This document shows, one piece after another, positions 1 to 64,000 of a DNA stretch of 64,000 nt. The first letter of the stretch is position 1; every line of letters begins with the position of its first letter. The translations under genes were made by a program, and so were the position numbers. Under the pieces are notes generated by a model. That model was not told the origin of the DNA and did not search any database. It saw only the letters and a list, made by a program, of their open reading frames with translations. The DNA comes from Methylophaga nitratireducenticrescens (GTDB lineage: Bacteria > Pseudomonadota > Gammaproteobacteria > Nitrosococcales > Methylophagaceae): NCBI RefSeq assembly GCF_000260985.4, contig NC_017857.3, positions 2,170,001 through 2,234,000 on the forward strand, written 5' to 3'.

Positions 1-410
1 GTTCGATGCGCTGTATCAGAAATTGCAACCAAGGTTTTTTGCATTGCCTCAGCAGCTTTGATACTGGTGATGTCACGCGCAACCCCGATGCGCATTTTAT
101 GTTGATCTGACCAACTGGTGGACCAAAGCAGATGGGTGATTTGACCGTCTTTACGAATATAGCGATTTTCAAAGTCCAGTACCTGCTTGTCCTGCATAAC
201 TGAAGAAATACTTTGCTCAGTTATTTCTTGATCGTCTGGATGCAACAAATCCAGCATTCTTTTGCCGATCATTTCTTCAGGTGGATACCCAAATACACGC
301 TGTGCTCCGTCACTGATATAGATAATGCGGCTATCTTCATCTACAACACAAATAGCATCCAATAATAAATGTACATATTCGCTAAAGGAATCAAGAAAGG
401 GTTTATCCAT
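1..410 (-). CDS. PAS-domain signalling protein, C-terminus outside the window
   Basis: The gene starts with ATG at 410 and runs off the left edge, so only about 136 N-terminal residues are seen. They form one PAS sensor domain: an FGYPPEEM segment, the LLHPDDQE turn, the RYIRKDGQ strand and a final GVARDITSIKAAE, the usual PAS/PAC end. After it the chain begins LVAISDTAH, which often opens a GAF domain in multi-domain sensors. The output domain (kinase, GGDEF or EAL) lies beyond the edge and cannot be told. It is co-directional with the large GGDEF/EAL gene upstream. The start has only a weak GGGTG-type ribosome site. Confidence 0.8.
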   Translation of the reverse strand, partial: MDKPFLDSFSEYVHLLLDAICVVDEDSRIIYISDGAQRVFGYPPEEMIGKRMLDLLHPDDQEITEQSISSVMQDKQVLDFENRYIRKDGQITHLLWSTSWSDQHKMRIGVARDITSIKAAEAMQKTLVAISDTAHR

Positions 411-862
411 ATTTCAAATTTTCACCCGTTGGAAAGCATATGACAAGCTTATTGCTATTGGTTAATGAACAACAAATGGTTTTGTTGTCAAAATCCATTT
501 GCAACATTTTCTGCATCAATTTGGGTTATCCACCTGAACGTCAACAGGAAAGCTCATAAATCCATTTATCGCCAGCGTCACCCATACAATCCTGTTCACT
601 TTTTTTCTTTGAAACATCCACTAAAACCATTAATTTTGAGATTATTATTTTTGTTACTTTATTGATTGATCTGGTCAGTTTTAACATTGATTATCGGATG
701 ATTGAAATAAGCAGCGTAGCAGAAGTCCATAAATAAACAGATACGATTGAATATGAAAATAACCCAGATCAGAAAAACCAGCTCTCGATAGGAACAAAAG
801 CGTAAGCAATCACGTTAAAAACACCATGACGAGCTTTAGTCCGACACGTCATTTTCAAAAAA
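411..862. other. Intergenic stretch, no gene recognised
   Basis: About 450 AT-rich bases lie between two minus-strand signalling genes. This must hold the promoter of the gene starting at 410. I see no clear terminator, repeat or conserved small gene. The short reading frames here have no ribosome site or family resemblance. Confidence 0.5.
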
Positions 863-3800
863 CTAACCCAATTGCAGCTTACCAAATCCAAATCGTTTTT
901 CCAGCTCATCCGCCGGCATTGGTTTTGCGAACAAATAGCCCTGAATTTCATCACATTGATGTTTCTTAAGAAAATCGCACTGGGCCTGGGTTTCCACGCC
1001 TTCGGCTATGACCGTTAAACGCAATTGACGCGCCAGAATAATGGTTGTCTGCACAATGCTCATATCATCAGCATCATCTGGGATCCCATCAATAAATGAC
1101 CGATCAATTTTAAGCCGATCAAACGGGAAACGTTTTAGATAAGCCAGGCTGGAGTAACCCGTTCCGTAATCATCAAGTGCCAGGCAAATACCCATTTCAT
1201 GAAGCGAGTTTAAGATAACAATAGCCTGTTCCGGATTCTGCATGGCACTGGATTCAGTGACTTCCAGTTCCAGTAGATATGCCGGACATTCTGTCTCATC
1301 CAGAATTCGTTTTATATCTGTGGCTAAACCGGCATTATCCAATTGTCTGCGTGACAGGTTAACTGCCATCCGAAAATTTGTGATACCCGCCTCAAACCAT
1401 TTTTTTGCCTGAATACAAGCGGTTCGTAGAACCCAGTCGCCAATCGGTAAGATCAGCCCCGTTTCTTCAGCAACCGGAATAAAATCCCCTGGTGAGATAG
1501 AACCTATCTCGGGATGTAACCATCTCAATAACGCCTCTGTGCCAATGCATTCGCCCGAGTTCAAATCCATCAATGGTTGATAATGCAAATACAGTTCATT
1601 GTTTTCTAAAGCAACGCGTAAATCATTTTCCAATTGCAGTCGTGCATGAACGCGATCATCCAGCTCGGGGCTGAAAAAACGGAAAACGCCCCGGCCCTGC
1701 TCTTTCGCCAGATACAACGCTGTATCAGCATATTTCACTAATGTTTCGGCGTTTACGGCATCACGGGGACACAAACTTATGCCAATACTGGCATTAACAT
1801 GTAACTGATAGCTCATTACCATAAAAGGCGGAGATAATACGTCGAGAAGCTTATTAGCAACATGTGCCGCATCGTCAGGCGAGTTAATACTGGGGAGCAG
1901 AATCAGAAACTCATCCCCTCCCACCCGACCGATAGTATCTTCTTGTCGCAAGACCTCGAGCAGACGTGAACCGACTTGTTGCAACAACAAATCACCGGCT
2001 TGATGACCAAGTGAATCATTGATGGTTTTAAATCGATCCAAATCCAGAAACAAAACCGCCAGTACATCTGTGTGACGAATAGCGTGCGTTATGGCGTGCT
2101 CCAGACGATCCATAGTCAGTAAGCGGTTAGGTAATGCGGTTAATGAATCGTGATAGGCAAGATACTCTATATGAGCTTCCTGCTCTTTGCGTTCCGTTAT
2201 ATCCTGAGCAGTACCGGCAATTCGATACAGCTCACCCGATTCATTCAGGATAGGGAAAGCTTTTTGATGTATATGACGAATAGTGCCATCTAGGCGAATA
2301 ATACGAAATTCAATATCATATTCACCAACGGCTTTGCCATTAACGAGAGCCTGACGAACACTATTGATATCCTCAGGATGAATTATTTCCAGCCAGGATG
2401 AGGGTTTTTCATAAAGACTGTCGCAGCTGTGTCCCCAAATTTTTTGGTAGGCAGGGCTAATGTAAAGCAGATGCCCCTTCATCAGATCGGTCAACCATAC
2501 GACTTCTTCAATATTATCGGCAAGCTGACGGAAACGTTCTTCCTGTTCTCGTAACGCACTTTCTACCGCTTTTCTTTCGGTTATGTCATGGGTCAATGCC
2601 AGATTGTAGCCTATCCCCCCATACTCAAAATAGTTGGCATTAACCTCGACTGGAATGATCCTGCCCGTTTTTGTCTTATGGTGGGTTTCCAAACGAACGG
2701 AACGTTCTTGTTTGAGTTCTTGCCAATGTTCATTCCAATGTTGTTGGGAGATATTTGGATCAACCTCTGGAACGGACATAGTCAATAACTCATCGTAATG
2801 GTATCCCATGGTATGGCAGGTTTCATCGTTGACATATCTGATGCGTCCTTTCCTATCGAGTAAATAAATACACTCTTTTACCTGATTGATGGCAAAATTT
2901 AACAGGGCGATGCTTTGATCAGATTTCTTCCCCTTCTCAATATTTTCTATCTGCGAGACAAAATACAGCGGCTGATTGTTTGTTCCTCTGACAATGCTGG
3001 TTGTAAGTCTTGCCCAGAAATACTTCCCGTTCTGATGCCGATAACGTTTTTCAATCTGCATATAGGGAATCTGATCTGCAATCAGCCGATCCAGCTCAGC
3101 CTGTCCTTTTGGCAAATCATCAGGATGGGTCATCTCCTGATAGGTCATTTTCAGTAGTTCAGTTTCAGAGTAACCGAACATTTCATAAATGGAATGATTG
3201 GCACGTAACCACTGACCACCCAATGACAATATACCCATTCCAATTGCAGCAAATTCAAATGCCTGCCGAAAGCGCTCATCACTTTCACGCTGTTCACGAT
3301 ATATCAGCAAACTGGTTAAACCATCAGACAGCCGATGGCCAATTTCACTGAACAAACGTTTTTCATTATCAGTCCAAACACGTCCATAGGAACATTGATG
3401 TAAACCAAACACCCAAGGTTTACCTGTTTTTGGATAAATTGCAGTACCAATGATGGAGCGAATCTGATGCTCTTTGAAAAATTCGGGAGTATCTGCACAA
3501 TCAAGATCGGGAATTAATGTTACGGGTTGTTTACTGCTCAGATAGGCTTCCAACCCAACCGCAGCTTCCTTAGTCATTGAAAAATCAACACCGGCAGCCA
3601 AACCGCCGGGGAAATCAGGGTGTGTCTGCTCCATGGGAATGTGCCAAGTGGCACTTGTTGGATCACAAGGATATAAAAGCCAAGCTCTATCACATTCAAA
3701 ACACAACAGAATCGCTGCCAGAACATCACTCATCATCTGCTCAAGATCATTGGTTCCCTGAATGGCCCGGTTGACCTGATCCAGACATTCAAGAAAATGC

Positions 3801-4189
3801 AGGTGCACTTGGTTTTCCTGTTCGACACGTTTTAGCTCAGTGATATCTTGAAAATAGCCATGCCAAACGATTTTGGCTTCTGCATCGGTTTCAGGGAGCG
3901 CTTTACAATCCAACAGAACTTCACCCTTGAGGGGATGCGATAGCCGCCAACTTATATTCAGAGGCTGCATCGTTTGGGCAGATTCATTCAACTTCTGAAG
4001 GATATTGACACGATCTTCAGGAAATATTTTTGACCAGAGAAGAGAGGGGTTTTTGATTAAAGCCTTAACTGAAAAGCCAAAAACATTTGTTATCGAAGAA
4101 GTGCTATCAAGAATTTTGATCTGATTATGCTCATGCAGACAAAATTTGATTATTGCAACCTCTGGAGTATCGGTTGCACCGTTAATCAT
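863..4189 (-). CDS. Multi-PAS/GAF diguanylate cyclase-phosphodiesterase (GGDEF-EAL)
   Basis: A 1108-residue c-di-GMP turnover protein. Domains in order: PAS (about 10-125), GAF (about 140-300; FECDRAWLLYPCD), PAS (about 305-430; RFRQAFEFAAIGMGI), PAS (about 435-550), PAS (about 555-680), GGDEF (about 690-850) and EAL (about 860-1105). The cyclase signature GGDEF near residue 756 is intact, and so are the phosphodiesterase motif EALLRW near 885 and DDYGTGYSS, so both activities are possible. No membrane segment is visible, so it is probably cytoplasmic. The neighbouring PAS gene downstream suggests a pair of related sensors. The stimulus is unknown; the GAF domain could bind a ligand or cofactor. 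Confidence 0.95.
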   Translation of the reverse strand: MINGATDTPEVAIIKFCLHEHNQIKILDSTSSITNVFGFSVKALIKNPSLLWSKIFPEDRVNILQKLNESAQTMQPLNISWRLSHPLKGEVLLDCKALPETDAEAKIVWHGYFQDITELKRVEQENQVHLHFLECLDQVNRAIQGTNDLEQMMSDVLAAILLCFECDRAWLLYPCDPTSATWHIPMEQTHPDFPGGLAAGVDFSMTKEAAVGLEAYLSSKQPVTLIPDLDCADTPEFFKEHQIRSIIGTAIYPKTGKPWVFGLHQCSYGRVWTDNEKRLFSEIGHRLSDGLTSLLIYREQRESDERFRQAFEFAAIGMGILSLGGQWLRANHSIYEMFGYSETELLKMTYQEMTHPDDLPKGQAELDRLIADQIPYMQIEKRYRHQNGKYFWARLTTSIVRGTNNQPLYFVSQIENIEKGKKSDQSIALLNFAINQVKECIYLLDRKGRIRYVNDETCHTMGYHYDELLTMSVPEVDPNISQQHWNEHWQELKQERSVRLETHHKTKTGRIIPVEVNANYFEYGGIGYNLALTHDITERKAVESALREQEERFRQLADNIEEVVWLTDLMKGHLLYISPAYQKIWGHSCDSLYEKPSSWLEIIHPEDINSVRQALVNGKAVGEYDIEFRIIRLDGTIRHIHQKAFPILNESGELYRIAGTAQDITERKEQEAHIEYLAYHDSLTALPNRLLTMDRLEHAITHAIRHTDVLAVLFLDLDRFKTINDSLGHQAGDLLLQQVGSRLLEVLRQEDTIGRVGGDEFLILLPSINSPDDAAHVANKLLDVLSPPFMVMSYQLHVNASIGISLCPRDAVNAETLVKYADTALYLAKEQGRGVFRFFSPELDDRVHARLQLENDLRVALENNELYLHYQPLMDLNSGECIGTEALLRWLHPEIGSISPGDFIPVAEETGLILPIGDWVLRTACIQAKKWFEAGITNFRMAVNLSRRQLDNAGLATDIKRILDETECPAYLLELEVTESSAMQNPEQAIVILNSLHEMGICLALDDYGTGYSSLAYLKRFPFDRLKIDRSFIDGIPDDADDMSIVQTTIILARQLRLTVIAEGVETQAQCDFLKKHQCDEIQGYLFAKPMPADELEKRFGFGKLQLG

Positions 4190-4817
4190 TGACGATAATT
4201 TTAATATGTTTCGATTGATGAGTTCGTTGTTAATAGGTTAATACCTGTTTTTTATTACCGCTGAAGGATGAATTATTGACTCACTGCATTTATCCTTTAG
4301 TAACAGCCACGATTCAAATTCCTGAATCAATATAAAAAACAATCCATCTACAAAATATTCGACATGCCAGTTGACCGTAAAAGGACAAAAGGCCGGTGCA
4401 TCTTAGGCACATTACTTTTTTATTACAAGGGATATTTCTCACCTTAAAACGAGGATGTTTTACCTTAGCCATGAAGACAAGCTAATGGTGCCAGAGTGTT
4501 GATTGTCATTTATTTAGAACGACTTCATAAGCTTCATAACAAGCCATATTCTTGACATTGTTTTTGCCTATGCTATGCAAAGAAGCACAGGAGAGACCTT
4601 GCTATTCATGAAGGTAAACGTTTTTAGAGTCTGGCCCAACGGGTGAGATGAATAGAGATCACTCATAAACAGCTTTTTTGTGCTTTACTTGGGCATTTTC
4701 AATCATCCTAAAAGTAGCTCCGAAAGAGCCAGCAGGCATTGATCAGAACGACAGCATCAAGATAAGCGATATATTTTTGCTGCTTCACGTATAAAAATGA
4801 AATCGTTGATTGGTTGT
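4190..4817. other. Intergenic stretch of about 630 bases
   Basis: No convincing gene. A TTGACA box near 4552 is followed about 16 bases later by TATGCA, a possible plus-strand promoter. It leads to GGAGAG and an ATG near 4608 opening a frame of only 12 codons, too short to call. The minus-strand promoter of the GGDEF-EAL gene must also lie here. Confidence 0.4.
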
Positions 4818-5300
4818 TCAGATCGATACGCGTTGTTTGAAACATTGGTCTGGTGGTGAATCAAGAAAAACGGTTGAATTCACTTTTTCTATAAAACACG
4901 CATTTACAATTATTTTTTCATATCGCCAGTAAATAAACCCACCATCATCCACTCGATAACGCCATTGATACTGGCATTGCACCCATCCTTCATTGAGCTT
5001 GGCAAGTAATATCGGAGGCTCATCAGCCTGTAATCGGGGTTTGAACTCAACTGTCTGGAGATCGAGATCAAAATGAAAACGGTCAATTAACAAATGATTG
5101 TCTATCAGCTGATAGCGAAGACGATTACCTGAAACGTCATCGCCAAGTTGATCCAGCAATACCTTATTATTGAATAATGCTAATACCTCATTACTCATGG
5201 GATAACGATCAGGCAGCGCCTGTCTTAGTTGTTCATGATGTTCTGTGAGTTGGGATTTATCCCACTGGTGGATGACAAACTGTAAAACAAGTTTTTTCAT
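4818..5300 (-). CDS. Hypothetical protein, 160 aa
   Basis: I do not recognise a family. The protein is soluble, without signal peptide or membrane segment, and rich in aromatic residues in its C-terminal half (a QCQYQWRYRV run, then GGFIYWRYEKI), suggesting a beta-rich fold. The N-terminus KKLVLQFVIHQWDKSQL looks like a first beta strand. It follows the UPF0210 gene on the same strand with a gap of about 54 bases and may be co-transcribed with it. Codon use resembles its neighbours, so it is probably a real lineage-specific gene. Confidence 0.6.
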   Translation of the reverse strand: MKKLVLQFVIHQWDKSQLTEHHEQLRQALPDRYPMSNEVLALFNNKVLLDQLGDDVSGNRLRYQLIDNHLLIDRFHFDLDLQTVEFKPRLQADEPPILLAKLNEGWVQCQYQWRYRVDDGGFIYWRYEKIIVNACFIEKVNSTVFLDSPPDQCFKQRVSI

Positions 5301-5354
5301 TCAATTAAGATTCGGAAAATTCCCACACCAACACTGCTGGCATGGGATATTGAA

Positions 5355-6728
5355 TCAATTCACCAAACTTTGTATTGGCGCCGGAATGCGTCCGCCTAAA
5401 CGCACGAAACGATTTTCATGACTGCCCATATTGACTGCCATCACTGGGCCTTCGCCCAATAAACCACCAAAACGCACAATATCACCGGCTTTTTTACCTG
5501 GAGCGGGAATCAATCGAGCCGCCGTAGTTTTTTTGTTGATAACGCCAATGGCCATTTCATCAGCAATGATGGCTGAAATCATTTCCGCTGAAGTATCACC
5601 GGGGATAGCCACCATATCCAGACCGACTGAACAGACGGCGGTCATGGCTTCAAGTTTTTCCAAACTCAAAGTGCCATTGGCTGCCGATTCAGCAATCGTT
5701 AAATCTTCACAAACCGGAATAAACGCGCCACTCAGTCCACCGACGTGCGAACTGGCAAATGCACCTCCTTTCTTCACTGCATCATTGAGCATGGATAAAA
5801 AGGCCGTACTGCCTGGCGCACCAAACGCTGGTATACCGATGGCTTCAAAGATTTCGCCAACACTGTCGTTACGATTTGGTGTTGGAGCCAAAGATAAGTC
5901 GACAATACCAAATGGCAGATTGAGTAATTGTGCCACTTCACGACCTACCAGTTCACCGGCACGGGTTAACCGGGCGGCCGTTTGTTTGATCACATCTGCA
6001 GCTCGACTCAGATCCATATTTTCATCTTCAGCCAGGGCTTTTTCTAAAGCCGCTTTTACTACACCTGGTCCACTCACACCTACGCTGACAACGGCATCGG
6101 CTTCACCAATACCTAAATAAGCACCTGCCATAAACGGCACATCCTGAGGAATATTGGCAAAAACAACAAGTTTTGCAGCAGCCAGACCATCATCGTCGGC
6201 GGTGAGTTCTGCCGCCTGTTTGATGATTTGTCCCATCTTGAGAATCGCGTCCATATTGATACCGGCACGGGTACTGGCGACATTGACGGATGAACAGATT
6301 CGTTGCGTTTCAGTCAGAGCCTGGGGAATCGCTTCGATCAAAGCCTGATCGCCTTTACTCATGCCCTTCTCTACCAGAGCAGTGAAGCCACCGATAAAAT
6401 CGACACCCAGTTCATGAGCTGCCTTATCAAGCGTTACGGCGACCTCGACCAATTGTTCCGAACTGAAAGGAGCCCCAACCACACCAATTGGACTGATGGA
6501 AATACGTTTATTGGCGACTTCAATACCATAACGTCTTTCAATACGATTGCAGGAAGCGACTAACTGACCGGCATAGCGGGTGATTTTGTCGTAAATTTTA
6601 CGTTTGAATGTTTCCAGATCATGACTGACACAATCGGTCAGGTTGATACCAACAGTCACGGTGCGAAGATCCAGGTTTTGCTCCCGAACCATCATCAGAG
6701 TGGAAATAATATCTTTTTCATTGAGCAT
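5355..6728 (-). CDS. PFL family protein (UPF0210 / DUF711)
   Basis: A 457-residue protein of the UPF0210 family, whose biochemical role is unsettled. Full length is present, from LNEKDIISTLMMVREQNLD through the conserved GVSGPGVV, the FGAPGSTAFL stretch and the glycine-rich end RFGGLLGEGPVMAVN. Structures of the family relate it to the glycyl-radical (pyruvate formate-lyase-like) barrel, hence the PFL label, but no radical glycine motif is evident. It lies 10 bases downstream of an ACT-domain protein on the same strand. That pairing is common for this family and suggests amino-acid-responsive function. Confidence 0.9.
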   Translation of the reverse strand: MLNEKDIISTLMMVREQNLDLRTVTVGINLTDCVSHDLETFKRKIYDKITRYAGQLVASCNRIERRYGIEVANKRISISPIGVVGAPFSSEQLVEVAVTLDKAAHELGVDFIGGFTALVEKGMSKGDQALIEAIPQALTETQRICSSVNVASTRAGINMDAILKMGQIIKQAAELTADDDGLAAAKLVVFANIPQDVPFMAGAYLGIGEADAVVSVGVSGPGVVKAALEKALAEDENMDLSRAADVIKQTAARLTRAGELVGREVAQLLNLPFGIVDLSLAPTPNRNDSVGEIFEAIGIPAFGAPGSTAFLSMLNDAVKKGGAFASSHVGGLSGAFIPVCEDLTIAESAANGTLSLEKLEAMTAVCSVGLDMVAIPGDTSAEMISAIIADEMAIGVINKKTTAARLIPAPGKKAGDIVRFGGLLGEGPVMAVNMGSHENRFVRLGGRIPAPIQSLVN

Positions 6729-6738
6729 GAGAGGTTCC

Positions 6739-7305
6739 TTAATTACTGATGTTGCTCACGGATTCGAAAATCTTACGATGTTGTGTATCAATTTCGATAT
6801 CCAACCGCTGCCCCACTAAATGCAGGGCATCCCGTAGATCCTGCATCACGGTAGAACGAGGTACATCAACTTCAAACACCATCAGATTGTCCATTGGGTT
6901 TTTACCCCCTTTAAATATCGCCTGAATGTTGGTGATATTGACGCCATGATGAGCCAGCTGAGTGGAGACTTCTGCCACCAGACCCCGGCGATCCGGACCA
7001 ATAACGGTCAAAATATAGGGTTGTACTTCAGGTGGGTTTTCCTGCCATGCTGTCGGCTGCTCGTCCCAGGGATCAACGTGAATCGACAAACGCATTTTCT
7101 GGCCTACCTGCTGTAGTGCCTTGTGTAATTCTTCACACTGAGCTTCTTCTGGCATTGAAACCATCAATAAAGCGCCGAATACCGACTGAAGCAGTGTTTG
7201 ACTGAGATTTTCAATATTACCGCCATGCTCAGTAATGATGGTAGCAACAGCGGCCATAATGCCGGGCTGGTCATTACCAAGAACCGAAATGAGTGCCTTG
7301 TTCAC
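6739..7305 (-). CDS. ACT-domain protein, GcvR-like
   Basis: A 188-residue protein with two ACT domains: residues about 1-80 (SVLGNDQPGIMAAVATII) and about 95-170 (LTVIGPDRRGLVAEVSTQL). This is the layout of GcvR, the glycine-cleavage repressor accessory protein, and of UPF0237 relatives. ACT domains bind small ligands, usually amino acids, at their dimer interfaces. It has no DNA-binding domain and would act through a partner. Placement just ahead of the UPF0210 gene suggests the two work together. The true ligand and partner are not shown by sequence. Confidence 0.85.
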   Translation of the reverse strand: MNKALISVLGNDQPGIMAAVATIITEHGGNIENLSQTLLQSVFGALLMVSMPEEAQCEELHKALQQVGQKMRLSIHVDPWDEQPTAWQENPPEVQPYILTVIGPDRRGLVAEVSTQLAHHGVNITNIQAIFKGGKNPMDNLMVFEVDVPRSTVMQDLRDALHLVGQRLDIEIDTQHRKIFESVSNISN

Positions 7306-7536
7306 GATGTCTCCTTGTATGAGATCAAGTTGTTAAAAGCGGGATTGGGCATTAATGCTACACACAACGCCCTTCCCCGAAGGTCAATAGACAAACGTAA
7401 TCAGACAATATCGCGTTGACGATGAATTTTCGTCCAATAACGGTAGAAATTTTGTACAGATAATAGGTAAATCGACTAGCTTAACAAATGAGGTCAATTA
7501 AGCGTAATTCAATGACGGCTTGCTAAGGAATTATGT

Positions 7537-7899
7537 TTAGATAAAGGAGTTTATATTTTGACCGATGGTCGATTCTGTTTGAACAGTGGCTTGTTTATTT
7601 GCCGCATCTGTTTGTTGCTGTTCACGCTGTTCATCTTGAATTTTTTGCTGTTTCATTGCTTCCAGCTGCATGATTTGAGCTTGAGTCACCTGGATTTGCA
7701 TTTGAATCATTTTTGCTTTTTTCGCTGATTCAGGTGTTGCTTCTTGAACAGTCTGTTTCAGATCGTCAAACAAATCAACCAATTTTTGTTTTAAAGCAGC
7801 AATTTTGGCATCTAACGACTGACCACTGCTTTTGCTGTCTCCAGTGGAAGCACTGGAGGCAGTGAAGGAACGCATATCAACAGAAATTGGATTACTCAT
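7537..7899 (-). CDS. FlxA-like family protein
   Basis: A 120-residue hydrophilic protein. The middle (about 27-95) is a long predicted coiled coil (AKIAALKQKLVDLFDDLKQ, then QIQVTQAQIMQLEA), followed by a glutamine-rich stretch and the ending TIGQNINSFI. The coiled-coil layout and the IG-NI-FI ending match FlxA, a small protein of unknown function from an E. coli prophage under flagellar sigma control. No flagellar sigma promoter was identified here. It is divergent from the small membrane protein at 8022, sharing about 120 bases of AT-rich promoter DNA. Confidence 0.7.
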   Translation of the reverse strand: MSNPISVDMRSFTASSASTGDSKSSGQSLDAKIAALKQKLVDLFDDLKQTVQEATPESAKKAKMIQMQIQVTQAQIMQLEAMKQQKIQDEQREQQQTDAANKQATVQTESTIGQNINSFI

Positions 7900-8021
7900 G
7901 CTAAAGTTTCCTGAAACAAACTTATTTATAAAGTCGGTTGTTATAACATTAACTTTAATTTTTTTGCTGGATTTATAACAAAAATTACACTTTATTGCTC
8001 ACACTCAACACGAGTTTATTT

Positions 8022-8354
8022 ATGGCCATCCAATTTCTACCGATTATTAAGGCTGTTGCACCTTATGTTGCCCAGGTTGCTGCCTATGCAATTCCGGCAT
8101 TTACAGCAAAACCTGAAACCATTAAAGCCGATCCGGTTCTCGTCAAACAGATAGAAGAATTACAAGAAGCAGCGACTCAAAATGCTCAGTCCATTCACGT
8201 GTTGGCCGAGAAGATGCAACAAGCGATTAATGGATTTGAAACCGCAGCTGAAGAGGCCAGAAAACAAGTAACGACCTATCGGAATCTATTATTTGTGTCG
8301 TTGGGATTATCTTCGGTAACGGGATTGATCTGTATTTATCTGCTACTAAAGTAA
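8022..8354 (+). CDS. Small membrane-anchored coiled-coil protein
   Basis: About 110 residues from the ATG at 8022; a TTG at 7995 would add nine residues and has no better ribosome site. The N-terminus has an amphipathic alanine-rich segment, the middle (about 40-85) is helical with heptad character, and the C-terminus is one clear membrane segment (LLFVSLGLSSVTGLICIYLL) ending in LK. It is probably tail-anchored. I recognise no family. It is divergent from the FlxA-like gene and may function with it, since both are short coiled-coil proteins. Confidence 0.6.
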   Translation: MAIQFLPIIKAVAPYVAQVAAYAIPAFTAKPETIKADPVLVKQIEELQEAATQNAQSIHVLAEKMQQAINGFETAAEEARKQVTTYRNLLFVSLGLSSVTGLICIYLLLK

Positions 8355-8417
8355 CGGTGTTTATAAATAGTAGTTTGGCACTACACATTATATTCTCGAA
8401 TATTTCAACACCTCAGG

Positions 8418-9204
8418 GGGCTTGTTTATCGGTAGCGGCTACTTCAACATTATCAGCAATTAGCGTGAGTCCTTGAGATAACGCCGCAAATAGCCGCTCA
8501 ATTTTAGCGTGCTCATTCCCTTAGAGATAATCCATTTTGTATTTTGAGAACGGAGTGAATTAACTCTATAACCAAATATTATGGAATGAAAACTTGCGTC
8601 AAAATGAACAGAATGCCGACAATGATCTTTGCTGTACAAAAATGAACCAGCCCACATTGGCAGCCACATGATGGTGAACGCCAGCATGAGCATGCTGTAA
8701 TAATTCCGTTCGAGCTTGTCGTAGCGCGTTGCAATCGCCCGGAAATACTTGATTCTGGTGAAGTGGCGCCCCGACTTTGGCCTATCGCTTCACCTTTGAG
8801 AGAAGCCGCGCCAGAGCTATGTTGGTGGGCTTTAACGATACTGCCATCAATGAACAACCATTCCATGTCCGTGCCACGTGATAATGCTTTGAACAGCCTT
8901 TCCAATAGACCTTTCTTCGACCATAAGCTAAATTGTCGGAAAACGGTACTCCATTGCCCAAACTCTCTGGGTAAACGCCGGTTCGCATTCGTTACAATAT
9001 CCCTTCGAGCGTCATTCTGTGCTCGGGTTTGTTGTAAATACGGCCACTTTGATACATCAGTCTGGATAGCGTTTGCCACCGTTGGTCGGTTAACATGAGT
9101 CTTGGCATGGTGATTTGGTGTAATTTTTGTTTGTGGTGAACCACAATTATATCGAGTCACCATGCTGCTCAAAAAATAACCAACAAAGATCAATAAACAG
9201 ACCC
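8418..9204 (-). mobile_element. Decayed IS5-family insertion sequence
   Basis: The left end begins GGGCTTGTTTATC and the right end, read inward, is GGGTCTGTTTATTG, a matching imperfect inverted repeat flanked on the right by TAG. The inside holds a broken DUF4096/IS5-type transposase on the minus strand. The same ends occur on the short repeats elsewhere in this window, so this element, or an intact relative in the genome, is the likely source of the transposase that moved them. It sits five bases past the stop of the DUF2380 gene. Confidence 0.75.
8644..9108 (-). pseudogene. IS5-family (DUF4096) transposase remnant
   Basis: The start MPRLMLTDQRWQTLS at 9108 and continuation RIYNKPEHRMTLEGIL are typical of DUF4096 transposases. 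A stop follows where a Tyr codon is expected, then a small deletion shifts the frame before the LPREFGQWSTVFRQF segment. The first catalytic Asp survives in LFIDGSIVKAHQHSSGA. After GQSRG roughly 130 residues carrying the other catalytic residues are missing, and the gene resumes at KYFRAIATRYDKLERNYY and ends MLAFTIMWLPMW. It cannot encode an active enzyme. Confidence 0.85.
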
Positions 9205-9208
9205 TAGA

Positions 9209-9739
9209 TTACTTTCTATCCCAATCTTTTAAATCCCGCATGGCATATTTAATCGCCCGTTCCCAAGCCTGATCAGTGTTGCCACGAAAATCATACGATT
9301 TACGCTTGATCAATTTTCCTGAGGCTACCTCTTTAAACTCAACATGTAATGTCGAAATCAAATGACTCATGCGGAAAACATTTGGCATAACCACCAACTC
9401 TGCTCCCAGTTCTTTGGCTAGGGTAATTTCACAACCGTTGCAATGATGCAAATCCTGTTTTTCATCTGCTGCGTTAACTTTTGCCAGTGAATCAGCATCA
9501 TTAATAATGTTAAATTGTGTTTTATCATTCAATTCGTTTCGTAGATGTTCACTGAACTTGGCAATCTTTTCTGCATTCTCGGCTTTATCGCCCGCTACTG
9601 AACTGTCCCCAGTAATCAGAATATCCAGCACCAGGGTTTTATAGTCATGTTTCTGATGCTCATCAGCCATCAGTGGCGCAGCCCCCATCAACAATAAGAA
9701 AGGCAGGATATATCTGCTTGCACGGATTATTAACATCAT
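9209..9739 (-). CDS. DUF2380 periplasmic protein
   Basis: A 176-residue exported protein with a signal peptide (about 1-25, ILPFLLLMGAAPLMADEH, cleavage after MAD or LMA). The body resembles the DUF2380 family: a LVLDILITGDSS strand, a CNGC pair near 103-106, GAELVVMPNVFRMS, and the ending RAIKYAMRDLKDW. The family is often found near periplasmic dehydrogenase genes in methylotrophs, but no such gene is next to this copy. The function is unknown. The CxxC pair could form a disulfide. The stop codon lies within a few bases of the IS remnant, which did not damage the gene. Confidence 0.7.
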   Translation of the reverse strand: MMLIIRASRYILPFLLLMGAAPLMADEHQKHDYKTLVLDILITGDSSVAGDKAENAEKIAKFSEHLRNELNDKTQFNIINDADSLAKVNAADEKQDLHHCNGCEITLAKELGAELVVMPNVFRMSHLISTLHVEFKEVASGKLIKRKSYDFRGNTDQAWERAIKYAMRDLKDWDRK

Positions 9740-9838
9740 ACAGTTCTCCTAAAATACGATTACTCACCCTCCAGAAAGCTCAAACAGTTTTTTGACCGCA
9801 AACCGCGGGATATTTGCCCGTGTTTAAAAATTTACGGT

Positions 9839-10582
9839 TTAATGCCTGAAACGTCCGTTTTGCAGAAAATACAAGGTCTGTGACTGAACCATATCGTTCG
9901 CCATAATAAAAGGATGTGTTTGCTCAACAACCAGAAAATCCTGCATACCATCTAATTTGGCATTTCTAATAGAAACCTTGCCGTCATCAGGGCCGGGAAT
10001 CAGGGTCGATAAGATCAGATTGATCGAGCGGTTGCCAGTAATAATGCCCAGCTCAAATGTTGCGGGCCCCAGCTGTTTGGGCACGGCGTCTTGTGTCGTC
10101 CCCAGCTGCTTACCGGCAGGCCCGTTTATCCATTGAAATAAACCCCAGGTACCTAATTTATCGACCACTTCACTGCCCTGGTTAGGTGGCGACAACATGA
10201 CTACCCGTCCGATTTTGACTCGCTTATGATCCGCCGCGAGTTGTCTGACAATAATGCCTCCCAGTGAATGGGTGACAAAATGAACAGGTGTTCGAGAATC
10301 TCCAAAACATTCTTGAATTTCAGGCACAACAAACTCGTGAGTCAGCTTTTCTATAGGATGTTTACGGGAAGGATAATCAATATTACAAACTTGATATCCC
10401 GCATTGTTCAGTTGGCTTTCCATCGATTCCATTGAGCCCGCTGTGCGAGCCAAACCATGTAATAGCACTACATTACCGGCTGACTCCTGGCTGTTAGCAA
10501 GCGGTGAGATTATGCTCATCATTATCCAGCTAAACGTTATTAACCATCGACAATTTGAACAACGATTAGGTTTGATGCTCAT
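9839..10582 (-). CDS. Secreted alpha/beta hydrolase, lipase/esterase-like
   Basis: A 247-residue alpha/beta-hydrolase. The first about 30 residues form a signal-like hydrophobic segment (WLITFSWIMMSIISPLANS). The VVLLHGLARTAGSM strand supplies the oxyanion hole, and THSLGG near residue 117 is the nucleophile elbow with the catalytic serine. The aspartate and the histidine (QTHPFIM) follow. It resembles PGAP1-like and small extracellular lipases. Product location is probably periplasmic or secreted. The substrate cannot be read from sequence. It stands apart from its neighbours by gaps of about 80-100 bases. Confidence 0.8.
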   Translation of the reverse strand: MSIKPNRCSNCRWLITFSWIMMSIISPLANSQESAGNVVLLHGLARTAGSMESMESQLNNAGYQVCNIDYPSRKHPIEKLTHEFVVPEIQECFGDSRTPVHFVTHSLGGIIVRQLAADHKRVKIGRVVMLSPPNQGSEVVDKLGTWGLFQWINGPAGKQLGTTQDAVPKQLGPATFELGIITGNRSINLILSTLIPGPDDGKVSIRNAKLDGMQDFLVVEQTHPFIMANDMVQSQTLYFLQNGRFRH

Positions 10583-10664
10583 GCTGTTTCAGTTATACAA
10601 AAGACCTGAGAAAAACCACAACACGCACTTTTGCCAAGTCAGTAGATTTGAATTTTGTAACGGA

Positions 10665-11204
10665 TTACAACAAAGAAGCTATCGCATCGATCAGCTTTTT
10701 ATCGCTGGGCTGAACTTTACTTGGAAAAGTGGCGACGACTTTCCCCTCTTTGCTAATCAAATATTTAGTAAAGTTCCAGCCAGGCTGTTCACTCTGGCGA
10801 TTGATTTCCTGAAACACCGGGTTAGCTTTCTGCCCGGTAACAAAACTTGGCGCAATCATGGTGAAGGTTACACCAAAGTTTTCCCGGCAAACCCGTTCAA
10901 CCTCTGCTTCTTCTTTAGCTTCCTGGTTAAAATCATTACTGGCAAAGCCGACAACCATCAAACCGCTTTCTTTATATTTCTGATGCAAGGCTTCAAGTCC
11001 TTCAAACTGGCGAGTGTAGCCGCAGTGACTGGCGGTGTTAACGACGAGTAATGGCTTGTCATTGGCAACTTTGCATAGATTTACTGTTTCATTGGAATGC
11101 AGTTTGGGCAGTTCATAATCGAGAAATTCAGGACAGGATTCTGCTGCCTGAACTGAAAAAGATAGCATTAAACTTGATAGTAACAGCACGAGAGTACGCA
11201 TCAT
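10665..11204 (-). CDS. Exported glutathione peroxidase-like protein
   Basis: About 180 residues from the ATG at 11204, chosen because AAGGA lies just ahead; a longer frame upstream lacks this. A signal peptide (RTLVLLLSSLMLSFSVQAA) sends it to the periplasm. The catalytic Cys is in NTASHCGYTRQFEGLEAL, with the partner Gln in NDFNQE and Trp in WNFTKYLIS, so the peroxidase triad is present with Cys in place of selenocysteine. Such enzymes usually reduce peroxides with thioredoxin-like donors rather than glutathione. It probably protects the envelope from peroxides. Confidence 0.88.
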   Translation of the reverse strand: MMRTLVLLLSSLMLSFSVQAAESCPEFLDYELPKLHSNETVNLCKVANDKPLLVVNTASHCGYTRQFEGLEALHQKYKESGLMVVGFASNDFNQEAKEEAEVERVCRENFGVTFTMIAPSFVTGQKANPVFQEINRQSEQPGWNFTKYLISKEGKVVATFPSKVQPSDKKLIDAIASLL

Positions 11205-11301
11205 ATAATCCTTGTAATAATCCACAGACTGATTGCCCAATGGTAATCGTTATCAATGCAGACCAGTTTGAGCATCAAAAGTTGATGTTAAGGTTTTATT
11301 A

Positions 11302-12954
11302 TCAGATAGCAGAAGCCAGATAGTTATCATCCAACCGTGGCACGGCATCCAGCAGGTTTCTGGTGTGCTCGTTTTGTGGCGAGTTCATGATTTCCTGGGT
11401 ATTACCGGATTCAACTAATTTTGCTTTATGCATCACCACCATACGATCAGCGAGATAATCCACTACGCCCATATTGTGCGTAATAAACAACATGCCAATC
11501 CCCTCTTCATCGACTAGTTGCCTTAACAATCGCAAAATACCGGCTTGTACGGATACGTCCAGAGCTGAGGTTATTTCATCACATAATATAAAGCGTGGCT
11601 CCAACACTAAAGCTCTGGCAATGGCAAGACGCTGACGCTGGCCGCCGGAAAATTCATGTGGATAGCGCCATAGACTATCGGTTGGCATTTCAACTCTGTC
11701 CAAAAACCGCGCTGCGATTTGAGTACGTTCAGCATCACTATTGCCAATACCATGAACCCGCATCGGTTCGATTAACGTGGTATGAATCGGCAATCGTGGA
11801 TTTAAGCTAGACCCTGGATCCTGAAACACTACCTGCATTCTTCTTCGAAGGGGCCGCATCGCTTTGGCGGATACCTGGGTGATATCCTGACCTTCAAGAA
11901 ATATACTGCCAGATGTCACTTCCTGCAGCCGTAACAAGGCTCGTCCTAATGTTGTCTTACCGCAGCCTGACTCACCTACCAGAGCAACAACCTCTCCTGC
12001 ATTAACTTGCAGAGAAACATTTTCAACGGCACGAAAATGGTCGACTACCCGACGCATCAAACCGCGACGCACCGGAAAATATACAGACACGTCTTTGACT
12101 TCCAGCAACACTTTTTCTGGTTTCACGGGCCTGCCGGGTCTGATCAGGCGCTCCGGTAATGCCGCTATCAGACTCTGGGTATATGCATGTTGTGGGTTAC
12201 GTAGGACATCTGCCGTCTTACCGCTTTCCACCAGTTTGCCTTTACGCATCACCCCAACCACATCGGCAATTTGTGCCACCACGCCAAAATCATGGGTGAT
12301 AAACAACATGCCCATGCCATATTTGGTCTGTAAATCACGCATCAGCTTGAGAATCTCAGCCTGTACCGTTACATCAAGGGCAGTAGTCGGCTCATCCGCA
12401 ATCAATAATGCCGGTTCACAAATCAGCGCCATCGCGATCATCACCCGCTGGCGTTGGCCACCGGATAACCGATGGGGATACTCCCGAATCCGACCTTCCG
12501 GGTCCGGAATCCTTACTTCTGCCAATGCTGCCAGAATCTTCTGTTTACGTGCTTCTTCGTCCAGTTCCGGACGATGTATCAGCAACACCTCTTCCAGCTG
12601 TTCACCAATCGTCTGCACGGGATTAAGTGAGGTCATTGGCTCCTGAAATATCATCGCAATCCGACTGCCACGAACTGATCGCAGCGTTTCGTCATCCGCA
12701 TTGAGTAAGGCAATTTCAGGTAATTGTCCCTGAGGATCCATTAACTGAATATGGCCATCAGGATGCCGGTAATGTCCATGCGGTAATAACCCCATGATCG
12801 ATAATGCTGTCACTGATTTCCCACTGCCAGATTCACCGACCAGACAATAGGTTTGGCCAGGCTCAACAGCCAGACTGATATTATCAACCGCTCGTAACCA
12901 GTTTTCGCCCTCACCCAGCTCTGTCACCAGATTTTCAACTTCCAGTAATTTCAT
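11302..12954 (-). CDS. Peptide ABC transporter, fused double ATPase (YejF-type)
   Basis: A 550-residue protein with two complete ABC ATPase domains in one chain: Walker A GESGSGKS near 41 and GESGCGKT near 328, signature LSGGQRQR in the first half and FSGGQRQR in the second, and Walker B segments [12 protein letters not shown] and [12 protein letters not shown]. Fused double ATPases of this kind (YejF, GsiA, DdpDF-like) power oligopeptide import across the inner membrane. Its start overlaps the stop of the permease gene by 4 bp, so translation is coupled. It is the last gene of the operon. Confidence 0.95.
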
Positions 12955-14147
12955 GACTGCATACCCCGATTGGTATGAGGATCAACGGCATCACGCAATG
13001 ATTCACCCAACAGGTTATAGGCAAATACCGTCATAAAAATTGCACCACCCGGGAAAACAGCCAACCACCAGTTAAATGTCGAGGATTGCACGGCCTGATT
13101 AAGCAACTGTCCCCACGAAGGATCATCGACTAACCCCAGACCTAGAAAACTTAATGTCGCTTCAGCCAGAATCGCAGAAGCTACACCAAAACTGGTAGCG
13201 ACCAGTAACGGTGCCAGCCCGTTGGGTAACATATGACGGAATAAAATTGATCGTAACGGCAAACCACTGGCGATTGCCGCCTGAACAAAATCCTGCTGCC
13301 GTAATTTGAGAAACTCGGCACGCACATAACGTGCATAACCTGACCAGGCCGTTATCCCGATAATCACCATCATCATATAAATGGAACGGCCAAAAAACGC
13401 CACGAATGACAACAACAAAAATAATGTTGGAATAGCTTCAAAGATTTCCACCAGCCGCATGCCGATAATATCGACAATGCCGGAAAAATACCCCATCAGA
13501 CCGCCAATAATGGTGCCGATAACCAAGGCAATTCCCGTAGCTATAAACCCAATTCCCAAGGCAATACGGGACGCATGGATCATCCGGGATGCAACGTCTG
13601 CCCCATTTTCGTCAGTACCCATCCAATGGGTACGTTCGTTTACTGATAAGGGTGATTCAATGCCGGTATCGGCGTAATCACGCAGGTAATCCTTAGCGGA
13701 ATAGGGAATCGGTGCCCGAATGATATTGTCGACTTTACCGGCAGCTTCCAATTCACGGTAATGTTCATATACCACCAGAACCGGCGGTGTGACGCTCGAG
13801 TAAGCAATAAATGACACCACGGCAATACTGGCAACCCACAACAAAATCTTTTTCCAGGCAACAATGGATAAGGCGGAAATCACCAGGGTTATAAAAAAAC
13901 CACTCAACCAGACCCAGTCCAGTGGTTCCATATGTTGCAGTAATGGGCTGGAAGCCTGTCCGTCCACGACCATGTAAAGTGGATGACTGCTGGCCAGAAA
14001 GGGTGAAAAGGTGGCGATTAACACTAACAGTCCAATCCAGGCTAAACCGATTTTGGCACTGGTGCGTTTTAACAGTGAAGAAACCACCTGTTGGGTCCAG
14101 GATTTAGACAGTTGCTTGACTGGAATATCGACGACTTGCTCAGTCAT
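12951..14147 (-). CDS. Peptide ABC transporter permease (YejE/DppC-type)
   Basis: About 398 residues from the ATG at 14147, which overlaps the upstream permease stop in the sequence ATGACTGA; this coupling decides the start. N-terminal membrane helix (IGLAWIGLLVLIATFSPF), a periplasmic insert with a further pair of membrane segments around 70-120 that standard DppC proteins lack, then the BPD_transp_1 core with the ATPase-docking loop (about EAAIASGL-type, here QAAIASGLPLRSILFRHMLP). It forms a heterodimeric channel with the upstream permease. Confidence 0.92.
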   Translation of the reverse strand: MTEQVVDIPVKQLSKSWTQQVVSSLLKRTSAKIGLAWIGLLVLIATFSPFLASSHPLYMVVDGQASSPLLQHMEPLDWVWLSGFFITLVISALSIVAWKKILLWVASIAVVSFIAYSSVTPPVLVVYEHYRELEAAGKVDNIIRAPIPYSAKDYLRDYADTGIESPLSVNERTHWMGTDENGADVASRMIHASRIALGIGFIATGIALVIGTIIGGLMGYFSGIVDIIGMRLVEIFEAIPTLFLLLSFVAFFGRSIYMMMVIIGITAWSGYARYVRAEFLKLRQQDFVQAAIASGLPLRSILFRHMLPNGLAPLLVATSFGVASAILAEATLSFLGLGLVDDPSWGQLLNQAVQSSTFNWWLAVFPGGAIFMTVFAYNLLGESLRDAVDPHTNRGMQS

Positions 14148-15522
14148 AACTGACCCTCGGATCAACAATTGCGTAGGCAATATCAGCCAGTAAATAGCCG
14201 ACTAATGTCAGCAGACCGGAAATCAATGTGACCGATAACACCAGCTCACGATCACGGGTCTGAACTGCTTCAACTGCCAGTTTGCCCATGCCATCAATGC
14301 TGAAAATACTTTCCACAATCACCGAGCCCGCCAACAGACTGGGTAATAAGGTTGCTGAAACGGTGATTAACGGTAACAGCGAGTTACGAAATACATGACG
14401 CCATAAAACGGCCTCTTCATCCACACCCTTGGCCCTAGCAGTGCGGGCATAATCAGCGACCAGATTTTCCAGCAGAGATGAGCGGGTTAATTTGGCCAGA
14501 AACGCCAGGCCACCATAAGAAAGTGCAATAACCGGTAACACCAAATGCCACAGACGATCCAGCAAATAACCACCTTGCAGAATTTCCACTCCGAGTAACC
14601 GCGATATCGCCAAACCCAGTCCCACCGCAAAGGTACCGGTGACTACGATTCGAAGCGCAATATTATTGAGTCCAGCCAGTAATGTGAACAACATTGCCAT
14701 TGAAGGAATCAATAACAGGTGCAATAAACCAAACCATTCGCCATGCAGATTAACCGCCATGGCATAGCCTAATAAGGCCCCTACTATCACTCCAGCGAAC
14801 TGTCGGGTTTTTAATGAAAAACTCACCGCAGCACTGATTAAGGCAACCGTTATCAATGCCACACACACCACGGTAATAAACGCATCGCCAAAGCTGCTAA
14901 ACAATGGAAGAAACGTTTGATCAGCTGTTTCGCGACGCATCAGGCCACCGGTTGGAAACCAGCGCCAGTATTGTTCTGAAGCAAAAAAGCCAATAAACAA
15001 AACACCGGCCAGCATACTCGGCACTGACCATAAGCCGAGCAGGAAAATATTGGAGGTGACATCAAAGCGACCACCCCGCTGGCGAGCCGCTTGTACGCCG
15101 ATACCAATCGCCAGAGCATAAATCAGTGGTATTGAAATCAGATTGAGCAACAAGGTGATTGGCAGCCGTTCAGCAATCATATCGGTGACCGGTCTGCCAT
15201 AACGAAAGCTGGTGCCAAGATCGGGGCCTTTCCACAATGAAAACTCACCAAAACTACCGTCAGCTAATCTTTCAAAACCAATTGGTGAAATATTATTTAA
15301 CCATCGGACATACTGCACCGGGGCAGGCTGGTCCAGACCATACAATTTGTTGTAATAGTCTTCCAACGCCTGACGGCTTTGCGGTTCCAGTTCCATGCCA
15401 TCAACCAGCGATTGGGCACTGATGCCGCCCGGAGCTGCAGCCATAACAGTAAACACGACAATGGTGATTCCGAGCAGCGTCGGAATCATCAAGAAGATGC
15501 GTCGCAGCAAATAATTCAGCAT
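14140..15522 (-). CDS. Peptide ABC transporter permease (YejB/DppB-type)
   Basis: A 460-residue inner-membrane permease. It begins with the family hallmark LNYLLRRIFLMIPTLLGITI and has the docking loop ARTARAKGVDEEAVLWRHVF. It is about 100 residues longer than typical DppB/YejB because of extra hydrophobic segments near 230-290 (ITVALISAAVSFSLK, LLHLLLIPSMAMLFTLLAGL). Upstream lies a transposon-like repeat separating it from the binding-protein gene, so expression must read through that repeat or start inside it. Confidence 0.93.
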   Translation of the reverse strand: MLNYLLRRIFLMIPTLLGITIVVFTVMAAAPGGISAQSLVDGMELEPQSRQALEDYYNKLYGLDQPAPVQYVRWLNNISPIGFERLADGSFGEFSLWKGPDLGTSFRYGRPVTDMIAERLPITLLLNLISIPLIYALAIGIGVQAARQRGGRFDVTSNIFLLGLWSVPSMLAGVLFIGFFASEQYWRWFPTGGLMRRETADQTFLPLFSSFGDAFITVVCVALITVALISAAVSFSLKTRQFAGVIVGALLGYAMAVNLHGEWFGLLHLLLIPSMAMLFTLLAGLNNIALRIVVTGTFAVGLGLAISRLLGVEILQGGYLLDRLWHLVLPVIALSYGGLAFLAKLTRSSLLENLVADYARTARAKGVDEEAVLWRHVFRNSLLPLITVSATLLPSLLAGSVIVESIFSIDGMGKLAVEAVQTRDRELVLSVTLISGLLTLVGYLLADIAYAIVDPRVSYD

Positions 15523-15538
15523 GTCTGTCTAGGTCCTA

Positions 15539-15802
15539 GGGTCTGTTTATCTTTCATAGCCACCACTGCTGGAGGCTATTTTTTTGTCCTACAAGGCGGA
15601 AATGATGCAATGTAGTTGTTCTACATAAGTCATTTTCAACGCCGGAGGGCGGAAAAATAGCCCCAGCCCTGCGGGTTGAGGCTGAAAATGCGCTACTCTT
15701 CGTTGCTCGTCGTTTATTTAGAGTCACTAAACTGCTCTCCTCGCGCCTTGATTAGTGCATTTTCAGTCACAACAGAGGCGGCTATGAAAGATAAACAGAC
15801 CC
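15539..15802. mobile_element. MITE-like repeat inside the peptide ABC operon
   Basis: A 264-bp element with near-perfect terminal inverted repeats of about 27 bp, beginning GGGTCTGTTTATCTTTCAT and ending with its reverse complement. It is flanked by CTAG on both sides, consistent with a target duplication. The inside has no gene. Its right end coincides with the TAG stop codon of the binding-protein gene, and its left end is about 17 bases from the permease start. It belongs to the same family as the repeats near 20664, 25085, 29350, 32176, 35454 and 38726. Confidence 0.85.
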
Positions 15803-17682
15803 TAGCGACTATGCTGCAGTTCGGCCGGGACATATATCTCGACCGGGACACTCATCAGATTCAGACCCAGTGATGTTTTTTCCAGATTGTGAATGCGCCG
15901 GTCAATAAAGGCCATGGTATTGCGACGGAACAGGAAGGTATAAGGCTGATCCTCCACCAGAATTTTCTCTGCCTGATGCCATAACGCCATACGTTTTTGC
16001 TCATTTACCTCGCCACGAGCCGCATCAATGATGGCATCCAGTTCAGGATTTCGGTAATTAATAAAGTTATCGCCGCCTTCAACGGTTTGGCTGGAATGAA
16101 ACATCTGATAGATGTCGATTTCGATACCTGAGGTCCAGGCCAGGGTGATGGCATCAAAGTTTTTCTGTTGGATATTTTCCACCATGACTGACCACTCGGT
16201 AGGATTTGGTTCCATGATAATGCCCGAACGAGCATATAAATCTCTCAAAAACAGTACCATGCGGCGGGTGTCATCACTGTCCTGAAAGTAAGTCAGCGAA
16301 AACTCAAAATTGTCACCATCGGGAGTTTCCAATACGCCATCATTATTGCTGTCCTGAAAACCGGCTTCCAATAATAATTCGCGTGCCTTTTCGATATTGT
16401 AGCCAATTGCTTCATTAGCCTTATCATGCTGAGCCGAGCCTGGCATAAAGGGGCTGGCTGCAGGTTGTCCATATCCCAGAAAAATCTCTTCCAATACCCT
16501 GTCTACATCAGTGAGCATGGACATTGCCATCCGCACCCGTTTATCGGCAAATATAGTCTTCTCACCGCCTCGTTCCTGATTCCAGGCAATAAAACTGTAA
16601 CCCGCGGTGGGGCTCATATATTCAAAATTCTGACTGCGTTCGGTGATGTCTTTGTCATCCAGTAACGTTTGATATTCGCGTGGACGAGCACTGTAGACAT
16701 CAATATCACCGTTACGGAAGGTGGTTAAACGGGCACTGTCATTTTCAATAATTCGCCAGACAATGCGATCAAAAGAAGCACTGACCGGCCCCCAATAGCG
16801 TGGGTTACGTACCAGTTCAACGACACCTGCATCGGGAGACCATCCTTCAGGATTGGCTAAACGAAACGGACCTGAACCAAGTAATAAGCCCCGGCTTTCA
16901 TTAAATGTTTGTGGATCATCGAGAAAACGACCGTAAAAATGCTCCGGCATGATCTGCAGACTTCCAGCCAATTGCAGACTATTGAAATAAGGTTCTTTGA
17001 ACACAAATTCCACATGGTAATCATCCAGCGCAGTGACCCGCTCCATTCGTGAAAGATAAGCACGGCTGCGCGGTGCCGCGATGGCTTCATTCATAATGAA
17101 ATTAAAGGTAAATTCAACGTCTTTGGCGGTTAACGGTTCGCCATCTGAAAAGGTAATATCTCGGCGTAATGCAAAGGTAATCGTTAACCCATCTGCTGAA
17201 GTTGACCAATCTTCAGCCAGTAAGCCATTCCACTCCAGCGTATCGGGATTTCTGACTAATAAAGATTCCAGGACGTATTGTTGTACTTCAGACGAATAGG
17301 CATCAGCAGAGACCAAAGGAGTCAGCGTACGAATGTTGCTGCCAAAAGCCATCATCATCCAGTCACCCTGAGCATAGTCTTCCTGTTCAGCGGCCTGACG
17401 AGCCCTTTCAAACGCATCGGTTTCATTCGAAGCTGATTTTTCAGCATTACTGATGTTGGAACGGCTACTGAAATCAGCCGTTCGCATTGCTTGCTCAAGA
17501 TTACGTAATAAACCACGTGTCGAGCGGATATCCTTGGCCTGCTCTTCCATGATACGGGTCATCTCATCCATCTTGGTCCACTGCCTGTCTATCTGAACCA
17601 TTAGCAGCAGAAACATCACCACGAATAAACTTAATCCCAGCCAAAACCTAAGTTTACTGATACCCGCATTTCCATTTTTCAT
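15802..17682 (-). CDS. Membrane-anchored peptide-binding protein of the ABC transporter
   Basis: A 626-residue SBP_bac_5-family protein that would deliver peptides to the permeases encoded downstream. Residues about 11-29 (LRFWLGLSLFVVMFLLLM) form a membrane anchor without a lipobox or clear cleavage site. A helical, charged coiled-coil stretch (about 33-100) follows, then the binding domain (LTPLVSADAYSSEVQQYVLESL, ITFSDGEPLTAKDVEFTF). Anchoring by an uncleaved helix plus stalk is unusual for Gram-negative binding proteins, which are normally free in the periplasm. The TAG stop is shared with the edge of the inserted repeat, so the original C-terminus might have differed by a few residues. 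Confidence 0.92.
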   Translation of the reverse strand: MKNGNAGISKLRFWLGLSLFVVMFLLLMVQIDRQWTKMDEMTRIMEEQAKDIRSTRGLLRNLEQAMRTADFSSRSNISNAEKSASNETDAFERARQAAEQEDYAQGDWMMMAFGSNIRTLTPLVSADAYSSEVQQYVLESLLVRNPDTLEWNGLLAEDWSTSADGLTITFALRRDITFSDGEPLTAKDVEFTFNFIMNEAIAAPRSRAYLSRMERVTALDDYHVEFVFKEPYFNSLQLAGSLQIMPEHFYGRFLDDPQTFNESRGLLLGSGPFRLANPEGWSPDAGVVELVRNPRYWGPVSASFDRIVWRIIENDSARLTTFRNGDIDVYSARPREYQTLLDDKDITERSQNFEYMSPTAGYSFIAWNQERGGEKTIFADKRVRMAMSMLTDVDRVLEEIFLGYGQPAASPFMPGSAQHDKANEAIGYNIEKARELLLEAGFQDSNNDGVLETPDGDNFEFSLTYFQDSDDTRRMVLFLRDLYARSGIIMEPNPTEWSVMVENIQQKNFDAITLAWTSGIEIDIYQMFHSSQTVEGGDNFINYRNPELDAIIDAARGEVNEQKRMALWHQAEKILVEDQPYTFLFRRNTMAFIDRRIHNLEKTSLGLNLMSVPVEIYVPAELQHSR

Positions 17683-17855
17683 GCTTTATTTGCCTATATC
17701 TCTGTAGATGTACGTTATTTTATTTATTCTGTTCAGCCTGACAGTTTGTAGCGTTACTGTCAGTAGATTTCTACTAAAAATTTAGCTTCACGACATGACA
17801 GTTGCAAATAGAAGTTGGTTCTTATCAGAGGTTAAAAAGGTAACAGATAAATTAT

Positions 17856-18779
17856 CTAATCAAGTTGACCAAGACAAAATTGAATTTCTGCCAGATTTTT
17901 TTCAACACTATTCGTGCCAGCCTGTATCGCTTCAGCTGCACGGTAAAACTCCAGCAAACCAATATGCGACAAACGTGGCTGTAACAACACATCCGGTGGG
18001 TCTCCCGCCATACGGCTGCGGGTAATCCTGTCCTGAGTGATATTGACTGATGCAGCAATTGCGGCAAACATATCCGGTACATCCTCTTTGGGTGTTTTCT
18101 CTTCACCAAAAAGATTACCCGTGTAATTAGTAATAAACTCACCAATCCGGTTACTCAGCAGATTACTGCTTTGATCATTCTTGGGAACCGGAGGATTCTG
18201 ATGCAGATGTTTTCCTAAAATATCGCCATTCAGGTTGACTGCAATCACAATATCAGCCCCCAGTGCGCGGCAGACCGACACCGGTACTGGATTGACTAAT
18301 CCACCATCAATTAACCAACGTCCATGGTGCTTAATGGCTGGAAATAAACCTGGCAAAGAAATAGAAGACCAGACGGCTTCAAGCAATTTTCCTTCAGTAT
18401 TCCAGACTTCCTGACCGGAATGAAGATGGGTCGCTACACTGGCATAACGCGTCGGAAGGTCTTCAATTAATGTGGCTTCATCAGCCACATACTGTCTTAG
18501 GAATTGATGCAACTTATCTTTGTTCACCACGCCGTTAAACGGAAAACCGATATTAAAAAATCGCGCTGTCTCCAGTTTGGTCAGCTTTAACAATCGTTGT
18601 TGCAGATCGGGCAATTTATTACTTAGATATGCTGCCCCAACTAAAGCACCTATTGAAGTACCAACCACCACATCGGGCTTGATTCCTGCCTTTTCGAGAG
18701 CATTTATCACACCAATATGTGTCCATCCTCTTGCTGCCCCACTGCCAAGTGCCAAGCCGATTTTCAACGAATTTTTCAT
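17856..18779 (-). CDS. Patatin-like phospholipase, RssA-type
   Basis: A 307-residue patatin-fold serine hydrolase. The glycine-rich oxyanion motif GSGAARGWTHIGV lies at about 13-25, the nucleophile elbow is GTSIG near 40-44, and the second catalytic residue is in IDGGLVNPVPVS near 157. Together these make the Ser-Asp dyad complete. It lacks a signal peptide and is about the length of E. coli RssA, the closest familiar relative. Its likely activity is as an acyl hydrolase on lipids at the inner membrane face; the physiological substrate is unknown. It stands alone between the ABC operon and a divergent small gene. Confidence 0.9.
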   Translation of the reverse strand: MKNSLKIGLALGSGAARGWTHIGVINALEKAGIKPDVVVGTSIGALVGAAYLSNKLPDLQQRLLKLTKLETARFFNIGFPFNGVVNKDKLHQFLRQYVADEATLIEDLPTRYASVATHLHSGQEVWNTEGKLLEAVWSSISLPGLFPAIKHHGRWLIDGGLVNPVPVSVCRALGADIVIAVNLNGDILGKHLHQNPPVPKNDQSSNLLSNRIGEFITNYTGNLFGEEKTPKEDVPDMFAAIAASVNITQDRITRSRMAGDPPDVLLQPRLSHIGLLEFYRAAEAIQAGTNSVEKNLAEIQFCLGQLD

Positions 18780-18889
18780 TTAATATTCACTTTAAATTTA
18801 GGGGAAAACCGTATTAACATGATGAAAAGGCTAAAGATATATAAATTCCGACCGTTATAACTAAATGACTTGTGTAACCTTAGGTCAAC

Positions 18890-19105
18890 ATGATGGATAT
18901 TTCACGAATTTATCATAACAACTTTTTAATTACCTACAGCACTCAACCGGTTAACCCTGGACAGGCGTCTGCGGAAAAAACCCAGCACACAATTCATGAA
19001 GAGCGAAGGCAGCGTCGTGAACGTCGCAAGCGTAAACAGAAAACGCGGATAGAAAGACGGGTTTCTTCAGAACGCCGGGGCCCTGCGTTTGACGCCAAGG
19101 CTTAA
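18890..19105 (+). CDS. Small, highly basic hypothetical protein
   Basis: A 71-residue frame with an AGG ribosome site about 7 bases before the ATG. Residues about 38-66 are an Arg/Glu/Lys-rich stretch (EERRQRRERRKRKQKTRIER), then SERRGPAFDAKA. It has no hydrophobic core and is probably disordered or helical, possibly nucleic-acid binding. It lies convergent to the RNase J-like gene with only 14 bases between the stops. No family is recognised, so it is a plausible but unproven gene. Confidence 0.45.
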   Translation: MMDISRIYHNNFLITYSTQPVNPGQASAEKTQHTIHEERRQRRERRKRKQKTRIERRVSSERRGPAFDAKA

Positions 19106-19119
19106 ATTCAACTGATGTT

Positions 19120-20514
19120 TTAAAGCTTTTTTAATTCCTTGCGATCAACCAGCCCCCAGCGTCCTGTTTTTACCGCTCCACGACGAATGCCATTAACCGG
19201 CGCTATATAAAACAAATCACCATTCTGTCCCAAAAGCTGTTGTCTCACACCGCTGGCTTTGGCAATTTTGGCATTGGCTTTCATATGCATTAACTCGCCG
19301 TGTACCGGGATCGCACACTGCGGTTGCACCCATTGATACATGGTTTTAAGTTCTTCACTGGCAGGATGTCCCGAGGCGTGAATGGGCAGCGCGCTATTAT
19401 CAATATCAATCACATCAACCTGCATGACTTTAAGCCGTTCTATCAATGTGGCAATCGCCAGTTCATTTCCGGGAATTACTTTTGAACTGAAAATAACAGT
19501 ATCGCCCGGTGATAACTGCATATCCCGAAAACTGTTCAGACTCAGACGATGTAAGGCTGTTCGCGGCTCCCCCTGACTTCCGGTCGCCACCAATAAAACC
19601 GTATGTGCCGGTAAAAAGCCCAAATGTGCTGAATCTACCGACGTTTTTACACTGTTCCATAAACCAACATTTTTGGCAGCCGACACGGTGTTAATTAAAG
19701 AGCGTCCAAGCAGGCCCAAATGTCGACCAGTTTCATCAGCAATTCTTGCCAGGGTATGTAACCGGGCGATATTGCTGCCAAAACAGGCAACCACTACTCT
19801 GCCTTTGGCCTGTTCAACATGAAATTTCAAACCTTTGTATAAATTTGATTCTGATTCTGACCAACCCTGCACATTGGCGTTGGTCGAATCACACACCATG
19901 GCATCAACCTGATATTCAGCTAACTTTTGAAAGGTGCCTGCATCATATGCCGGACCCACCACCGGACCTTTATCAAGCTTCCAATCCGCGGTATGAAATA
20001 CTTTTCCTGCTGCTGTCGAGATAAGCAATGCATAAGGTTCGGGAATTGAATGAGTCAGTTTTAACCACTCCACATGAAATACGCCGATCTGTCGTTTGGC
20101 ATCAGCTTCAACCACAATGACCGGCACTTTATCTGCGAGACCTCGTTCAACCAGCTTGCGCCGTAACATTTCAGCGGTAAATGCCGTTGTATAAACCGGG
20201 CACCGGAAGTATTCCCAAAGATAAGGCACTGCGCCAATATGATCTTCATGAGCATGGGTAATAATCAGGCCATCCAGCTGCTGACGACGGTCAATCAGAA
20301 ATTGCGGATCAGCCATTTGAATCGGTGGGTTTTGGCTATTGATTGATTCACCAAATTCATCCACCTCGGCTTGAAACGTGACACCACAATCGACAATTAA
20401 CCAACGCCCGTTATGTCCATACACATTAAGGTTCATGCCTATTTCGCCACAACCTCCCAGCGGCAGGAACCAAAAATCATCTTTTCCAGGTGTCATCCAG
20501 ACCTCATAATTCAA
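19120..20514 (-). CDS. RNase J-family metallo-beta-lactamase nuclease
   Basis: A 464-residue beta-CASP metallo-beta-lactamase protein. The zinc motif HAHEDHIGAVPYL near residue 86 is intact, with further ligands in THSIPEPYAL and FHTADWKLD. The beta-CASP part shows VACFGSNIARL, VATGSQGEP, SSKVIPGN and the late IPVHGELMH motif. Bacillus RNase J1 is about 555 residues; this form ends soon after the beta-CASP and zinc core and lacks the C-terminal domain used for tetramer formation. Most gammaproteobacteria rely on RNase E, so a short RNase J is noteworthy. It would act on RNA in the cytoplasm if active. Confidence 0.88.
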   Translation of the reverse strand: MNYEVWMTPGKDDFWFLPLGGCGEIGMNLNVYGHNGRWLIVDCGVTFQAEVDEFGESINSQNPPIQMADPQFLIDRRQQLDGLIITHAHEDHIGAVPYLWEYFRCPVYTTAFTAEMLRRKLVERGLADKVPVIVVEADAKRQIGVFHVEWLKLTHSIPEPYALLISTAAGKVFHTADWKLDKGPVVGPAYDAGTFQKLAEYQVDAMVCDSTNANVQGWSESESNLYKGLKFHVEQAKGRVVVACFGSNIARLHTLARIADETGRHLGLLGRSLINTVSAAKNVGLWNSVKTSVDSAHLGFLPAHTVLLVATGSQGEPRTALHRLSLNSFRDMQLSPGDTVIFSSKVIPGNELAIATLIERLKVMQVDVIDIDNSALPIHASGHPASEELKTMYQWVQPQCAIPVHGELMHMKANAKIAKASGVRQQLLGQNGDLFYIAPVNGIRRGAVKTGRWGLVDRKELKKL

Positions 20515-20663
20515 ACGCGTCAGTGTTAAATATTTTCGGTGAAAACAAGTGTTGCTATGAGTGGTAATGTTCTCACCAGTTCATCTTCACTATTTCCATG
20601 GTAGCAGTTGCACTTTTGCAGCAGTATAAATACAGCCAGATAATTCCTTTTTCAAAAGATCTA

Positions 20664-21165
20664 GGGCTTGTTGATCTTTCATCTCCGTCTTTATTGTGAG
20701 CTGAAAAAGCATCAATCAAGGCACGAGGAGTGCCTTTTGTGAGATACATCCCTGTATCTCACCCCATTGGGGCTTGCGCTCAAAAAAGCTTATCTCCATG
20801 GATGGAGTGTATGCAAAAGCAATGTCTGGAACATTGCTTGTCCCGGCGTTTTTGTAGTTATTCTAAATAAACGACGAGCAAAGCTTCCGTATCCTGCTCA
20901 CGCCCCTGACCTACATCCATGTAGGCCACACAGAGTGGCGCTTTTTCAGTCACAACCCGAAGGGCTGGGACTATTTTTGCGGCCGCCTGCGTTGTATGAA
21001 ATACATCCCTGTATTTCACCGCGACGCGGCCAGCTAAGCTGTTCAAATGCGTTCCAGACTTTATTTGTCAATCACTTATCTAGGAAGGCTACAGGGCGTG
21101 CTTTCCGCCTTGTCGGACACAAAAATAGTCGCCAGCAGTGGTGGATATGAAAGATCAACAAGCCC
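20664..21165. mobile_element. Long MITE-like repeat with chained palindromes
   Basis: A 502-bp element beginning GGGCTTGTTGATCTTTCAT and ending in the inverted copy. The left flank is CTA. Inside is a chain of short palindromes centred on ATCCCTG or ATCCATG, such as GAGATACATCCCTGTATCTC and CCTACATCCATGTAGG. It has the same module order as the repeat at 35454-36010, in the opposite orientation. The open frames across it are accidental. It lies upstream of the RNase J-like gene (start 20514) and the oadGAB operon, which diverge. Confidence 0.85.
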
Positions 21166-21477
21166 AAAACCAAAGCCGTCATATTTATATTCCACCAGCG
21201 GCAAAAGCTTTTTGTTATATAAGGTTATCGATTAACTTCTGAAACAAGCCCTACCTCCATTCCGGTTTTAATTGCATTATTGAAGTAGGATTTGCCGCTC
21301 CGGTCGCTAAATGAATCGTGATAGTGAATATGCTTACATCGTTGTTACTGCAGCTTATAAGCAGCATTTGGCATAAAGGAAATATCTGACTTAAATCAAC
21401 AATGCTATACTTTGCGGCTGTTTACAGTTGAATACGCTGCAGGCTTTTAACTATCCAAAAAAATCAGAGGCAAACAG
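21166..21477. promoter_or_regulatory. Upstream region of oadGAB
   Basis: About 310 bases without a gene ahead of oadG. A TATACT hexamer at 21406-21411 is a reasonable minus-10 box. The matching minus-35 is poor (CTGACT about 14-15 bases upstream), so the promoter may need an activator. AGAGGCAAACAG provides the oadG ribosome site. Confidence 0.35.
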
Positions 21478-21768
21478 ATGGAAGAATCCACCCTTATGTC
21501 AGAAGGATTAACGCTCATGCTGACCGGCATGGGTTTTGTATTTGTGTTTTTGACCGTATTAGTGCTGGTAACGACATTAATGTCGTGGATAATTACACGC
21601 TATGAAAAAAGTGTTGGTGCCCTTCCTGCTGAAGGTATTCCGGCCCCAACCGCTGTATTAGGTCGGAATCAGTCAGCGAAGTCCAACCAACAATCCCACT
21701 CTTCTCAGGATTCAACATTACTCACGGTTTTATCCAGTGCAATACACAAATACCGAAAAAACAAGTGA
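21478..21768 (+). CDS. oadG: Oxaloacetate decarboxylase sodium pump, gamma subunit
   Basis: A 96-residue protein with one N-terminal membrane helix (GMGFVFVFLTVLVLVTTLMS, about 17-37) after a short acidic lead, and a hydrophilic tail ending in a basic helix. This is the OadG layout: the gamma subunit holds the alpha and beta subunits together and binds zinc through its tail. It lies 45 bases ahead of oadA in the usual gamma-alpha-beta order. Confidence 0.9.
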   Translation: MEESTLMSEGLTLMLTGMGFVFVFLTVLVLVTTLMSWIITRYEKSVGALPAEGIPAPTAVLGRNQSAKSNQQSHSSQDSTLLTVLSSAIHKYRKNK

Positions 21769-21813
21769 CGCCAAGTCGCTCCATGAATTAGTAGTTTAAT
21801 CAAAGGCCATAAT

Positions 21814-23598
21814 ATGACCGAAGCAAATAAAAAGCTTGGCATTACCGATGTCGTTCTGCGTGATGCCCATCAATCACTTTTCGCTACCCGACTCCGTTTA
21901 GATGACATGCTGCCAATTGCCGACAAACTGGATCAGGTAGGTTACTGGTCAGTCGAAACATGGGGTGGCGCAACATTCGATGCCTGTATCCGCTATCTTG
22001 GTGAAGATCCCTGGCATCGCATCCGCAGTCTTAAGGCAGCCATGCCCAATACCCCACAACAAATGTTACTGCGCGGGCAAAATTTATTGGGTTATCGTCA
22101 TTATGCTGATGATGTGGTGCGTAAATTTGTGGAAAGAGCCAGCATTAATGGCGTAGATGTTTTCCGCGTTTTCGACGCTATGAATGATCCGAGAAACCTT
22201 GAAGTTGCTATCAAAGCCGTTTTGGATAATGAAAAGCATGCCCAAGGCACCATGGCCTACACCATCAGCCCGGTACATGATTTGCAAATGTGGCTGGATA
22301 TGGCAAAACGCATTGAAGATATGGGTGCCCATTCATTATGTATTAAAGATATGGCTGGTTTGCTTAAGCCTTACAAAGCTTATGAACTTGTTAAAAGTCT
22401 TAAGCAAACCATTGATATCCCTATACATATGCAGTCTCACGCGACTACCGGTCTGTCGACAGCCACCATCATGAAATGTGTTGAAGCTGGCATCGATAAT
22501 GTCGACACTGCCATTTCCTCAATGTCGATGACCTATGGTCATTCGGCAACTGAATCGGTTGTAGCCATCTTTGAAGATACAGACAGTGATACCGGTCTGA
22601 ATATCGAATTACTAGAAGAAATCGCTGCGTACTTCCGCGATGTTCGTAAAAAATATGCCAAGTTTGAGGGAAGTTTACGTGGGGTTGATTCACGCATTCT
22701 GGTAGCCCAGGTTCCTGGGGGCATGTTGACCAATATGGAAAGCCAGTTGCGTGAACAGAATGCGCTGGATCGAATGGATGAAGTGTTACATGAAATTCCT
22801 CGCGTGCGTGAGGATCTCGGATTTATCCCGTTGGTAACGCCTACCTCGCAAATTGTCGGTACCCAGGCCGTTATTAATGTATTAACCGGTGAACGTTATA
22901 AATCCATCACCGAAGAAACACAGGGTGTTTTACGCGGTGAATATGGCTCTGCTCCGGCAGCATTTAATGCTGAATTGCAAAAACGTGTGCTTAATGATGA
23001 ACAAGCAATTACCTGTCGTCCCGCCGATTTGCTTGAAGATGAAATGGAAAAGCTGACCAGTGAATTAATCTCACTTGCCGAAACAGAAGACTTTAAACTC
23101 GAAGAAGGTGAAAGGCAGATTGATGATGTTTTAACCTTTGCGTTATTTAATCAGACAGCAATCAAATTTCTTAAAAATCGTGGCAATCCTGATGCATTTG
23201 AACCGTTGCCAACCGCGGAATCCACTCACGAATCCTCCATTCCAGCCAAATCGGCAGGCTCGCCAGAAACCTACACCATCACCGTTAATGGCCAGCAATA
23301 TGTTGTTGAGGTCAATGAAGGTGGTGATATTAGTCAGATTGATAAATCTCAAGCTCCACAGCCTAGCCAACCAGCAGCAAGCGAAGGTGTTGCGGTAAAA
23401 GCACCATTGTCCGGAAACATCTGGAAAATCATGGTTTCTCAAGGCCAATCGGTTAAAGAAGGCGATGTATTGCTTATCCTTGAAGCGATGAAAATGGAAA
23501 CACAAATAGTAGCCGAACACGACGGCACGGTGACTTCAATCAATGTTAAACCAGGTGACACTGTCAAAGTTGGTGACTCCCTCGTTTCTATCGCTTAA
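21814..23598 (+). CDS. oadA: Oxaloacetate decarboxylase sodium pump, alpha (biotin) subunit
   Basis: A 594-residue cytoplasmic subunit. The carboxyltransferase barrel occupies about 1-300 ([16 protein letters not shown] with metal-binding Asp, and [11 protein letters not shown] with metal-binding His). The conserved PYC/OADA domain follows to about 460, then a Pro/Ala/Ser-rich linker, then a biotinyl domain with the biotinylation site EAMKMET (Lys near 560). It moves CO2 from oxaloacetate to biotin, giving pyruvate, and the beta subunit then decarboxylates biotin to pump Na+ out. The domains are complete and end in the typical GDSLVSIA. Confidence 0.97.
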
Positions 23599-23609
23599 GG
23601 GCTACTCTA

Positions 23610-24743
23610 ATGGATAAGTTATTACATCTTTGGGAGGCCACTGGCTTCTATCAAATGCAACCTGGTCAGGGGATCATGATCCTGATTGGCATGTTGTTGT
23701 TATATCTGGCAATCAAGAAAAACTTTGAGCCTTTATTACTGGTTCCAATTGGCTTTGGTGGCGTGCTTGCCAATATTCCGGGAGCCGGCTTAGCTGAGGC
23801 AGGTGGTATTTTGCACCTGTTTTATGTGGTTGGTATTGAAAGCGGCGCCTTCCCGCTCATCATTTTTATGGGTGTCGGCGCAATGACTGATTTTGGTCCC
23901 CTGCTCGCCAATCCTAAAACTCTGTTTCTGGGAGCTGCAGCTCAGTTTGGTATTTTTGCAACGTTAATGGGGGCAGTTTTACTCTCTACTTTCGGTATCT
24001 TCGACTTCAGTCTGGCCGATGCTGCAGCCATTGGTATTATCGGCGGCGCTGATGGGCCTACATCGATTTATGTTGCCAGTAAGCTTGCACCTGACTTGCT
24101 GGGTGCTATTGCTGTTGCCTCTTATTCCTATATGGCATTGGTACCGTTGATTCAGCCACCGATTATGCGTGCGCTGACTAATGAAAAAGATCGTAAAATC
24201 CGTATGCACCAGCAGCGTCATGTATCACAACGGGAAAAAATTGTTTTCCCTTTGGTTATCCTGATTCTGGTCGCTCTCTTCCTGCCTGATGCCGCACCAT
24301 TATTAGGTATGTTCTGCTTTGGTAATCTGATGAAAGAATGTGCGGTGGTGGATCGCCTGAGCAATACTACTCAGAACTCACTGATCAACACTGTGACGAT
24401 TTTCCTGGGCCTTGCGGTTGGTTCCAAATTAAGTGCAGAAAGCTTTTTGAATGAAATGACATTAGGCATTCTGTTGCTTGGTATGGTGGCCTTTTCTATC
24501 GGTACGGCATCGGGGGTCATCATGGCTAAAATACTTAATAAAATAACCAAAGAACCAATTAATCCGTTAATCGGTTCTGCTGGTGTATCAGCAGTCCCCA
24601 TGGCGGCCAGGGTTTCCAACAAGCTGGGGCTGGAAGCCGATAAACATAACTTCCTGTTAATGCATGCCATGGGCCCGAATGTAGCCGGGGTTATAGGCTC
24701 AGCGGTAGCAGCAGGTATTCTGATTAACTACGCAGCCGGTTAA
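23610..24743 (+). CDS. oadB: Oxaloacetate decarboxylase sodium pump, beta subunit
   Basis: A 377-residue inner-membrane subunit with many hydrophobic helices that couples decarboxylation of carboxybiotin to Na+ export. Family landmarks are present: the [17 protein letters not shown] segment with the Na+-binding Asp, [10 protein letters not shown], and the C-terminal [15 protein letters not shown]. It follows oadA by 11 bases and a hairpin terminator begins 6 bases after its stop, closing the operon. In this setting the pump probably links C4-acid metabolism to a sodium gradient, as in other marine bacteria. Confidence 0.97.
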
Positions 24744-24748
24744 TGTTT

Positions 24749-24782
24749 ATTGCCCCCTGAAAGACTTTTTTCAGGGGGCAAT
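24749..24782. terminator. Bidirectional terminator after oadB
   Basis: A perfect 14-bp stem (ATTGCCCCCTGAAA and its complement) with a 6-base loop, followed by TTGTTT on the plus strand and by A-rich DNA on the other side. It ends the oadGAB transcript and overlaps the stop codon region of the opposing small gene. Confidence 0.85.
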
Positions 24783-25103
24783 TTGTTTACCTTTTACAAT
24801 TCTCACTCCCGCAATTTGATTACCAGAACCTCTTATTTCACATGCGTAACCGGCCAACGATGCGTGAGACTCAACCCAGCCTTGCCATTTTTCTCCCTGA
24901 GAATAATCACCCGTTATTCTGCTAAGGCCAAGGCCAAAATGGTGATCCAATTTGATTACCATTTCTTGATAAGTCATACCGGGTTTCACTTGTTGACAGG
25001 CAGAATAAATCTTATCCGTTTCCCAAACGTAATACACGGGGTATAACATCATCAGGACAATTGAAAACTGAAACAATTTAACAAGGGTCTGTTGATATTT
25101 CAT
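24771..25103 (-). CDS. Hypothetical small protein whose start lies in a MITE end
   Basis: About 110 residues if read from the ATG at 25103. A membrane helix (FSIVLMMLYPVYYVWE, about 13-30) is followed by a soluble domain with two Cys (IYSACQQVKPGMTYQEM and AGYACEIRG). The MTYQEM segment recalls small lipoprotein-like domains of the SmpA/BamE type, but the match is weak. The first seven codons lie inside the terminal repeat of the element at 25085-25413. The native 5' end, perhaps with a GGAAAC ribosome site and ATG now beyond the element near 25425-25435, seems to have been displaced. Confidence 0.55.
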   Translation of the reverse strand: MKYQQTLVKLFQFSIVLMMLYPVYYVWETDKIYSACQQVKPGMTYQEMVIKLDHHFGLGLSRITGDYSQGEKWQGWVESHASLAGYACEIRGSGNQIAGVRIVKGKQIAP

Positions 25104-25413
25104 AGCCGCCTCTGTTGTGACTGAAAATGCACCAATCAAGGCGCGAGGAATGCAGTTTGTGAGATACATCCATGTATCTCACCCCATTGGGGCTGACGCG
25201 CAAAAACGCTCCCGGCGTTTTTGTAGTCATTCTAAATAAATGACGAGTAACGTAGAGTGGTGCATTTTCAGTCACAACCCAAAGGGCTGGGACTATTTTT
25301 TTGCCCCACGGCGTTGGAAATGACTTATGTAGATCACTACATCGCATCATTTCCGCCTTGTTGGACAAAAAAATAGCCTCCAGCAGTGGTGGCTCTGAAA
25401 AATCAATAGACCC
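25085..25413. mobile_element. MITE-like repeat at the 5' end of a small gene
   Basis: A 329-bp element beginning GGGTCTGTTGATATTTCAT and ending TCAATAGACCC. The inside shares the ACCCCATTGGGG, GAGATACATCCATGTATCTC and CGTTTTTGTAGTCATTC modules of the longer copies but lacks the central block. The orientation matches the copy at 20664. It split or replaced the beginning of the minus-strand gene at 24771-25103. Confidence 0.8.
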
Positions 25414-25535
25414 TGAATATTTCATGGCCATGTTTCCTTTCATTACGCCATTTTCGAATGTGTTGATTGTAGAGTGAGTCACATTGTTAAAACGTGACCT
25501 AACGATTGTTTTTTACAAAATAACAGGAAACTTCC

Positions 25536-25757
25536 ATGTCCAAAGAAATAACACCCGTTCATATCACCAAAAGCTCGGTAGAACTGTTCAAGATCCTTAA
25601 ATTTGAAGGCATTGCTGACAGTGGTGCCGAAGCAAAAAATATCGTTGCCGAGGGGCACGTTAAAGTGAATGGTGAAGTTGAAACCCGTAAACGCAGACAA
25701 ATGGTTGCTGGTGATATTTTTCAAATTGGCGATGAACGCTGGCAATTAGTGGATTGA
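25536..25757 (+). CDS. S4-domain RNA-binding protein (YbcJ-like)
   Basis: A 73-residue protein that is almost entirely one S4 domain: LFKILKFEGIADSGAEAK, then IVAEGHVKVNGEVETRKRRQM and a closing VDIFQIG-like strand (GDIFQIGDERW). S4 domains bind structured RNA, commonly rRNA. Its size and sequence match the YbcJ/RNA-binding S4 family thought to act on ribosomes. The ribosome site AGGAAAC precedes the ATG well. The arsR operator begins 16 bases past its stop. Confidence 0.88.
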   Translation: MSKEITPVHITKSSVELFKILKFEGIADSGAEAKNIVAEGHVKVNGEVETRKRRQMVAGDIFQIGDERWQLVD

Positions 25758-25772
25758 CTTAACTGAAATATA

Positions 25773-25794
25773 ATATATGATTTATTGCATATAT
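25773..25794. promoter_or_regulatory. Probable ArsR operator
   Basis: A perfect inverted repeat, ATATATG and CATATAT separated by 8 bases, ends 23 bases before the arsR start. ArsR-type repressors bind AT-rich dyads of this kind over their own promoter and leave when As(III) binds. The assignment rests on position and symmetry. Confidence 0.6.
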
Positions 25795-25817
25795 GAATAT
25801 TCAAATATAACTTTGTT

Positions 25818-26141
25818 ATGGACTTACTGAGTTTTCACAAATGTCTGGCCGATGAGACACGGCTACGTATGGTGTTGCTGATTGTTGATCAGGGCGAACT
25901 TTGCGTATGTGAGCTGATGTCAGCTCTGAAAATAAGCCAACCAAAAATTTCACGTCATCTGGCACTTCTGAGACAAAATGGCCTATTACAGGATCGACGT
26001 CAGGGACAGTGGGTTTATTATCGACTTAATCCTGAACTCCCCGCCTGGTCCCAACAGTCCATTAGTGCGGCTTATCAGAGTAAACCTGACTTCTTCAAAG
26101 AAGATTTAACCAAGTTACAACGCTTGGGTAATTGCTGCTAA
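25818..26141 (+). CDS. arsR: Arsenite-responsive repressor
   Basis: A 107-residue winged-helix repressor of the ArsR/SmtB family. The metalloid site ELCVCEL near residues 30-36 has the two-Cys pattern of E. coli-type ArsR that binds As(III). The recognition helix is in QPKISRHLALLRQNGLL, followed by the wing QGQWVYYRLNPEL. It ends NCC, offering extra thiols. It is the first gene of the arsenic operon and probably regulates itself from the dyad just upstream. Confidence 0.93.
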   Translation: MDLLSFHKCLADETRLRMVLLIVDQGELCVCELMSALKISQPKISRHLALLRQNGLLQDRRQGQWVYYRLNPELPAWSQQSISAAYQSKPDFFKEDLTKLQRLGNCC

Positions 26142-26156
26142 AAATTTTCGCTAAAT

Positions 26157-26176
26157 ATATATGGATAAACATATGT
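26157..26176. promoter_or_regulatory. Possible second ArsR site before arsC
   Basis: ATATATG and CATATGT half-sites, 6 bases apart, lie directly before the arsC start. They resemble the dyad upstream of arsR but are less symmetric and differently spaced. The site overlaps where the arsC ribosome site would be, and no good Shine-Dalgarno is seen there. Confidence 0.35.
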
Positions 26177-26177
26177 T

Positions 26178-26663
26178 ATGACAACCACACCTTTCAAATT
26201 TTTATTTCTTTGCACACACAATGCCTGCCGAAGCATTCTTGCTGAGGCCATTTTCCGACACCTTGCGGATACCAGGTTTATTGTGGCCAGTGCGGGTAGC
26301 AACCCTGCGGGTAACGTTTTCCCTGAAACACTGACCAAATTGCAGGAACATGGTTATAGCGTTGATGGTTTATTCAGCAAATCCTGGGATGATTTAAAAG
26401 ATTATCAACCAGATGTTGTTATCACTGTTTGCGATCAGGCTGCAGGTGAAAGCTGCCCGGTCTGGTTTGGCAAGGCTGTGAAAGGACATTGGGGATTGAC
26501 CGACGCTTCCAAAGTAGTGGATCCGTTTGAGCGAAATCAGACTTTCGATGAATTAATCAGTTTGCTCGACGCTCGCATCAGTGCATTACTGCAATTAATG
26601 CCAGCTGAGTTATCTGCCTCTGAACTCAGCGCTGAAATTAAACGCATAGGAGCTTTATCCTGA
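26178..26663 (+). CDS. arsC: Arsenate reductase, low-molecular-weight phosphatase type
   Basis: A 161-residue cytoplasmic enzyme that reduces arsenate to arsenite. The active-site loop CTHNACRS near residues 12-19 is the CX5R motif, and the second resolving Cys pair is in [15 protein letters not shown], typical of the thioredoxin-coupled family. The general-acid Asp lies in VVDPFERNQ. Its stop overlaps the acr3 start (TGATG), so arsenite production and export are translationally coupled. Confidence 0.94.
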
Positions 26664-27697
26664 TGGGCATATTTGAACGCTATTTATCGGTTTGGGTCGG
26701 GCTGAGTATTCTGGCTGGTCTGTTTTTGGGAAATCTGTTTCCCAGCCTGTTCAATCTGGTTGCCAGCCTGAAATATGCTCATGTCAATCTGCTGATCGCG
26801 ATATTCATCTGGTTAATGATTTATCCAATGATGGTGCAGGTGGATTTCACGGCGATTAAAGATATTGGCAAACGACCTCAGGGGATCTGGCTGACTTTGG
26901 TCATCAACTGGCTAATCAAACCCTTCACTATGGCTGCACTGGGCTGGCTATTTTTTAAAGTCTTATTTGCCGGATGGGTCGATCCCCAATCGGCTGATGA
27001 ATATATTGCTGGAATGATTTTACTCGGCGTGGCTCCCTGCACAGCAATGGTGTTTATCTGGAGTCAATTGGTCAAAGGTGATGCTAATTACACGCTGGTT
27101 CAGGTGTCGCTCAATGACATTATTATGATTTTTGCGTTTGCACCGATTGCCGCATTTTTACTTGGTATCACTGATTTGACCGTACCTTGGGAAACCTTGC
27201 TGATTTCAGTCGTTTTATATGTCTTGTTACCGTTGTTAGCCGGCTTTTTTACTCGACAACATATTATCAAAAACAAGGGATTACCTGAGTTATCCCGCTT
27301 TTTAAATCACATCAAACCCTGGTCAATTCTGGGATTACTGGCCACTGTAGTGCTTTTATTTGGCTTTCAGGCTGAAACCATTCTGCAACAACCTTTCATT
27401 ATTGTACTGATAGCAATTCCACTGTTGATTCAAACCTATGGAATTTTTGCGTTAGCTTATTTCGCAGCGATCAAACTGCGTCTCCAGCATGATGTTGCTG
27501 CACCGGCATGCCTTATCGGCACATCCAATTTTTTTGAAATGGCCGTCGCCGTTGCTATTTCATTATTCGGGCTTCACTCCGGCGCTGCTCTGGCAACTGT
27601 GGTGGGTGTTCTGGTCGAAGTGCCGGTCATGTTGACGTTAGTCTATTTCGCCAATTGCACCCGACACTGGTTTCCCAAAAAAGAGAATTTATCATGA
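26663..27697 (+). CDS. acr3: Arsenite efflux permease, Acr3 family
   Basis: A 344-residue inner-membrane protein with about ten hydrophobic helices. The conserved [18 protein letters not shown] segment contains the Cys needed for As(III) transport, and [21 protein letters not shown] is the second family signature. It expels arsenite using the proton gradient. The gene overlaps arsC by one base and the GAPDH gene by four. Confidence 0.95.
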
Positions 27698-28695
27698 CAA
27701 TCAAAGTAGGTATTAATGGTTTCGGCCGTATCGGTCGATTATGTTTACGTGCCGCATGGGACTGGGCAGATATTGAGTTTGTGCAACTTAATGATCCTGC
27801 CGGTAATGCTGAAACCCATGCCCACCTGTTAAATTTTGATTCGGTACATGGCCGCTGGGATCACCGGGCAGAAGCCAATGGCAACACTATTATTGTTGGC
27901 CATAAAACGCTTGCTGTAACTGCAAATAAAGCTATTGATGACACTGACTGGTCAGCTTGTGATGTAGTCATAGAGGCTTCCGGCAAAATGCGCGACACTG
28001 GGTTATTGCAAAGCTATCTGGATCAGGGAGTTAAACGTGTTGTCGTTACAGCCCCGGTCAAACAGCCTGGTGTTTTAAATGTTGTAATGGGCGTTAATGA
28101 TGATCTGTATGATGCCGATAAACATTCCATCGTCACGGCCGCTTCCTGCACCACCAACTGTCTGGCACCAGTCGTCAAAGTTATTCATGAAAATCTGGCG
28201 ATCAAGCATGGCATGATTACTACCATTCATGATCTGACCAATACTCAGTCAATTATGGATACTCCCCACAAAGATTTACGCCGGGCCCGCATGTCCGGCA
28301 CTAATTTGATTCCCACCACCACTGGCAGTGCTACCGCCATTACTGAAATTTTTCCCGAGCTCAAAGGGCGACTCAATGGGCATGCTGTCCGGGTGCCATT
28401 AGCCAATGCTTCATTAACAGATTGTGTGTTTGAAGTTGAACGTGCCACCTCGGTCGAAGAAGTCAACGCGCTATTAAAAGCTGCAGCAGAAAATGAATTA
28501 AACGGTATTTTGGGCTATGAGGAACAACCTCTGGTATCCAGTGATTATCGGGGCGATCCGCGTTCCAGTATTATCGATGCCCTATCGACAATGGTCACTA
28601 ATGAAACTCAGGTGAAAATTTATGCCTGGTACGACAATGAATGGGGTTACAGCATGCGGACAATGGAACTAGTGCGTAAAGTTGGCTTAAGCTAA
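27694..28695 (+). CDS. Ars-operon glyceraldehyde-3-phosphate dehydrogenase
   Basis: About 333 residues from the ATG at 27694, which overlaps the acr3 stop as ATGA; the longer upstream frame is inside acr3. The NAD-binding start [12 protein letters not shown] and the catalytic [11 protein letters not shown] with Cys near 154 are intact, as is the [12 protein letters not shown] end. It resembles the GAPDHs encoded in ars operons, which make 1-arseno-3-phosphoglycerate for export by ArsJ. No arsJ is present here; the next gene is alkB on the other strand. ArsJ may be elsewhere or this GAPDH may do something else. Confidence 0.9.
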
Positions 28696-28696
28696 G

Positions 28697-29347
28697 TTAG
28701 CTTGCCTTACGAAACGTCAGGTTATACCGATATGGCCCGGTCAGTGGATGCTGGCCGGGTTTTAAGGTTAATACACCATGATAATATCGACGCGCAGCCC
28801 TGCCCCAGACGATGACATCGCCATGTTCAAGTGGGATACGTTGCTTTGGATCGTTTCTGCTGGCACCACCGAACTGAAAAATGATAGGCAAACCCAACGA
28901 GACTGAGACTATTGGCTGAGAAAAGTCTTTCTCATCTTTATCCTGATGCAGCCCCATCTTGGCCCCGACTTCATATTGATTCATTAAACAAACATCTGGA
29001 TTGAAGTCAGAGAAACCACAACGCTGAGCTGCTGTTTCAGCAAGCTCACGAAAACATTGCGGCATTTCAGGCCAGGCCAAATTTGTCAGTGGATCGATTG
29101 CGGTATATCGATAACCATGGCGATCGGTGTGCCAGCCCACATCACCGCAATTGGTAATTGCTGCCGACATATAAAATCCGCCTGGTGTCTGCATTTTGCG
29201 AAAAGTTGATTGGGCATTAATCTGCTCAATGGTAATTAATAACTGTGACGCTTGTTGAAGCGCAAAACCTTTCAGAAGGTAGACATCCGGCAGGATCTCA
29301 TCACAATCTTTAATGTCATTATCAGTAAATAAATCTGCTGTAATCAT
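28697..29347 (-). CDS. alkB: DNA/RNA alkylation repair dioxygenase AlkB
   Basis: A Fe(II)/2-oxoglutarate dioxygenase that removes 1-methyladenine and 3-methylcytosine damage. The metal site is LHQDKDE (His, Asp), with the distal His and Arg in YHGVL and RYNLTFRKA; IVSVSLGLPIIFQFGG matches E. coli AlkB closely. Starting at ATG 29347 gives 216 residues, the same length as E. coli AlkB, so I take this as native. No ribosome site precedes it because the element at 29350 begins two bases upstream. An ATG inside that repeat end (29368) could add seven residues (MKDQQAL) and now serve as the start. Confidence 0.93.
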   Translation of the reverse strand: MITADLFTDNDIKDCDEILPDVYLLKGFALQQASQLLITIEQINAQSTFRKMQTPGGFYMSAAITNCGDVGWHTDRHGYRYTAIDPLTNLAWPEMPQCFRELAETAAQRCGFSDFNPDVCLMNQYEVGAKMGLHQDKDEKDFSQPIVSVSLGLPIIFQFGGASRNDPKQRIPLEHGDVIVWGRAARRYYHGVLTLKPGQHPLTGPYRYNLTFRKAS

Positions 29348-29349
29348 CA

Positions 29350-29732
29350 GGGCTTGTTGATCTTTCATATCCACCACTGCTGGTGGCTATTTTTGTGTCC
29401 GACAAGGTGGAAAGCACGCCGTGTAGCCTTCCTAGATAAGTGATTGACAAATGAGTCTGGAACGCATTTGAACAGCTTAGCTGGCCGCGTAGCGGTGAAA
29501 TACAGGGATGTATTTCATACAACGCAGTCGGGCGCAAAAATAGTCCCAGCCCTTCGGGTTGTGACTGAAAAAGCGCCACTCTGTGTGGCCTACATGGATG
29601 TAGGTCAGGAGCGTGAGCAAGATGCGGAAGCTTTGCTCGTCGTTTATTTAGAATTACTAAACTGCACTTCTCGTGCCTTGATTGGAGCATTTTCAGTAAC
29701 AACAGAGGCGGCGATGAAAGATAAACAAGCCC
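29350..29732. mobile_element. MITE-like repeat between ogt and alkB
   Basis: A 383-bp element with ends GGGCTTGTTGATCTTTCAT and its inverse. The right end coincides with the TAG stop of ogt and the left end abuts the alkB start, so it seems inserted into an ogt-alkB operon. It contains the GAAATACAGGGATGTATTTC and CCTACATGGATGTAGG palindromes. Flanks are TCA on the left and TAG on the right. Confidence 0.85.
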
Positions 29733-30271
29733 TAGGCCAACATCAATCGCTCACGGCGTAACAACGCTTGTTTACTCTCTACTCCCCAACGATAACCGGA
29801 AATTGCACCATCTTTGCGAATCACGCGGTGACACGGGATGATAACCGCAATATTATTGGCTCCACAGGCACTGGCAATGGCTCTTACAGCACCGGGATTA
29901 TGCAGTTTTTCAGCAATATCGCTGTAACACACTGTTGAACCCACCGGTATTTCCAGTAAGGCTTGCCAGACTTGTTGTTGAAAAGGTGTGCCTCGCAGAT
30001 CCAGATTAAAATCCGTGTTTTTTTGTGGGTTATGAATAATTTCAATCACTTTTGAAAGCGTATTTTTAATCCCATTCCCCCCATCCACACATTTTGCCGT
30101 TGGAAACTGTTTCTGCAAACAGACCATTAGCTCTTTAGCTGATTTGCCCAAGTAAACGGCACAAATACCATTTGCAGATTCACCAACAAGCACATTACCC
30201 ACTGGACTGATACCAATAGCAAAATGAATTTGTTCAAATTCTGGCGTAATGGCTTGCAACCCGTTTGCCAT
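29732..30271 (-). CDS. ogt: Methylated-DNA--protein-cysteine methyltransferase
   Basis: About 179 residues from the ATG at 30271, which has AGAGGA at good spacing; a GTG at 30292 is less likely. The suicide acceptor site is IIPCHRVIRKDG near residue 147. The helix-turn-helix DNA-binding part is GTPFQQQVWQALLEIP. It repairs O6-methylguanine by taking the methyl group onto its Cys. It resembles the C-terminal half of Ada without the AraC-like N-terminal part, so it is not itself an adaptive-response regulator. Its stop is shared with the edge of the repeat. Confidence 0.93.
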   Translation of the reverse strand: MANGLQAITPEFEQIHFAIGISPVGNVLVGESANGICAVYLGKSAKELMVCLQKQFPTAKCVDGGNGIKNTLSKVIEIIHNPQKNTDFNLDLRGTPFQQQVWQALLEIPVGSTVCYSDIAEKLHNPGAVRAIASACGANNIAVIIPCHRVIRKDGAISGYRWGVESKQALLRRERLMLA

Positions 30272-30436
30272 AATTGAATGTCCTCTGTTCACTTAATACT
30301 CACCTTATCTTTTTTAGATTACATTTATTAGGCTTAATTCCTTCGTTAGTTTTACAGTCAGGATTTTGCCGATGCAGATAGTCTAAAATTCCATTAAGCT
30401 ATATCATATATATAGGAAATTTTCCTGGAAAATATT

Positions 30437-30844
30437 ATGAAAAAATTAATTCTGCTTTTACTCTGTTCCCCAATGCTGGCAAATGCTGGGGCGATCTCTC
30501 AGTTAGGATCAGGTGATCCGTTAAAACTGGTTTATCAGGAAATGCTTTACCAATATCAGGTTGGCTTGGAAATACATCAATTATATGACTTCAAGCAGCC
30601 AATGGATGTGATGCAATGCAAAAATCAGTATGGGTATATTCAAACCCGCGCTCGCTCAATGGTTGGTACAGCAAATCAGGTTGAAGAAGAAATCCGAAGT
30701 GATGTCATCGATGCGGCCTGGTTTGCATTAAACTGTTCACGATGTGGAAGTGCTGAAGATAGTTGTGATCCTGTTCCAGAAAAGTTGGAGTTACTTAAAT
30801 CACAACTCGAAGCCAAACAAAAAGCCAAAGCTGAACAGCAATAG
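30437..30844 (+). CDS. Exported hypothetical protein
   Basis: A 135-residue protein with a signal peptide (KKLILLLLCSPMLANAG, cleavage after ANA). The mature part is helical and has four Cys (MQCKNQYGY, LNCSRCG and DSCDP), likely forming disulfides in the periplasm. A lysine/glutamine-rich tail ends the chain. The ribosome site GGAAAAT is well placed. No family is recognised. The flanking gaps of about 145 and 217 bases suggest an independent transcript. Confidence 0.65.
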   Translation: MKKLILLLLCSPMLANAGAISQLGSGDPLKLVYQEMLYQYQVGLEIHQLYDFKQPMDVMQCKNQYGYIQTRARSMVGTANQVEEEIRSDVIDAAWFALNCSRCGSAEDSCDPVPEKLELLKSQLEAKQKAKAEQQ

Positions 30845-31061
30845 CTAATAGATGGTTTTGTAGTTAAGTACTGGGTCTTTAATTCCCGTTTCTCATGCTG
30901 GAATGTTACCGCTTATAGCAGCGGCTAATTCACATAAAAGTTATTTCAGTTTAAATCGAACTTCCAGACAGAGTTAAACTTGTTATTAACGTCTTCCTGC
31001 AAGGGCTTCTTTTCAAAGGATTATCCATTCAACTCCTTTCACCATTATTTCAGAGGTACTT

Positions 31062-32159
31062 ATGAGCCAATTAGCGGCGATTGATTTATTATCTCCTATT
31101 AAAATTGGGGATCTTTCACTGAAGAACAGAATGGTCATGGCACCATTAACCCGCAACAGAGCTGGTGAAGGTTTAGTACCAACTGAAATGAATGTTACTT
31201 ATTATCAGCAACGTGCCAGTGCCGGTCTGATTATCAGCGAAGGATCACAAATTGCAGATGATGCCTTGGGCTATCCGCTGACCCCCGGAATTCATAATGA
31301 CGAGCAAGTAAACGGCTGGCGAAAAGTAACGGATGCCGTGCATCGTGAGGATGGTCTTATTTTTGTGCAACTCTGGCATTGTGGTCGGGTTTCACATAGC
31401 TCAATGCTGCCAAATGGTATGAAACCGCTGGCACCTTCTGCCATCAAACCAGCGGGTGAAGTCTATACCTATGAAGGCATGAAACCCTATGAAACACCCC
31501 AAGCTATAGAAACAAGCGACATCCCACGGATTATTGAACAATATCGTCATGCAGCCTGCTGTGCGGTTGAAGCCGGTTTTGATGGCGTTGAAATTCACGC
31601 GGCCAATGGTTATCTGCTGGATCAGTTTCTCCGGGATGGAAGTAATAAACGTGATGATCAATACGGTGGCAGTATTGAAAACCGCGCGCGATTAATTATG
31701 GAAGTCACTGCGGCAGTATGCGAAATATGGGATCCCAAAAAAGTGGGGATACGCCTCTCCCCGCTGCAGCCATTTAATGATTTATATGATTCCAATCCCG
31801 AGGCGACTTTCAGTTATATGGTGAAGGCGCTCAATAAATTTGGACTCGGTTATCTGCATGTTACTGAAATGGGCGCTGAAACTCCTGGTGCTGCCGGCCC
31901 TCATTTTGATGTCAGCTCTTTGCGTAAATTATGGAATGGTCTTTATATGACCAACAGTGATTATGATTATGCATCTGCTAACAAAGCCCTGAAAGATGAC
32001 AAAGCTGATCTGATTTCGTTTGGCAAATTGTTTATCGCTAATCCGGATCTTCCTGAACGTTTTGCCAAAAATGCTCCTCTGAATCAACCGGATCCAGACA
32101 GTTTTTATGGTGGTGATGCAAAAGGTTATATCGATTATCCTTTTCTTGAACCGATATAA
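31062..32159 (+). CDS. Old yellow enzyme family alkene reductase
   Basis: A 365-residue FMN-dependent TIM-barrel reductase of the NemA/OYE class. It starts LLSPIKIGDLSLKNRMVMAPLTR. The substrate- and flavin-binding stretch VQLWHCGRVSH has Cys at the position where many members have Gly or Ala. GVEIHAANGYLLDQFLRDGSN is the family signature, and SFGKLFIANPDLPERF closes the FMN phosphate site. It reduces activated C=C bonds, nitro groups or nitrate esters with NAD(P)H. The physiological substrate is unknown. Confidence 0.93.
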   Translation: MSQLAAIDLLSPIKIGDLSLKNRMVMAPLTRNRAGEGLVPTEMNVTYYQQRASAGLIISEGSQIADDALGYPLTPGIHNDEQVNGWRKVTDAVHREDGLIFVQLWHCGRVSHSSMLPNGMKPLAPSAIKPAGEVYTYEGMKPYETPQAIETSDIPRIIEQYRHAACCAVEAGFDGVEIHAANGYLLDQFLRDGSNKRDDQYGGSIENRARLIMEVTAAVCEIWDPKKVGIRLSPLQPFNDLYDSNPEATFSYMVKALNKFGLGYLHVTEMGAETPGAAGPHFDVSSLRKLWNGLYMTNSDYDYASANKALKDDKADLISFGKLFIANPDLPERFAKNAPLNQPDPDSFYGGDAKGYIDYPFLEPI

Positions 32160-32175
32160 ATTTATTTTTCCATCC

Positions 32176-32302
32176 AGTGTCTGATGATCTTCCATAACCG
32201 TCCCTGTTGTCACTGAATGCACCACTCAAGGCGCGAGGAATGCCATTTGTGAGTTGGAAAAACAGTTTCCAGCAGTGGGGGTGATGAAAGACAAGCAAAC
32301 CC
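32176..32302. mobile_element. Short degraded MITE-like repeat
   Basis: About 127 bp with decayed ends (GTCTGATGATCTTCCAT on the left, ATGAAAGACAAGCAAACCCT on the right). It keeps only the outermost modules of the family, with the inner part deleted. It lies just after the old yellow enzyme gene. Confidence 0.65.
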
Positions 32303-32540
32303 TAAAAGCCGGCTATGCTGGTTTTTTTATGCATGGCTTTTAATTTATGAAAAATATCACTTACAGTTAAATCAACAGACAATCGACTGAATGGGTATGT
32401 AATAATTGAACTTATAGTTATTCCAACTGTGTTGAAAATGACTTATGCAGGATGGCGACATCTCTCCATTTCTGCCGTGTTGGAAAAAGTCTCGCCTCCA
32501 GCAATGGTAGCTTTAAAGATAAACAGACCCTCGGTTTAAT
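32303..32540. mobile_element. Second MITE remnant before the antiporter gene
   Basis: From about 32428 to 32532 the sequence matches the half of the repeat family ending ATAAACAGACCCT, with the GACTTATG and CCTCCAGCA modules. No matching left end is seen, so it is a truncated copy. The rest of this 238-base gap shows no gene. The antiporter ribosome site lies within or right after the remnant. Confidence 0.55.
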
Positions 32541-34247
32541 ATGGATTTTATCAATACACTTTTTCTACTCGGCGGCCTGCTTATTTCCTTAAGCATTCTC
32601 GGCAGTCGTCTTTCATCAAAGTTTGGCCTGCCGTTACTGATTATCTTTTTAGCCCTGGGCATGTTGGCTGGTGAAGAGGGTGTTCTGGGAATTCAGTTTG
32701 ATGATTACTCCCTGGCTTTTCTGATTGGCCATCTTGCTCTGGCGATGATTTTGCTGGATGGTGGATTACGTACCCGTTTAAAAACCTTCCGTGCCGGCTT
32801 CAAACCAGCACTTTCCCTTGCGACATTAGGTGTTTTACTAACCAGTGGCAGTATCGGCTTTCTGGCAATGTGGATATTTGATCTCAAGCTGCCTGAAGGG
32901 TTATTGATCGGCGCCATTATCGGTTCAACCGATGCGGCTGCGGTATTTTCCATGCTTAGCGGACGAGGAATAAACCTGAATGAACGGGTTGGTGCCACCT
33001 TGGAAATTGAATCCGGCACCAATGATCCTATGGCGATTTTCCTGACCATTATGCTGGTCGAGTTAATGACTGGTGAAATCGGCGGTGCATGGGAAACGGT
33101 CTTATTTTTATTCCAGCAATTCGGTTTTGGCCTGCTTATCGGTATCGGTGGTGGCTGGCTAATTGCAAAATTGCTCAACTGGATGGATTTAGCGCCGGGA
33201 CTCTATGCCATGTTGGCTCTGGCCCTGGGTTTCAGCGTATTTGGTTTAACCGGAGTCATTGGTGGAAGCGGTTTTCTAGCCATTTATCTCTGTGGTTTGA
33301 TGATCGGTAATCAACCAGGTCGTCATTTAAACTTTATTCTTCCTGTACATGATGGTCTGGCCTGGCTCAGTCAGATTGGTTTATTTCTGATTTTAGGTTT
33401 GCTGGTCAATCCAAGTGATTTATTGCAATACGCTCTGCCCTCACTGGTTATCGCATTGGCATTGATTTTTGTCGCCAGACCAATCGCGGTATTCCTGTCA
33501 ATCAAACCTTTCTTTCGTTTTCGCTGGCGTGAACTGGGGTTTATTTCGTGGGTAGGTTTACGTGGAGCGGTGCCCATCGTATTGGCTATCTTCCCTGTGA
33601 TTGGTGGAGTGGAAAATGCCTCGTTGTATTTCAATGTTGCGTTTGCTGTCGTTTTACTCTCACTGCTAATTCAAGGCAGCACCCTGTCACTAATGGCACG
33701 CTGGATGCGGGTAGAGGTTCCGATAGGTATCAGACCAAATCATCAGGGAGCCTTGGGCATTTTGCCGACAAATGATTATGAAATGTTCGTTTATCGGATT
33801 GAGAACGAACAACTTGATGGTCAGCAGATCCGCTTACTGCGTTTCCCTTCTGGGACCTTGATATCGGCATTATTCCGTAATAACGTGATGCTGCATCCCA
33901 AAGGCAGTACTGAACTGAAGTTGAATGACACCATTTGTGTGATAAGTCGCAATGAAGATTTGGATGCACTGAATCAAATCTTTAGTGGTCATTCAAAGCT
34001 GAAAAATCGTGAGGCATTTTTTGGATCATTTACGCTGCGAGGCGATGCCTTATTATCAGATGTCGCAAAAGCCTATGGACTGGTTATCAGTTCTGCTGAA
34101 CATGGTATGACATTAAGCGACTTTATTTCCCGTCGGGTCGGTGGGCATCCGGTAGTGGGTGATGATGTGGACTGGCATGGCATTCATTGGGTGGTCAATG
34201 AGGTAGATGGCGATAAAATCATTAAAGTGGGTCTCAGACTTTACTGA
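32541..34247 (+). CDS. Potassium/proton antiporter (NhaP2/CvrA-like)
   Basis: A 568-residue CPA1-family antiporter. About 12 membrane helices span residues 1-390, with the ion-binding region GAIIGSTDAAAVFSML and ESGTNDPMAIFL. A TrkA-C domain (about 400-475, NEQLDGQQIRLLRFPSG) and a C-terminal transporter-associated domain (about 490-565) follow. This domain order matches NhaP2 of Vibrio and CvrA of E. coli, which exchange K+ for H+ and respond to cytoplasmic nucleotides through the TrkA-C part. It is convergent with marC with no bases between the stops. Confidence 0.92.
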   Translation: MDFINTLFLLGGLLISLSILGSRLSSKFGLPLLIIFLALGMLAGEEGVLGIQFDDYSLAFLIGHLALAMILLDGGLRTRLKTFRAGFKPALSLATLGVLLTSGSIGFLAMWIFDLKLPEGLLIGAIIGSTDAAAVFSMLSGRGINLNERVGATLEIESGTNDPMAIFLTIMLVELMTGEIGGAWETVLFLFQQFGFGLLIGIGGGWLIAKLLNWMDLAPGLYAMLALALGFSVFGLTGVIGGSGFLAIYLCGLMIGNQPGRHLNFILPVHDGLAWLSQIGLFLILGLLVNPSDLLQYALPSLVIALALIFVARPIAVFLSIKPFFRFRWRELGFISWVGLRGAVPIVLAIFPVIGGVENASLYFNVAFAVVLLSLLIQGSTLSLMARWMRVEVPIGIRPNHQGALGILPTNDYEMFVYRIENEQLDGQQIRLLRFPSGTLISALFRNNVMLHPKGSTELKLNDTICVISRNEDLDALNQIFSGHSKLKNREAFFGSFTLRGDALLSDVAKAYGLVISSAEHGMTLSDFISRRVGGHPVVGDDVDWHGIHWVVNEVDGDKIIKVGLRLY

Positions 34248-34892
34248 CTATAATCCAGCATAAATCTCCAGTACGCCATTGATGACAAACTGCACAGCAA
34301 TGACCGAAAGAATAATGCCAAAAATTCGGGTAATTATTTCTTTGCCGGTTTCTCCCAGATAACGCACCAGAAAATGTGAGTACACCATTGCCAGATAACA
34401 CGAGCCTGTGGTCAGCATAATCGCTGCAAACACCACAATTAAATGCCAGGCTGTTGGTGCCTCACTGGTCAAAATCATCACCGTGGCAATGGCTCCCGGT
34501 CCGCTCATAAATGGAATTGCTAACGGTATCACCGATATGTCCTTGGCAATTTTGCCTTCTATTGCCGGATCCGATGCACTGCTGGTCTCACCTTCATCCA
34601 GTCCCTTGTGAATCATGCTCATCGCAATACCAAATAGAATCAGGCCACCAGCAATACGAAACGCCTCAATGGTAATACCAAATATCTTGAAAATAAGACC
34701 ACCCAGTAAGGCAAAAACAAAAAATACGCCGGTAGCAATCAGGCTAGAGCGTTTAGCAACTGCCTTACGGGTGGTTTCTGAAGTACGAGGCAACAGCGAT
34801 ACAAACATAAATGCCGTTGTTAATGGATTCACAATGACAAACAATGCGGCAATCGCGATGATCCAATAATCAAATAAACCAATTGCATTCAT
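34248..34892 (-). CDS. MarC family membrane protein
   Basis: A 214-residue inner-membrane protein with six hydrophobic helices. Family features are the start FVIVNPLTTAFMFVSLLP, the middle PLAIPFMSGPGAIATVM and the end FGIILSVIAVQFVINGVLEI. MarC proteins were once linked to multiple antibiotic resistance but that role was not confirmed, so the function is open. The gene's stop adjoins that of the antiporter. Confidence 0.9.
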   Translation of the reverse strand: MNAIGLFDYWIIAIAALFVIVNPLTTAFMFVSLLPRTSETTRKAVAKRSSLIATGVFFVFALLGGLIFKIFGITIEAFRIAGGLILFGIAMSMIHKGLDEGETSSASDPAIEGKIAKDISVIPLAIPFMSGPGAIATVMILTSEAPTAWHLIVVFAAIMLTTGSCYLAMVYSHFLVRYLGETGKEIITRIFGIILSVIAVQFVINGVLEIYAGL

Positions 34893-34989
34893 ACTATATC
34901 CACTTAAACAAAACGCTATGTTCGCATAAATATGTTTTCCGTATTATCTTGTTGCTCAATTAATGCAGACAGACTTTCAATCCGTTTTT

Positions 34990-35439
34990 TTACTCGTCCT
35001 GAAGATCGTTTATCAGCACTTTCATCTCATCAATTTCCCGGCGTTGCGCTTCAATAATTTCATCGGCCAGTTGACGTACTCGTGGATCACTAATCTGTGC
35101 TCTTTCGCTGGTCAAAATTGCGATCGAGTGATGTGGAATCATGGCTTTCATATAAGACACATCATCAACCGTGGTTTGGCTCCTTACCAGCCAGAGTGAG
35201 CCCGCAAAAATCACAATACTGACAAGATAAATAATGATATTAACCGCGATATTGGAATACATATGCAGCATAAAGCTCAACATCACTATTGCCATGGTTG
35301 CCCCCATAATGAGAGCCATATAGCTTCGGGTTTCACTAAAAAACGCATGATCAGCCTGATAGGTATTAAGGTACATTAAACCGAACATCACCAGAGTGGA
35401 TGTCAGGATCATGGCAGCAAATCTTCCATACATTTTCAT
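34990..35439 (-). CDS. DUF305 membrane protein
   Basis: About 149 residues from the ATG at 35439, preceded at 8 bases by AGGAG. There are four membrane helices in the first 100 residues (FAAMILTSTLVMFGLMYLN, YMALIMGATMAIVMLSFML, then two more), and a C-terminal soluble part with the DUF305 signature MKAMIPHHSIAI and RQLADEIIEAQRREIDEMK. Such proteins are often near copper genes and the His pair may bind metal, but no copper gene is adjacent. The Shine-Dalgarno touches the end of the element at 35454, so its original promoter was displaced. Confidence 0.85.
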   Translation of the reverse strand: MKMYGRFAAMILTSTLVMFGLMYLNTYQADHAFFSETRSYMALIMGATMAIVMLSFMLHMYSNIAVNIIIYLVSIVIFAGSLWLVRSQTTVDDVSYMKAMIPHHSIAILTSERAQISDPRVRQLADEIIEAQRREIDEMKVLINDLQDE

Positions 35440-35453
35440 CAGCATCTCTCCTA

Positions 35454-36010
35454 GGGCTTGTTTATCTTTCAGAGCCACCACTGCTGGCGGCTATTTTTGT
35501 GTCCGACAAGGCGGAAAGCACGCAGTGTAGCTCTTCTACATAAGTGATTGACAAATGCGTCTGAAACGCATTTGAACAGCTTTGCTGGCCGCTCAGCGGT
35601 TGAAATACAGGGATGTATTTCATACAACGCAGGCGGCCGCAAAAATAGTCCCAACCCTTCGGATTGTGACTGAAAAAGCGCCACTTATGTCCACGGATGG
35701 ACAGGCCGCTATCGCTATCCCTGCTACCACGGCATTCGGGCATCCTTGCCCATCATATGCCGGCGCGCCAGGGAGGTGCGCGCCGGTCTGCGTTTCTCGT
35801 CGCTTATTTAGAATAACGACAAAAACGTCAGGACAAGCAATGTTCCAGACATTGCTTTTGCATACACTCCATCCATGGAGATAAACGTTTTTGAGCGCAA
35901 GCCCCAATGGGGTGAGATACGTGGATGTATCTCACAAAAGGCGCTCCTCGTGCCTTGATTGACGCTTTTTCAGCTCACAACAGAGGTGGAGATGAAAGAT
36001 AAACAAGCCC
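35454..36010. mobile_element. Longest MITE-like repeat, upstream of the DUF305 gene
   Basis: A 557-bp element with ends GGGCTTGTTTATCTTTCA and its inverse, flanked by CTAG on both sides. It has the same module order as the copy at 20664, inverted, plus a GC-rich insert near 35695-35800 (GGCGCGCC and GTGCGCGCC) absent from the others. Palindromes such as CTCCATCCATGGAG and GCAATGTTCCAGACATTGC are present. No gene. Confidence 0.85.
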
Positions 36011-36120
36011 TAGTTCGGCCAGAACATATCTGGCGCGATGCTTTGATGATACTCGCCTTACTTTCTCACCATCACTTTTGTTTCATTTAACTGTGATAAG
36101 AGTGGCTAAAAAGCGTTTAT

Positions 36121-37392
36121 TTAACTGACCGTTAATACCTCTCCCCACTTTGTTGTGTAGCTCGGACTTTTATGTTCCTGCTTCATTTTCCACGGACGTT
36201 TAAAGCCCTGATTGGCCAATTGCAAGGTGTCCCGGCCCATCGTGTTATTAATCACATCCATCACCGTCATCAAATTCTCGGATTTAGGTTCCTGATTCAG
36301 CGCAAACAAATCCTGCTGCTGCCCGCTTTTCGGCTGCAGTTCGGTAAGCATAATGCCAGCTTTGGCATAGTTAAATCCCGGCCGATACATCTTTTTCAAT
36401 GCACTCAACGCATGTTTGACTAATACTCGTGTGTCATCAGAAGCCATCGGCAACGCTACCATCAGACTATTACCGTAAAAAGCCTCCCCACTGCAAAAAG
36501 GACTGCAACGTATATACACCTGAATCATCCGCGCCACCGAATGCTGTCTACGTAGTTTGACTGCTGCCCGGCTGGTGTAAAGGCTGATCGACTCGACCAG
36601 ACTATTCATATCCGTCACCGGAATGCCAAAACTTCTCGAACTCAAGATCTGCTTTTTGTCACTGATGGCATATTCCAGCTCCAGACAACTGATACCGTTG
36701 AGTTCACGTACGGTTTTTTCCATCACCACACTATATTGGCGGCGCAATGTGTCGGCATTGGCTTGTTTTAAATCTAAAACGCTTTGAATGCCCTGCGCTT
36801 TCAGCTTCAATGTCAGTTTACGACCAACGCCCCACACTTCACCGACATCTAACTCTGCCAGCAAACGGTTAAGCTGGCTTGGACTCAGCTGATTAAAATC
36901 ACAGACTCCATCAAATTCAGATCGTTTTTTAGCACAATGATTCGCCAGTTTCGCCAGGGTTTTACTGGCACCGATACCGACACTGACCGGAAGCCCCGTC
37001 CATTTCGCCACACGATGACGGATCTGCTGGCCATATTGCAGTAAATCCAGATGCTGAAAACCAGTCAGATCCAGAAAACATTCATCTATTGAATACACTT
37101 CCTGATCGGGCGAAAACTGATTAAGAATCCGCATCACCCGATTACTCATATCGGCATACAGCGCATAATTGGATGATAACGCGACGATCTGCTGCTCATT
37201 CGCCATTTGTTGAAACTTAAACCACGGTGCACCCATTGGAATATGCAGTTTGGCCTCGTTGCTTCTCGCGACTGCACAGCCATCATTATTGCTGAGCACC
37301 ACCACCGGCTTACCGGCCAGTTTTGGGTTGAATACCCGCTCGCAAGAGACGTAGAAATTATTGACATCGATCAGGGCAATATTGCGTGACAT
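36121..37392 (-). CDS. umuC: DNA polymerase V catalytic subunit
   Basis: A 423-residue Y-family translesion polymerase from the ATG at 37392; a longer in-frame extension would overlap umuD and is rejected. Catalytic motifs: [16 protein letters not shown] with the metal-binding Asp, the [12 protein letters not shown] site with the Asp-Glu pair near 100, and [17 protein letters not shown]. HhH DNA-binding and little-finger domains follow. It ends without a clear beta-clamp motif that I can name. It copies damaged DNA as part of SOS mutagenesis with UmuD'. It starts one base after the umuD stop. Confidence 0.95.
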
Positions 37393-37393
37393 C

Positions 37394-38002
37394 TTATTTA
37401 AACCGTCGAAACGAACCGGTGACCACACCCCAGATTTCAAACTGCATACCGTCCTTGATTTCAATCGGCTTATACTCGCCTGACTGATTGGACGGCAGTA
37501 ATCGTGGACCACCCTGTTTGGTTTTCGCCAGCAGTTTAATGGTAAATTCGCCATCGACTACCGCCAGCACAATATCGCCGATACTGGCATTTTTAGAGCG
37601 ATCCACCACCGCTTTATCGCCGGGCAATAAACCACTTTCGCTCATTGAATAGCCCTGAATGGTGACAAAAAAAGTCGCCTCTTCGTCATCAATCAGGAAT
37701 TCATTGGCATCCAGCCGCTTTTCGACATGTTCATCTGCAGGCGAAGGAAAACCCGCCGCCACTTTGGAACTGAACAATGGCCAGCTGCGTTTAGCGGGTG
37801 CAACGAGTGGACGTTCAAATACCATTGTCTGGCCTTGCAATGGAGTAGATTGTCTGCATCGATAAGCCGCCAGAAAATCAGTGATCACAGGCTTTTGACT
37901 CTCGGGAATCCGCATCACGGTCGTCGGTTCTTTGATCACAGAGCCTTTTTTGCGTCCGGCACCAACGCGCCGACCACCATGCGTATTTGAACGAGTTGTC
38001 AT
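37394..38002 (-). CDS. umuD: UmuD-like self-cleaving subunit of DNA polymerase V
   Basis: A 202-residue LexA/UmuD-type S24 peptidase. The cleavage site [13 protein letters not shown] (Ala-Gly near 84-85) matches the E. coli CGFPSPA site. The catalytic Ser is in [15 protein letters not shown] and the Lys in FTIKLLAK. E. coli UmuD is 139 residues; the extra roughly 60 N-terminal residues include a basic [13 protein letters not shown] patch and [11 protein letters not shown], a DNA-contact-like region seen in some longer UmuD proteins. Cleaved UmuD' activates UmuC. Confidence 0.93.
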
Positions 38003-38007
38003 AAATA

Positions 38008-38036
38008 ACTTGATTAATTGAAACAGTTAATCAAGT
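38008..38036. promoter_or_regulatory. Long dyad just upstream of umuDC
   Basis: A perfect 10-bp inverted repeat, ACTTGATTAA and TTAATCAAGT separated by 9 bases, ends five bases before the umuD ATG. It lacks the CTGT-N8-ACAG core of an E. coli LexA box, so it may be a lineage-specific SOS operator, the site of another regulator, or a hairpin covering the ribosome site. Confidence 0.5.
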
Positions 38037-38073
38037 GTACGAATCGCTTCCCTATCAGGCAAGGAATAATTCA

Positions 38074-38649
38074 CTAGCTGAATAACAACACGCTCCAGAT
38101 AAGGCCAATCAACAAGATAATAAAAATCGACGCACCGGTTTTGTGGTCTTCAAACATTTTTTGCGCCTGATTACCAAACAGACACACCAAAAAACCCAGA
38201 CCAAAATAACGCAGACCACGAGAAATGGTGGTCGCCAGTATATATAGCAAAAAAGAATAGCCCGTCACACCCGCCGCCAGCATGGCAATCTGAAATGGAA
38301 TCGGCGTAACGCCGACACTCAAGACGTACCAGAAACCATGTAAATGGATTTGCTGACGAATAGTTTCAAACTGCTCGGGCGTCGATAGCAGAGCAATCAT
38401 TTGATCGCCGATCAGACCAAACACAAAGTAGCCAGTCACATACCCCAGCGCCGCACCAAGGATACAGCCCAGTAATGCCATGGTGCTAATAGCCCAGATC
38501 AGATTCCGGCGGGCCTGCATCAGCGGAATCAAAATAGTTTCCAGTGGGATGGGGACGATCAGTGACTCCATAAATGAAGCAAAGGCCACGCCCCAGAGCA
38601 TGTGCTTTGATTCAACCAGACGAATGCCCAGCTGCTTGAATTTTTCCAA
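38074..38649 (-). CDS. VTT-domain membrane protein (YqaA/DedA-like)
   Basis: A 191-residue inner-membrane protein of the SNARE-associated/VTT superfamily. It has about five hydrophobic segments, including the re-entrant ESLIVPIPLETILIPLM near 28 and GVTPIPFQIAMLAAG near 115. The E-x-P and G-x-x-x-IPF motifs are typical of DedA/YqaA relatives, which are linked to lipid flipping. It lies just upstream of umuDC on the same strand. Confidence 0.85.
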   Translation of the reverse strand: MEKFKQLGIRLVESKHMLWGVAFASFMESLIVPIPLETILIPLMQARRNLIWAISTMALLGCILGAALGYVTGYFVFGLIGDQMIALLSTPEQFETIRQQIHLHGFWYVLSVGVTPIPFQIAMLAAGVTGYSFLLYILATTISRGLRYFGLGFLVCLFGNQAQKMFEDHKTGASIFIILLIGLIWSVLLFS

Positions 38650-38725
38650 ACGAATTGCTTTCCTGTCTTGAATAACTAACCAAAATACAATGTTTATATG
38701 ACGCCCAGCAAAATCATAAAAAACT

Positions 38726-38936
38726 GGAGTCTATTGAACTTTCATATCCACCATTGCTGACGGCTATTTTTGAGTCTAGCAAGGTGGAAAGCTCCCCGCA
38801 GCTTTCCCATATAAGTGATTGTCAAATATTTGAACAACTTAGCTGATCGTGAATACAGAGATATATTTAATATAACGCAGTAGCCGCAAAAATAGTCCCA
38901 GCCCTACGGGTTGTGAGCTGAAAGAGAAACAAGCCC
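38726..38936. mobile_element. Degraded MITE-like repeat
   Basis: About 211 bp with a decayed left end (GGAGTCTATTGAACTTTCAT) and right end GAAACAAGCCCTAA. It is AT-richer than other copies and has lost many palindromes, so it is an old insertion. It fills most of the 390-base gap between the YqaA-like gene and the next hypothetical gene. Confidence 0.7.
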
Positions 38937-39040
38937 TAACCCTCAGCTAACGGAATCCAACGATAAATAACCTGGATTCAAACCGATGGTCATAACGTAA
39001 TACTCATTATCTGAAAAACAAAATGTTGATTGAAAATAGC

Positions 39041-39568
39041 TTAAATCAGCGGATATTCATGCTCTGCATAAAAGTTCTGATACACAACCTCAATCCGCAG
39101 CCGATCACCCGCCTCGATAAACTGCAACGGTTGACTAACATCATCAATCCATTGCTGAGCCTGTTCCGCCCTGATAAAACGACAGATGTCCCCAACCGGC
39201 CAATGGAAATACACTTCGCGCTGTTTCTTTTCAGCTAATATCGCTGGGTCCGTCGTGTCTGGAAGTGGAATATACGAACTGAAAAGCTCTAATCCGCCCT
39301 GCTGGCTGGGATCATTGGCATTATATTCCAGTGAGATATCCCAGCCCCGAACTAATCCATCATCGGCATCGCCACGTTCAAAGCTGAATCCATACATCGC
39401 CAAAATATCATCGTCCATTTCCGGCAATTTTTGCAGTGCGTCCTGCACAGCTTTAATGGCAGTTTTATCCTGATCTGAAAGGGCTTCCAGACTAAGCAGC
39501 CAATCACCCAGATTGATAGCCGCCTGAATAATAGGAAGGTGCATTTTGTCGAGCAGAATGTGTGGCAT
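39041..39568 (-). CDS. Hypothetical protein, 175 aa
   Basis: An acidic, soluble protein without signal peptide or membrane helix. It has an N-terminal helical part with LPIIQAAINLGDWLLSLEAL, an acidic middle (MDDDILAMYGFSF, DADDGLVRGWD) and a C-terminal part rich in aromatics ending FYAEHEYPLI. I do not recognise a family. It is divergent from the ribosome-associated gene at 39768. Confidence 0.55.
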   Translation of the reverse strand: MPHILLDKMHLPIIQAAINLGDWLLSLEALSDQDKTAIKAVQDALQKLPEMDDDILAMYGFSFERGDADDGLVRGWDISLEYNANDPSQQGGLELFSSYIPLPDTTDPAILAEKKQREVYFHWPVGDICRFIRAEQAQQWIDDVSQPLQFIEAGDRLRIEVVYQNFYAEHEYPLI

Positions 39569-39635
39569 AGGTATGGACTATCAAGAATAAAAGCCGAAAC
39601 ATAGTATCAAACTGGGTTGAATAACCCCATTTACA

Positions 39636-39657
39636 TTCCCACGCAGGAGCGTGGGAA
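39636..39657. repeat. REP-like hairpin
   Basis: TTCCCACGC and GCGTGGGAA with a short AGGA loop. An identical copy occurs at 40154-40175, on the far side of the ribosome-associated gene, in the same orientation and with the same following ACGAG. This looks like a repetitive extragenic palindrome. Confidence 0.75.
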
Positions 39658-39767
39658 CGAGTTTTTTACGGTGCTCTGATCATTCCAGATGTAGTAACCA
39701 GCGGAATGTTTCATAATCGTTATTGTCACAGAATGGCAAACGTTTTATTTCACTCAATGGAGGTTGC

Positions 39768-40085
39768 ATGCAAATTCAGGTTAATACCGATCGCCATATT
39801 CCAGGCGATGACACGCTCACCGACTCTATTCGTGAGGAGTTACAACATTCTCTGCAACGATTCGATGAACACGTCACTCGTGTCGAAGTACATCTAAGCG
39901 ATCAAAACAGTGAGAACCGGGGTGGTGCGGATGATATTCGTTGTCTGATCGAAGCTCGGATAGAAGGTCACCAGCCCAACGTGGTCACCCATGACGCCGC
40001 GAGCATCAAACAAGCCTTTACCGGCGCGACCGATAAAATGAAACGCGTATTGACCACCACAATTGAGCGGATGCAGTCACGCTAA
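39768..40085 (+). CDS. HPF/RaiA-family ribosome-associated protein
   Basis: About 105 residues from the ATG at 39768, which follows GGAGG; an upstream in-frame start is worse. The fold is the S30AE/HPF beta-alpha-beta-beta-beta-alpha: QIQVNTDRHIPGDDT, LQRFDEHVTRVEVHLSDQN, CLIEARIEGHQPNVV, then a helix TDKMKRVLTTTIERM. Relatives bind the 30S decoding region during stress and stationary phase. Compared with HPF it has the same length but a variant basic patch. Confidence 0.8.
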   Translation: MQIQVNTDRHIPGDDTLTDSIREELQHSLQRFDEHVTRVEVHLSDQNSENRGGADDIRCLIEARIEGHQPNVVTHDAASIKQAFTGATDKMKRVLTTTIERMQSR

Positions 40086-40103
40086 GTTGTTTAGCTAATT
40101 CCG

Positions 40104-40175
40104 GCGGTTTCCCACGGTCCTCCGTGGGAAACCGCTTCAACCCAGAAAAAACATTCCCACGCAGGAGCGTGGGAA
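40104..40175. repeat. Paired hairpins after the ribosome-associated gene
   Basis: First a 14-bp stem GCGGTTTCCCACGG with a 4-base TCCT loop (40104-40135), then the REP-like TTCCCACGC/GCGTGGGAA hairpin (40154-40175) identical to the one at 39636. Together they could end transcription from both the ribosome-associated gene and the opposing hsdR. Confidence 0.65.
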
Positions 40176-40205
40176 CGAGATCAAGTCTAAAAAGTGGTCT
40201 GGATT

Positions 40206-43200
40206 TTATTCTCTGTCACGTTTGATTTTGGCTAATTCGGCTTCGATATTTTCACTGATAATAATGGAAGTTTCTGCTTCAGCATCTGTACCTTTTTGGG
40301 TAGTTGAATATTTTTCACGGATCGTTTCGCGTAGCACATACAAACCGGCCGCCGCGCCGCCGCAGGCATTGAGAAATTCAAATATGGCTTCGCCAACAGC
40401 CGTGCTATAGCCCCACACATTCAACACAAATTCCAGAATCGTGCTGCCTTGACGGGCTTCGCTAAGCGACCAGAACAAGGTGCCTTGTTGTGCGTTTTCC
40501 GGCTGGCTGAAATCCAGTTCATATTGTGTTAACAGCATTTGAAACTCACTGGTCAGCTGAAAATACTCAGTCAGAATCGCCTGATTAATCACCCCGCGGC
40601 CAAGCAGTTCACCGCCCTCGGGGTAAATACTCAAACTAGCAATACCTTGCTCATAGGGTTGATCGGTATGAATAACAAAACGGGCCAACTCAGTTGCTTG
40701 CCGAGCGGTTTTGACTTCATCGGTAAAAAAGATCACTTGATCCCCAATGGGATGTGCCAGCGACCGTAAGGTAGTGGCATCATAATCCGCTGAATCTTCG
40801 CCGACACCAATACTGCCAGTGTGATCTTCAAAGGCTTCAATGATGTCTTTGAATTCTTTGAGAATACGAGTGTAAATACGTTTACGTTCCATCAGTTTTG
40901 GCTGATAGTTCAGTGCAGAGAACACTTGATCCCGCAACGGATCTTTGCCGGTAAAGTTATAGTCATCAATCATGCGATATACGGCATCTTTATTCAGCTG
41001 TTCGCGTTCACATAGTGCATGGACCGCCTGCCGTTTTTCTTTATGCCAAAAGCCCGCGAAGATTTCGGTCAAATCCTGTTCCGGCGTAATCTGCGGCATA
41101 TATTCCTGCATAAACTTTTCAATCAGTTCACGTTTACTGCGCAGCTGGACTTCTTTATCCAATAAGCTCATGACATCCTGACGCGCTTTATCCGCATCGG
41201 CTTGGTTGCCTGATTTAGTTTTGCTGGCCTGAATATCGCCCAGCAGTTTAAGAATATAGGCGACATTCACTTCATCACGGTGAATCAGTTCCAGTTCAAA
41301 ATCGACTTCTTCGAGAATGGACGCGCCCGGTTCGTTATCATGCGAGCGATCATAAATATCCAGATATTTGCTTTTGAAATCTTCAAAAGTCTGCTCATCC
41401 AGCTGCAAATCCGACCATGTAAAATCGGTGAAGGGTTTCAGTTTATTCAAGGTGCGTAATAACTGCCGGAAGGCTTGTACAAAAGCGAATTGAGCATCTT
41501 CACTTTTCAGATCATTAACCGCATCTGGTGTGTTTGCCAACGCCAATACCTGCTCAAGTTCGTGATTAAACCGTTCGACATAAAATGGATACGGTTCCAT
41601 CAAAATATCTTCATTGGCATTGGTATCACAAAACAGTTTTATCGCTTCATCGGTGTTGTCTTTCAAATTACGGAAGCAGACGATATTACCTTGTGATTTC
41701 AGCTCGCCCAAAATACGGTTGGTACGTGAGAAAGCCTGGATTAGACCGTGATATTTGAGATTTTTATCGACATACAGGGTATTGAGCTTTTTGGCATCAA
41801 AACCAGTGAGAAACATATTCACCACCAGCAGAATATCGGCACGGTCCTTATCCTGAAAGCTTTCCTTATCACGCTCTTTTATGCGCTTGGCGATATCTTT
41901 GTAATAGATATAAAACGCTTTGCTGTCTTTTACCGAGTGTTGGGTGTGGTACATCGCGTTATAGTCGGCCACATAGCTTTCCAGCTTTTCACGTGTGTGA
42001 CGGGTTTTGGGATCATCGGTTTTGATATCAAAATCCGGTTCACCAATCAGCCCATTGGCATCTTCATCTTCTTCATTGGCGGCATAGGTAAATATCGTCA
42101 CCACACGTAAATCATGCTCACCAGCAGCTTTTTTACGTTTAAACGTCTCGTAATATTTGATCAGCATGTCTTTATTGCTGACACAAAGCATTGCCGAAAA
42201 CTGTTTGTTATGGGTTTTACGGTTATGGTTGGCAATAATCCAATCCACTACGCCTTCTATACGGGCGTCACTCTCAAAGAATTGTTTTTTATTGATTTTA
42301 TCGACTTGCTCATCAATCAGGCTGCCGTCTTTGCGTTTCAGCTTGCCCCAATATTCCACCGAAAATTTGAGTACATTTTCATCGGCGATGGCATTGGTAA
42401 TCACATATTTATGCAAACACTCACCAAACAAATCCTTGGTGGTGCGTTTGCCATGTTCATTTGATGTCGCGTTTTCAACAAATATCGGCGTACCGGTAAA
42501 GCCAAACATCTGCGCCTTGGTAAAGAACTTGACGATATTCTTGTGCGTTTCACCAAACTGCGAGCGATGGCATTCATCAAAAATAAAGATCACCCGTTTA
42601 TCACGTAATGCCTCCATCGCTGCTTCATGACGAGGCTTACTGATCGCAGTGTTGAGCTTTTGAATGGTGGTGACAATCAGCTTATTTTCACCGGCCATTT
42701 GTTTGACCAGTGACGCCGTGTTGTCTGTGCCATCCACACTGCCTTCACTGAAAAAATTAAATTCACGGGTGGTTTGATAATCCAGATCAGCCCGATCCAC
42801 CACAAACACTACTTTATACACCTTGGGCAATTTGGTGAGGATCTGCGCGGCCTTAAAGCTGGTCAGTGTTTTACCGCTGCCGGTGGTGTGCCAGATATAG
42901 CCGTGTTTTCGACCGTTTTTTACCTGATTTTCAATCGCTTCGACGGCGTAATATTGATACGGTCGCAACACCATCAGAATTTTGTCTGATTCGTGCAGCA
43001 CAATATATTTGCTGATCATTTTGGAGACATGGCACTTCTCCAAAAAGACATCGGCAAAGGCATCAAGTTGAGTAATCAGATTATTCTGCTCATCGGCCCA
43101 ATAAAACGTCTGTTTAAAATCCTGTTTGCGATTATTGGCGTAATACTTGGTATTCACCCCATTAGAGATCACAAATAGCTGCACATAATTAAACAAACCG

Positions 43201-44069
43201 CTATCAGTCCAGAAACTATGCCGCTGGTAACGGTTAATCTGATTAAAGGCTTCTTTCAGTTCGATACCACGACGTTTCAACTCGATTTGCACCAACGGCA
43301 AACCGTTGATCAATAACGTCACGTCATAACGATTTTCATATTTACCAATTTGCGTGACCTGATGCGTCACCTGATATTGGTTCTGACACCAATGTGCCGT
43401 GTTCATAAATTGCAGATAACAACTGCTGCCATCATCACGGGTAAACTGAAACCGATCCCGTAAGGTTTTGGCGCGCTGAAATACGTTGCCTTTATCCAGA
43501 TGATTCAGAACTTTAGTAAATTCTGCCTCGCTGAGCGGCTGTCCATTCAACGCGTCGTAATTATGAATTTCCAACTGACGTTTTAAGTTGGCTTTTAGGG
43601 CTTGTGCACTTTCAATGACTATCCGTTCATACCCCAGACTGACCAGTCGATTGACCAACCCGGCTTCCAGCTGTGCCTCGGATTGGGCACCTTTGTCTTT
43701 AGTACCCAACTGCTGTTTCACAAGCTGTGTTTGCTGTTGGTATTTTGCTGCGTTGTAAAACTCCACACCGACTCGCTGGATATGATCTTTCAGATTGTCA
43801 TTATCAATATGCTGATACAACGAAATATCAAAGCTATAGGGCGTATCCAGCTCTTCCATCGCCCCCATCACCTCAAACAGCAAATGCTCAGAGGCCGATG
43901 CATCTACATGCAAAGTCAGATCGATATCGGAATTGGGCCGATAATCTCCCTTGGCTCGTGAGCCATACAGCACCGCTGATTGAATACTGGGAAAGGTTGC
44001 CAAAGCGGCGTGAATCGCCGAGATGGTTTGGGCACTCAGACCATAGGAGTTCTCTACAGAATTGGTCAC
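40206..44069 (-). CDS. hsdR: Type I restriction HsdR fused to an N-terminal MNT nucleotidyltransferase
   Basis: A 1287-residue motor and nuclease subunit. Residues about 10-105 are a complete MNT-type nucleotidyltransferase: GSRAKGDYRPNSDIDL (Asp48, Asp50) and the third Asp in SFDISLY (Asp81). A Gln-rich linker (about 108-125) leads to HsdR proper: nuclease site RYDVTL to QIELK (Asp249, Glu263, Lys265), Walker A TTGSGKT at 395-401, DECH at 498, FTGTP at 524, and the C-terminal HsdM-contact region. The chain is open throughout, starting GTG at 44069, overlapping the HEPN gene stop by 4 bp. No ribosome site precedes an internal HsdR start, so the fusion appears genuine. It cuts unmodified DNA after ATP-driven translocation. 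Confidence 0.93.
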   Translation of the reverse strand: MTNSVENSYGLSAQTISAIHAALATFPSIQSAVLYGSRAKGDYRPNSDIDLTLHVDASASEHLLFEVMGAMEELDTPYSFDISLYQHIDNDNLKDHIQRVGVEFYNAAKYQQQTQLVKQQLGTKDKGAQSEAQLEAGLVNRLVSLGYERIVIESAQALKANLKRQLEIHNYDALNGQPLSEAEFTKVLNHLDKGNVFQRAKTLRDRFQFTRDDGSSCYLQFMNTAHWCQNQYQVTHQVTQIGKYENRYDVTLLINGLPLVQIELKRRGIELKEAFNQINRYQRHSFWTDSGLFNYVQLFVISNGVNTKYYANNRKQDFKQTFYWADEQNNLITQLDAFADVFLEKCHVSKMISKYIVLHESDKILMVLRPYQYYAVEAIENQVKNGRKHGYIWHTTGSGKTLTSFKAAQILTKLPKVYKVVFVVDRADLDYQTTREFNFFSEGSVDGTDNTASLVKQMAGENKLIVTTIQKLNTAISKPRHEAAMEALRDKRVIFIFDECHRSQFGETHKNIVKFFTKAQMFGFTGTPIFVENATSNEHGKRTTKDLFGECLHKYVITNAIADENVLKFSVEYWGKLKRKDGSLIDEQVDKINKKQFFESDARIEGVVDWIIANHNRKTHNKQFSAMLCVSNKDMLIKYYETFKRKKAAGEHDLRVVTIFTYAANEEDEDANGLIGEPDFDIKTDDPKTRHTREKLESYVADYNAMYHTQHSVKDSKAFYIYYKDIAKRIKERDKESFQDKDRADILLVVNMFLTGFDAKKLNTLYVDKNLKYHGLIQAFSRTNRILGELKSQGNIVCFRNLKDNTDEAIKLFCDTNANEDILMEPYPFYVERFNHELEQVLALANTPDAVNDLKSEDAQFAFVQAFRQLLRTLNKLKPFTDFTWSDLQLDEQTFEDFKSKYLDIYDRSHDNEPGASILEEVDFELELIHRDEVNVAYILKLLGDIQASKTKSGNQADADKARQDVMSLLDKEVQLRSKRELIEKFMQEYMPQITPEQDLTEIFAGFWHKEKRQAVHALCEREQLNKDAVYRMIDDYNFTGKDPLRDQVFSALNYQPKLMERKRIYTRILKEFKDIIEAFEDHTGSIGVGEDSADYDATTLRSLAHPIGDQVIFFTDEVKTARQATELARFVIHTDQPYEQGIASLSIYPEGGELLGRGVINQAILTEYFQLTSEFQMLLTQYELDFSQPENAQQGTLFWSLSEARQGSTILEFVLNVWGYSTAVGEAIFEFLNACGGAAAGLYVLRETIREKYSTTQKGTDAEAETSIIISENIEAELAKIKRDRE

Positions 44070-44476
44070 GTATCTTGCTCGGCCAGTTTATTCAGTTTTT
44101 GGTTTAATTCGGTTAATGCAGCATAGTAGTCGTTAACAATCGCATCGACGATTTGACGTGCCACTGCACGGTTATAAGTATGCGAAGACAGATTACGGCT
44201 TTTAATCATATCCAGCCAGACTTCGCCATTTGTTATCAGCCCGACTTCAAAGGCTTTACGCGCCACATTTTTTGAACCAAACAAATCCACATAGCCTTGA
44301 TCCTGCAGAAAATCCTTTTGCGTATTCCAGGCCAGCTCATGATTGTATTCAAAGCTTTGAATCAAACCCTGCTCTTCCAGTTCATTCAAGGTTTCATAAG
44401 CCATAAACCGATCTAACTGTTGTAATGCCCGATTCCAGTTATCGAGGCGTTGTTTCCAGCGAATATCTTCTGACAT
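44066..44476 (-). CDS. HEPN-family MNT partner (HI0074-type)
   Basis: A 136-residue helical protein from the ATG at 44476 (GGAGAA just upstream; a GTG one codon earlier also fits). It matches the nucleotidyltransferase substrate-binding family typified by HI0074: WNRALQQLDRF, NHELAWNTQKDFLQDQG, then the HEPN motif SRNLSSHTYN (Arg-x4-His, Tyr). In HEPN/MNT toxin-antitoxin pairs the HEPN protein is an RNase toxin that the MNT enzyme silences by adenylylation. Here the MNT is the N-terminus of the next gene product, HsdR, overlapping by 4 bp. Confidence 0.88.
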   Translation of the reverse strand: MSEDIRWKQRLDNWNRALQQLDRFMAYETLNELEEQGLIQSFEYNHELAWNTQKDFLQDQGYVDLFGSKNVARKAFEVGLITNGEVWLDMIKSRNLSSHTYNRAVARQIVDAIVNDYYAALTELNQKLNKLAEQDT

Positions 44477-44488
44477 CACGTTCTCCGG

Positions 44489-45727
44489 TTAAACAAACAG
44501 CTTTTGTAATAAGCCTTTTTTAAAGGTATCAAGTTGAGTAATTTGTTTGGCGACTGCTTCGATTTTGTTATCAATGGATTGTAAAAAATCGGCAATTTTT
44601 TGTTGTTCATTAATATCTGTCGGAATAAAAACTTCTTCCTTACCTAATTCAGTTTGATTAATACTTGCTTGATTAACCGCTTTATTACAAATTTTCTCAA
44701 ATCTATTTTTTAACTTTGAAGTTTTAAGAAGTTCAAAAATCATTCTTGGATTAAATAGTTTTTTTCTAGTTCTTAAAAGCAGCAAATTCATTCCATGATA
44801 TAAATCTTCATCCATATTGTAATAAGCTACTTTCCCAATTTGTTTAACACTATTTATATTGCTAAAAAGAATGTCACCTTTGCACATCTTATAGTCATTT
44901 AGACTATCATTATATTTAGCATGTCCCACTTTCAATAAATCTATTTCACCAGAGGAAATTGTTTCAATTCTTGTTATTTTTACACCAACACTACCATCTA
45001 ATTGCTCTGTTGAAGTGCCATTTTTAATTCTTTCAAAAATGAATTTTAGCTTGAACACTTCCCAACCCGAAAAATCAGAACCATCGTCTTGTTTAAAGCG
45101 AATCTGTTGTGAGAAAAGTTGTTGCATCAAACCGCGTTTATAAATTTCCAGCAGCTCGTGTTTACGACGCAGATTAGTGAGTTTGTCATCCACAGCACTC
45201 AGAAATTCTGCGATTTTTTGCTGCTCTTCAATTTTAGGGAAAACAACTTTTAACTTTGCAAAGTCATTTTGCCCCAAAGTCTTATTTCTACCGGCGCCAC
45301 CAGGGGATGCAAGTTCCAACAAATACTTTCCGCGAGGTCTAAAAAAGAAATATTTAACAAAATTAAGATCTGACCTTTGATTGTTAGGAACAAACATTGG
45401 AAATCTGTGTGATGCAATAAAACCTTTTTCTGCTAAAGATGTGACAGCTACAGCTTGTTCCCATGCAAAGACAATGTTCACTAAAAATGCTGGAACTTCG
45501 ACCCAGAATACACGTTTATCACCAAGCTCTTTTCCGTTAATTATTTTTTTATGAAATATCCCTTTACCATGGGAACGAACACCGATTTCTCGATATTCCT
45601 TATCCTTTAAAACATTTACTGGATTGTTTACTCGCTTTAAAAAATAAGATGTTTTTTCTTCGACCCATTGATTAGAAAACTCTGGAAATCTAAGCTCTGG
45701 TATTAATTTCTTGCTCGTTGTTATCAT
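44489..45727 (-). CDS. hsdS: Type I restriction specificity subunit
   Basis: About 412 residues recognising the target DNA. There are two target-recognition domains (about 10-175 and 205-370), each followed by a conserved helix: EEQQKIAEFLSAVDDKL and NEQQKIADFLQSIDNKI, with the paired RGLMQQLF and KGLLQKLF ends. The coding DNA is visibly more AT-rich than hsdM and hsdR, common for rapidly exchanged specificity genes. Its ATG overlaps the hsdM stop (TGATG). The recognised sequence cannot be predicted. Confidence 0.93.
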   Translation of the reverse strand: MITTSKKLIPELRFPEFSNQWVEEKTSYFLKRVNNPVNVLKDKEYREIGVRSHGKGIFHKKIINGKELGDKRVFWVEVPAFLVNIVFAWEQAVAVTSLAEKGFIASHRFPMFVPNNQRSDLNFVKYFFFRPRGKYLLELASPGGAGRNKTLGQNDFAKLKVVFPKIEEQQKIAEFLSAVDDKLTNLRRKHELLEIYKRGLMQQLFSQQIRFKQDDGSDFSGWEVFKLKFIFERIKNGTSTEQLDGSVGVKITRIETISSGEIDLLKVGHAKYNDSLNDYKMCKGDILFSNINSVKQIGKVAYYNMDEDLYHGMNLLLLRTRKKLFNPRMIFELLKTSKLKNRFEKICNKAVNQASINQTELGKEEVFIPTDINEQQKIADFLQSIDNKIEAVAKQITQLDTFKKGLLQKLFV

Positions 45728-47322
45728 CACACCGGAGTCTCAATACCCAGTTCAGTACAAAAGCTTTGAATCTTCTCATCCAATGCTACCATCTCGCTAT
45801 CCAGCTTTTTTAACTCTGCCGTTACGGCTGCTAAATCAACTGGTTCAGCTTCTTCAAAGGTATCGACGTAACGCGGAATATTCAGATTGTAGTCGTTTTC
45901 ACTGATTTCGCTTAGGGATGCTACATGACTGTATTTTGCTTCATCCTTACGTTCACGATACGCCGTGATGATTTTCTCAATATGTTCTGGTCGCAGATAA
46001 TTCTGGTTTTTGGCCTTTTCAAAGTGATTGCTGGCATCAATAAACAGAATATTATCGGGATGTTCACGGCATTTTTTCAGCACCAGAATACAGGTGGGGA
46101 TGCTGGTGCCGTAAAAGATATTGGCCGGTAGCCCAATGACCGCATCCAGCCAGTTGCCTTCTTCAATAATGTAACGGCGTATATGGCCCTCTGCTGCACC
46201 ACGGAATAACACTCCATGCGGCAACACCACAGCCATGATGCCGTTTTCTTCAAGCTGATAAAGCATATGTTGTACAAAGGCAAAGTCGGCTTTGGAACCC
46301 GGTGCGAGTTTGCCATAGCGGGCAAAGCGATCATCGCTTTCAAACAGTTTGCTGGCACTCCATTTGGCCGAGAAAGGCGGATTGGCGACCACGGCTTCAA
46401 ACTTTTTATCGATGTGCTGTGGGTGTTCCAACGTGTCTTCTTGTTTTAAATCAAAGTTACGATAATGCACGCCATGCAAAATCATATTCATCCGTGCCAG
46501 GTTAAAGGTGGTGCGGTTCATTTCCTGGCCATAAAAGTCACCAACATGCTCGACTTCTTTGGACACACGCAATAACAAGGAACCCGATCCACAGGTTGGG
46601 TCATAGACCGATTTCAAGCGGGTTTTGCCATTTGTGACCAGCTTGGCCAGAATGGTGGAAACCGCCTGTGGCGTATAAAACTCACCGGCTTTTTTACCGG
46701 CTCCGGCTGCAAACTGGCCGATTAAGTATTCGTAGGCATCGCCTAACACGTCACTTTCGCTGTCACTGATGGCAAAATCGATGTTGTCGAGATGCACCAG
46801 AATTTTAGCGATCAGTTTATTTTTGGCATCTTCGGTACGGCCAAGTTTGGTTGAAGTCAGATCCAGATCCTCAAACAGGTGATCAAAGTCATCTTCACTC
46901 TCGGTTCCCATGGTGGAGCGTTCAATGCTGTTTAATACTTTGCTGAGATCGTCGAGGATAAAGTTATCTACCACCACATCATCGTCTGCGTTGGCATCTT
47001 CTACTTTATGTGCGCCACGTTTGGCGAGGCTGGTGAACAGTTCTGACGGTTTTAGAAAGTAACCCAATTCCTCAATCGACTCTTCGCTGATGGCCTCAAG
47101 CATTTCCTGCCCTTGTGGGCTGTTTTCATCAATCGCCATAAAGTCGATGCCATCCTCAGCCATAATGCCGTTGGCAAAAGTATGTAGTTTTTCAGACAGG
47201 TATTTATAGAAGATGAACCCTAAGCAATAATCACGGAATTCATCAGCATTCATCTTGCCACGTAGTTCGTTGGCGATATTCCAGAGTTTTTGTTCGAGTT
47301 TCTTTTTTTGATCTTCAGTCAT
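45727..47322 (-). CDS. hsdM: Type I DNA adenine methyltransferase subunit
   Basis: A 531-residue N6-adenine methyltransferase. The N-terminal HsdM domain (about 8-150) starts EQKLWNIANELRGKMNADEF. The SAM-binding motif VYDPTCGSGSLLLRV is near 240 and the catalytic NPPFSAKW near 312. With HsdS it methylates host sites and with HsdR forms the restriction complex. It lies 10 bases after the RhuM-Fic gene stop and is coupled to hsdS. Confidence 0.96.
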   Translation of the reverse strand: MTEDQKKKLEQKLWNIANELRGKMNADEFRDYCLGFIFYKYLSEKLHTFANGIMAEDGIDFMAIDENSPQGQEMLEAISEESIEELGYFLKPSELFTSLAKRGAHKVEDANADDDVVVDNFILDDLSKVLNSIERSTMGTESEDDFDHLFEDLDLTSTKLGRTEDAKNKLIAKILVHLDNIDFAISDSESDVLGDAYEYLIGQFAAGAGKKAGEFYTPQAVSTILAKLVTNGKTRLKSVYDPTCGSGSLLLRVSKEVEHVGDFYGQEMNRTTFNLARMNMILHGVHYRNFDLKQEDTLEHPQHIDKKFEAVVANPPFSAKWSASKLFESDDRFARYGKLAPGSKADFAFVQHMLYQLEENGIMAVVLPHGVLFRGAAEGHIRRYIIEEGNWLDAVIGLPANIFYGTSIPTCILVLKKCREHPDNILFIDASNHFEKAKNQNYLRPEHIEKIITAYRERKDEAKYSHVASLSEISENDYNLNIPRYVDTFEEAEPVDLAAVTAELKKLDSEMVALDEKIQSFCTELGIETPV

Positions 47323-47332
47323 TTGGGTTCCG

Positions 47333-48337
47333 TTATTTCGCGAGCAAAGTAAAATGCTCGACCAGTCTAATCATCAGTTCTTTTTGTTCTGGCTTACTCT
47401 CAGCGACCAATAATGCTAAGGCAACTAATGTGTTGTCATTTATCAATTGCTCAACTGGTTTAGCAAGTAAGTGTTGGTTTATCCTCAAGTACCAGAGAAA
47501 TAAAAATGATCCAGTGCGTTTATTGCCATCGGCTAATGGATGATTTTTGATAACAAAATACAGTAAGTTAGCTGCTCGGCTGGCAATATTAGGGTAAAAC
47601 AGCTCATCACCAAAACCTTGTTCAATGGTTGCAACCGCCGAGGCTAAACCATCACCTCTTAACTGTCCGAATAACGCCGTCGCTTCACCTTTACTGATGA
47701 GTTCTTTCTTGAGCTGCTCTATGGCTTTGAGTGTGTCATCCAAAACCAATGCCTGCATATCGACTTGTTTATTACTTTGTGCTTTGAGACTTTGCTCATC
47801 ATAGCCTTGCAGCAAACTCCAGCTTCGTGCGTAGTCATTAATTACGCTGATAACTGCTTGCCCATCATCATTAATGAGTTGTTGATTGGTTAATGTTTGA
47901 GAAAGCAGGTTAAGTGCTTGCTCAAACTCAATACCACGCTCTTTTAAGCGTTTTTGATTGAGGGTGTAGCCTTCAACAAGATATTGTTTAAGTGTTTGCG
48001 TAGCCCATATGCGAAATTGGGTAGCACGATTAGAATTAACGCGATATCCCACGGAGATAATGGCATCAAGGTTGTAATGCTTGATTTTATTTGTTTGTGT
48101 TTTACCTGCTATTGCGCCATGTGCAGTGGTATGTTCCAAAATGGAACACACCACTTTCTCATCCAATTCACCAGTTTTGAAAATATTGCCAAGATGCTTG
48201 GTGATAGCAGGTCGCTTTGTACCGAATAGTTCGGCCATTTGTGATTGCGTTAACCATAGTGTCTCTGCATCCTGGGTCACTTCAAGTTGTGTTTTCCCAT
48301 CTGGGGAAGTGTATAGCTGTATTTGTTGATCATTCAT
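47333..48337 (-). CDS. RhuM-Fic fusion protein, probable toxin
   Basis: About 334 residues from the ATG at 48337, chosen over a TTG three codons upstream because AAGGA is better placed. The N-terminal RhuM-like DNA-binding domain (LTQSQMAELFGTKRPAITKHL, then GYRVNSNRATQFRIWATQTLK) is followed by a Fic/Doc domain with an intact motif HPLADGNKRTGS near 285. Fic/Doc enzymes transfer AMP or phosphate to target proteins and are often toxins. A partner antitoxin motif was not identified. It is co-transcribed ahead of hsdM, a layout found in many type I restriction loci. Confidence 0.88.
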   Translation of the reverse strand: MNDQQIQLYTSPDGKTQLEVTQDAETLWLTQSQMAELFGTKRPAITKHLGNIFKTGELDEKVVCSILEHTTAHGAIAGKTQTNKIKHYNLDAIISVGYRVNSNRATQFRIWATQTLKQYLVEGYTLNQKRLKERGIEFEQALNLLSQTLTNQQLINDDGQAVISVINDYARSWSLLQGYDEQSLKAQSNKQVDMQALVLDDTLKAIEQLKKELISKGEATALFGQLRGDGLASAVATIEQGFGDELFYPNIASRAANLLYFVIKNHPLADGNKRTGSFLFLWYLRINQHLLAKPVEQLINDNTLVALALLVAESKPEQKELMIRLVEHFTLLAK

Positions 48338-48395
48338 GATTAGCAATCCTTGCTGAGATAATTGAGTTGAAAAATGTTTAGAGATTTTTTCATTT

Positions 48396-49310
48396 TCAAA
48401 AACGGTCGAAATAATCCGAATCCATGGTTTTCACGTGATAGGTTTCCTGAATACTAACGCCAAGGTCATATTCGATCATCAGCTTGGCGAGGGTTTTACC
48501 ATCAATCAGCACCACTGAAATATTCAATCCGCGAGCAGCATCTTTGGCACCTTGAGAGAATTCGGAGGTAGTGATAAATACACCTTTGCGAGCACCCTGG
48601 CGGGTTAATGCACCAATAAACTTGTCGATTTCGGGACGATGAACAGTGTCTTCCCATTTTTTGGCTTGCAGGTAGATGGTGTCGAGGCCGAGTTTATCTT
48701 CATTGATAATGCCATCAATACCGTTGTCATTACTGAGGGGCGTTTGCAATGTGGCGTCGTTGCGAGCACCGCCATAGCCCATAGCCACCATTAACTCGAT
48801 AACCAATTGTTCAAAAGCAGCTGGGGTCAGAGATTTGATGTTTTCTATCAGCTCTTCAGCCAGGTTTTTATTGAGCACCTGATAAGCCTGATTGAGAACA
48901 TCGTCCGGTGTTTCGGCATCAAACAATGGTTTGGCTAGTTCGTTATCTTCTGGTTTATCGGTTGGCTTAGATTGATGAAAGGTTTTGAAACTCTCAAATT
49001 GGTTGAGAAACTTCACATCAATGCGTTGTGGCTGACTCGCCAGAATATTTTTGCCCAGTTCGGTAATTTGATATTGGGCTTTTCCTGCCGATTTAATCAG
49101 CCCTGCTTTTTTCATATAAGTGATGGCCCAACCGATACGGTTGTTGATCACGGTCTGCTTACCCGAAGGCAGTAATTCCTGCCTTTCTTCGTCGGTCATA
49201 TTGAAATCCACAGCAATCTGCGAACGAATTTCTTTGGCATGAATCACAGCGCCATTTTTCAGGCACAAGATCACCGGCAACATCACGGTTTGAAAATCGG
49301 GTATTGGCAT
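48396..49310 (-). CDS. mrr: Mrr-type restriction endonuclease
   Basis: 304 residues from the ATG at 49310, the same length as E. coli Mrr. The N-terminal winged-helix Mrr_N domain (about 1-95) recognises DNA. The C-terminal PD-(D/E)xK nuclease has NGIDGIINEDKLGLD and YLQAKKW, the catalytic Asp and Gln-x-Lys of Mrr. E. coli Mrr cuts DNA methylated at certain adenines or cytosines. It sits first in the defence block, 59 bases ahead of the RhuM-Fic gene. An Mrr next to an active HsdM implies that HsdM marks must escape it. Confidence 0.93.
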   Translation of the reverse strand: MPIPDFQTVMLPVILCLKNGAVIHAKEIRSQIAVDFNMTDEERQELLPSGKQTVINNRIGWAITYMKKAGLIKSAGKAQYQITELGKNILASQPQRIDVKFLNQFESFKTFHQSKPTDKPEDNELAKPLFDAETPDDVLNQAYQVLNKNLAEELIENIKSLTPAAFEQLVIELMVAMGYGGARNDATLQTPLSNDNGIDGIINEDKLGLDTIYLQAKKWEDTVHRPEIDKFIGALTRQGARKGVFITTSEFSQGAKDAARGLNISVVLIDGKTLAKLMIEYDLGVSIQETYHVKTMDSDYFDRF

Positions 49311-49432
49311 CCTTACGCTCTTTTTTTGTGCAGTTGGCAAGGATAACAAATACGCGAGATTTAAGGTGACAATCAAATGTCATTTACTGGATGAATTTAT
49401 TGGGGTGTGAGCTGATCCAACCGCGTGACAAC

Positions 49433-50458
49433 TCAGAACAAGGTATACGGCGACAGCCCCGTCCAGCGTTTAAAGGCTCGGCGGTAATTGTTCATATCAT
49501 TGAACCTAAGGTATTCGGCGATTTGCTGGTTATTGAAGTGTTTGACCTGAAACAGATAAAGGGCGGTATTTTTTCGTGCCAGGTCGATTTGCTGCTGGAA
49601 GGTGGTGTGGTGCTTTTTCAATTTTCGTTTCATTGAGGCGGGGCTGATGCCAAATGCGGCTGAGACTTTTTCCAAATTAAGCGGTTGTCGGATATGCGTT
49701 TGAATATAGTCATAAAGCTGATCAATAAAGCTTTGCGAGCTGTGCAGCGATAGCAGCTGTTTCTGGGTTTCTTTAAGTGCGCCGTGAATACTGAGCTGTG
49801 AGGCGTTTGGCCAGGGTTTATCGAGAAACTCAATAGGTAACCGCATACAATTCATTTGTTGATTAAATGCCAGATCCTGCCCCAGATTTACCCAGTATTG
49901 TTCGATATAGGTGGGTTCTGGATAGGTGAATTCAAAATGCCAGGGCATTTTCTCTTTCGATAACCAGGACACCATTGAGATGAACGCGGTCATGTGTGTT
50001 TCAAGCAGAAACTGCTGTTGTTCATCGCTGCCGGTTGCGTCTTGCCAGAATATAAATAGCTCTTGTTCATTTGCATAAAAGCGTGGGGTAAACACCGGCG
50101 ATAAAATGGCGTGAAATTCACAGATGATTTCTATCGCCTGACGCAGATTACTGACCAGCTGTAATGCCTGACTCGCGGCACCGAAACAGCCCGGCCATAA
50201 GCGTTGCCCATATAAAAAACTGGTGTCATCCGCGTTGACGAGTTTGCGGCAATTACTGATTAAGGTGAGGTATTGATCTGGACTGATGCGTTTTTCAGCC
50301 AGTCTGAAATCTTCGAGTTGGATACGGGTGCTTCTCAACAGTTGCCGACTATCCACCTCACGTGACAAGGCAAACTCCACCAGCACAGCCGGTTGATGAT
50401 GTGTCGCAATGCACGCCGTGTCTATTTCATAACCAAGCGTTTTGATCAGCGGTGTCAT
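49433..50458 (-). CDS. AraC-family transcriptional regulator
   Basis: About 341 residues from the ATG at 50458, two to five bases after the stop of the GGDEF-like gene; an upstream frame of 16 more codons would overlap that gene. The N-terminal part is the arabinose-binding-like fold of the OruR/ArgR-type AraC group. The C-terminal helix-turn-helix pair is present (LNLEKVSAAFGISPASMKRKLK, then QQIAEYLRFNDMNNYRRAF) and ends TGLSPYTLF. Translation is likely coupled to the gene upstream. The ligand is unknown. It faces the phosphate operon from 1.3 kb away but need not control it. Confidence 0.88.
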   Translation of the reverse strand: MTPLIKTLGYEIDTACIATHHQPAVLVEFALSREVDSRQLLRSTRIQLEDFRLAEKRISPDQYLTLISNCRKLVNADDTSFLYGQRLWPGCFGAASQALQLVSNLRQAIEIICEFHAILSPVFTPRFYANEQELFIFWQDATGSDEQQQFLLETHMTAFISMVSWLSKEKMPWHFEFTYPEPTYIEQYWVNLGQDLAFNQQMNCMRLPIEFLDKPWPNASQLSIHGALKETQKQLLSLHSSQSFIDQLYDYIQTHIRQPLNLEKVSAAFGISPASMKRKLKKHHTTFQQQIDLARKNTALYLFQVKHFNNQQIAEYLRFNDMNNYRRAFKRWTGLSPYTLF

Positions 50459-50462
50459 TTGC

Positions 50463-51377
50463 TTAAATGGCGTTTGACGGTTGTTGTCTGGTTTTGCTGA
50501 TCTCAAGATTCAGACGTTTAATCAGCGAGTCAGAATCATCAGTTCTTGCCATGGTGGTGACCACAGTGGCTGAAAGAAATACCCGTTGATGATGTTCTCT
50601 GGTTCGGTAGGCAAAGCTGGCGACAGCATTTTGTAAATCCATGCTCATCTGCTGCGCTTCGTTTTCAGAGGTATTGTGTAACAACACCACAAAGCGATCA
50701 CCCGCTAAACGGCAAATCAGGTCTTCATCTCGCAGGTTTAGCAGCAATAACTGACAAATCAGCTGCAAAATGTGATCACTTTCTTCTGCGCCATAGCGTC
50801 GGTTGATCATATTAAAGTTATCCAGATCAACGGCAATTAGGGCAAGCGGTTGCTGGAGTTTTTTACTTTCAGCCAATGAGAGTTTTAATTGTTTCTTTAA
50901 ATATGCCGCACCACCCACTGGAATCAATTTGTCGAATAAACGGTGCTCACGAAAATAACGTTCACGTTTTACCATTTGTGCACTGATGGCGATTTCTTCC
51001 TGATGCCAGTGATAGATACCAATACTCAGCAGCACTAATGCGATAGGGATAGGTAAGCTTTCTAACCAGTTATGCCAGATAAGTGTCGATGGCATTCGGA
51101 TAAATTCATCCGCCACATCCATTGACCATGAAAACACAATGGCACATAAACCGAGTGCCAGTAATTGGGTCACTCTGCCTGCCGGTCGACTGCGTAATAA
51201 CAACGCCAACCAGAATAAGGCAAGAATGACCATTCCCCCTTCTGAAAAGACATCCAGCCAGCTAATTTCAACGGTAGGTTTCAGGTCTCCCCACACACTG
51301 ATAATTAGTAAACCAATGCCAATCGCTATAGCGAGGCCATAAGAATAGTAAGTCTGTAAAAAAGCTCTTTTTTTCAT
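50463..51377 (-). CDS. Membrane protein with degenerate GGDEF domain
   Basis: A 304-residue protein. Four or so membrane helices lie in residues 1-122 (GLAIAIGIGLLIISVW, MVILALFWLALLL, LLALGLCAIVFSW, IPIALVLLSIGIY), then a linker helix and a GGDEF fold (about 145-300). The signature that should be GGDEF reads AGDRF (225-229), losing the first Gly and the catalytic Glu, and no RxxD inhibitory site is evident. It is thus probably catalytically dead and may sense or scaffold. The gene is coupled to the AraC regulator downstream. Confidence 0.85.
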   Translation of the reverse strand: MKKRAFLQTYYSYGLAIAIGIGLLIISVWGDLKPTVEISWLDVFSEGGMVILALFWLALLLRSRPAGRVTQLLALGLCAIVFSWSMDVADEFIRMPSTLIWHNWLESLPIPIALVLLSIGIYHWHQEEIAISAQMVKRERYFREHRLFDKLIPVGGAAYLKKQLKLSLAESKKLQQPLALIAVDLDNFNMINRRYGAEESDHILQLICQLLLLNLRDEDLICRLAGDRFVVLLHNTSENEAQQMSMDLQNAVASFAYRTREHHQRVFLSATVVTTMARTDDSDSLIKRLNLEISKTRQQPSNAI

Positions 51378-51677
51378 TGATTTAGCCGACTTTTTAAAAG
51401 GTGTTGTAAGGTTGTTTTCGGCGAAACTACGCTATAAAAATGACAACTTCATTACATCTTAACCAGTCAAATCAGCTCACAAAAAGTTGAATTATTTTCC
51501 CAAATTAATACTGACGCTTTTGGCTGAATGTTATTTAACTGTTTGAATTAATGGAATATTTACTTCTTTAAACTTGCTTGCTTAATTTTTAAATACGCTA
51601 TATTTCTCAGTCATATAAGCTCTAAACAGGCCCAACAACCTCTATAAGTTATTGATTTTAAGTATTTTTATTTTCAT
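51378..51677. other. Intergenic region before the phosphate operon
   Basis: About 300 AT-rich bases between the divergent GGDEF-like gene and the PHO box. No gene is seen. It holds the minus-strand promoter for the GGDEF/AraC pair. Confidence 0.4.
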
Positions 51678-51709
51678 CTGTCATCGATCTGTCATTTACC
51701 GTCCATAGA
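51678..51709 (+). promoter_or_regulatory. PHO box and minus-10 of the phosphate operon
   Basis: Two perfect CTGTCAT repeats separated by 4 bases (CGAT), the textbook PhoB binding site, at 51678-51695. CATAGA at 51704-51709 fits a minus-10 at the spacing usual for PhoB-dependent promoters, where the box replaces minus-35. The receptor gene starts 40 bases downstream. Confidence 0.85.
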
Positions 51710-51748
51710 CTTGCCGCCATCCACCACTATGACGACAAGGGTATTTTT

Positions 51749-54253
51749 ATGAGAGTGACAGTTGATACAACACAGCGGCCGAGTCATAAACTCAGTCTGA
51801 TTGCTTTGAGCATAGCGAGCGTTTTCAGTAATGGCGTTCATGCAGCCGATGAAATAAATATGGAAAAGGTGCAGGTTTTCGGTCAAGCCGTACAGATTGA
51901 TAAAGCACTGAATGAACAACGTAATTCGGACAGCATTGAAAGCGTGGTTCACGCCGATGGTATTGGTCAATTACCTGATGATAATGCGGCCGAAGCTTTG
52001 CAACGTTTGCCTGGCGTTTCAGTTGAAAATGATCAGGGTGAAGGACGTTTTGTCACGGTGCGTGGACTGGCACCGGAGTTAAATGCTGTCACGATCAACG
52101 GCACTAATATCCCTTCACCAGAGGATGGCACACGTGCCGTTGCACTGGATGTGTTACCCAGCGAACTGATTCAGTCACTCTCTGTTGTGAAAACACTGAC
52201 ACCCGATATGGATGCCAACTCCCTCGGCGGCACGGTCAATGTCAGAAGCTTATCGGCGTTTGATCATGATGGATTGTTCTACACCCTGTCTGCTGAAGGC
52301 AGCTATGACGACAATACTGATCAAACCAGTCCCAAAGGATCTGGTGCCTTCAGTAATATCTTTAGTATCGGCGAAGGGGTTGATAACTTTGGCGTTGCTG
52401 CTGCTCTGAGCTGGCAAAAGCGTGATTTCGGTTCGGATAACGTTGAAACCGGTGGGGCCTGGGATTTTGATGGGAGCCCGCGTTTAGAAGAACTGGAACA
52501 GCGTGATTATGAAATCACCCGTGAACGGCTGGGACTGGGGGTTAACTTTGACTACAAAGCGGATATCCATACTAACTATTATCTGCGAACTCTATTCAGC
52601 CAGTTTACCGATACTGAAACGCGTAATGCGGCGGGTATGGAGTTTGATGATCCCCTGCTCCCCAATGAATCCGGCGACGGTGCTGAAGGTTTTCGTGAAG
52701 TAAAAGATCGCAAAGAAACCCAAGAGATCCAATCCTATGTTTTTGGTGGTGAAAAAACCATCGATTTGTGGACCCTAAATGGACAAATTGGCTACAGCCG
52801 AGCCAGTGAAGATTCACCCGGCCATATTGCGGGTGCCAAGTTTGTCGGTGATTTTGATGGGGTTGGCTATAGCAGTACTTCTAAACCCACACTGAACGCT
52901 GGTGCTGATTATTATGATCCTGCCAGTTTCGAGTTAGACAGCGTGGAATGGGAACAACAGAAAACCACCGATACCGAAAAAAACATCAAGTTTGATCTTG
53001 CCAGAGACTTTGATTTGCAGGGCTATGCTTCGCAAGTCAAATTTGGTGGCAAATTATCACGTCGTGAAAAAGATAATGACCTGGAAGCATGGGAATTTGA
53101 AGATTTCGGTACTAACGATACCAGTCTGGCGGCATACAGCGCTGGCAATGTGGATTATAGTTTGAACCAGTTCGGGAACGGCATCAGCAGCTCAGCTGTT
53201 GAGGCTTTACTTAACAAATTGAATAAAGCCGATAACGTCAACGAAGAAGAATCACGTATTAATGATTATGTGATGAATGAAGACATTAACGCGGCTTATG
53301 TGATGAATACCCTAGATCTGGATGACTGGACTATCATCGCTGGCCTGCGTTATGAAGGCACTCGCTTTAAGGCTAAAGGTACTGGATTAAGAGATGGTGA
53401 TTACCAAACCATTTCGAGTAAAAACAGCTATCACCATTGGCTACCGGGCTTGCATGGTCGTTATTACATAGACGATCAAACACAAATTCGTGCGGCCTGG
53501 ACCAATAGCGTAGTTCGACCAACGTTTGAAGCACTGGCACCAGGGTTTGCTATCGAAAGTGGTGATAAAGCCAGTTTTGGTAATCCAGAGCTGGATCCAA
53601 TGACCTCGAAAAACCTGGATTTGGGTATTGAACATTATATGGGTCGGGCGGGTGCAGTTTCGGCCTATGTTTTCTATAAAGATATCTCAGACTTTGTATA
53701 TGAAACTGATGTATCAAAATCCGGTGGTTTATTTGATGCTTTTGATGAAGCGATAACGTTTGCCAATGGTGATTCCGCTGAAGTTTACGGTATCGAACTA
53801 GCCTATTCTCAAAAACTGAGTTGGTTGCCCGCACCGTGGAATGGATTATTGGTCGGCGCTAATGCGACTTTCAGTCAATCCGATGCTGAAATCGAAGGGC
53901 TGGGTCAAACGCGTGATATCGATCTTCCCGGACAATCCAAACAAGTTGGTAACCTGATGGTGGGTTGGGAAAACGACAAACTCAGCATGCGTTTATCAGC
54001 CAATTATAAATCGTCTTATTTATCCGAAGTCGCCGCCATCGATAAAAAAGATCTGGATCAATATGTTGACTCACAGACATTTATTGATTTCGGTGCCAGT
54101 TACTTTCTGAGCAAAAATGCTCAAATCAGTCTTGAAGTGAAAAATATCACCGACGAAAGCTTCTATGTCTACAACCGCAGCAGTTCATACAACGCTCAAT
54201 ATGAAGAATATGGTCCGACCATCAAGCTGGGTTTTACCTTAACCAATTTCTAA
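51749..54253 (+). CDS. TonB-dependent outer-membrane receptor, probably for phytate or its products
   Basis: An 834-residue receptor. The signal peptide runs to about residue 33 (LIALSIASVFSNGVHA). A TonB-box-like stretch (MEKVQVFG) and plug domain follow (about 60-190: IGQLPDDNAAEALQRLPGVSV, RFVTVRGLAPELNAVTING), then a 22-strand-type barrel ending in aromatic Phe (GFTLTNF). AAGGG precedes the ATG. It is the first gene behind the PHO box and upstream of a phytase, so its substrate is probably phytate or another phosphate ester; that is inferred from context. Confidence 0.9.
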   Translation: MRVTVDTTQRPSHKLSLIALSIASVFSNGVHAADEINMEKVQVFGQAVQIDKALNEQRNSDSIESVVHADGIGQLPDDNAAEALQRLPGVSVENDQGEGRFVTVRGLAPELNAVTINGTNIPSPEDGTRAVALDVLPSELIQSLSVVKTLTPDMDANSLGGTVNVRSLSAFDHDGLFYTLSAEGSYDDNTDQTSPKGSGAFSNIFSIGEGVDNFGVAAALSWQKRDFGSDNVETGGAWDFDGSPRLEELEQRDYEITRERLGLGVNFDYKADIHTNYYLRTLFSQFTDTETRNAAGMEFDDPLLPNESGDGAEGFREVKDRKETQEIQSYVFGGEKTIDLWTLNGQIGYSRASEDSPGHIAGAKFVGDFDGVGYSSTSKPTLNAGADYYDPASFELDSVEWEQQKTTDTEKNIKFDLARDFDLQGYASQVKFGGKLSRREKDNDLEAWEFEDFGTNDTSLAAYSAGNVDYSLNQFGNGISSSAVEALLNKLNKADNVNEEESRINDYVMNEDINAAYVMNTLDLDDWTIIAGLRYEGTRFKAKGTGLRDGDYQTISSKNSYHHWLPGLHGRYYIDDQTQIRAAWTNSVVRPTFEALAPGFAIESGDKASFGNPELDPMTSKNLDLGIEHYMGRAGAVSAYVFYKDISDFVYETDVSKSGGLFDAFDEAITFANGDSAEVYGIELAYSQKLSWLPAPWNGLLVGANATFSQSDAEIEGLGQTRDIDLPGQSKQVGNLMVGWENDKLSMRLSANYKSSYLSEVAAIDKKDLDQYVDSQTFIDFGASYFLSKNAQISLEVKNITDESFYVYNRSSSYNAQYEEYGPTIKLGFTLTNF

Positions 54254-54287
54254 ACCTTCTTGATTATCAAATTTTAAAGTGAACCAA

Positions 54288-56219
54288 ATGAAAAAAAACC
54301 AATTCAACCTAAAGCTGACCTTACTGGCGTCATGTTTAATGATGGCAACATCCTTTACGGCGATGGCTGATGCTTCGTTAAAGCTTGTTTCAAACAGTGA
54401 CAGTCACCAGATTGAAGCCGCCCAATTGTTAACTCAACCATTGATATTGCCTGCGGCGGATCGTCTGGTGTCTTATGAAAATAAAGGCATTGCCATTGAA
54501 GACATAAAAGGAAAGCAGCTTAGCCTGTTAAAAGGTAACTTTGGCAGTATCGATCAACGCCGGGTTGATAACGGACTTTTGCTGGCCAGCGTCGATGCGG
54601 ATCGTCAACAAGCCATGGTTGTGTTGCTTGATAAAAACACACAACAGTGGTCTAACCCCGTTTACTTACCCCAACCGGCATTTAAAATTGATGGTGCATG
54701 TCTGTATCAGGATCAAGCACACAATGGCTTTTTGTTTCTGGTAGGTGAAGAAGGTCATGGAGAGCAATGGTTAGTGGCTGATGCCACCTCTCCCCTTGCA
54801 CAGCCTAAATTAATTCGTAGCTTGAGTACGCCACCTAACAGTGAATATTGTCAGGTCGATGACAAACAATCCCTGATGTATATCAATGAAGAAAACGTGG
54901 GGATCTGGGCCTATCAAGCAGATCCAGAGGCAGATCTGATCCGTGAACCAGTCGCACTCACTCAGCCCTTTGGGAAACTTACAGAGAGTGCAATGGGAAT
55001 GGCCATCGTACCGGGTGGCTTATTCGTACTCGATTCTGAGGCTAAACAATTGCATACCTTTCTTGATACCGATGGAAAATGGCAGCATCAAGCTGAGTTT
55101 CCGTTAGCGGATCTTTCTGATCCCGAAAACATCAGTGCTCGGCTAAACGATAAAAATTTAACCATTATGGTTCAACATGATGATGGTTTAAGCACATTCA
55201 CTCTGCCATGGGCCCATCAAGACACAGCACAAGATGCTGTGATCCCGATGATAAAACCACAGCAAGCAACCGATCCTGTGCCTAGTTTGGGTGATGCCGC
55301 AGATGATCCGGCTATCTGGGTCAACCAAAAGAATCCTCAGCAGAGCCTGGTTTTAGGTGCAGATAAACAAGGTGGTTTGCTGGTTTATGACCTGAAAGGA
55401 AAAATCCGACAAAACCTGCCAGTCGGCCGAGTAAATAATGTCGATGTGCGCTCCGGCTTTATGTTTAACGGTGAAGAGATTGATTTGGCGGTGGCCAGTA
55501 ATCGTGACCATAACGCATTGCATGTGTTTGCGATTGACCCCGCTTCTGGTTTCGTCAGTGAGTTAGGTGAAGTGGCAACAGCCAGTCAGGATATCTATGG
55601 CTTGTGTATGTATAAAAATCAGGCCGGCGATATCTACACCATTGTTAATGATAAAGACGGGCGTTTTTTCCAGTATTTAATGCAAGATAATCACGGCAAG
55701 ATTGATGCTGAAAAGGTGCGTGAATTCAGCGTGAGCTCACAACCCGAAGGCTGTGTCGCGGACGATAAAAAGCATCGTTTGTTTGTTGGTGAAGAAAATA
55801 AAGCGGTCTGGGCTTTAGCTGCCGGTGCTGATAAGCCAACTGATCTGACGGAAGTAATGCCCGTCGGTAAGCACCTGAAAGCCGATATTGAGGGTATATC
55901 GTTATATCAATCCGAAAAAGAAGCTTATCTAGTCGTCTCCAGTCAGGGTAATGATAGTTATGTCATCCTCAATGCCCTGCCCCCATTTGCTTACCGTGGT
56001 GTATTCCGAGTTGGCTTTAATACTGAGTTAGGTATTGATGGTGTATCGGAAACCGATGGTCTGGATGTCACCAGCGTCAATCTTGGTGAACCATGGGAAC
56101 AAGGCATGCTGGTAGTTCAGGACGGACGTAACCGTATGCCGGTAGAAAATCAGAATTTCAAATATGTGCCTTGGTCAGATATTGCTGACCAGCTGGGCCT
56201 GTCTGCCAAAACGAAATAA
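54288..56219 (+). CDS. Two-domain beta-propeller phytase
   Basis: About 643 residues from the ATG at 54288 (a GTG at 54279 is likely not used), with a signal peptide (LTLLASCLMMATSFTAMA). The C-terminal half (about 335-640) is a full beta-propeller phytase: DAADDPAIWVN, NVDVRSGF, LAVASNRDHN, EGCVADD, ADIEGISLY, VVSSQGNDSYVI and GVSETDGLDVTS, with calcium- and phosphate-binding acids. The N-terminal half is a diverged copy lacking most of these (compare EYCQVDDKQSLMYINEENVG with its C-terminal counterpart). Such dual-domain phytases release phosphate from inositol phosphates. Confidence 0.93.
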   Translation: MKKNQFNLKLTLLASCLMMATSFTAMADASLKLVSNSDSHQIEAAQLLTQPLILPAADRLVSYENKGIAIEDIKGKQLSLLKGNFGSIDQRRVDNGLLLASVDADRQQAMVVLLDKNTQQWSNPVYLPQPAFKIDGACLYQDQAHNGFLFLVGEEGHGEQWLVADATSPLAQPKLIRSLSTPPNSEYCQVDDKQSLMYINEENVGIWAYQADPEADLIREPVALTQPFGKLTESAMGMAIVPGGLFVLDSEAKQLHTFLDTDGKWQHQAEFPLADLSDPENISARLNDKNLTIMVQHDDGLSTFTLPWAHQDTAQDAVIPMIKPQQATDPVPSLGDAADDPAIWVNQKNPQQSLVLGADKQGGLLVYDLKGKIRQNLPVGRVNNVDVRSGFMFNGEEIDLAVASNRDHNALHVFAIDPASGFVSELGEVATASQDIYGLCMYKNQAGDIYTIVNDKDGRFFQYLMQDNHGKIDAEKVREFSVSSQPEGCVADDKKHRLFVGEENKAVWALAAGADKPTDLTEVMPVGKHLKADIEGISLYQSEKEAYLVVSSQGNDSYVILNALPPFAYRGVFRVGFNTELGIDGVSETDGLDVTSVNLGEPWEQGMLVVQDGRNRMPVENQNFKYVPWSDIADQLGLSAKTK

Positions 56220-56229
56220 GGAGTCAGTC

Positions 56230-56931
56230 ATGGACACAACTATGCATGAAATGACGATGTGGGGGCTGGTCAGCGATGCCAGTCTGCTGGTCAAAATAGT
56301 GATGATTATCCTGGTTTTAGCCTCGATGGTAAGTTGGTATTTGATTATCTGGCGGTCCAAAGTATTGGGCCGTCTGGAAAAACAAAACAGACAATTTCAA
56401 CAACAGTTCAGACAAACTGCTGATATGAACAAGATGGATGCTGTTCTGCCTAGCATAGCGGTTTACCAGGCGATACCGGCTATTTTTCAGGCCGGTTGGC
56501 TGGAGTATGAAAAATATCAACAACTGAATGCTGTGCCACAAGATGAAATTGTCGAAAATGTTGAACGCGCCATGTTAGTCAATATTGGCGAACAGGAAGT
56601 TGAATTGGAAAAAGGCCTTTCCTATTTAGCCACTATCGGTTCAGTCAGCCCATATATCGGTCTGTTCGGTACGGTGTGGGGCATCATGAATTCATTTATT
56701 GGCTTATCTCAAGTGGAACAAGCCACGTTAAATACCGTCGCTCCGGGCATTGCTGAAGCGCTGATCGCCACAGCGATTGGTCTGTTTGCCGCGATACCCG
56801 CGGTGGTTGCTTACAATCAGCTGAGTAAACGTGCCGGTGCGTTGAGTACGCGCTATTACCATTTTGGTAATGAATTTATCACCCGCCTGCAGCGAGTGAT
56901 GCATCGCACACCATTAGCTAAAGTCGCGTGA
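56230..56931 (+). CDS. exbB: ExbB/TolQ-type proton channel subunit
   Basis: About 233 residues from the ATG at 56230 with AAGGAG just upstream. There are three membrane helices: LLVKIVMIILVLASMVSWY, SVSPYIGLFGTVWGIM and EALIATAIGLFAAIPAVVAY, the TolQ/ExbB layout. It energises the receptor with ExbD and TonB encoded next. Sequence alone cannot separate ExbB from TolQ; TonB downstream and no TolA or Pal nearby favour ExbB. Confidence 0.9.
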   Translation: MDTTMHEMTMWGLVSDASLLVKIVMIILVLASMVSWYLIIWRSKVLGRLEKQNRQFQQQFRQTADMNKMDAVLPSIAVYQAIPAIFQAGWLEYEKYQQLNAVPQDEIVENVERAMLVNIGEQEVELEKGLSYLATIGSVSPYIGLFGTVWGIMNSFIGLSQVEQATLNTVAPGIAEALIATAIGLFAAIPAVVAYNQLSKRAGALSTRYYHFGNEFITRLQRVMHRTPLAKVA

Positions 56932-56938
56932 ATTCATC

Positions 56939-57388
56939 ATGTTAAGAAAACCCGTTACCAAACATGCCCTGAAGGCTGAAATGAATGTGGTGCCTTATAT
57001 TGATGTGATGCTGGTGCTATTGGTCATTTTTATGGTCACAGCACCCCTGCTGGTGCAAGGCGTCAAACTGGAACTACCCAAAGTTGCTGCTGAAGCGTTA
57101 CCCACGGATAGTCAAAAAACCATTTTGAGCTTATCGGTAGTGGCTGATGGCAGTTATTACTGGAATGTTGGCACTGAGGTTGATATTCAGTCTCGTTCTG
57201 ATCAAGCAGTCACCTTGGACGAAATGGTGATGAAAATTGAACAAATCAGACAGCAGCACCCTGATTTACTGTTCTTTATCCGTGGTGACAAAGCGACTGA
57301 TTATGCGTCCGTAGTCAGAGCCATCGCGGCCTTACAACAAGTCGGTATAGAAGATGTCGGGCTGATTACGGAGTCGCCTGATGACTGA
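56939..57388 (+). CDS. exbD: ExbD/TolR-type subunit
   Basis: A 149-residue protein with one N-terminal membrane helix carrying the proton-binding Asp (NVVPYIDVMLVLLVIFMVTAP, about 17-37) and a periplasmic domain (LFFIRGDKATDYASVVRAI). It forms the proton-driven motor with ExbB. The stop overlaps the tonB start by 8 bases. Confidence 0.92.
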   Translation: MLRKPVTKHALKAEMNVVPYIDVMLVLLVIFMVTAPLLVQGVKLELPKVAAEALPTDSQKTILSLSVVADGSYYWNVGTEVDIQSRSDQAVTLDEMVMKIEQIRQQHPDLLFFIRGDKATDYASVVRAIAALQQVGIEDVGLITESPDD

Positions 57389-58220
57389 TGCAGGATTCTA
57401 TGATGATCGTTTTTTAACGCCACCAGCAGAGAATGATGGAGTAAAAACATCGACATTATTATTGGTCGGTTTATTTCATCTGGCCATGGCCGGATTGTTA
57501 TTGAACTCATGGAGTCCAGCTCAGCAGGATGAGCCCAAACTGAGTACGATCAAAATTCAAATGTTGAGGCTGTCCAAGCCTGTTCCCGAAACCAAACCGG
57601 TTGAGCCGGTTCCGATGGCTATCCCGGAACCGGTTCAGCCTGTGTTTGAACCGACACCGGTGGCCCCAAAAAAACCGGAACCAAAACCCGTGGTTGAAAA
57701 TGAATTGACTTTCAAACGTGTTGAAGAGAAAAAACCAACACCAAAAAAGGAAGTTAAACCAAAACTGGAAAAACCTGAAAAAAAGGTCGTCGAAAAAGTC
57801 GTCAAACAACTTGAAAAACGGGTCTCTCAGCCAGCTGAAACTCTGCCTAAACCAGCCTTGGCGCAGCAATCAAAACCTATCAATACCGCTGCAAAGACAC
57901 CAGTTAAGCAGTATGATTCCTTAAATGATGATGCTAGCGAGACATTTTCAGTCGAACGCTATAAACCGATAGAAAAACAGGCTCCAGAATATCCACGGGG
58001 GGCTTTACGTAAAGGCTTGGAAGGTGATTGCACGGTGCGTTATACCGTCAATACCAAGGGTGATGTGGAGTCTCCTGAAGTCTTAGCGAACTGTCATCCA
58101 TTATTTAAAAAACCGTCTTTAGAGGCCGCCAAAACCTTTCGTTATTCGCCCAGAATGGTGAATGGTCATGCGGTAGCAGTGAACAATGTACATAATACTT
58201 TTGAATATCGTATCCACTAA
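57381..58220 (+). CDS. tonB: TonB energy transducer
   Basis: A 279-residue protein with an N-terminal membrane helix (LLLVGLFHLAMAGLLLNSW), a long Pro/Lys/Glu-rich periplasm-spanning arm (about 65-165, repeated KPEP and KPxPKK units) and a C-terminal TonB domain (APEYPRGALRKGLEGDCTVRY to NTFEYRIH). A private TonB set after the receptor suggests dedicated energising of phytate uptake. The stop overlaps the phoX start by one base (TAATG). Confidence 0.93.
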   Translation: MTDAGFYDDRFLTPPAENDGVKTSTLLLVGLFHLAMAGLLLNSWSPAQQDEPKLSTIKIQMLRLSKPVPETKPVEPVPMAIPEPVQPVFEPTPVAPKKPEPKPVVENELTFKRVEEKKPTPKKEVKPKLEKPEKKVVEKVVKQLEKRVSQPAETLPKPALAQQSKPINTAAKTPVKQYDSLNDDASETFSVERYKPIEKQAPEYPRGALRKGLEGDCTVRYTVNTKGDVESPEVLANCHPLFKKPSLEAAKTFRYSPRMVNGHAVAVNNVHNTFEYRIH

Positions 58221-60211
58221 TGAAAAATAAACCTCCTATGAATAAGCCTTCCTCTTCCGACTTTCATCAACACATGTCAGCGCATGATGATATCGCCGTT
58301 AATCACAGCGATCATCCCAGTTTGAATGATGTTGTGTTATCACGACGGCAAATCCTGAAAGGCAGTTTAAATGCGGCGGCAATGGGCTTTTTTGGATTAA
58401 ATTTGTCGTCAAATCTGGTGTTTGCAGCTGGCAAAAACAATCTGAATATCCCCTTTATTGGCTTTAACAGCATCCAGCCTCAAACGGATCCGGGATTTGA
58501 TCACGTCGTTGTGGCTGACGGCTATCAGGCAAAACCGTTTTTTTCCTGGGGTGATCCTGTTGTCACAGGGGCAACCGATTGGAATGCAGATGCTTTAAAT
58601 AGCTGGCAAGAGCAGTTAAAACAAGCCGGTCAGAACCATGATGGTATGCATTTTTTTGCTTTTCCGGACGACAATAATCGTGGTTTACTGGTCATTAATC
58701 ATGAATACACAAATCCGACTCTGCATAAGGATGGAATTACGTTTATCGATGGTAAACGTCGTTTAGATGATGTTAAAAAAGAACAGGCTGCCCATGGTGT
58801 CAGTGTGATTGAAGTGAAAATAGATAAACAAGGTCAATGGCAATGCGTCTACCCTTCTGTTTATAACCGGCGTATTTCGGCACTGACCATCATGCATGTC
58901 AGTGGTCCATTGGCCGGTCATGACTTGTTAAAAACCGTCGATGATCCTGCTGCGATGGAAATCATCGGCACCCTGAACAATTGTTCGAATGGTTTTACCC
59001 CATGGGGCACATACCTGGCGTGTGAAGAAAATTGGCATAACTATTTTGTGAATCAGGATGCAACGGATTACCAGTCTCGTGTTTCACATCATCGTTATGG
59101 CATTTCCACGGGAAAAACAACCAAAAGCTATGGCTGGTCTAGCGTAGATAAACGGTTTGATGCAACACCTAATGCCGAGCTTCCCCATCAAGGCTATGTC
59201 AACGAACCCAATCGCTTTGGCTGGGTGGTTGAGATCGATCCTTTTGATCCTGACAGTAAACCAATCAAACGCACTGCTTTTGGTCGATTCTGTCGTGAGG
59301 GTGTCACGCCAGCCTTAGCTGAAAATGGCCAAATGGCTTTTTACTCGGGTGATGATACCCGTGGTGAATATGTCTATAAGTTTGTGCCGCAACAACGTTT
59401 CGATAAGACCCAACCTCATAAACATCGCGATATGCTCGATCATGGCACGTTATATGTTGCCCGTTTTAATAATGATGGTTCAGGTCGCTGGTTGCCATTA
59501 GTGCATGGTCATTCAGGTTTAACCGCAGAAAATGGTTTTCCCAGCCAGGCTGAAGTATTGGTAAATGCGCGTGCGGCAGCGGATCAATTAGGTGCAACGC
59601 CCATGGATCGACCTGAATGGGCAACCGTGAACCCGCATAACCTCGACGTCTATGTCACGTTAACCAATAATTACCTGCGGGGCACGGAATTCGCTCTTAA
59701 TGCCGCCAACCCCCGTCCTGATAATCGACATGGTCAGATAATCAAAATACAGGAAGATCAGGCCGATCCAGCGGCTATCAGCTTTCAATGGGAATTATTT
59801 GTGGTGGCAGGTGAAAAAGCCGGGACACAGAATGCTGATGGCAAGCCGGTTGCTGAGCATTTAGTTGGAAATATCGAGGGTGATATCTTCTCTTCGCCCG
59901 ATGGCTTGGGATTTGATAAGGATGGTCGCTTGTGGATTCTGACGGATTACGATGATGAAGATCCGGTGATGGAAAACATGGGCTGTAATCAAATGTTATG
60001 TGCCAATCCACAAACTCGGGAAATTAAACGCTTTATGGTTGGCCCCAGGGGGTGTGAAATTACCGGGATTACCTGGAGCCCGGACTATACAGCGATGTGG
60101 GTGAACATTCAGCACCCTGGTCTAAGCTATCCTGCCAGCGATGGCAGAACCCGTCCGCGTTCCACTACAGTACTTATTACCAAAGATGATGGTGGTGTAA
60201 TCGGTCGCTAA
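58220..60211 (+). CDS. phoX: PhoX-type alkaline phosphatase
   Basis: A 663-residue phosphatase. The Tat signal SRRQILKG near 41-48 precedes a hydrophobic stretch and AAG, so it is exported folded. PhoX features include NHEYTNPTLH, GTYLACEENWHNYF, FGRFCREGVTP with the metal-ligand Cys, YSGDDTRGEYVYKFV and NPHNLDVYVTLTNN. PhoX enzymes use Fe(III) and calcium and release phosphate from monoesters. It is the last gene of the operon and completes phosphate recovery from phytate breakdown products. Confidence 0.95.
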   Translation: MKNKPPMNKPSSSDFHQHMSAHDDIAVNHSDHPSLNDVVLSRRQILKGSLNAAAMGFFGLNLSSNLVFAAGKNNLNIPFIGFNSIQPQTDPGFDHVVVADGYQAKPFFSWGDPVVTGATDWNADALNSWQEQLKQAGQNHDGMHFFAFPDDNNRGLLVINHEYTNPTLHKDGITFIDGKRRLDDVKKEQAAHGVSVIEVKIDKQGQWQCVYPSVYNRRISALTIMHVSGPLAGHDLLKTVDDPAAMEIIGTLNNCSNGFTPWGTYLACEENWHNYFVNQDATDYQSRVSHHRYGISTGKTTKSYGWSSVDKRFDATPNAELPHQGYVNEPNRFGWVVEIDPFDPDSKPIKRTAFGRFCREGVTPALAENGQMAFYSGDDTRGEYVYKFVPQQRFDKTQPHKHRDMLDHGTLYVARFNNDGSGRWLPLVHGHSGLTAENGFPSQAEVLVNARAAADQLGATPMDRPEWATVNPHNLDVYVTLTNNYLRGTEFALNAANPRPDNRHGQIIKIQEDQADPAAISFQWELFVVAGEKAGTQNADGKPVAEHLVGNIEGDIFSSPDGLGFDKDGRLWILTDYDDEDPVMENMGCNQMLCANPQTREIKRFMVGPRGCEITGITWSPDYTAMWVNIQHPGLSYPASDGRTRPRSTTVLITKDDGGVIGR

Positions 60212-60317
60212 CGATGAGAATGTTGCCCTATAGATAATTTTGTATTTGAGTGATGCATCGGTATGCTTGCAAGGATTCTATTTATCCTTAAACCTCAAAA
60301 AGACACCGGGCAGCATC

Positions 60318-60773
60318 ATGAATAAAAAGTTACTTTTCGTCATCGGCATAATTCTGTTCGTTGCTATTATCATGATAGCTTCGCGTTTAATAAATACGCC
60401 TTCACCTTACCTAACCTCTGACAATGGTCAGGAACTGCCTACCGAAGCATCGATCGAGGAAGGTTTTATGGAGGCTGAAAAATTAATTAATTCCAGAGCG
60501 CCCATCAAAATTGATGACGAAACCCAGCTTAATAAGGCTTTAGCCGGTCCCGGTGATTTGATGACTTATTATTATTCATTAACCAATGTCACTATAGACA
60601 ATGTGAATCCGGCGGCGGTACTTAAGGATATCAAACCCAAATTGCTCGCCAGCCTCTGCAGTAATGCTGATATGCAGCCTATTCTAAAGGCGGGTGCGAA
60701 ACTTGTTTATGTCTATTCCGATAAAAATAACGAAGATGTTGGCCGTATTGAGGTAGTGGAAGCTGATTGTTAA
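60318..60773 (+). CDS. Hypothetical membrane-anchored protein
   Basis: About 151 residues from the ATG at 60318; the upstream frame is open but has no better site. N-terminal membrane helix (LLFVIGIILFVAIIMIAS, about 4-22), then an outer domain with two Cys (LASLCSNADM and VVEADC at the end) that may bond. The segment MTYYYSLTNVTIDNVNP and the terminal domain recall periplasmic proteins of unknown function in Vibrio and relatives. It follows phoX by 106 bases; whether it belongs to the operon is unclear. Confidence 0.6.
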   Translation: MNKKLLFVIGIILFVAIIMIASRLINTPSPYLTSDNGQELPTEASIEEGFMEAEKLINSRAPIKIDDETQLNKALAGPGDLMTYYYSLTNVTIDNVNPAAVLKDIKPKLLASLCSNADMQPILKAGAKLVYVYSDKNNEDVGRIEVVEADC

Positions 60774-60785
60774 TGATTAATTTAA

Positions 60786-61277
60786 TCAGGCAATGGTCCG
60801 CTCGCGTAGCAGAAGCATCATATCCCGTTTAGGTGGATGCCCAAACATACGGACATATTCACGACTGAATTGTGACGGGCTTTCATAGCCAACCTGATAG
60901 GCCGTGCTGGCAGCATCCAGCGTCTCGGCCAACATGATTTTTCGCGCTTCAAGTAGTCTGAGTCGTTTTTGATATTGCAATGGACTCATCGCGGTAACCG
61001 CTTTGAAATGGCTATGAAAAGACGAAATACTCATGCCTACCTGAGTCGCCAGGTCTTCAATTTTAATCGGTTTGTGGTAATTCGTTTTTAACACCTCAAT
61101 AGCATTTGAAATGCGTTGCATATGGCTACCGGTTTGGGCCATTTGAGCAATGACGTTGCCATATTGACCGTTAAGTAGCCGGTAATGGATTTCGCGTTTA
61201 ATCATTGGCGCCAATAATGCAATATCCTGTGTAGCTAACAATAATCGGGCAAGTCGTAATACGCCATCATCCAGCAA
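60786..61277 (-). pseudogene. AraC-family regulator lacking its N-terminal half
   Basis: The 163 residues match the C-terminal part of YqhC-type AraC regulators: LLAPMIKREIHYRLLNGQYG, then two helix-turn-helix units (IEDLATQVGMSISSFHSHFK, ASTAYQVGYESPSQFSREY). The N-terminal cupin-like domain of about 130 residues is missing; upstream the frame closes at a TGA within about 30 bases and no start with a ribosome site is evident (the first possible start is TTG). Probably a 5'-truncated remnant. The DNA-binding half could still be made. Confidence 0.65.
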
Positions 61278-61401
61278 AAGCTTATTGAACTGCCTGGTTG
61301 CTCAATTAATTAATCCAAACACGATTGTGAACAAACAGCGCTGTAATTTGCCTATAGTGTTTATAAAACGTCCAAGCTAATAAGCATAGAGGCTAAGTCC
61401 A

Positions 61402-61863
61402 ATGAAAGATTATAAAAAATCGCCCAATATCGTTGAACAACTCACACCTGAACAACATTACGTAACCCAGCAATGTGGTACTGAACCGCCATTTGATAAT
61501 GCTTATTGGGACAATCACGAAGCTGGGCTTTACGTCGATGTGGTTTCGGGTGAGCCCTTATTTGCTTCGGTTGATAAGTTTGATAGCGGAACCGGCTGGC
61601 CAAGTTTTACCCGTCCAGTGCAAAGTGAAAATGTGAACGAAAATTTTGATGACAGCCTGGGCATGCGGCGTGTTGAAGTGCGCTCAGTGCATGGTGATAG
61701 TCATTTAGGTCATGTTTTCCCCGATGGTCCTGAAGAAGCCGGTGGCATGCGTTATTGCATCAACTCAGCATCCCTGCGGTTTATTCCTGTTGAAGAGCTT
61801 GAAGCAGAAGGTTACGACGAGTTTAAAAATCTGTTTTCAGAAACCTTAGGTGAAACAAAATGA
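61402..61863 (+). CDS. msrB: Methionine-R-sulfoxide reductase
   Basis: A 153-residue MsrB. The catalytic Cys is in [12 protein letters not shown], and the substrate-site segment [11 protein letters not shown] and [10 protein letters not shown] are present. The CxxC zinc pairs of many MsrBs are absent, so it is the zinc-free form. The resolving Cys is not evident except CGTEPPFD near 27. It has no signal peptide, so it is cytoplasmic. It overlaps msrA by 4 bp. Confidence 0.95.
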
Positions 61864-62360
61864 GCGAGACAAATACCGAACGTGCCGTACTGGCCGGTGG
61901 CTGCTTCTGGGGTATGCAGGATTTGATTCGTAAATTGCCTGGCGTTATCTCATCGCGAGTCGGCTATACCGGCGGCGATATTCCAAATGCCACTTATCCA
62001 AACCATGGCACACATGCTGAAGCAATTGAAATTATCTTTGATCCCGAACAGATTAGTTTCCGACAGTTACTCGAATCCTTCTTTCAAATCCACGACCCGA
62101 CCACACCAAATCAACAAGGTAACGATCGAGGCATGAGTTATCGCTCTGCGATTTATTTCACCAACGATGAACAAGCCGAAATTGCCAAACAGACTATTGA
62201 AGATATAAATCAATCAGGGTTATGGCCTGGCAAAGTTGTTACTGAAGTGGAACCCGTCGGTGATTTCTGGGAAGCCGAACCCGAACATCAGGATTATCTG
62301 CAACACTATCCAACTGGCTATACCTGTCATTATGTTCGGCCGAATTGGAAGCTATCTTAA
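61860..62360 (+). CDS. msrA: Methionine-S-sulfoxide reductase
   Basis: A 166-residue MsrA. The catalytic GGCFWGMQ motif lies near 13-20, with GYTGG and the acidic/Tyr site residues in [18 protein letters not shown]. It has a Cys near the end (YTCHYVRP) that may resolve the disulfide. The ATG overlaps the msrB stop (ATGA). Together the two enzymes repair both methionine sulfoxide forms. Confidence 0.95.
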
Positions 62361-62411
62361 GAAAAGAATTGGTTTTATTGATTGAGCCTCTATTATAGAA
62401 ATAATTTTTCT

Positions 62412-62444
62412 GATCAGTTGTTGCACTTTCAGCAACAACTGATC
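62412..62444. terminator. Bidirectional terminator between msrA and the HEPN gene
   Basis: A perfect 13-bp stem (GATCAGTTGTTGC and its complement) with a 7-base loop, followed by GTTATTTT on the plus strand and preceded by AT-rich DNA with AAAAATTA-type sequence for the other strand. It separates the convergent msrBA and HEPN/MNT units. Confidence 0.8.
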
Positions 62445-62445
62445 G

Positions 62446-62871
62446 TTATTTTGCAATTGGCCCCAACTCTTCAACCAACGTTAATAACTCTTTCGTTATA
62501 GCAATCAATTCATCCAGTAGCTGTGGCGTAATTTCCAGGTGACCTTCATATTCAGCCAAATTGCGTTGCTTATGACATTTATCTAACACTCGCCACTTGC
62601 TAGTTGTCATGCCTACTGTGTGTTCCAAACACTGAAACACCAGATAACGATTGTCTGAGCGGTATCCATGCCAACGCATCGACGCCAAAGACAAAGCATG
62701 TGCGGCACCATAAGCTAATGAAAAACGGCTATCGTCGGATAAGCTTTCCACATTGGCATCCTGCAAACGGCGTTTGGCAGAAATCACCATGCCATCAAAT
62801 TCTTTTTGATCTGCAGGTTCTATTTTTAAATTGTTAGTTTTTACTAGGTTATCCAGATGCGCTAATGTCAT
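62446..62871 (-). CDS. HEPN-domain protein, probable toxin of a HEPN/MNT pair
   Basis: A 141-residue all-helical protein. It starts LAHLDNLVKTNNLKIEP and carries a degenerate HEPN motif region CHKQRNLAEYEGHLEI, with Arg-Asn and a His further than the usual four to six residues away. It overlaps the upstream MNT gene by 23 bases, which with the MNT gene suggests a toxin-antitoxin pair. Its RNase activity, if any, is not certain because the motif is irregular. Confidence 0.7.
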   Translation of the reverse strand: MTLAHLDNLVKTNNLKIEPADQKEFDGMVISAKRRLQDANVESLSDDSRFSLAYGAAHALSLASMRWHGYRSDNRYLVFQCLEHTVGMTTSKWRVLDKCHKQRNLAEYEGHLEITPQLLDELIAITKELLTLVEELGPIAK

Positions 62872-63448
62872 TTTCTGATCCCTTCAGCCAAATCTTCGGT
62901 TGGTCCATTACCTTTGAAATAAATGCATTATCTTCCTGCCATTTCTGTTTGAACTGTTCTAATTCATAAACAGAAGGATTGATAGGTCGCGATAAAGTCT
63001 TTTCAGCGTCAACAAGACATTCCATCAAGTCCGCATAAGCCAACTTATCAGAAATAACCAGCAGATCAATATCACTTTTAGCCTTTGCCTCGCCCTTCGC
63101 GACGGAGCCATAGATAAAGGCACATAAAATCTTATCATTAACTGGCTTTAAAGCCTGACGAACTACATCAGCGACACCGAATGTCTTTGTTGCAATCGCC
63201 ACCAGTTCATCAAATATCGGATTATCTGAGTTTGCTTGATAGTACTGTTGATTACCTTCTTTCGTACTAATCAATATTCCAGAGCTAGTAAGTTTTTCCA
63301 GTTCTCGTGTAACGGTGCCCCGCCCCATTGCAGCCATGCGAACAATCTCGTTCGTATAAAACCTTTTATCAGGTTTGCCATATAACAAACCCAGAACACG
63401 TTGCTGTGTTTTTGTAAACAATGCTTCAGCGATGGATGTTACTGACAT
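62849..63448 (-). CDS. HTH-MNT nucleotidyltransferase, probable antitoxin/autoregulator
   Basis: A 199-residue protein with an N-terminal winged helix-turn-helix (about 10-80, TNEIVRMAAMGRGTVTRELEKL, then GILISTKEGNQQYYQ) and an MNT domain (about 105-190) with IYGSVAKGEAKAKSDIDLLV (GS and the Asp-x-Asp pair). The usual third carboxylate is not plain. It probably controls its own promoter through the long dyad upstream and adenylylates or binds the HEPN partner. Confidence 0.8.
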   Translation of the reverse strand: MSVTSIAEALFTKTQQRVLGLLYGKPDKRFYTNEIVRMAAMGRGTVTRELEKLTSSGILISTKEGNQQYYQANSDNPIFDELVAIATKTFGVADVVRQALKPVNDKILCAFIYGSVAKGEAKAKSDIDLLVISDKLAYADLMECLVDAEKTLSRPINPSVYELEQFKQKWQEDNAFISKVMDQPKIWLKGSENDISASG

Positions 63449-63463
63449 AAAACACCATTAATA

Positions 63464-63509
63464 AAATACCCAATATGGGTACTATAATCCCCATATTGGG
63501 TATTTACAA
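63464..63509 (-). promoter_or_regulatory. Promoter and operator of the HEPN/MNT pair
   Basis: A perfect inverted repeat of 16-bp arms (AAATACCCAATATGGG and complement, 63464-63479 and 63490-63505) with a 10-base centre. On the minus strand TTGTAA (63504-63509) and TATAGT (63481-63486) form a promoter with 17-base spacing lying across the dyad. The repeat ends 15 bases before the MNT start, so binding there would block transcription. Confidence 0.75.
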
Positions 63510-63916
63510 TATTAATGCAGCTTACTAGAAAAATCAGGGAACAGATCAACTCGGTTTCTTGGACTTGGTAAGGCGAAACCGACAGGTATTAAACGTACAG
63601 ACTAGTCGTTCTGACTTAAAATCCTTACAACTCCCTAATGGAGTCCTGTCCTATCAGTCTCGTTGTGCCGTCAACTCTTTCTACACGATATGACGTTGGT
63701 GTTTTTTTAGTGCATCTGACGCTATTTTCATAGCGGCCTGCTGTAAAGACAACATCATATATTTTGCCAATTTTTATTTATCGGTATTTATACGGCACGA
63801 GAAATTTAAAGAAGAGATTATCGGCCAAACACCCGCAGCACAGGAAAAATTGGAACGCAGCAAAAATTTTGTCCTTGTGACTGCGTTTGTTAGGTGCGAT
63901 TGATACGAAGATAGTT
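63510..63916. other. Intergenic stretch, no gene recognised
   Basis: About 400 bases without convincing coding sequence. A 68-codon frame on the minus strand near 63778-63984 overlaps the partial gene to its right and has no family resemblance. No tRNA was found on inspection. Confidence 0.4.
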
Positions 63917-64000
63917 TTATTTAAGTTGTGATTGCACATAAGCTTGAAAACTCTCTTCATTAATACCGCTGGATTTGCGAACATTCTCAGACATTTTCAT
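63917..64000 (-). CDS. C-terminal end of a gene entering from the right edge
   Basis: An open minus-strand frame from the window edge to a TAA at 63917-63919 reads about 27 residues, ending AYVQSQLK. An ATG coincides with the last bases of the window, so this may be either the tail of a longer protein or a very short gene. No family can be assigned. Confidence 0.3.
   Translation of the reverse strand: MKMSENVRKSSGINEESFQAYVQSQLK

Follow-up and report, generated by a model that had tools for sequence, protein, structure and literature searches.

A MITE family of nested hairpins in Methylophaga, probably moved by an IS5-type transposase, with outward ATG codons that may take over gene starts

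Short repeats with common ends lie dispersed through a stretch of 64,000 nucleotides of the Methylophaga nitratireducenticrescens genome (the window), and they raise the question of what they are, how they came there and what becomes of the genes into which they land. The model which we regard as very probable is that of a miniature inverted-repeat transposable element (MITE) moved by an IS5-type transposase, built from nested modules, and offering an outward ATG that takes over gene starts.

The end sequence GGGYYTGTTKATCTTTCAT was matched 16 times in the window at up to three mismatches, while 100 shuffles gave 0.09 on average and never more than 1, so that the single dispersed family with common ends proposed in the initial annotation is real. 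Known copies and remnants account for 15 of these matches; the sixteenth, at 48319 with three mismatches, is the start of an ordinary ORF (47333-48346) and was rejected as a MITE end. Genome-wide we counted 99 ends at up to one mismatch, and none if the pattern was read backwards. After collapsing they correspond to 67 places, one of which is the end of an IS copy. The repeats are a MITE family, being short, without a transposase gene, bounded by terminal inverted repeats, present in many copies and polymorphic in their insertion, with both empty and filled sites. Such ends occur in 15 of the 38 genomes searched (source genome included), all of one genus, which is probably Methylophaga; the relatives G016, G017, G021 and G020 possess 61, 93, 79 and 22 of them.

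Paired copies (n=52) are 46-613 bp long; the candidate 2608737-2609635 (899 bp, hardly alike) was excluded from every count. Among 124 distinct elements the size classes recur between species, namely 263-266 bp (56 times), 330-331 bp (8), 316 bp (3), 82 bp (5), 57-58 bp (7) and 45-46 bp (6). The window holds the core element E1 (15539-15802, plus strand, 264 bp), E2 with modules M1, M3, M4 and M5 (20664-21165, minus, 502 bp), E3 with M4 (25085-25413, minus, 329 bp), E4 with M1 and M3 (29350-29732, plus, 383 bp) and E5 with M1, M2, M4 and M5 (35454-36010, plus, 557 bp), the last recognized by end matches and folds; the strand of an element is our own convention and refers to the orientation with arm 1 first. 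End matches further identify a decayed remnant of 126 bp (32177-32302, minus), a one-ended remnant (32428-32530, plus, end at 32512-32530) and a decayed element of 210 bp with remains of M1 (38727-38936, plus). Among the ORFs of 100 aa or longer within E2-E5, those scanned matched no Pfam family. Eight copies in 64 kb had initially been called dense. The window contains 5 places where about 1.4 are expected, another 64-kb stretch contains 6, and a density of this kind is not exceptional because in 88% of simulations random placement puts 5 or more into the fullest stretch.

The TA dinucleotide is kept on both sides in 24 of the 52 elements, and in 20 of these 24 it lies within YTAR. Empty sites in relatives demonstrate that TA within YTAR is the duplicated target, as in G017, where the empty site reads CTAG. 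E1 and E5 are flanked by CTA/.../TAG (slashes mark the element borders), and what had been described as CTAG on both sides of two copies is better read as this TA duplication. The site of E1 is empty in G017, G020, G016 and G018 and filled in G021 with 263 of 264 positions identical; the sites of E2 and E4 are empty in G017 and G020, respectively. The element inserts at YTAR and duplicates TA. The right-junction TAG of E1 is the stop codon of a minus-strand ORF (15802-17682, 626 aa). A general enrichment of stop codons at junctions was considered and is not claimed, because the 12 of 52 elements whose junction TAG ends an ORF of 129 codons or more are not clearly above the background of 23 out of 156 non-coding YTAR sites.

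Read outward, the MITE ends spell ATG AAA GAT MAA CAR RCC C/TA R, and the frame with the ATG escapes the TAG that would otherwise arise at the junction. Of 104 ends, 15 have this frame open for at least 60 codons and none has the comparable frame open as far (the match at 48319 is not among these ends). Unoccupied YTAR sites of the window give a baseline of 63:69 near starts (Fisher P 4e-5) and a balanced 212:209 inside genes. In the relatives long ORFs favor the ATG frame by 19:5 at 147 ends (P 0.007); some of the 19 are orthologs of source-genome cases or ORFs truncated at the end of a locus, and one is a scar without an element (G016). From the 15 ORFs of the source genome six are without evident homology (one of the six was searched against Pfam and gave no match), and four contain a Met of their own further inside.

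Three genes provide the before and after states. For gluQ, trmJ and the gene at E3 the relatives show a MITE landing in the first codons and the native start displaced: beyond the element there is a native ATG in gluQ and trmJ, and a native-like ATGAAATAT in the E3 gene. The MITE ATG is now likely the start of all three, so that GluQ would begin with MKDQQAL and TrmJ with MNDKKTL. The E3 gene (24771-25103, minus strand, 110 aa), assessed by its starts in other genomes, takes its first residues MKYQQT from the end of E3, and its orthologs in G016 and G020 possess extra in-frame codons which were apparently left after element loss. A 2OG-Fe(II) oxygenase gene (28697-29368, minus strand) is in frame with the ATG of the left end of E4 and has its own ATG just outside E4. 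Sigma-70-like promoters and terminators were not found around the gluQ copy. We propose that where a copy lands in the first codons, YTA would be read as a leucine codon and the gene would come into frame with the MITE ATG; in-frame insertions would survive and insertions in the other frame would be lost, so that selection may stand behind the frame bias.

The excess of the ATG frame could instead reflect the position of YTAR sites relative to genes rather than rescue by the MITE ATG, since YTAATG targets place a native ATG in frame, as TAATGCAT does for E4 in G017. This seems unlikely to us: unoccupied YTAR sites are balanced both near starts and inside genes, and the native or native-like starts of the three genes lie beyond the element.

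The element itself is a tree of nested hairpins, with the terminal repeats as outer stem, two hairpin arms and six optional hairpin modules (M1-M6), which are nested at junctions of fixed position. Among the modules M1-M4 assortment is independent, every pair being found in all four combinations among the 81 elements with both arm markers, and M5 never occurs without M4 (124 elements). M5 is also present 3' of 5S rRNA genes. Module content differs between species at one and the same site: the counterpart of E3 in G017 lacks the 66-bp M4, the same-site element of E4 in G017 measures 265 bp and has neither M1 nor M3, and further differences exist at 1543776, 1627448, 1206154 and 2646937. Copies differ by gain, loss and reassortment of modules, for which recombination or conversion among copies is the most likely route. 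A RAYT/Y1 transposase moving the modules as REP-like hairpins is an idea to which hairpins with a common tip and different stems, and the M5 copies beside 5S rRNA genes, lend something; it is nevertheless quite improbable, as the source genome has no PF01797 (Y1) match at E<=0.001, while 15 of 24 genus genomes have one.

The paired columns covary strongly. The pairing comprises 96.9% of cells, with two-sided changes in 30 of 76 pairs; none of 500 shuffles was as high, slid versions reached 38.7-48.1%, and the folds are very stable (z -9.5 to -12.3). Together with same-site pairs whose likeness exceeds that of their flanks (E1, 99.6% versus 91-93%; 533983, 99.2% versus 84% in G016) this would suit functional RNAs or terminators that were dispersed by other means and kept for their structure. 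Against it stand the empty sites, the TA duplication and an IS with matching ends, and also the lack of a clear strand preference in the core (the plus strand folds more stably in 33 of 57, mean MFE difference -3.0 kcal/mol, sd 8.9; GU 254 versus AC 199 cells). The window contains no Rfam family above cut-off, L117 gave chance-level matches only, and other same-site pairs are less alike than their flanks (1357595, 92.8% versus 97-98%). We therefore hold RNAs or terminators to be very improbable. Strand-specific RNA selection was looked for and not found, an earlier GU excess being explained by the folding of one strand alone; nor do we claim selection from elements being more conserved than their flanks, as some pairs are and others are reversed.

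As to what moved the MITE, the source genome (G000) carries at 465960 an ORF-intact DUF4096/IS5 gene of 282 aa, and the left end of this IS copy agrees with the MITE pattern in 18 of 19 positions. Its right end is damaged. The transposase matches NF033580 transpos_IS5_3 (E 6e-81, above cut-off) as well as PF13340 and PF01609, which places the putative partner in the IS5 family with an IS5-type DDE transposase. A complete relative exists in Methylophaga sp. OBS4, an 882-bp IS with perfect ends, CTA/GGGCCTGTTGATCTTTG...CAAAGATCAACAGGCCC/TAG, of which 16 bp are common with the MITE. Of 80 loci fetched for related IS of other Gammaproteobacteria 15 were tested, L037 being left out of the end scan, and 14 of these 15 carry ends of the same kind. 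Inside the window the decayed IS that had been annotated at 8418-9204 with both ends is indeed a relic (8615-9204, minus strand, middle deleted): it is homologous to the ORF-intact IS over 8615-9196 only, in two blocks of 91% and 92%, its outer end reaches to 9204 and is good, and its DUF4096 match (E 3e-7) is below the curated cut-off. The end GGGCTTGTTTATC at 8418 is doubtful, since the homologous part stops some 200 bp short of it.

The initial suggestion that an IS5/DUF4096 transposase mobilised the MITEs is supported: a transposase gene with a matching end and empty sites in related genomes are both present, and the absence of both would have refuted it. The MITE would have been moved in trans, though the likeness is limited to about 16-18 bp of the ends, the MITE interior being unrelated to the IS, and though G016, G017, G020 and G021 gave no match to this transposase in spite of the MITE family being present there. 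An IS630-type or other transposase which likewise duplicates TA, as is conceivable from RUP with its TA targets and its link to IS630-Spn1 (PMC2229807), is extremely improbable given that the ends match an IS5/DUF4096 element here, in OBS4 and in its gammaproteobacterial relatives (14 of 15 loci tested).

Set beside what the cited parts of the literature describe, the MITE family is of a known kind and has some unusual features. MITEAba12 of Acinetobacter is likewise short, non-coding and equipped with terminal repeats common with a co-resident IS (ISAba12), and has terminal start codons followed by a few codons, making fusions possible; it differs in its nearly uniform length of 111-114 bp and its 9-bp target duplication, and nested modules and displaced native starts are not described in the part of that work referred to here (PMC6382973). 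Rickettsia palindromic elements are also palindromic repeats in frame with host genes (PMC10969869, PMC2229807), yet they are read through inside proteins, whereas the Methylophaga MITE comes between a gene and its native start and supplies another start in its place. MITEs as well are Correia/NEMIS (107/155 bp) and RUP. Correia shares a length variant via an internal insert and ORF fusions and differs in having one such insert; RUP differs in being linked to an IS630 element and not to IS5 (PMC2229807). Marine Gammaproteobacteria have IS5-family DUF4096 elements with the same family of transposase. Relatives of the IS carry TGTTGATCTTT-type ends at 14 of 15 loci tested, in most cases next to TAG or CTAG, and unlike the MITE, with which they have some 16-18 bp in common, these elements are autonomous. 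The name ISSod6 stems solely from the annotation of a distant plasmid match. A literature search on Methylophaga and miniature inverted-repeat yielded Acinetobacter work only, one on CsrA and miniature inverted-repeat Rfam database work only, and the wording "provides a start codon" was not found among the matches listed.

A further hint concerns the loops of the modules. In the 613-bp copy the loop region of 7 of 8 module hairpins has a GGA on one strand, compared to 15% in shuffles. Among hairpins with stems of at least 7, 9 of 29 distinct ones from the elements have ANGGA or TCCNT near the center, as do 11 of 132 controls, which include some 5S-trailer and stray module copies. M1 contains ATACAGGGATGT; one module loop is a full match to the CsrA consensus, which is that of E. 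coli, and a csrA gene is present in the source genome. CsrA/RsmA is described, in the part of the source cited, to bind RUACARGGAUGU with A_GGA in a loop (PMC6692469). The module hairpins, as candidate sites, resemble these by their NGGA loops and differ in lying on both strands; the leading A of A-N-GGA is absent from the CTGGA hairpin of M5, the M5 hairpins point the opposite way, and the MITE core has no strand-specific RNA conservation as for a CsrA target or decoy. Optional modules as mobile candidate CsrA-site cassettes, with the copies as CsrA targets or sponge, are an improbable proposal. If true, the element would spread A-N-GGA hairpins and its own start codons next to or into genes, and newly captured genes could fall under CsrA control.

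A MITE in the form of a tree of interchangeable hairpins, covarying on both strands, is a case in which selection for structure can be weighed against palindrome correction or conversion. The captured genes, among them the conserved gluQ and trmJ, represent a worked example of how a bacterial transposable element pushes a start codon aside, since relatives preserve the states before and after. If MITE ends serve as ready-made start sites, annotators would have to read N-termini such as MKDQQT or MKDKQA in the genus differently.

The window, bases 2170001-2234000 of a single-contig genome of 3.135 Mb, holds 16 matches to the MITE end pattern GGGYYTGTTKATCTTTCAT with at most three mismatches, compared to 0.09 in shuffles. 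It contains the five good copies (E1, 15539-15802; E2, 20664-21165; E3, 25085-25413; E4, 29350-29732; E5, 35454-36010) and the remnants described in the initial annotation. Genome-wide the pattern occurs 99 times with at most one mismatch and its reversed control not at all; these ends collapse to 67 places, one of which is a copy of an insertion sequence (IS). Sixty-eight stretches were fetched, each chosen for an end match, a match to E5 or one of two transposase relics. Pairing of ends with at most four mismatches gave 53 candidates, and leaving out one of 899 bp resulted in 52 elements of 46-613 bp, a count that excludes unpaired ends. MITE ends were found in 15 of the 38 genomes searched, this one counted, all within its genus, probably Methylophaga.

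The PF13340 profile matches nine times in the genome, two matches belonging to the window relic, which aligns over 8615-9196 to the IS copy at 466066 in two blocks (91% and 92%) and has lost the part between them. The copy at 466066 carries an intact 282-aa ORF with an NF033580 match and DDE and DUF4096 domains; its transposase is an IS5-family member. Its left end deviates from the 19-base MITE pattern at a single base, and its right end, AAAGATCAATAGCGGC followed by TAG, is damaged. A complete, perfect-ended copy was found in Methylophaga sp. OBS4, which has the best named relative of the protein (82%): it measures 882 bp and has identical 17-bp ends GGGCCTGTTGATCTTTG with CTA/TAG flanks. 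Related transposases were fetched at 80 loci, 15 of which were tested for end repeats: 14 (OBS4 included) have ends of this type, and at the fifteenth, L192, no end repeats were seen. The IS protein is matched in 4 of 24 genomes of the genus and has no match in the relatives G016, G017, G020 and G021. Since all four carry the MITE family, the source of transposase in them has disappeared, diverged or been missed by the assemblies. A different IS5-type element is present in six copies (G000:C1:523329, 945718, 1493190, 2851759, 2881845 and 2896475), on none of which convincing MITE-type ends were seen; the copy at 1493190, the only one with ORFs listed, has a two-ORF layout.

The insertion target is YTAR with duplication of TA, which is kept on both sides in 24 of the 52 elements (CTAA/TTAG 9, CTAG 6, TTAA 5, others 4; complementary sequences merged). 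The non-CTAG targets rule out a four-base CTAG duplication as a general account. Empty sites in relatives, which the initial annotation had anticipated, were found for E1 (G017, with CTAG, G020, G016 and G018; the site is filled in G021), for E2 (G017) and for E4 (G020). Alignments of 300 bp or more to the fetched G017 stretch end at E5, and those to contig C41 of G021 end at E2, either because copies have rearranged with one another or because the assemblies break at repeats.

In folds of E1 and of one other 265-bp core the terminal repeats form an outer stem from which two hairpin arms arise; the five folds run, including E5 on both strands, gave z values from −9.5 to −12.3. Across 52 core elements, drawn from ten genomes, pairing holds in 96.9% of cells and 30 of 76 pairs show two-sided changes, values that neither 500 shuffles nor slid versions come near. 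Because both strands do about equally well, the covariation is by itself no argument for an RNA; correction of palindromes or hairpins in the DNA would suffice to explain it.

Optional hairpin modules, named M1-M6 by us, are inserted at fixed sites: M1 in arm 1, M2, M3 and M4 in arm 2, and M5 in the M4 loop. Every pair among M1-M4 shows all four combinations in 81 elements with both arm markers; M5 occurs in 7 of 124 elements, never without M4, and M6 was detected twice, each time alongside M4. At the same sites, E3 contains M4 in this genome and lacks it in G017, and E4 contains M1 and M3 in this genome, its G017 counterpart having neither module. E4 resembles a mosaic that combines two subfamilies. 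Lengths at shared sites differ likewise (55 bp here vs 264 bp in G016, 58 vs 265 bp in G001, 162 vs 330 bp in G017), and identity relative to the elements' own flanks is higher in some pairs and lower in others. We read the module differences between copies and species as exchange between copies, which at most sites could have run in either direction. The element at 533983 (G000:C1) is 99.2% identical to its same-site counterpart in G016 (L290), with flanks of only 84%. At 688860 (G000:C1) and L250 (G017) the same-site elements differ in length and show 59% identity in register, perhaps due to opposite orientation through inversion or independent insertion.

The 613-bp copy contains nine perfect hairpins (stem at least 5 bp, loop 3-7), eight of them within modules. 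In seven of these eight the loop region includes GGA, on the strand reading arm 1 first in five and on the opposite strand in two, compared to a rate of 15% in shuffles; the eighth, without GGA, overlaps one arm of the M1 hairpin, and the ninth lies in the core with TCC at the loop edge. The sequence ATACAGGGATGT in M1 fits the CsrA consensus RUACARGGAUGU (as given in PMC6692469) at every position, and a csrA gene is present. M5 has two further copies on the 3' side of each of two 5S rRNA genes, one enclosed by the outer stem that surrounds it in the MITE and one by a different outer stem. These trailers (L118:1201-1753 and the same stretch in L132) contain further hairpins with GGA loops as well as repeated copies of the 5S 3' end (AAGTAGGTCA); over 1610 bp, which take in the 5S and part of the 23S gene, the two loci share 99.9% identity. 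The modules may have a common origin. For this reason, and because each loop forms the midpoint of a near-palindrome, we consider it improbable that the modules are CsrA sites.

Read outward, the MITE ends give ATG AAA GAT MAA CAR RCC C followed by TA. ATG stands first in 102 of the 131 end matches that the fetched sequence contains, a proportion that the search pattern itself favours. The second outward frame is closed by TGA and the junction TAG, and the third, which is open, served as control. Among the 104 ends of the 52 elements the ATG frame continues for at least 60 open codons in 15 cases and the control frame in none, while, near starts, YTAR sites in the window that carry no element gave 63 and 69 for the two frames (Fisher P 4e-5 against element ends). 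For 147 ends from relatives the numbers of long ORFs are 19 and 5 (P 0.007), the 19 including orthologs of the present cases, one element-free scar (G016) and ORFs cut by locus ends.

Nine of the 15 ORFs are gene-like: three that we take to be gluQ, trmJ and cydD, and those encoding DUF2835, Memo, a 2OG oxygenase (28697-29368, beside E4), a DUF305 protein, a 113-aa protein (533983), whose ORF is also present in G016, G017 and G021, and a 110-aa minus-strand product (24771-25103, putatively starting in the end of E3). Memo, the oxygenase, the DUF305 and the 113-aa protein have a Met of their own further in. Pfam returned tRNA-synt_1c for gluQ, SpoU_methylase for trmJ and nothing above cut-off for the cydD-like gene. 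A 127-bp copy (G000:C1:1900541-1900667) lies between the latter and a presumed cydB; its left edge forms the TAG of the cydB-like gene, and the reading frame of the copy's ATG continues into the presumed cydD.

For three of these genes the counterparts in relatives were examined. The gluQ product (20 loci) begins MNS(V/D)LT in G021, G017, G016 and G020. Here ATGAATTCAGACTTA is severed and lies beyond the far side of the MITE; reading from the MITE ATG gives the putative start MKDQQALISPHY, and no ATG, GTG or TTG occurs from the junction to IGRFAPSPTG. For trmJ (23 loci) the other 22 have an ATG a few codons ahead of the conserved (I/V)RF(V/I)LVG, with no MITE end in the 66 bases preceding this motif; here the putative start MNDKKTLDK is read from the MITE end, and ATGAAG is found beyond the far side of the element. 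The product of the gene at E3 (20 loci) begins MK-x-LV(K/N)L at most other loci and, putatively, MKYQQTLVKL from the MITE end here and in G017. MKYQQTLVK in G016 and MKYQLILVK in G020 have three extra codons, both without the element, which suggests the scar of a deletion between two ATGAAATAT repeats.

Among known MITEs there are cases of IS-derived ends, of TA targets, of internal inserts and of fusions with ORFs (PMC10969869, PMC2229807 and PMC6382973); the last of these papers also notes start codons at MITE termini. In the open-access literature searched no publication on the present family was found. As far as these searches go, three things are new: the family itself, the nesting of its interchangeable modules, and the evidence, from comparison with relatives, for the displacement of start codons.
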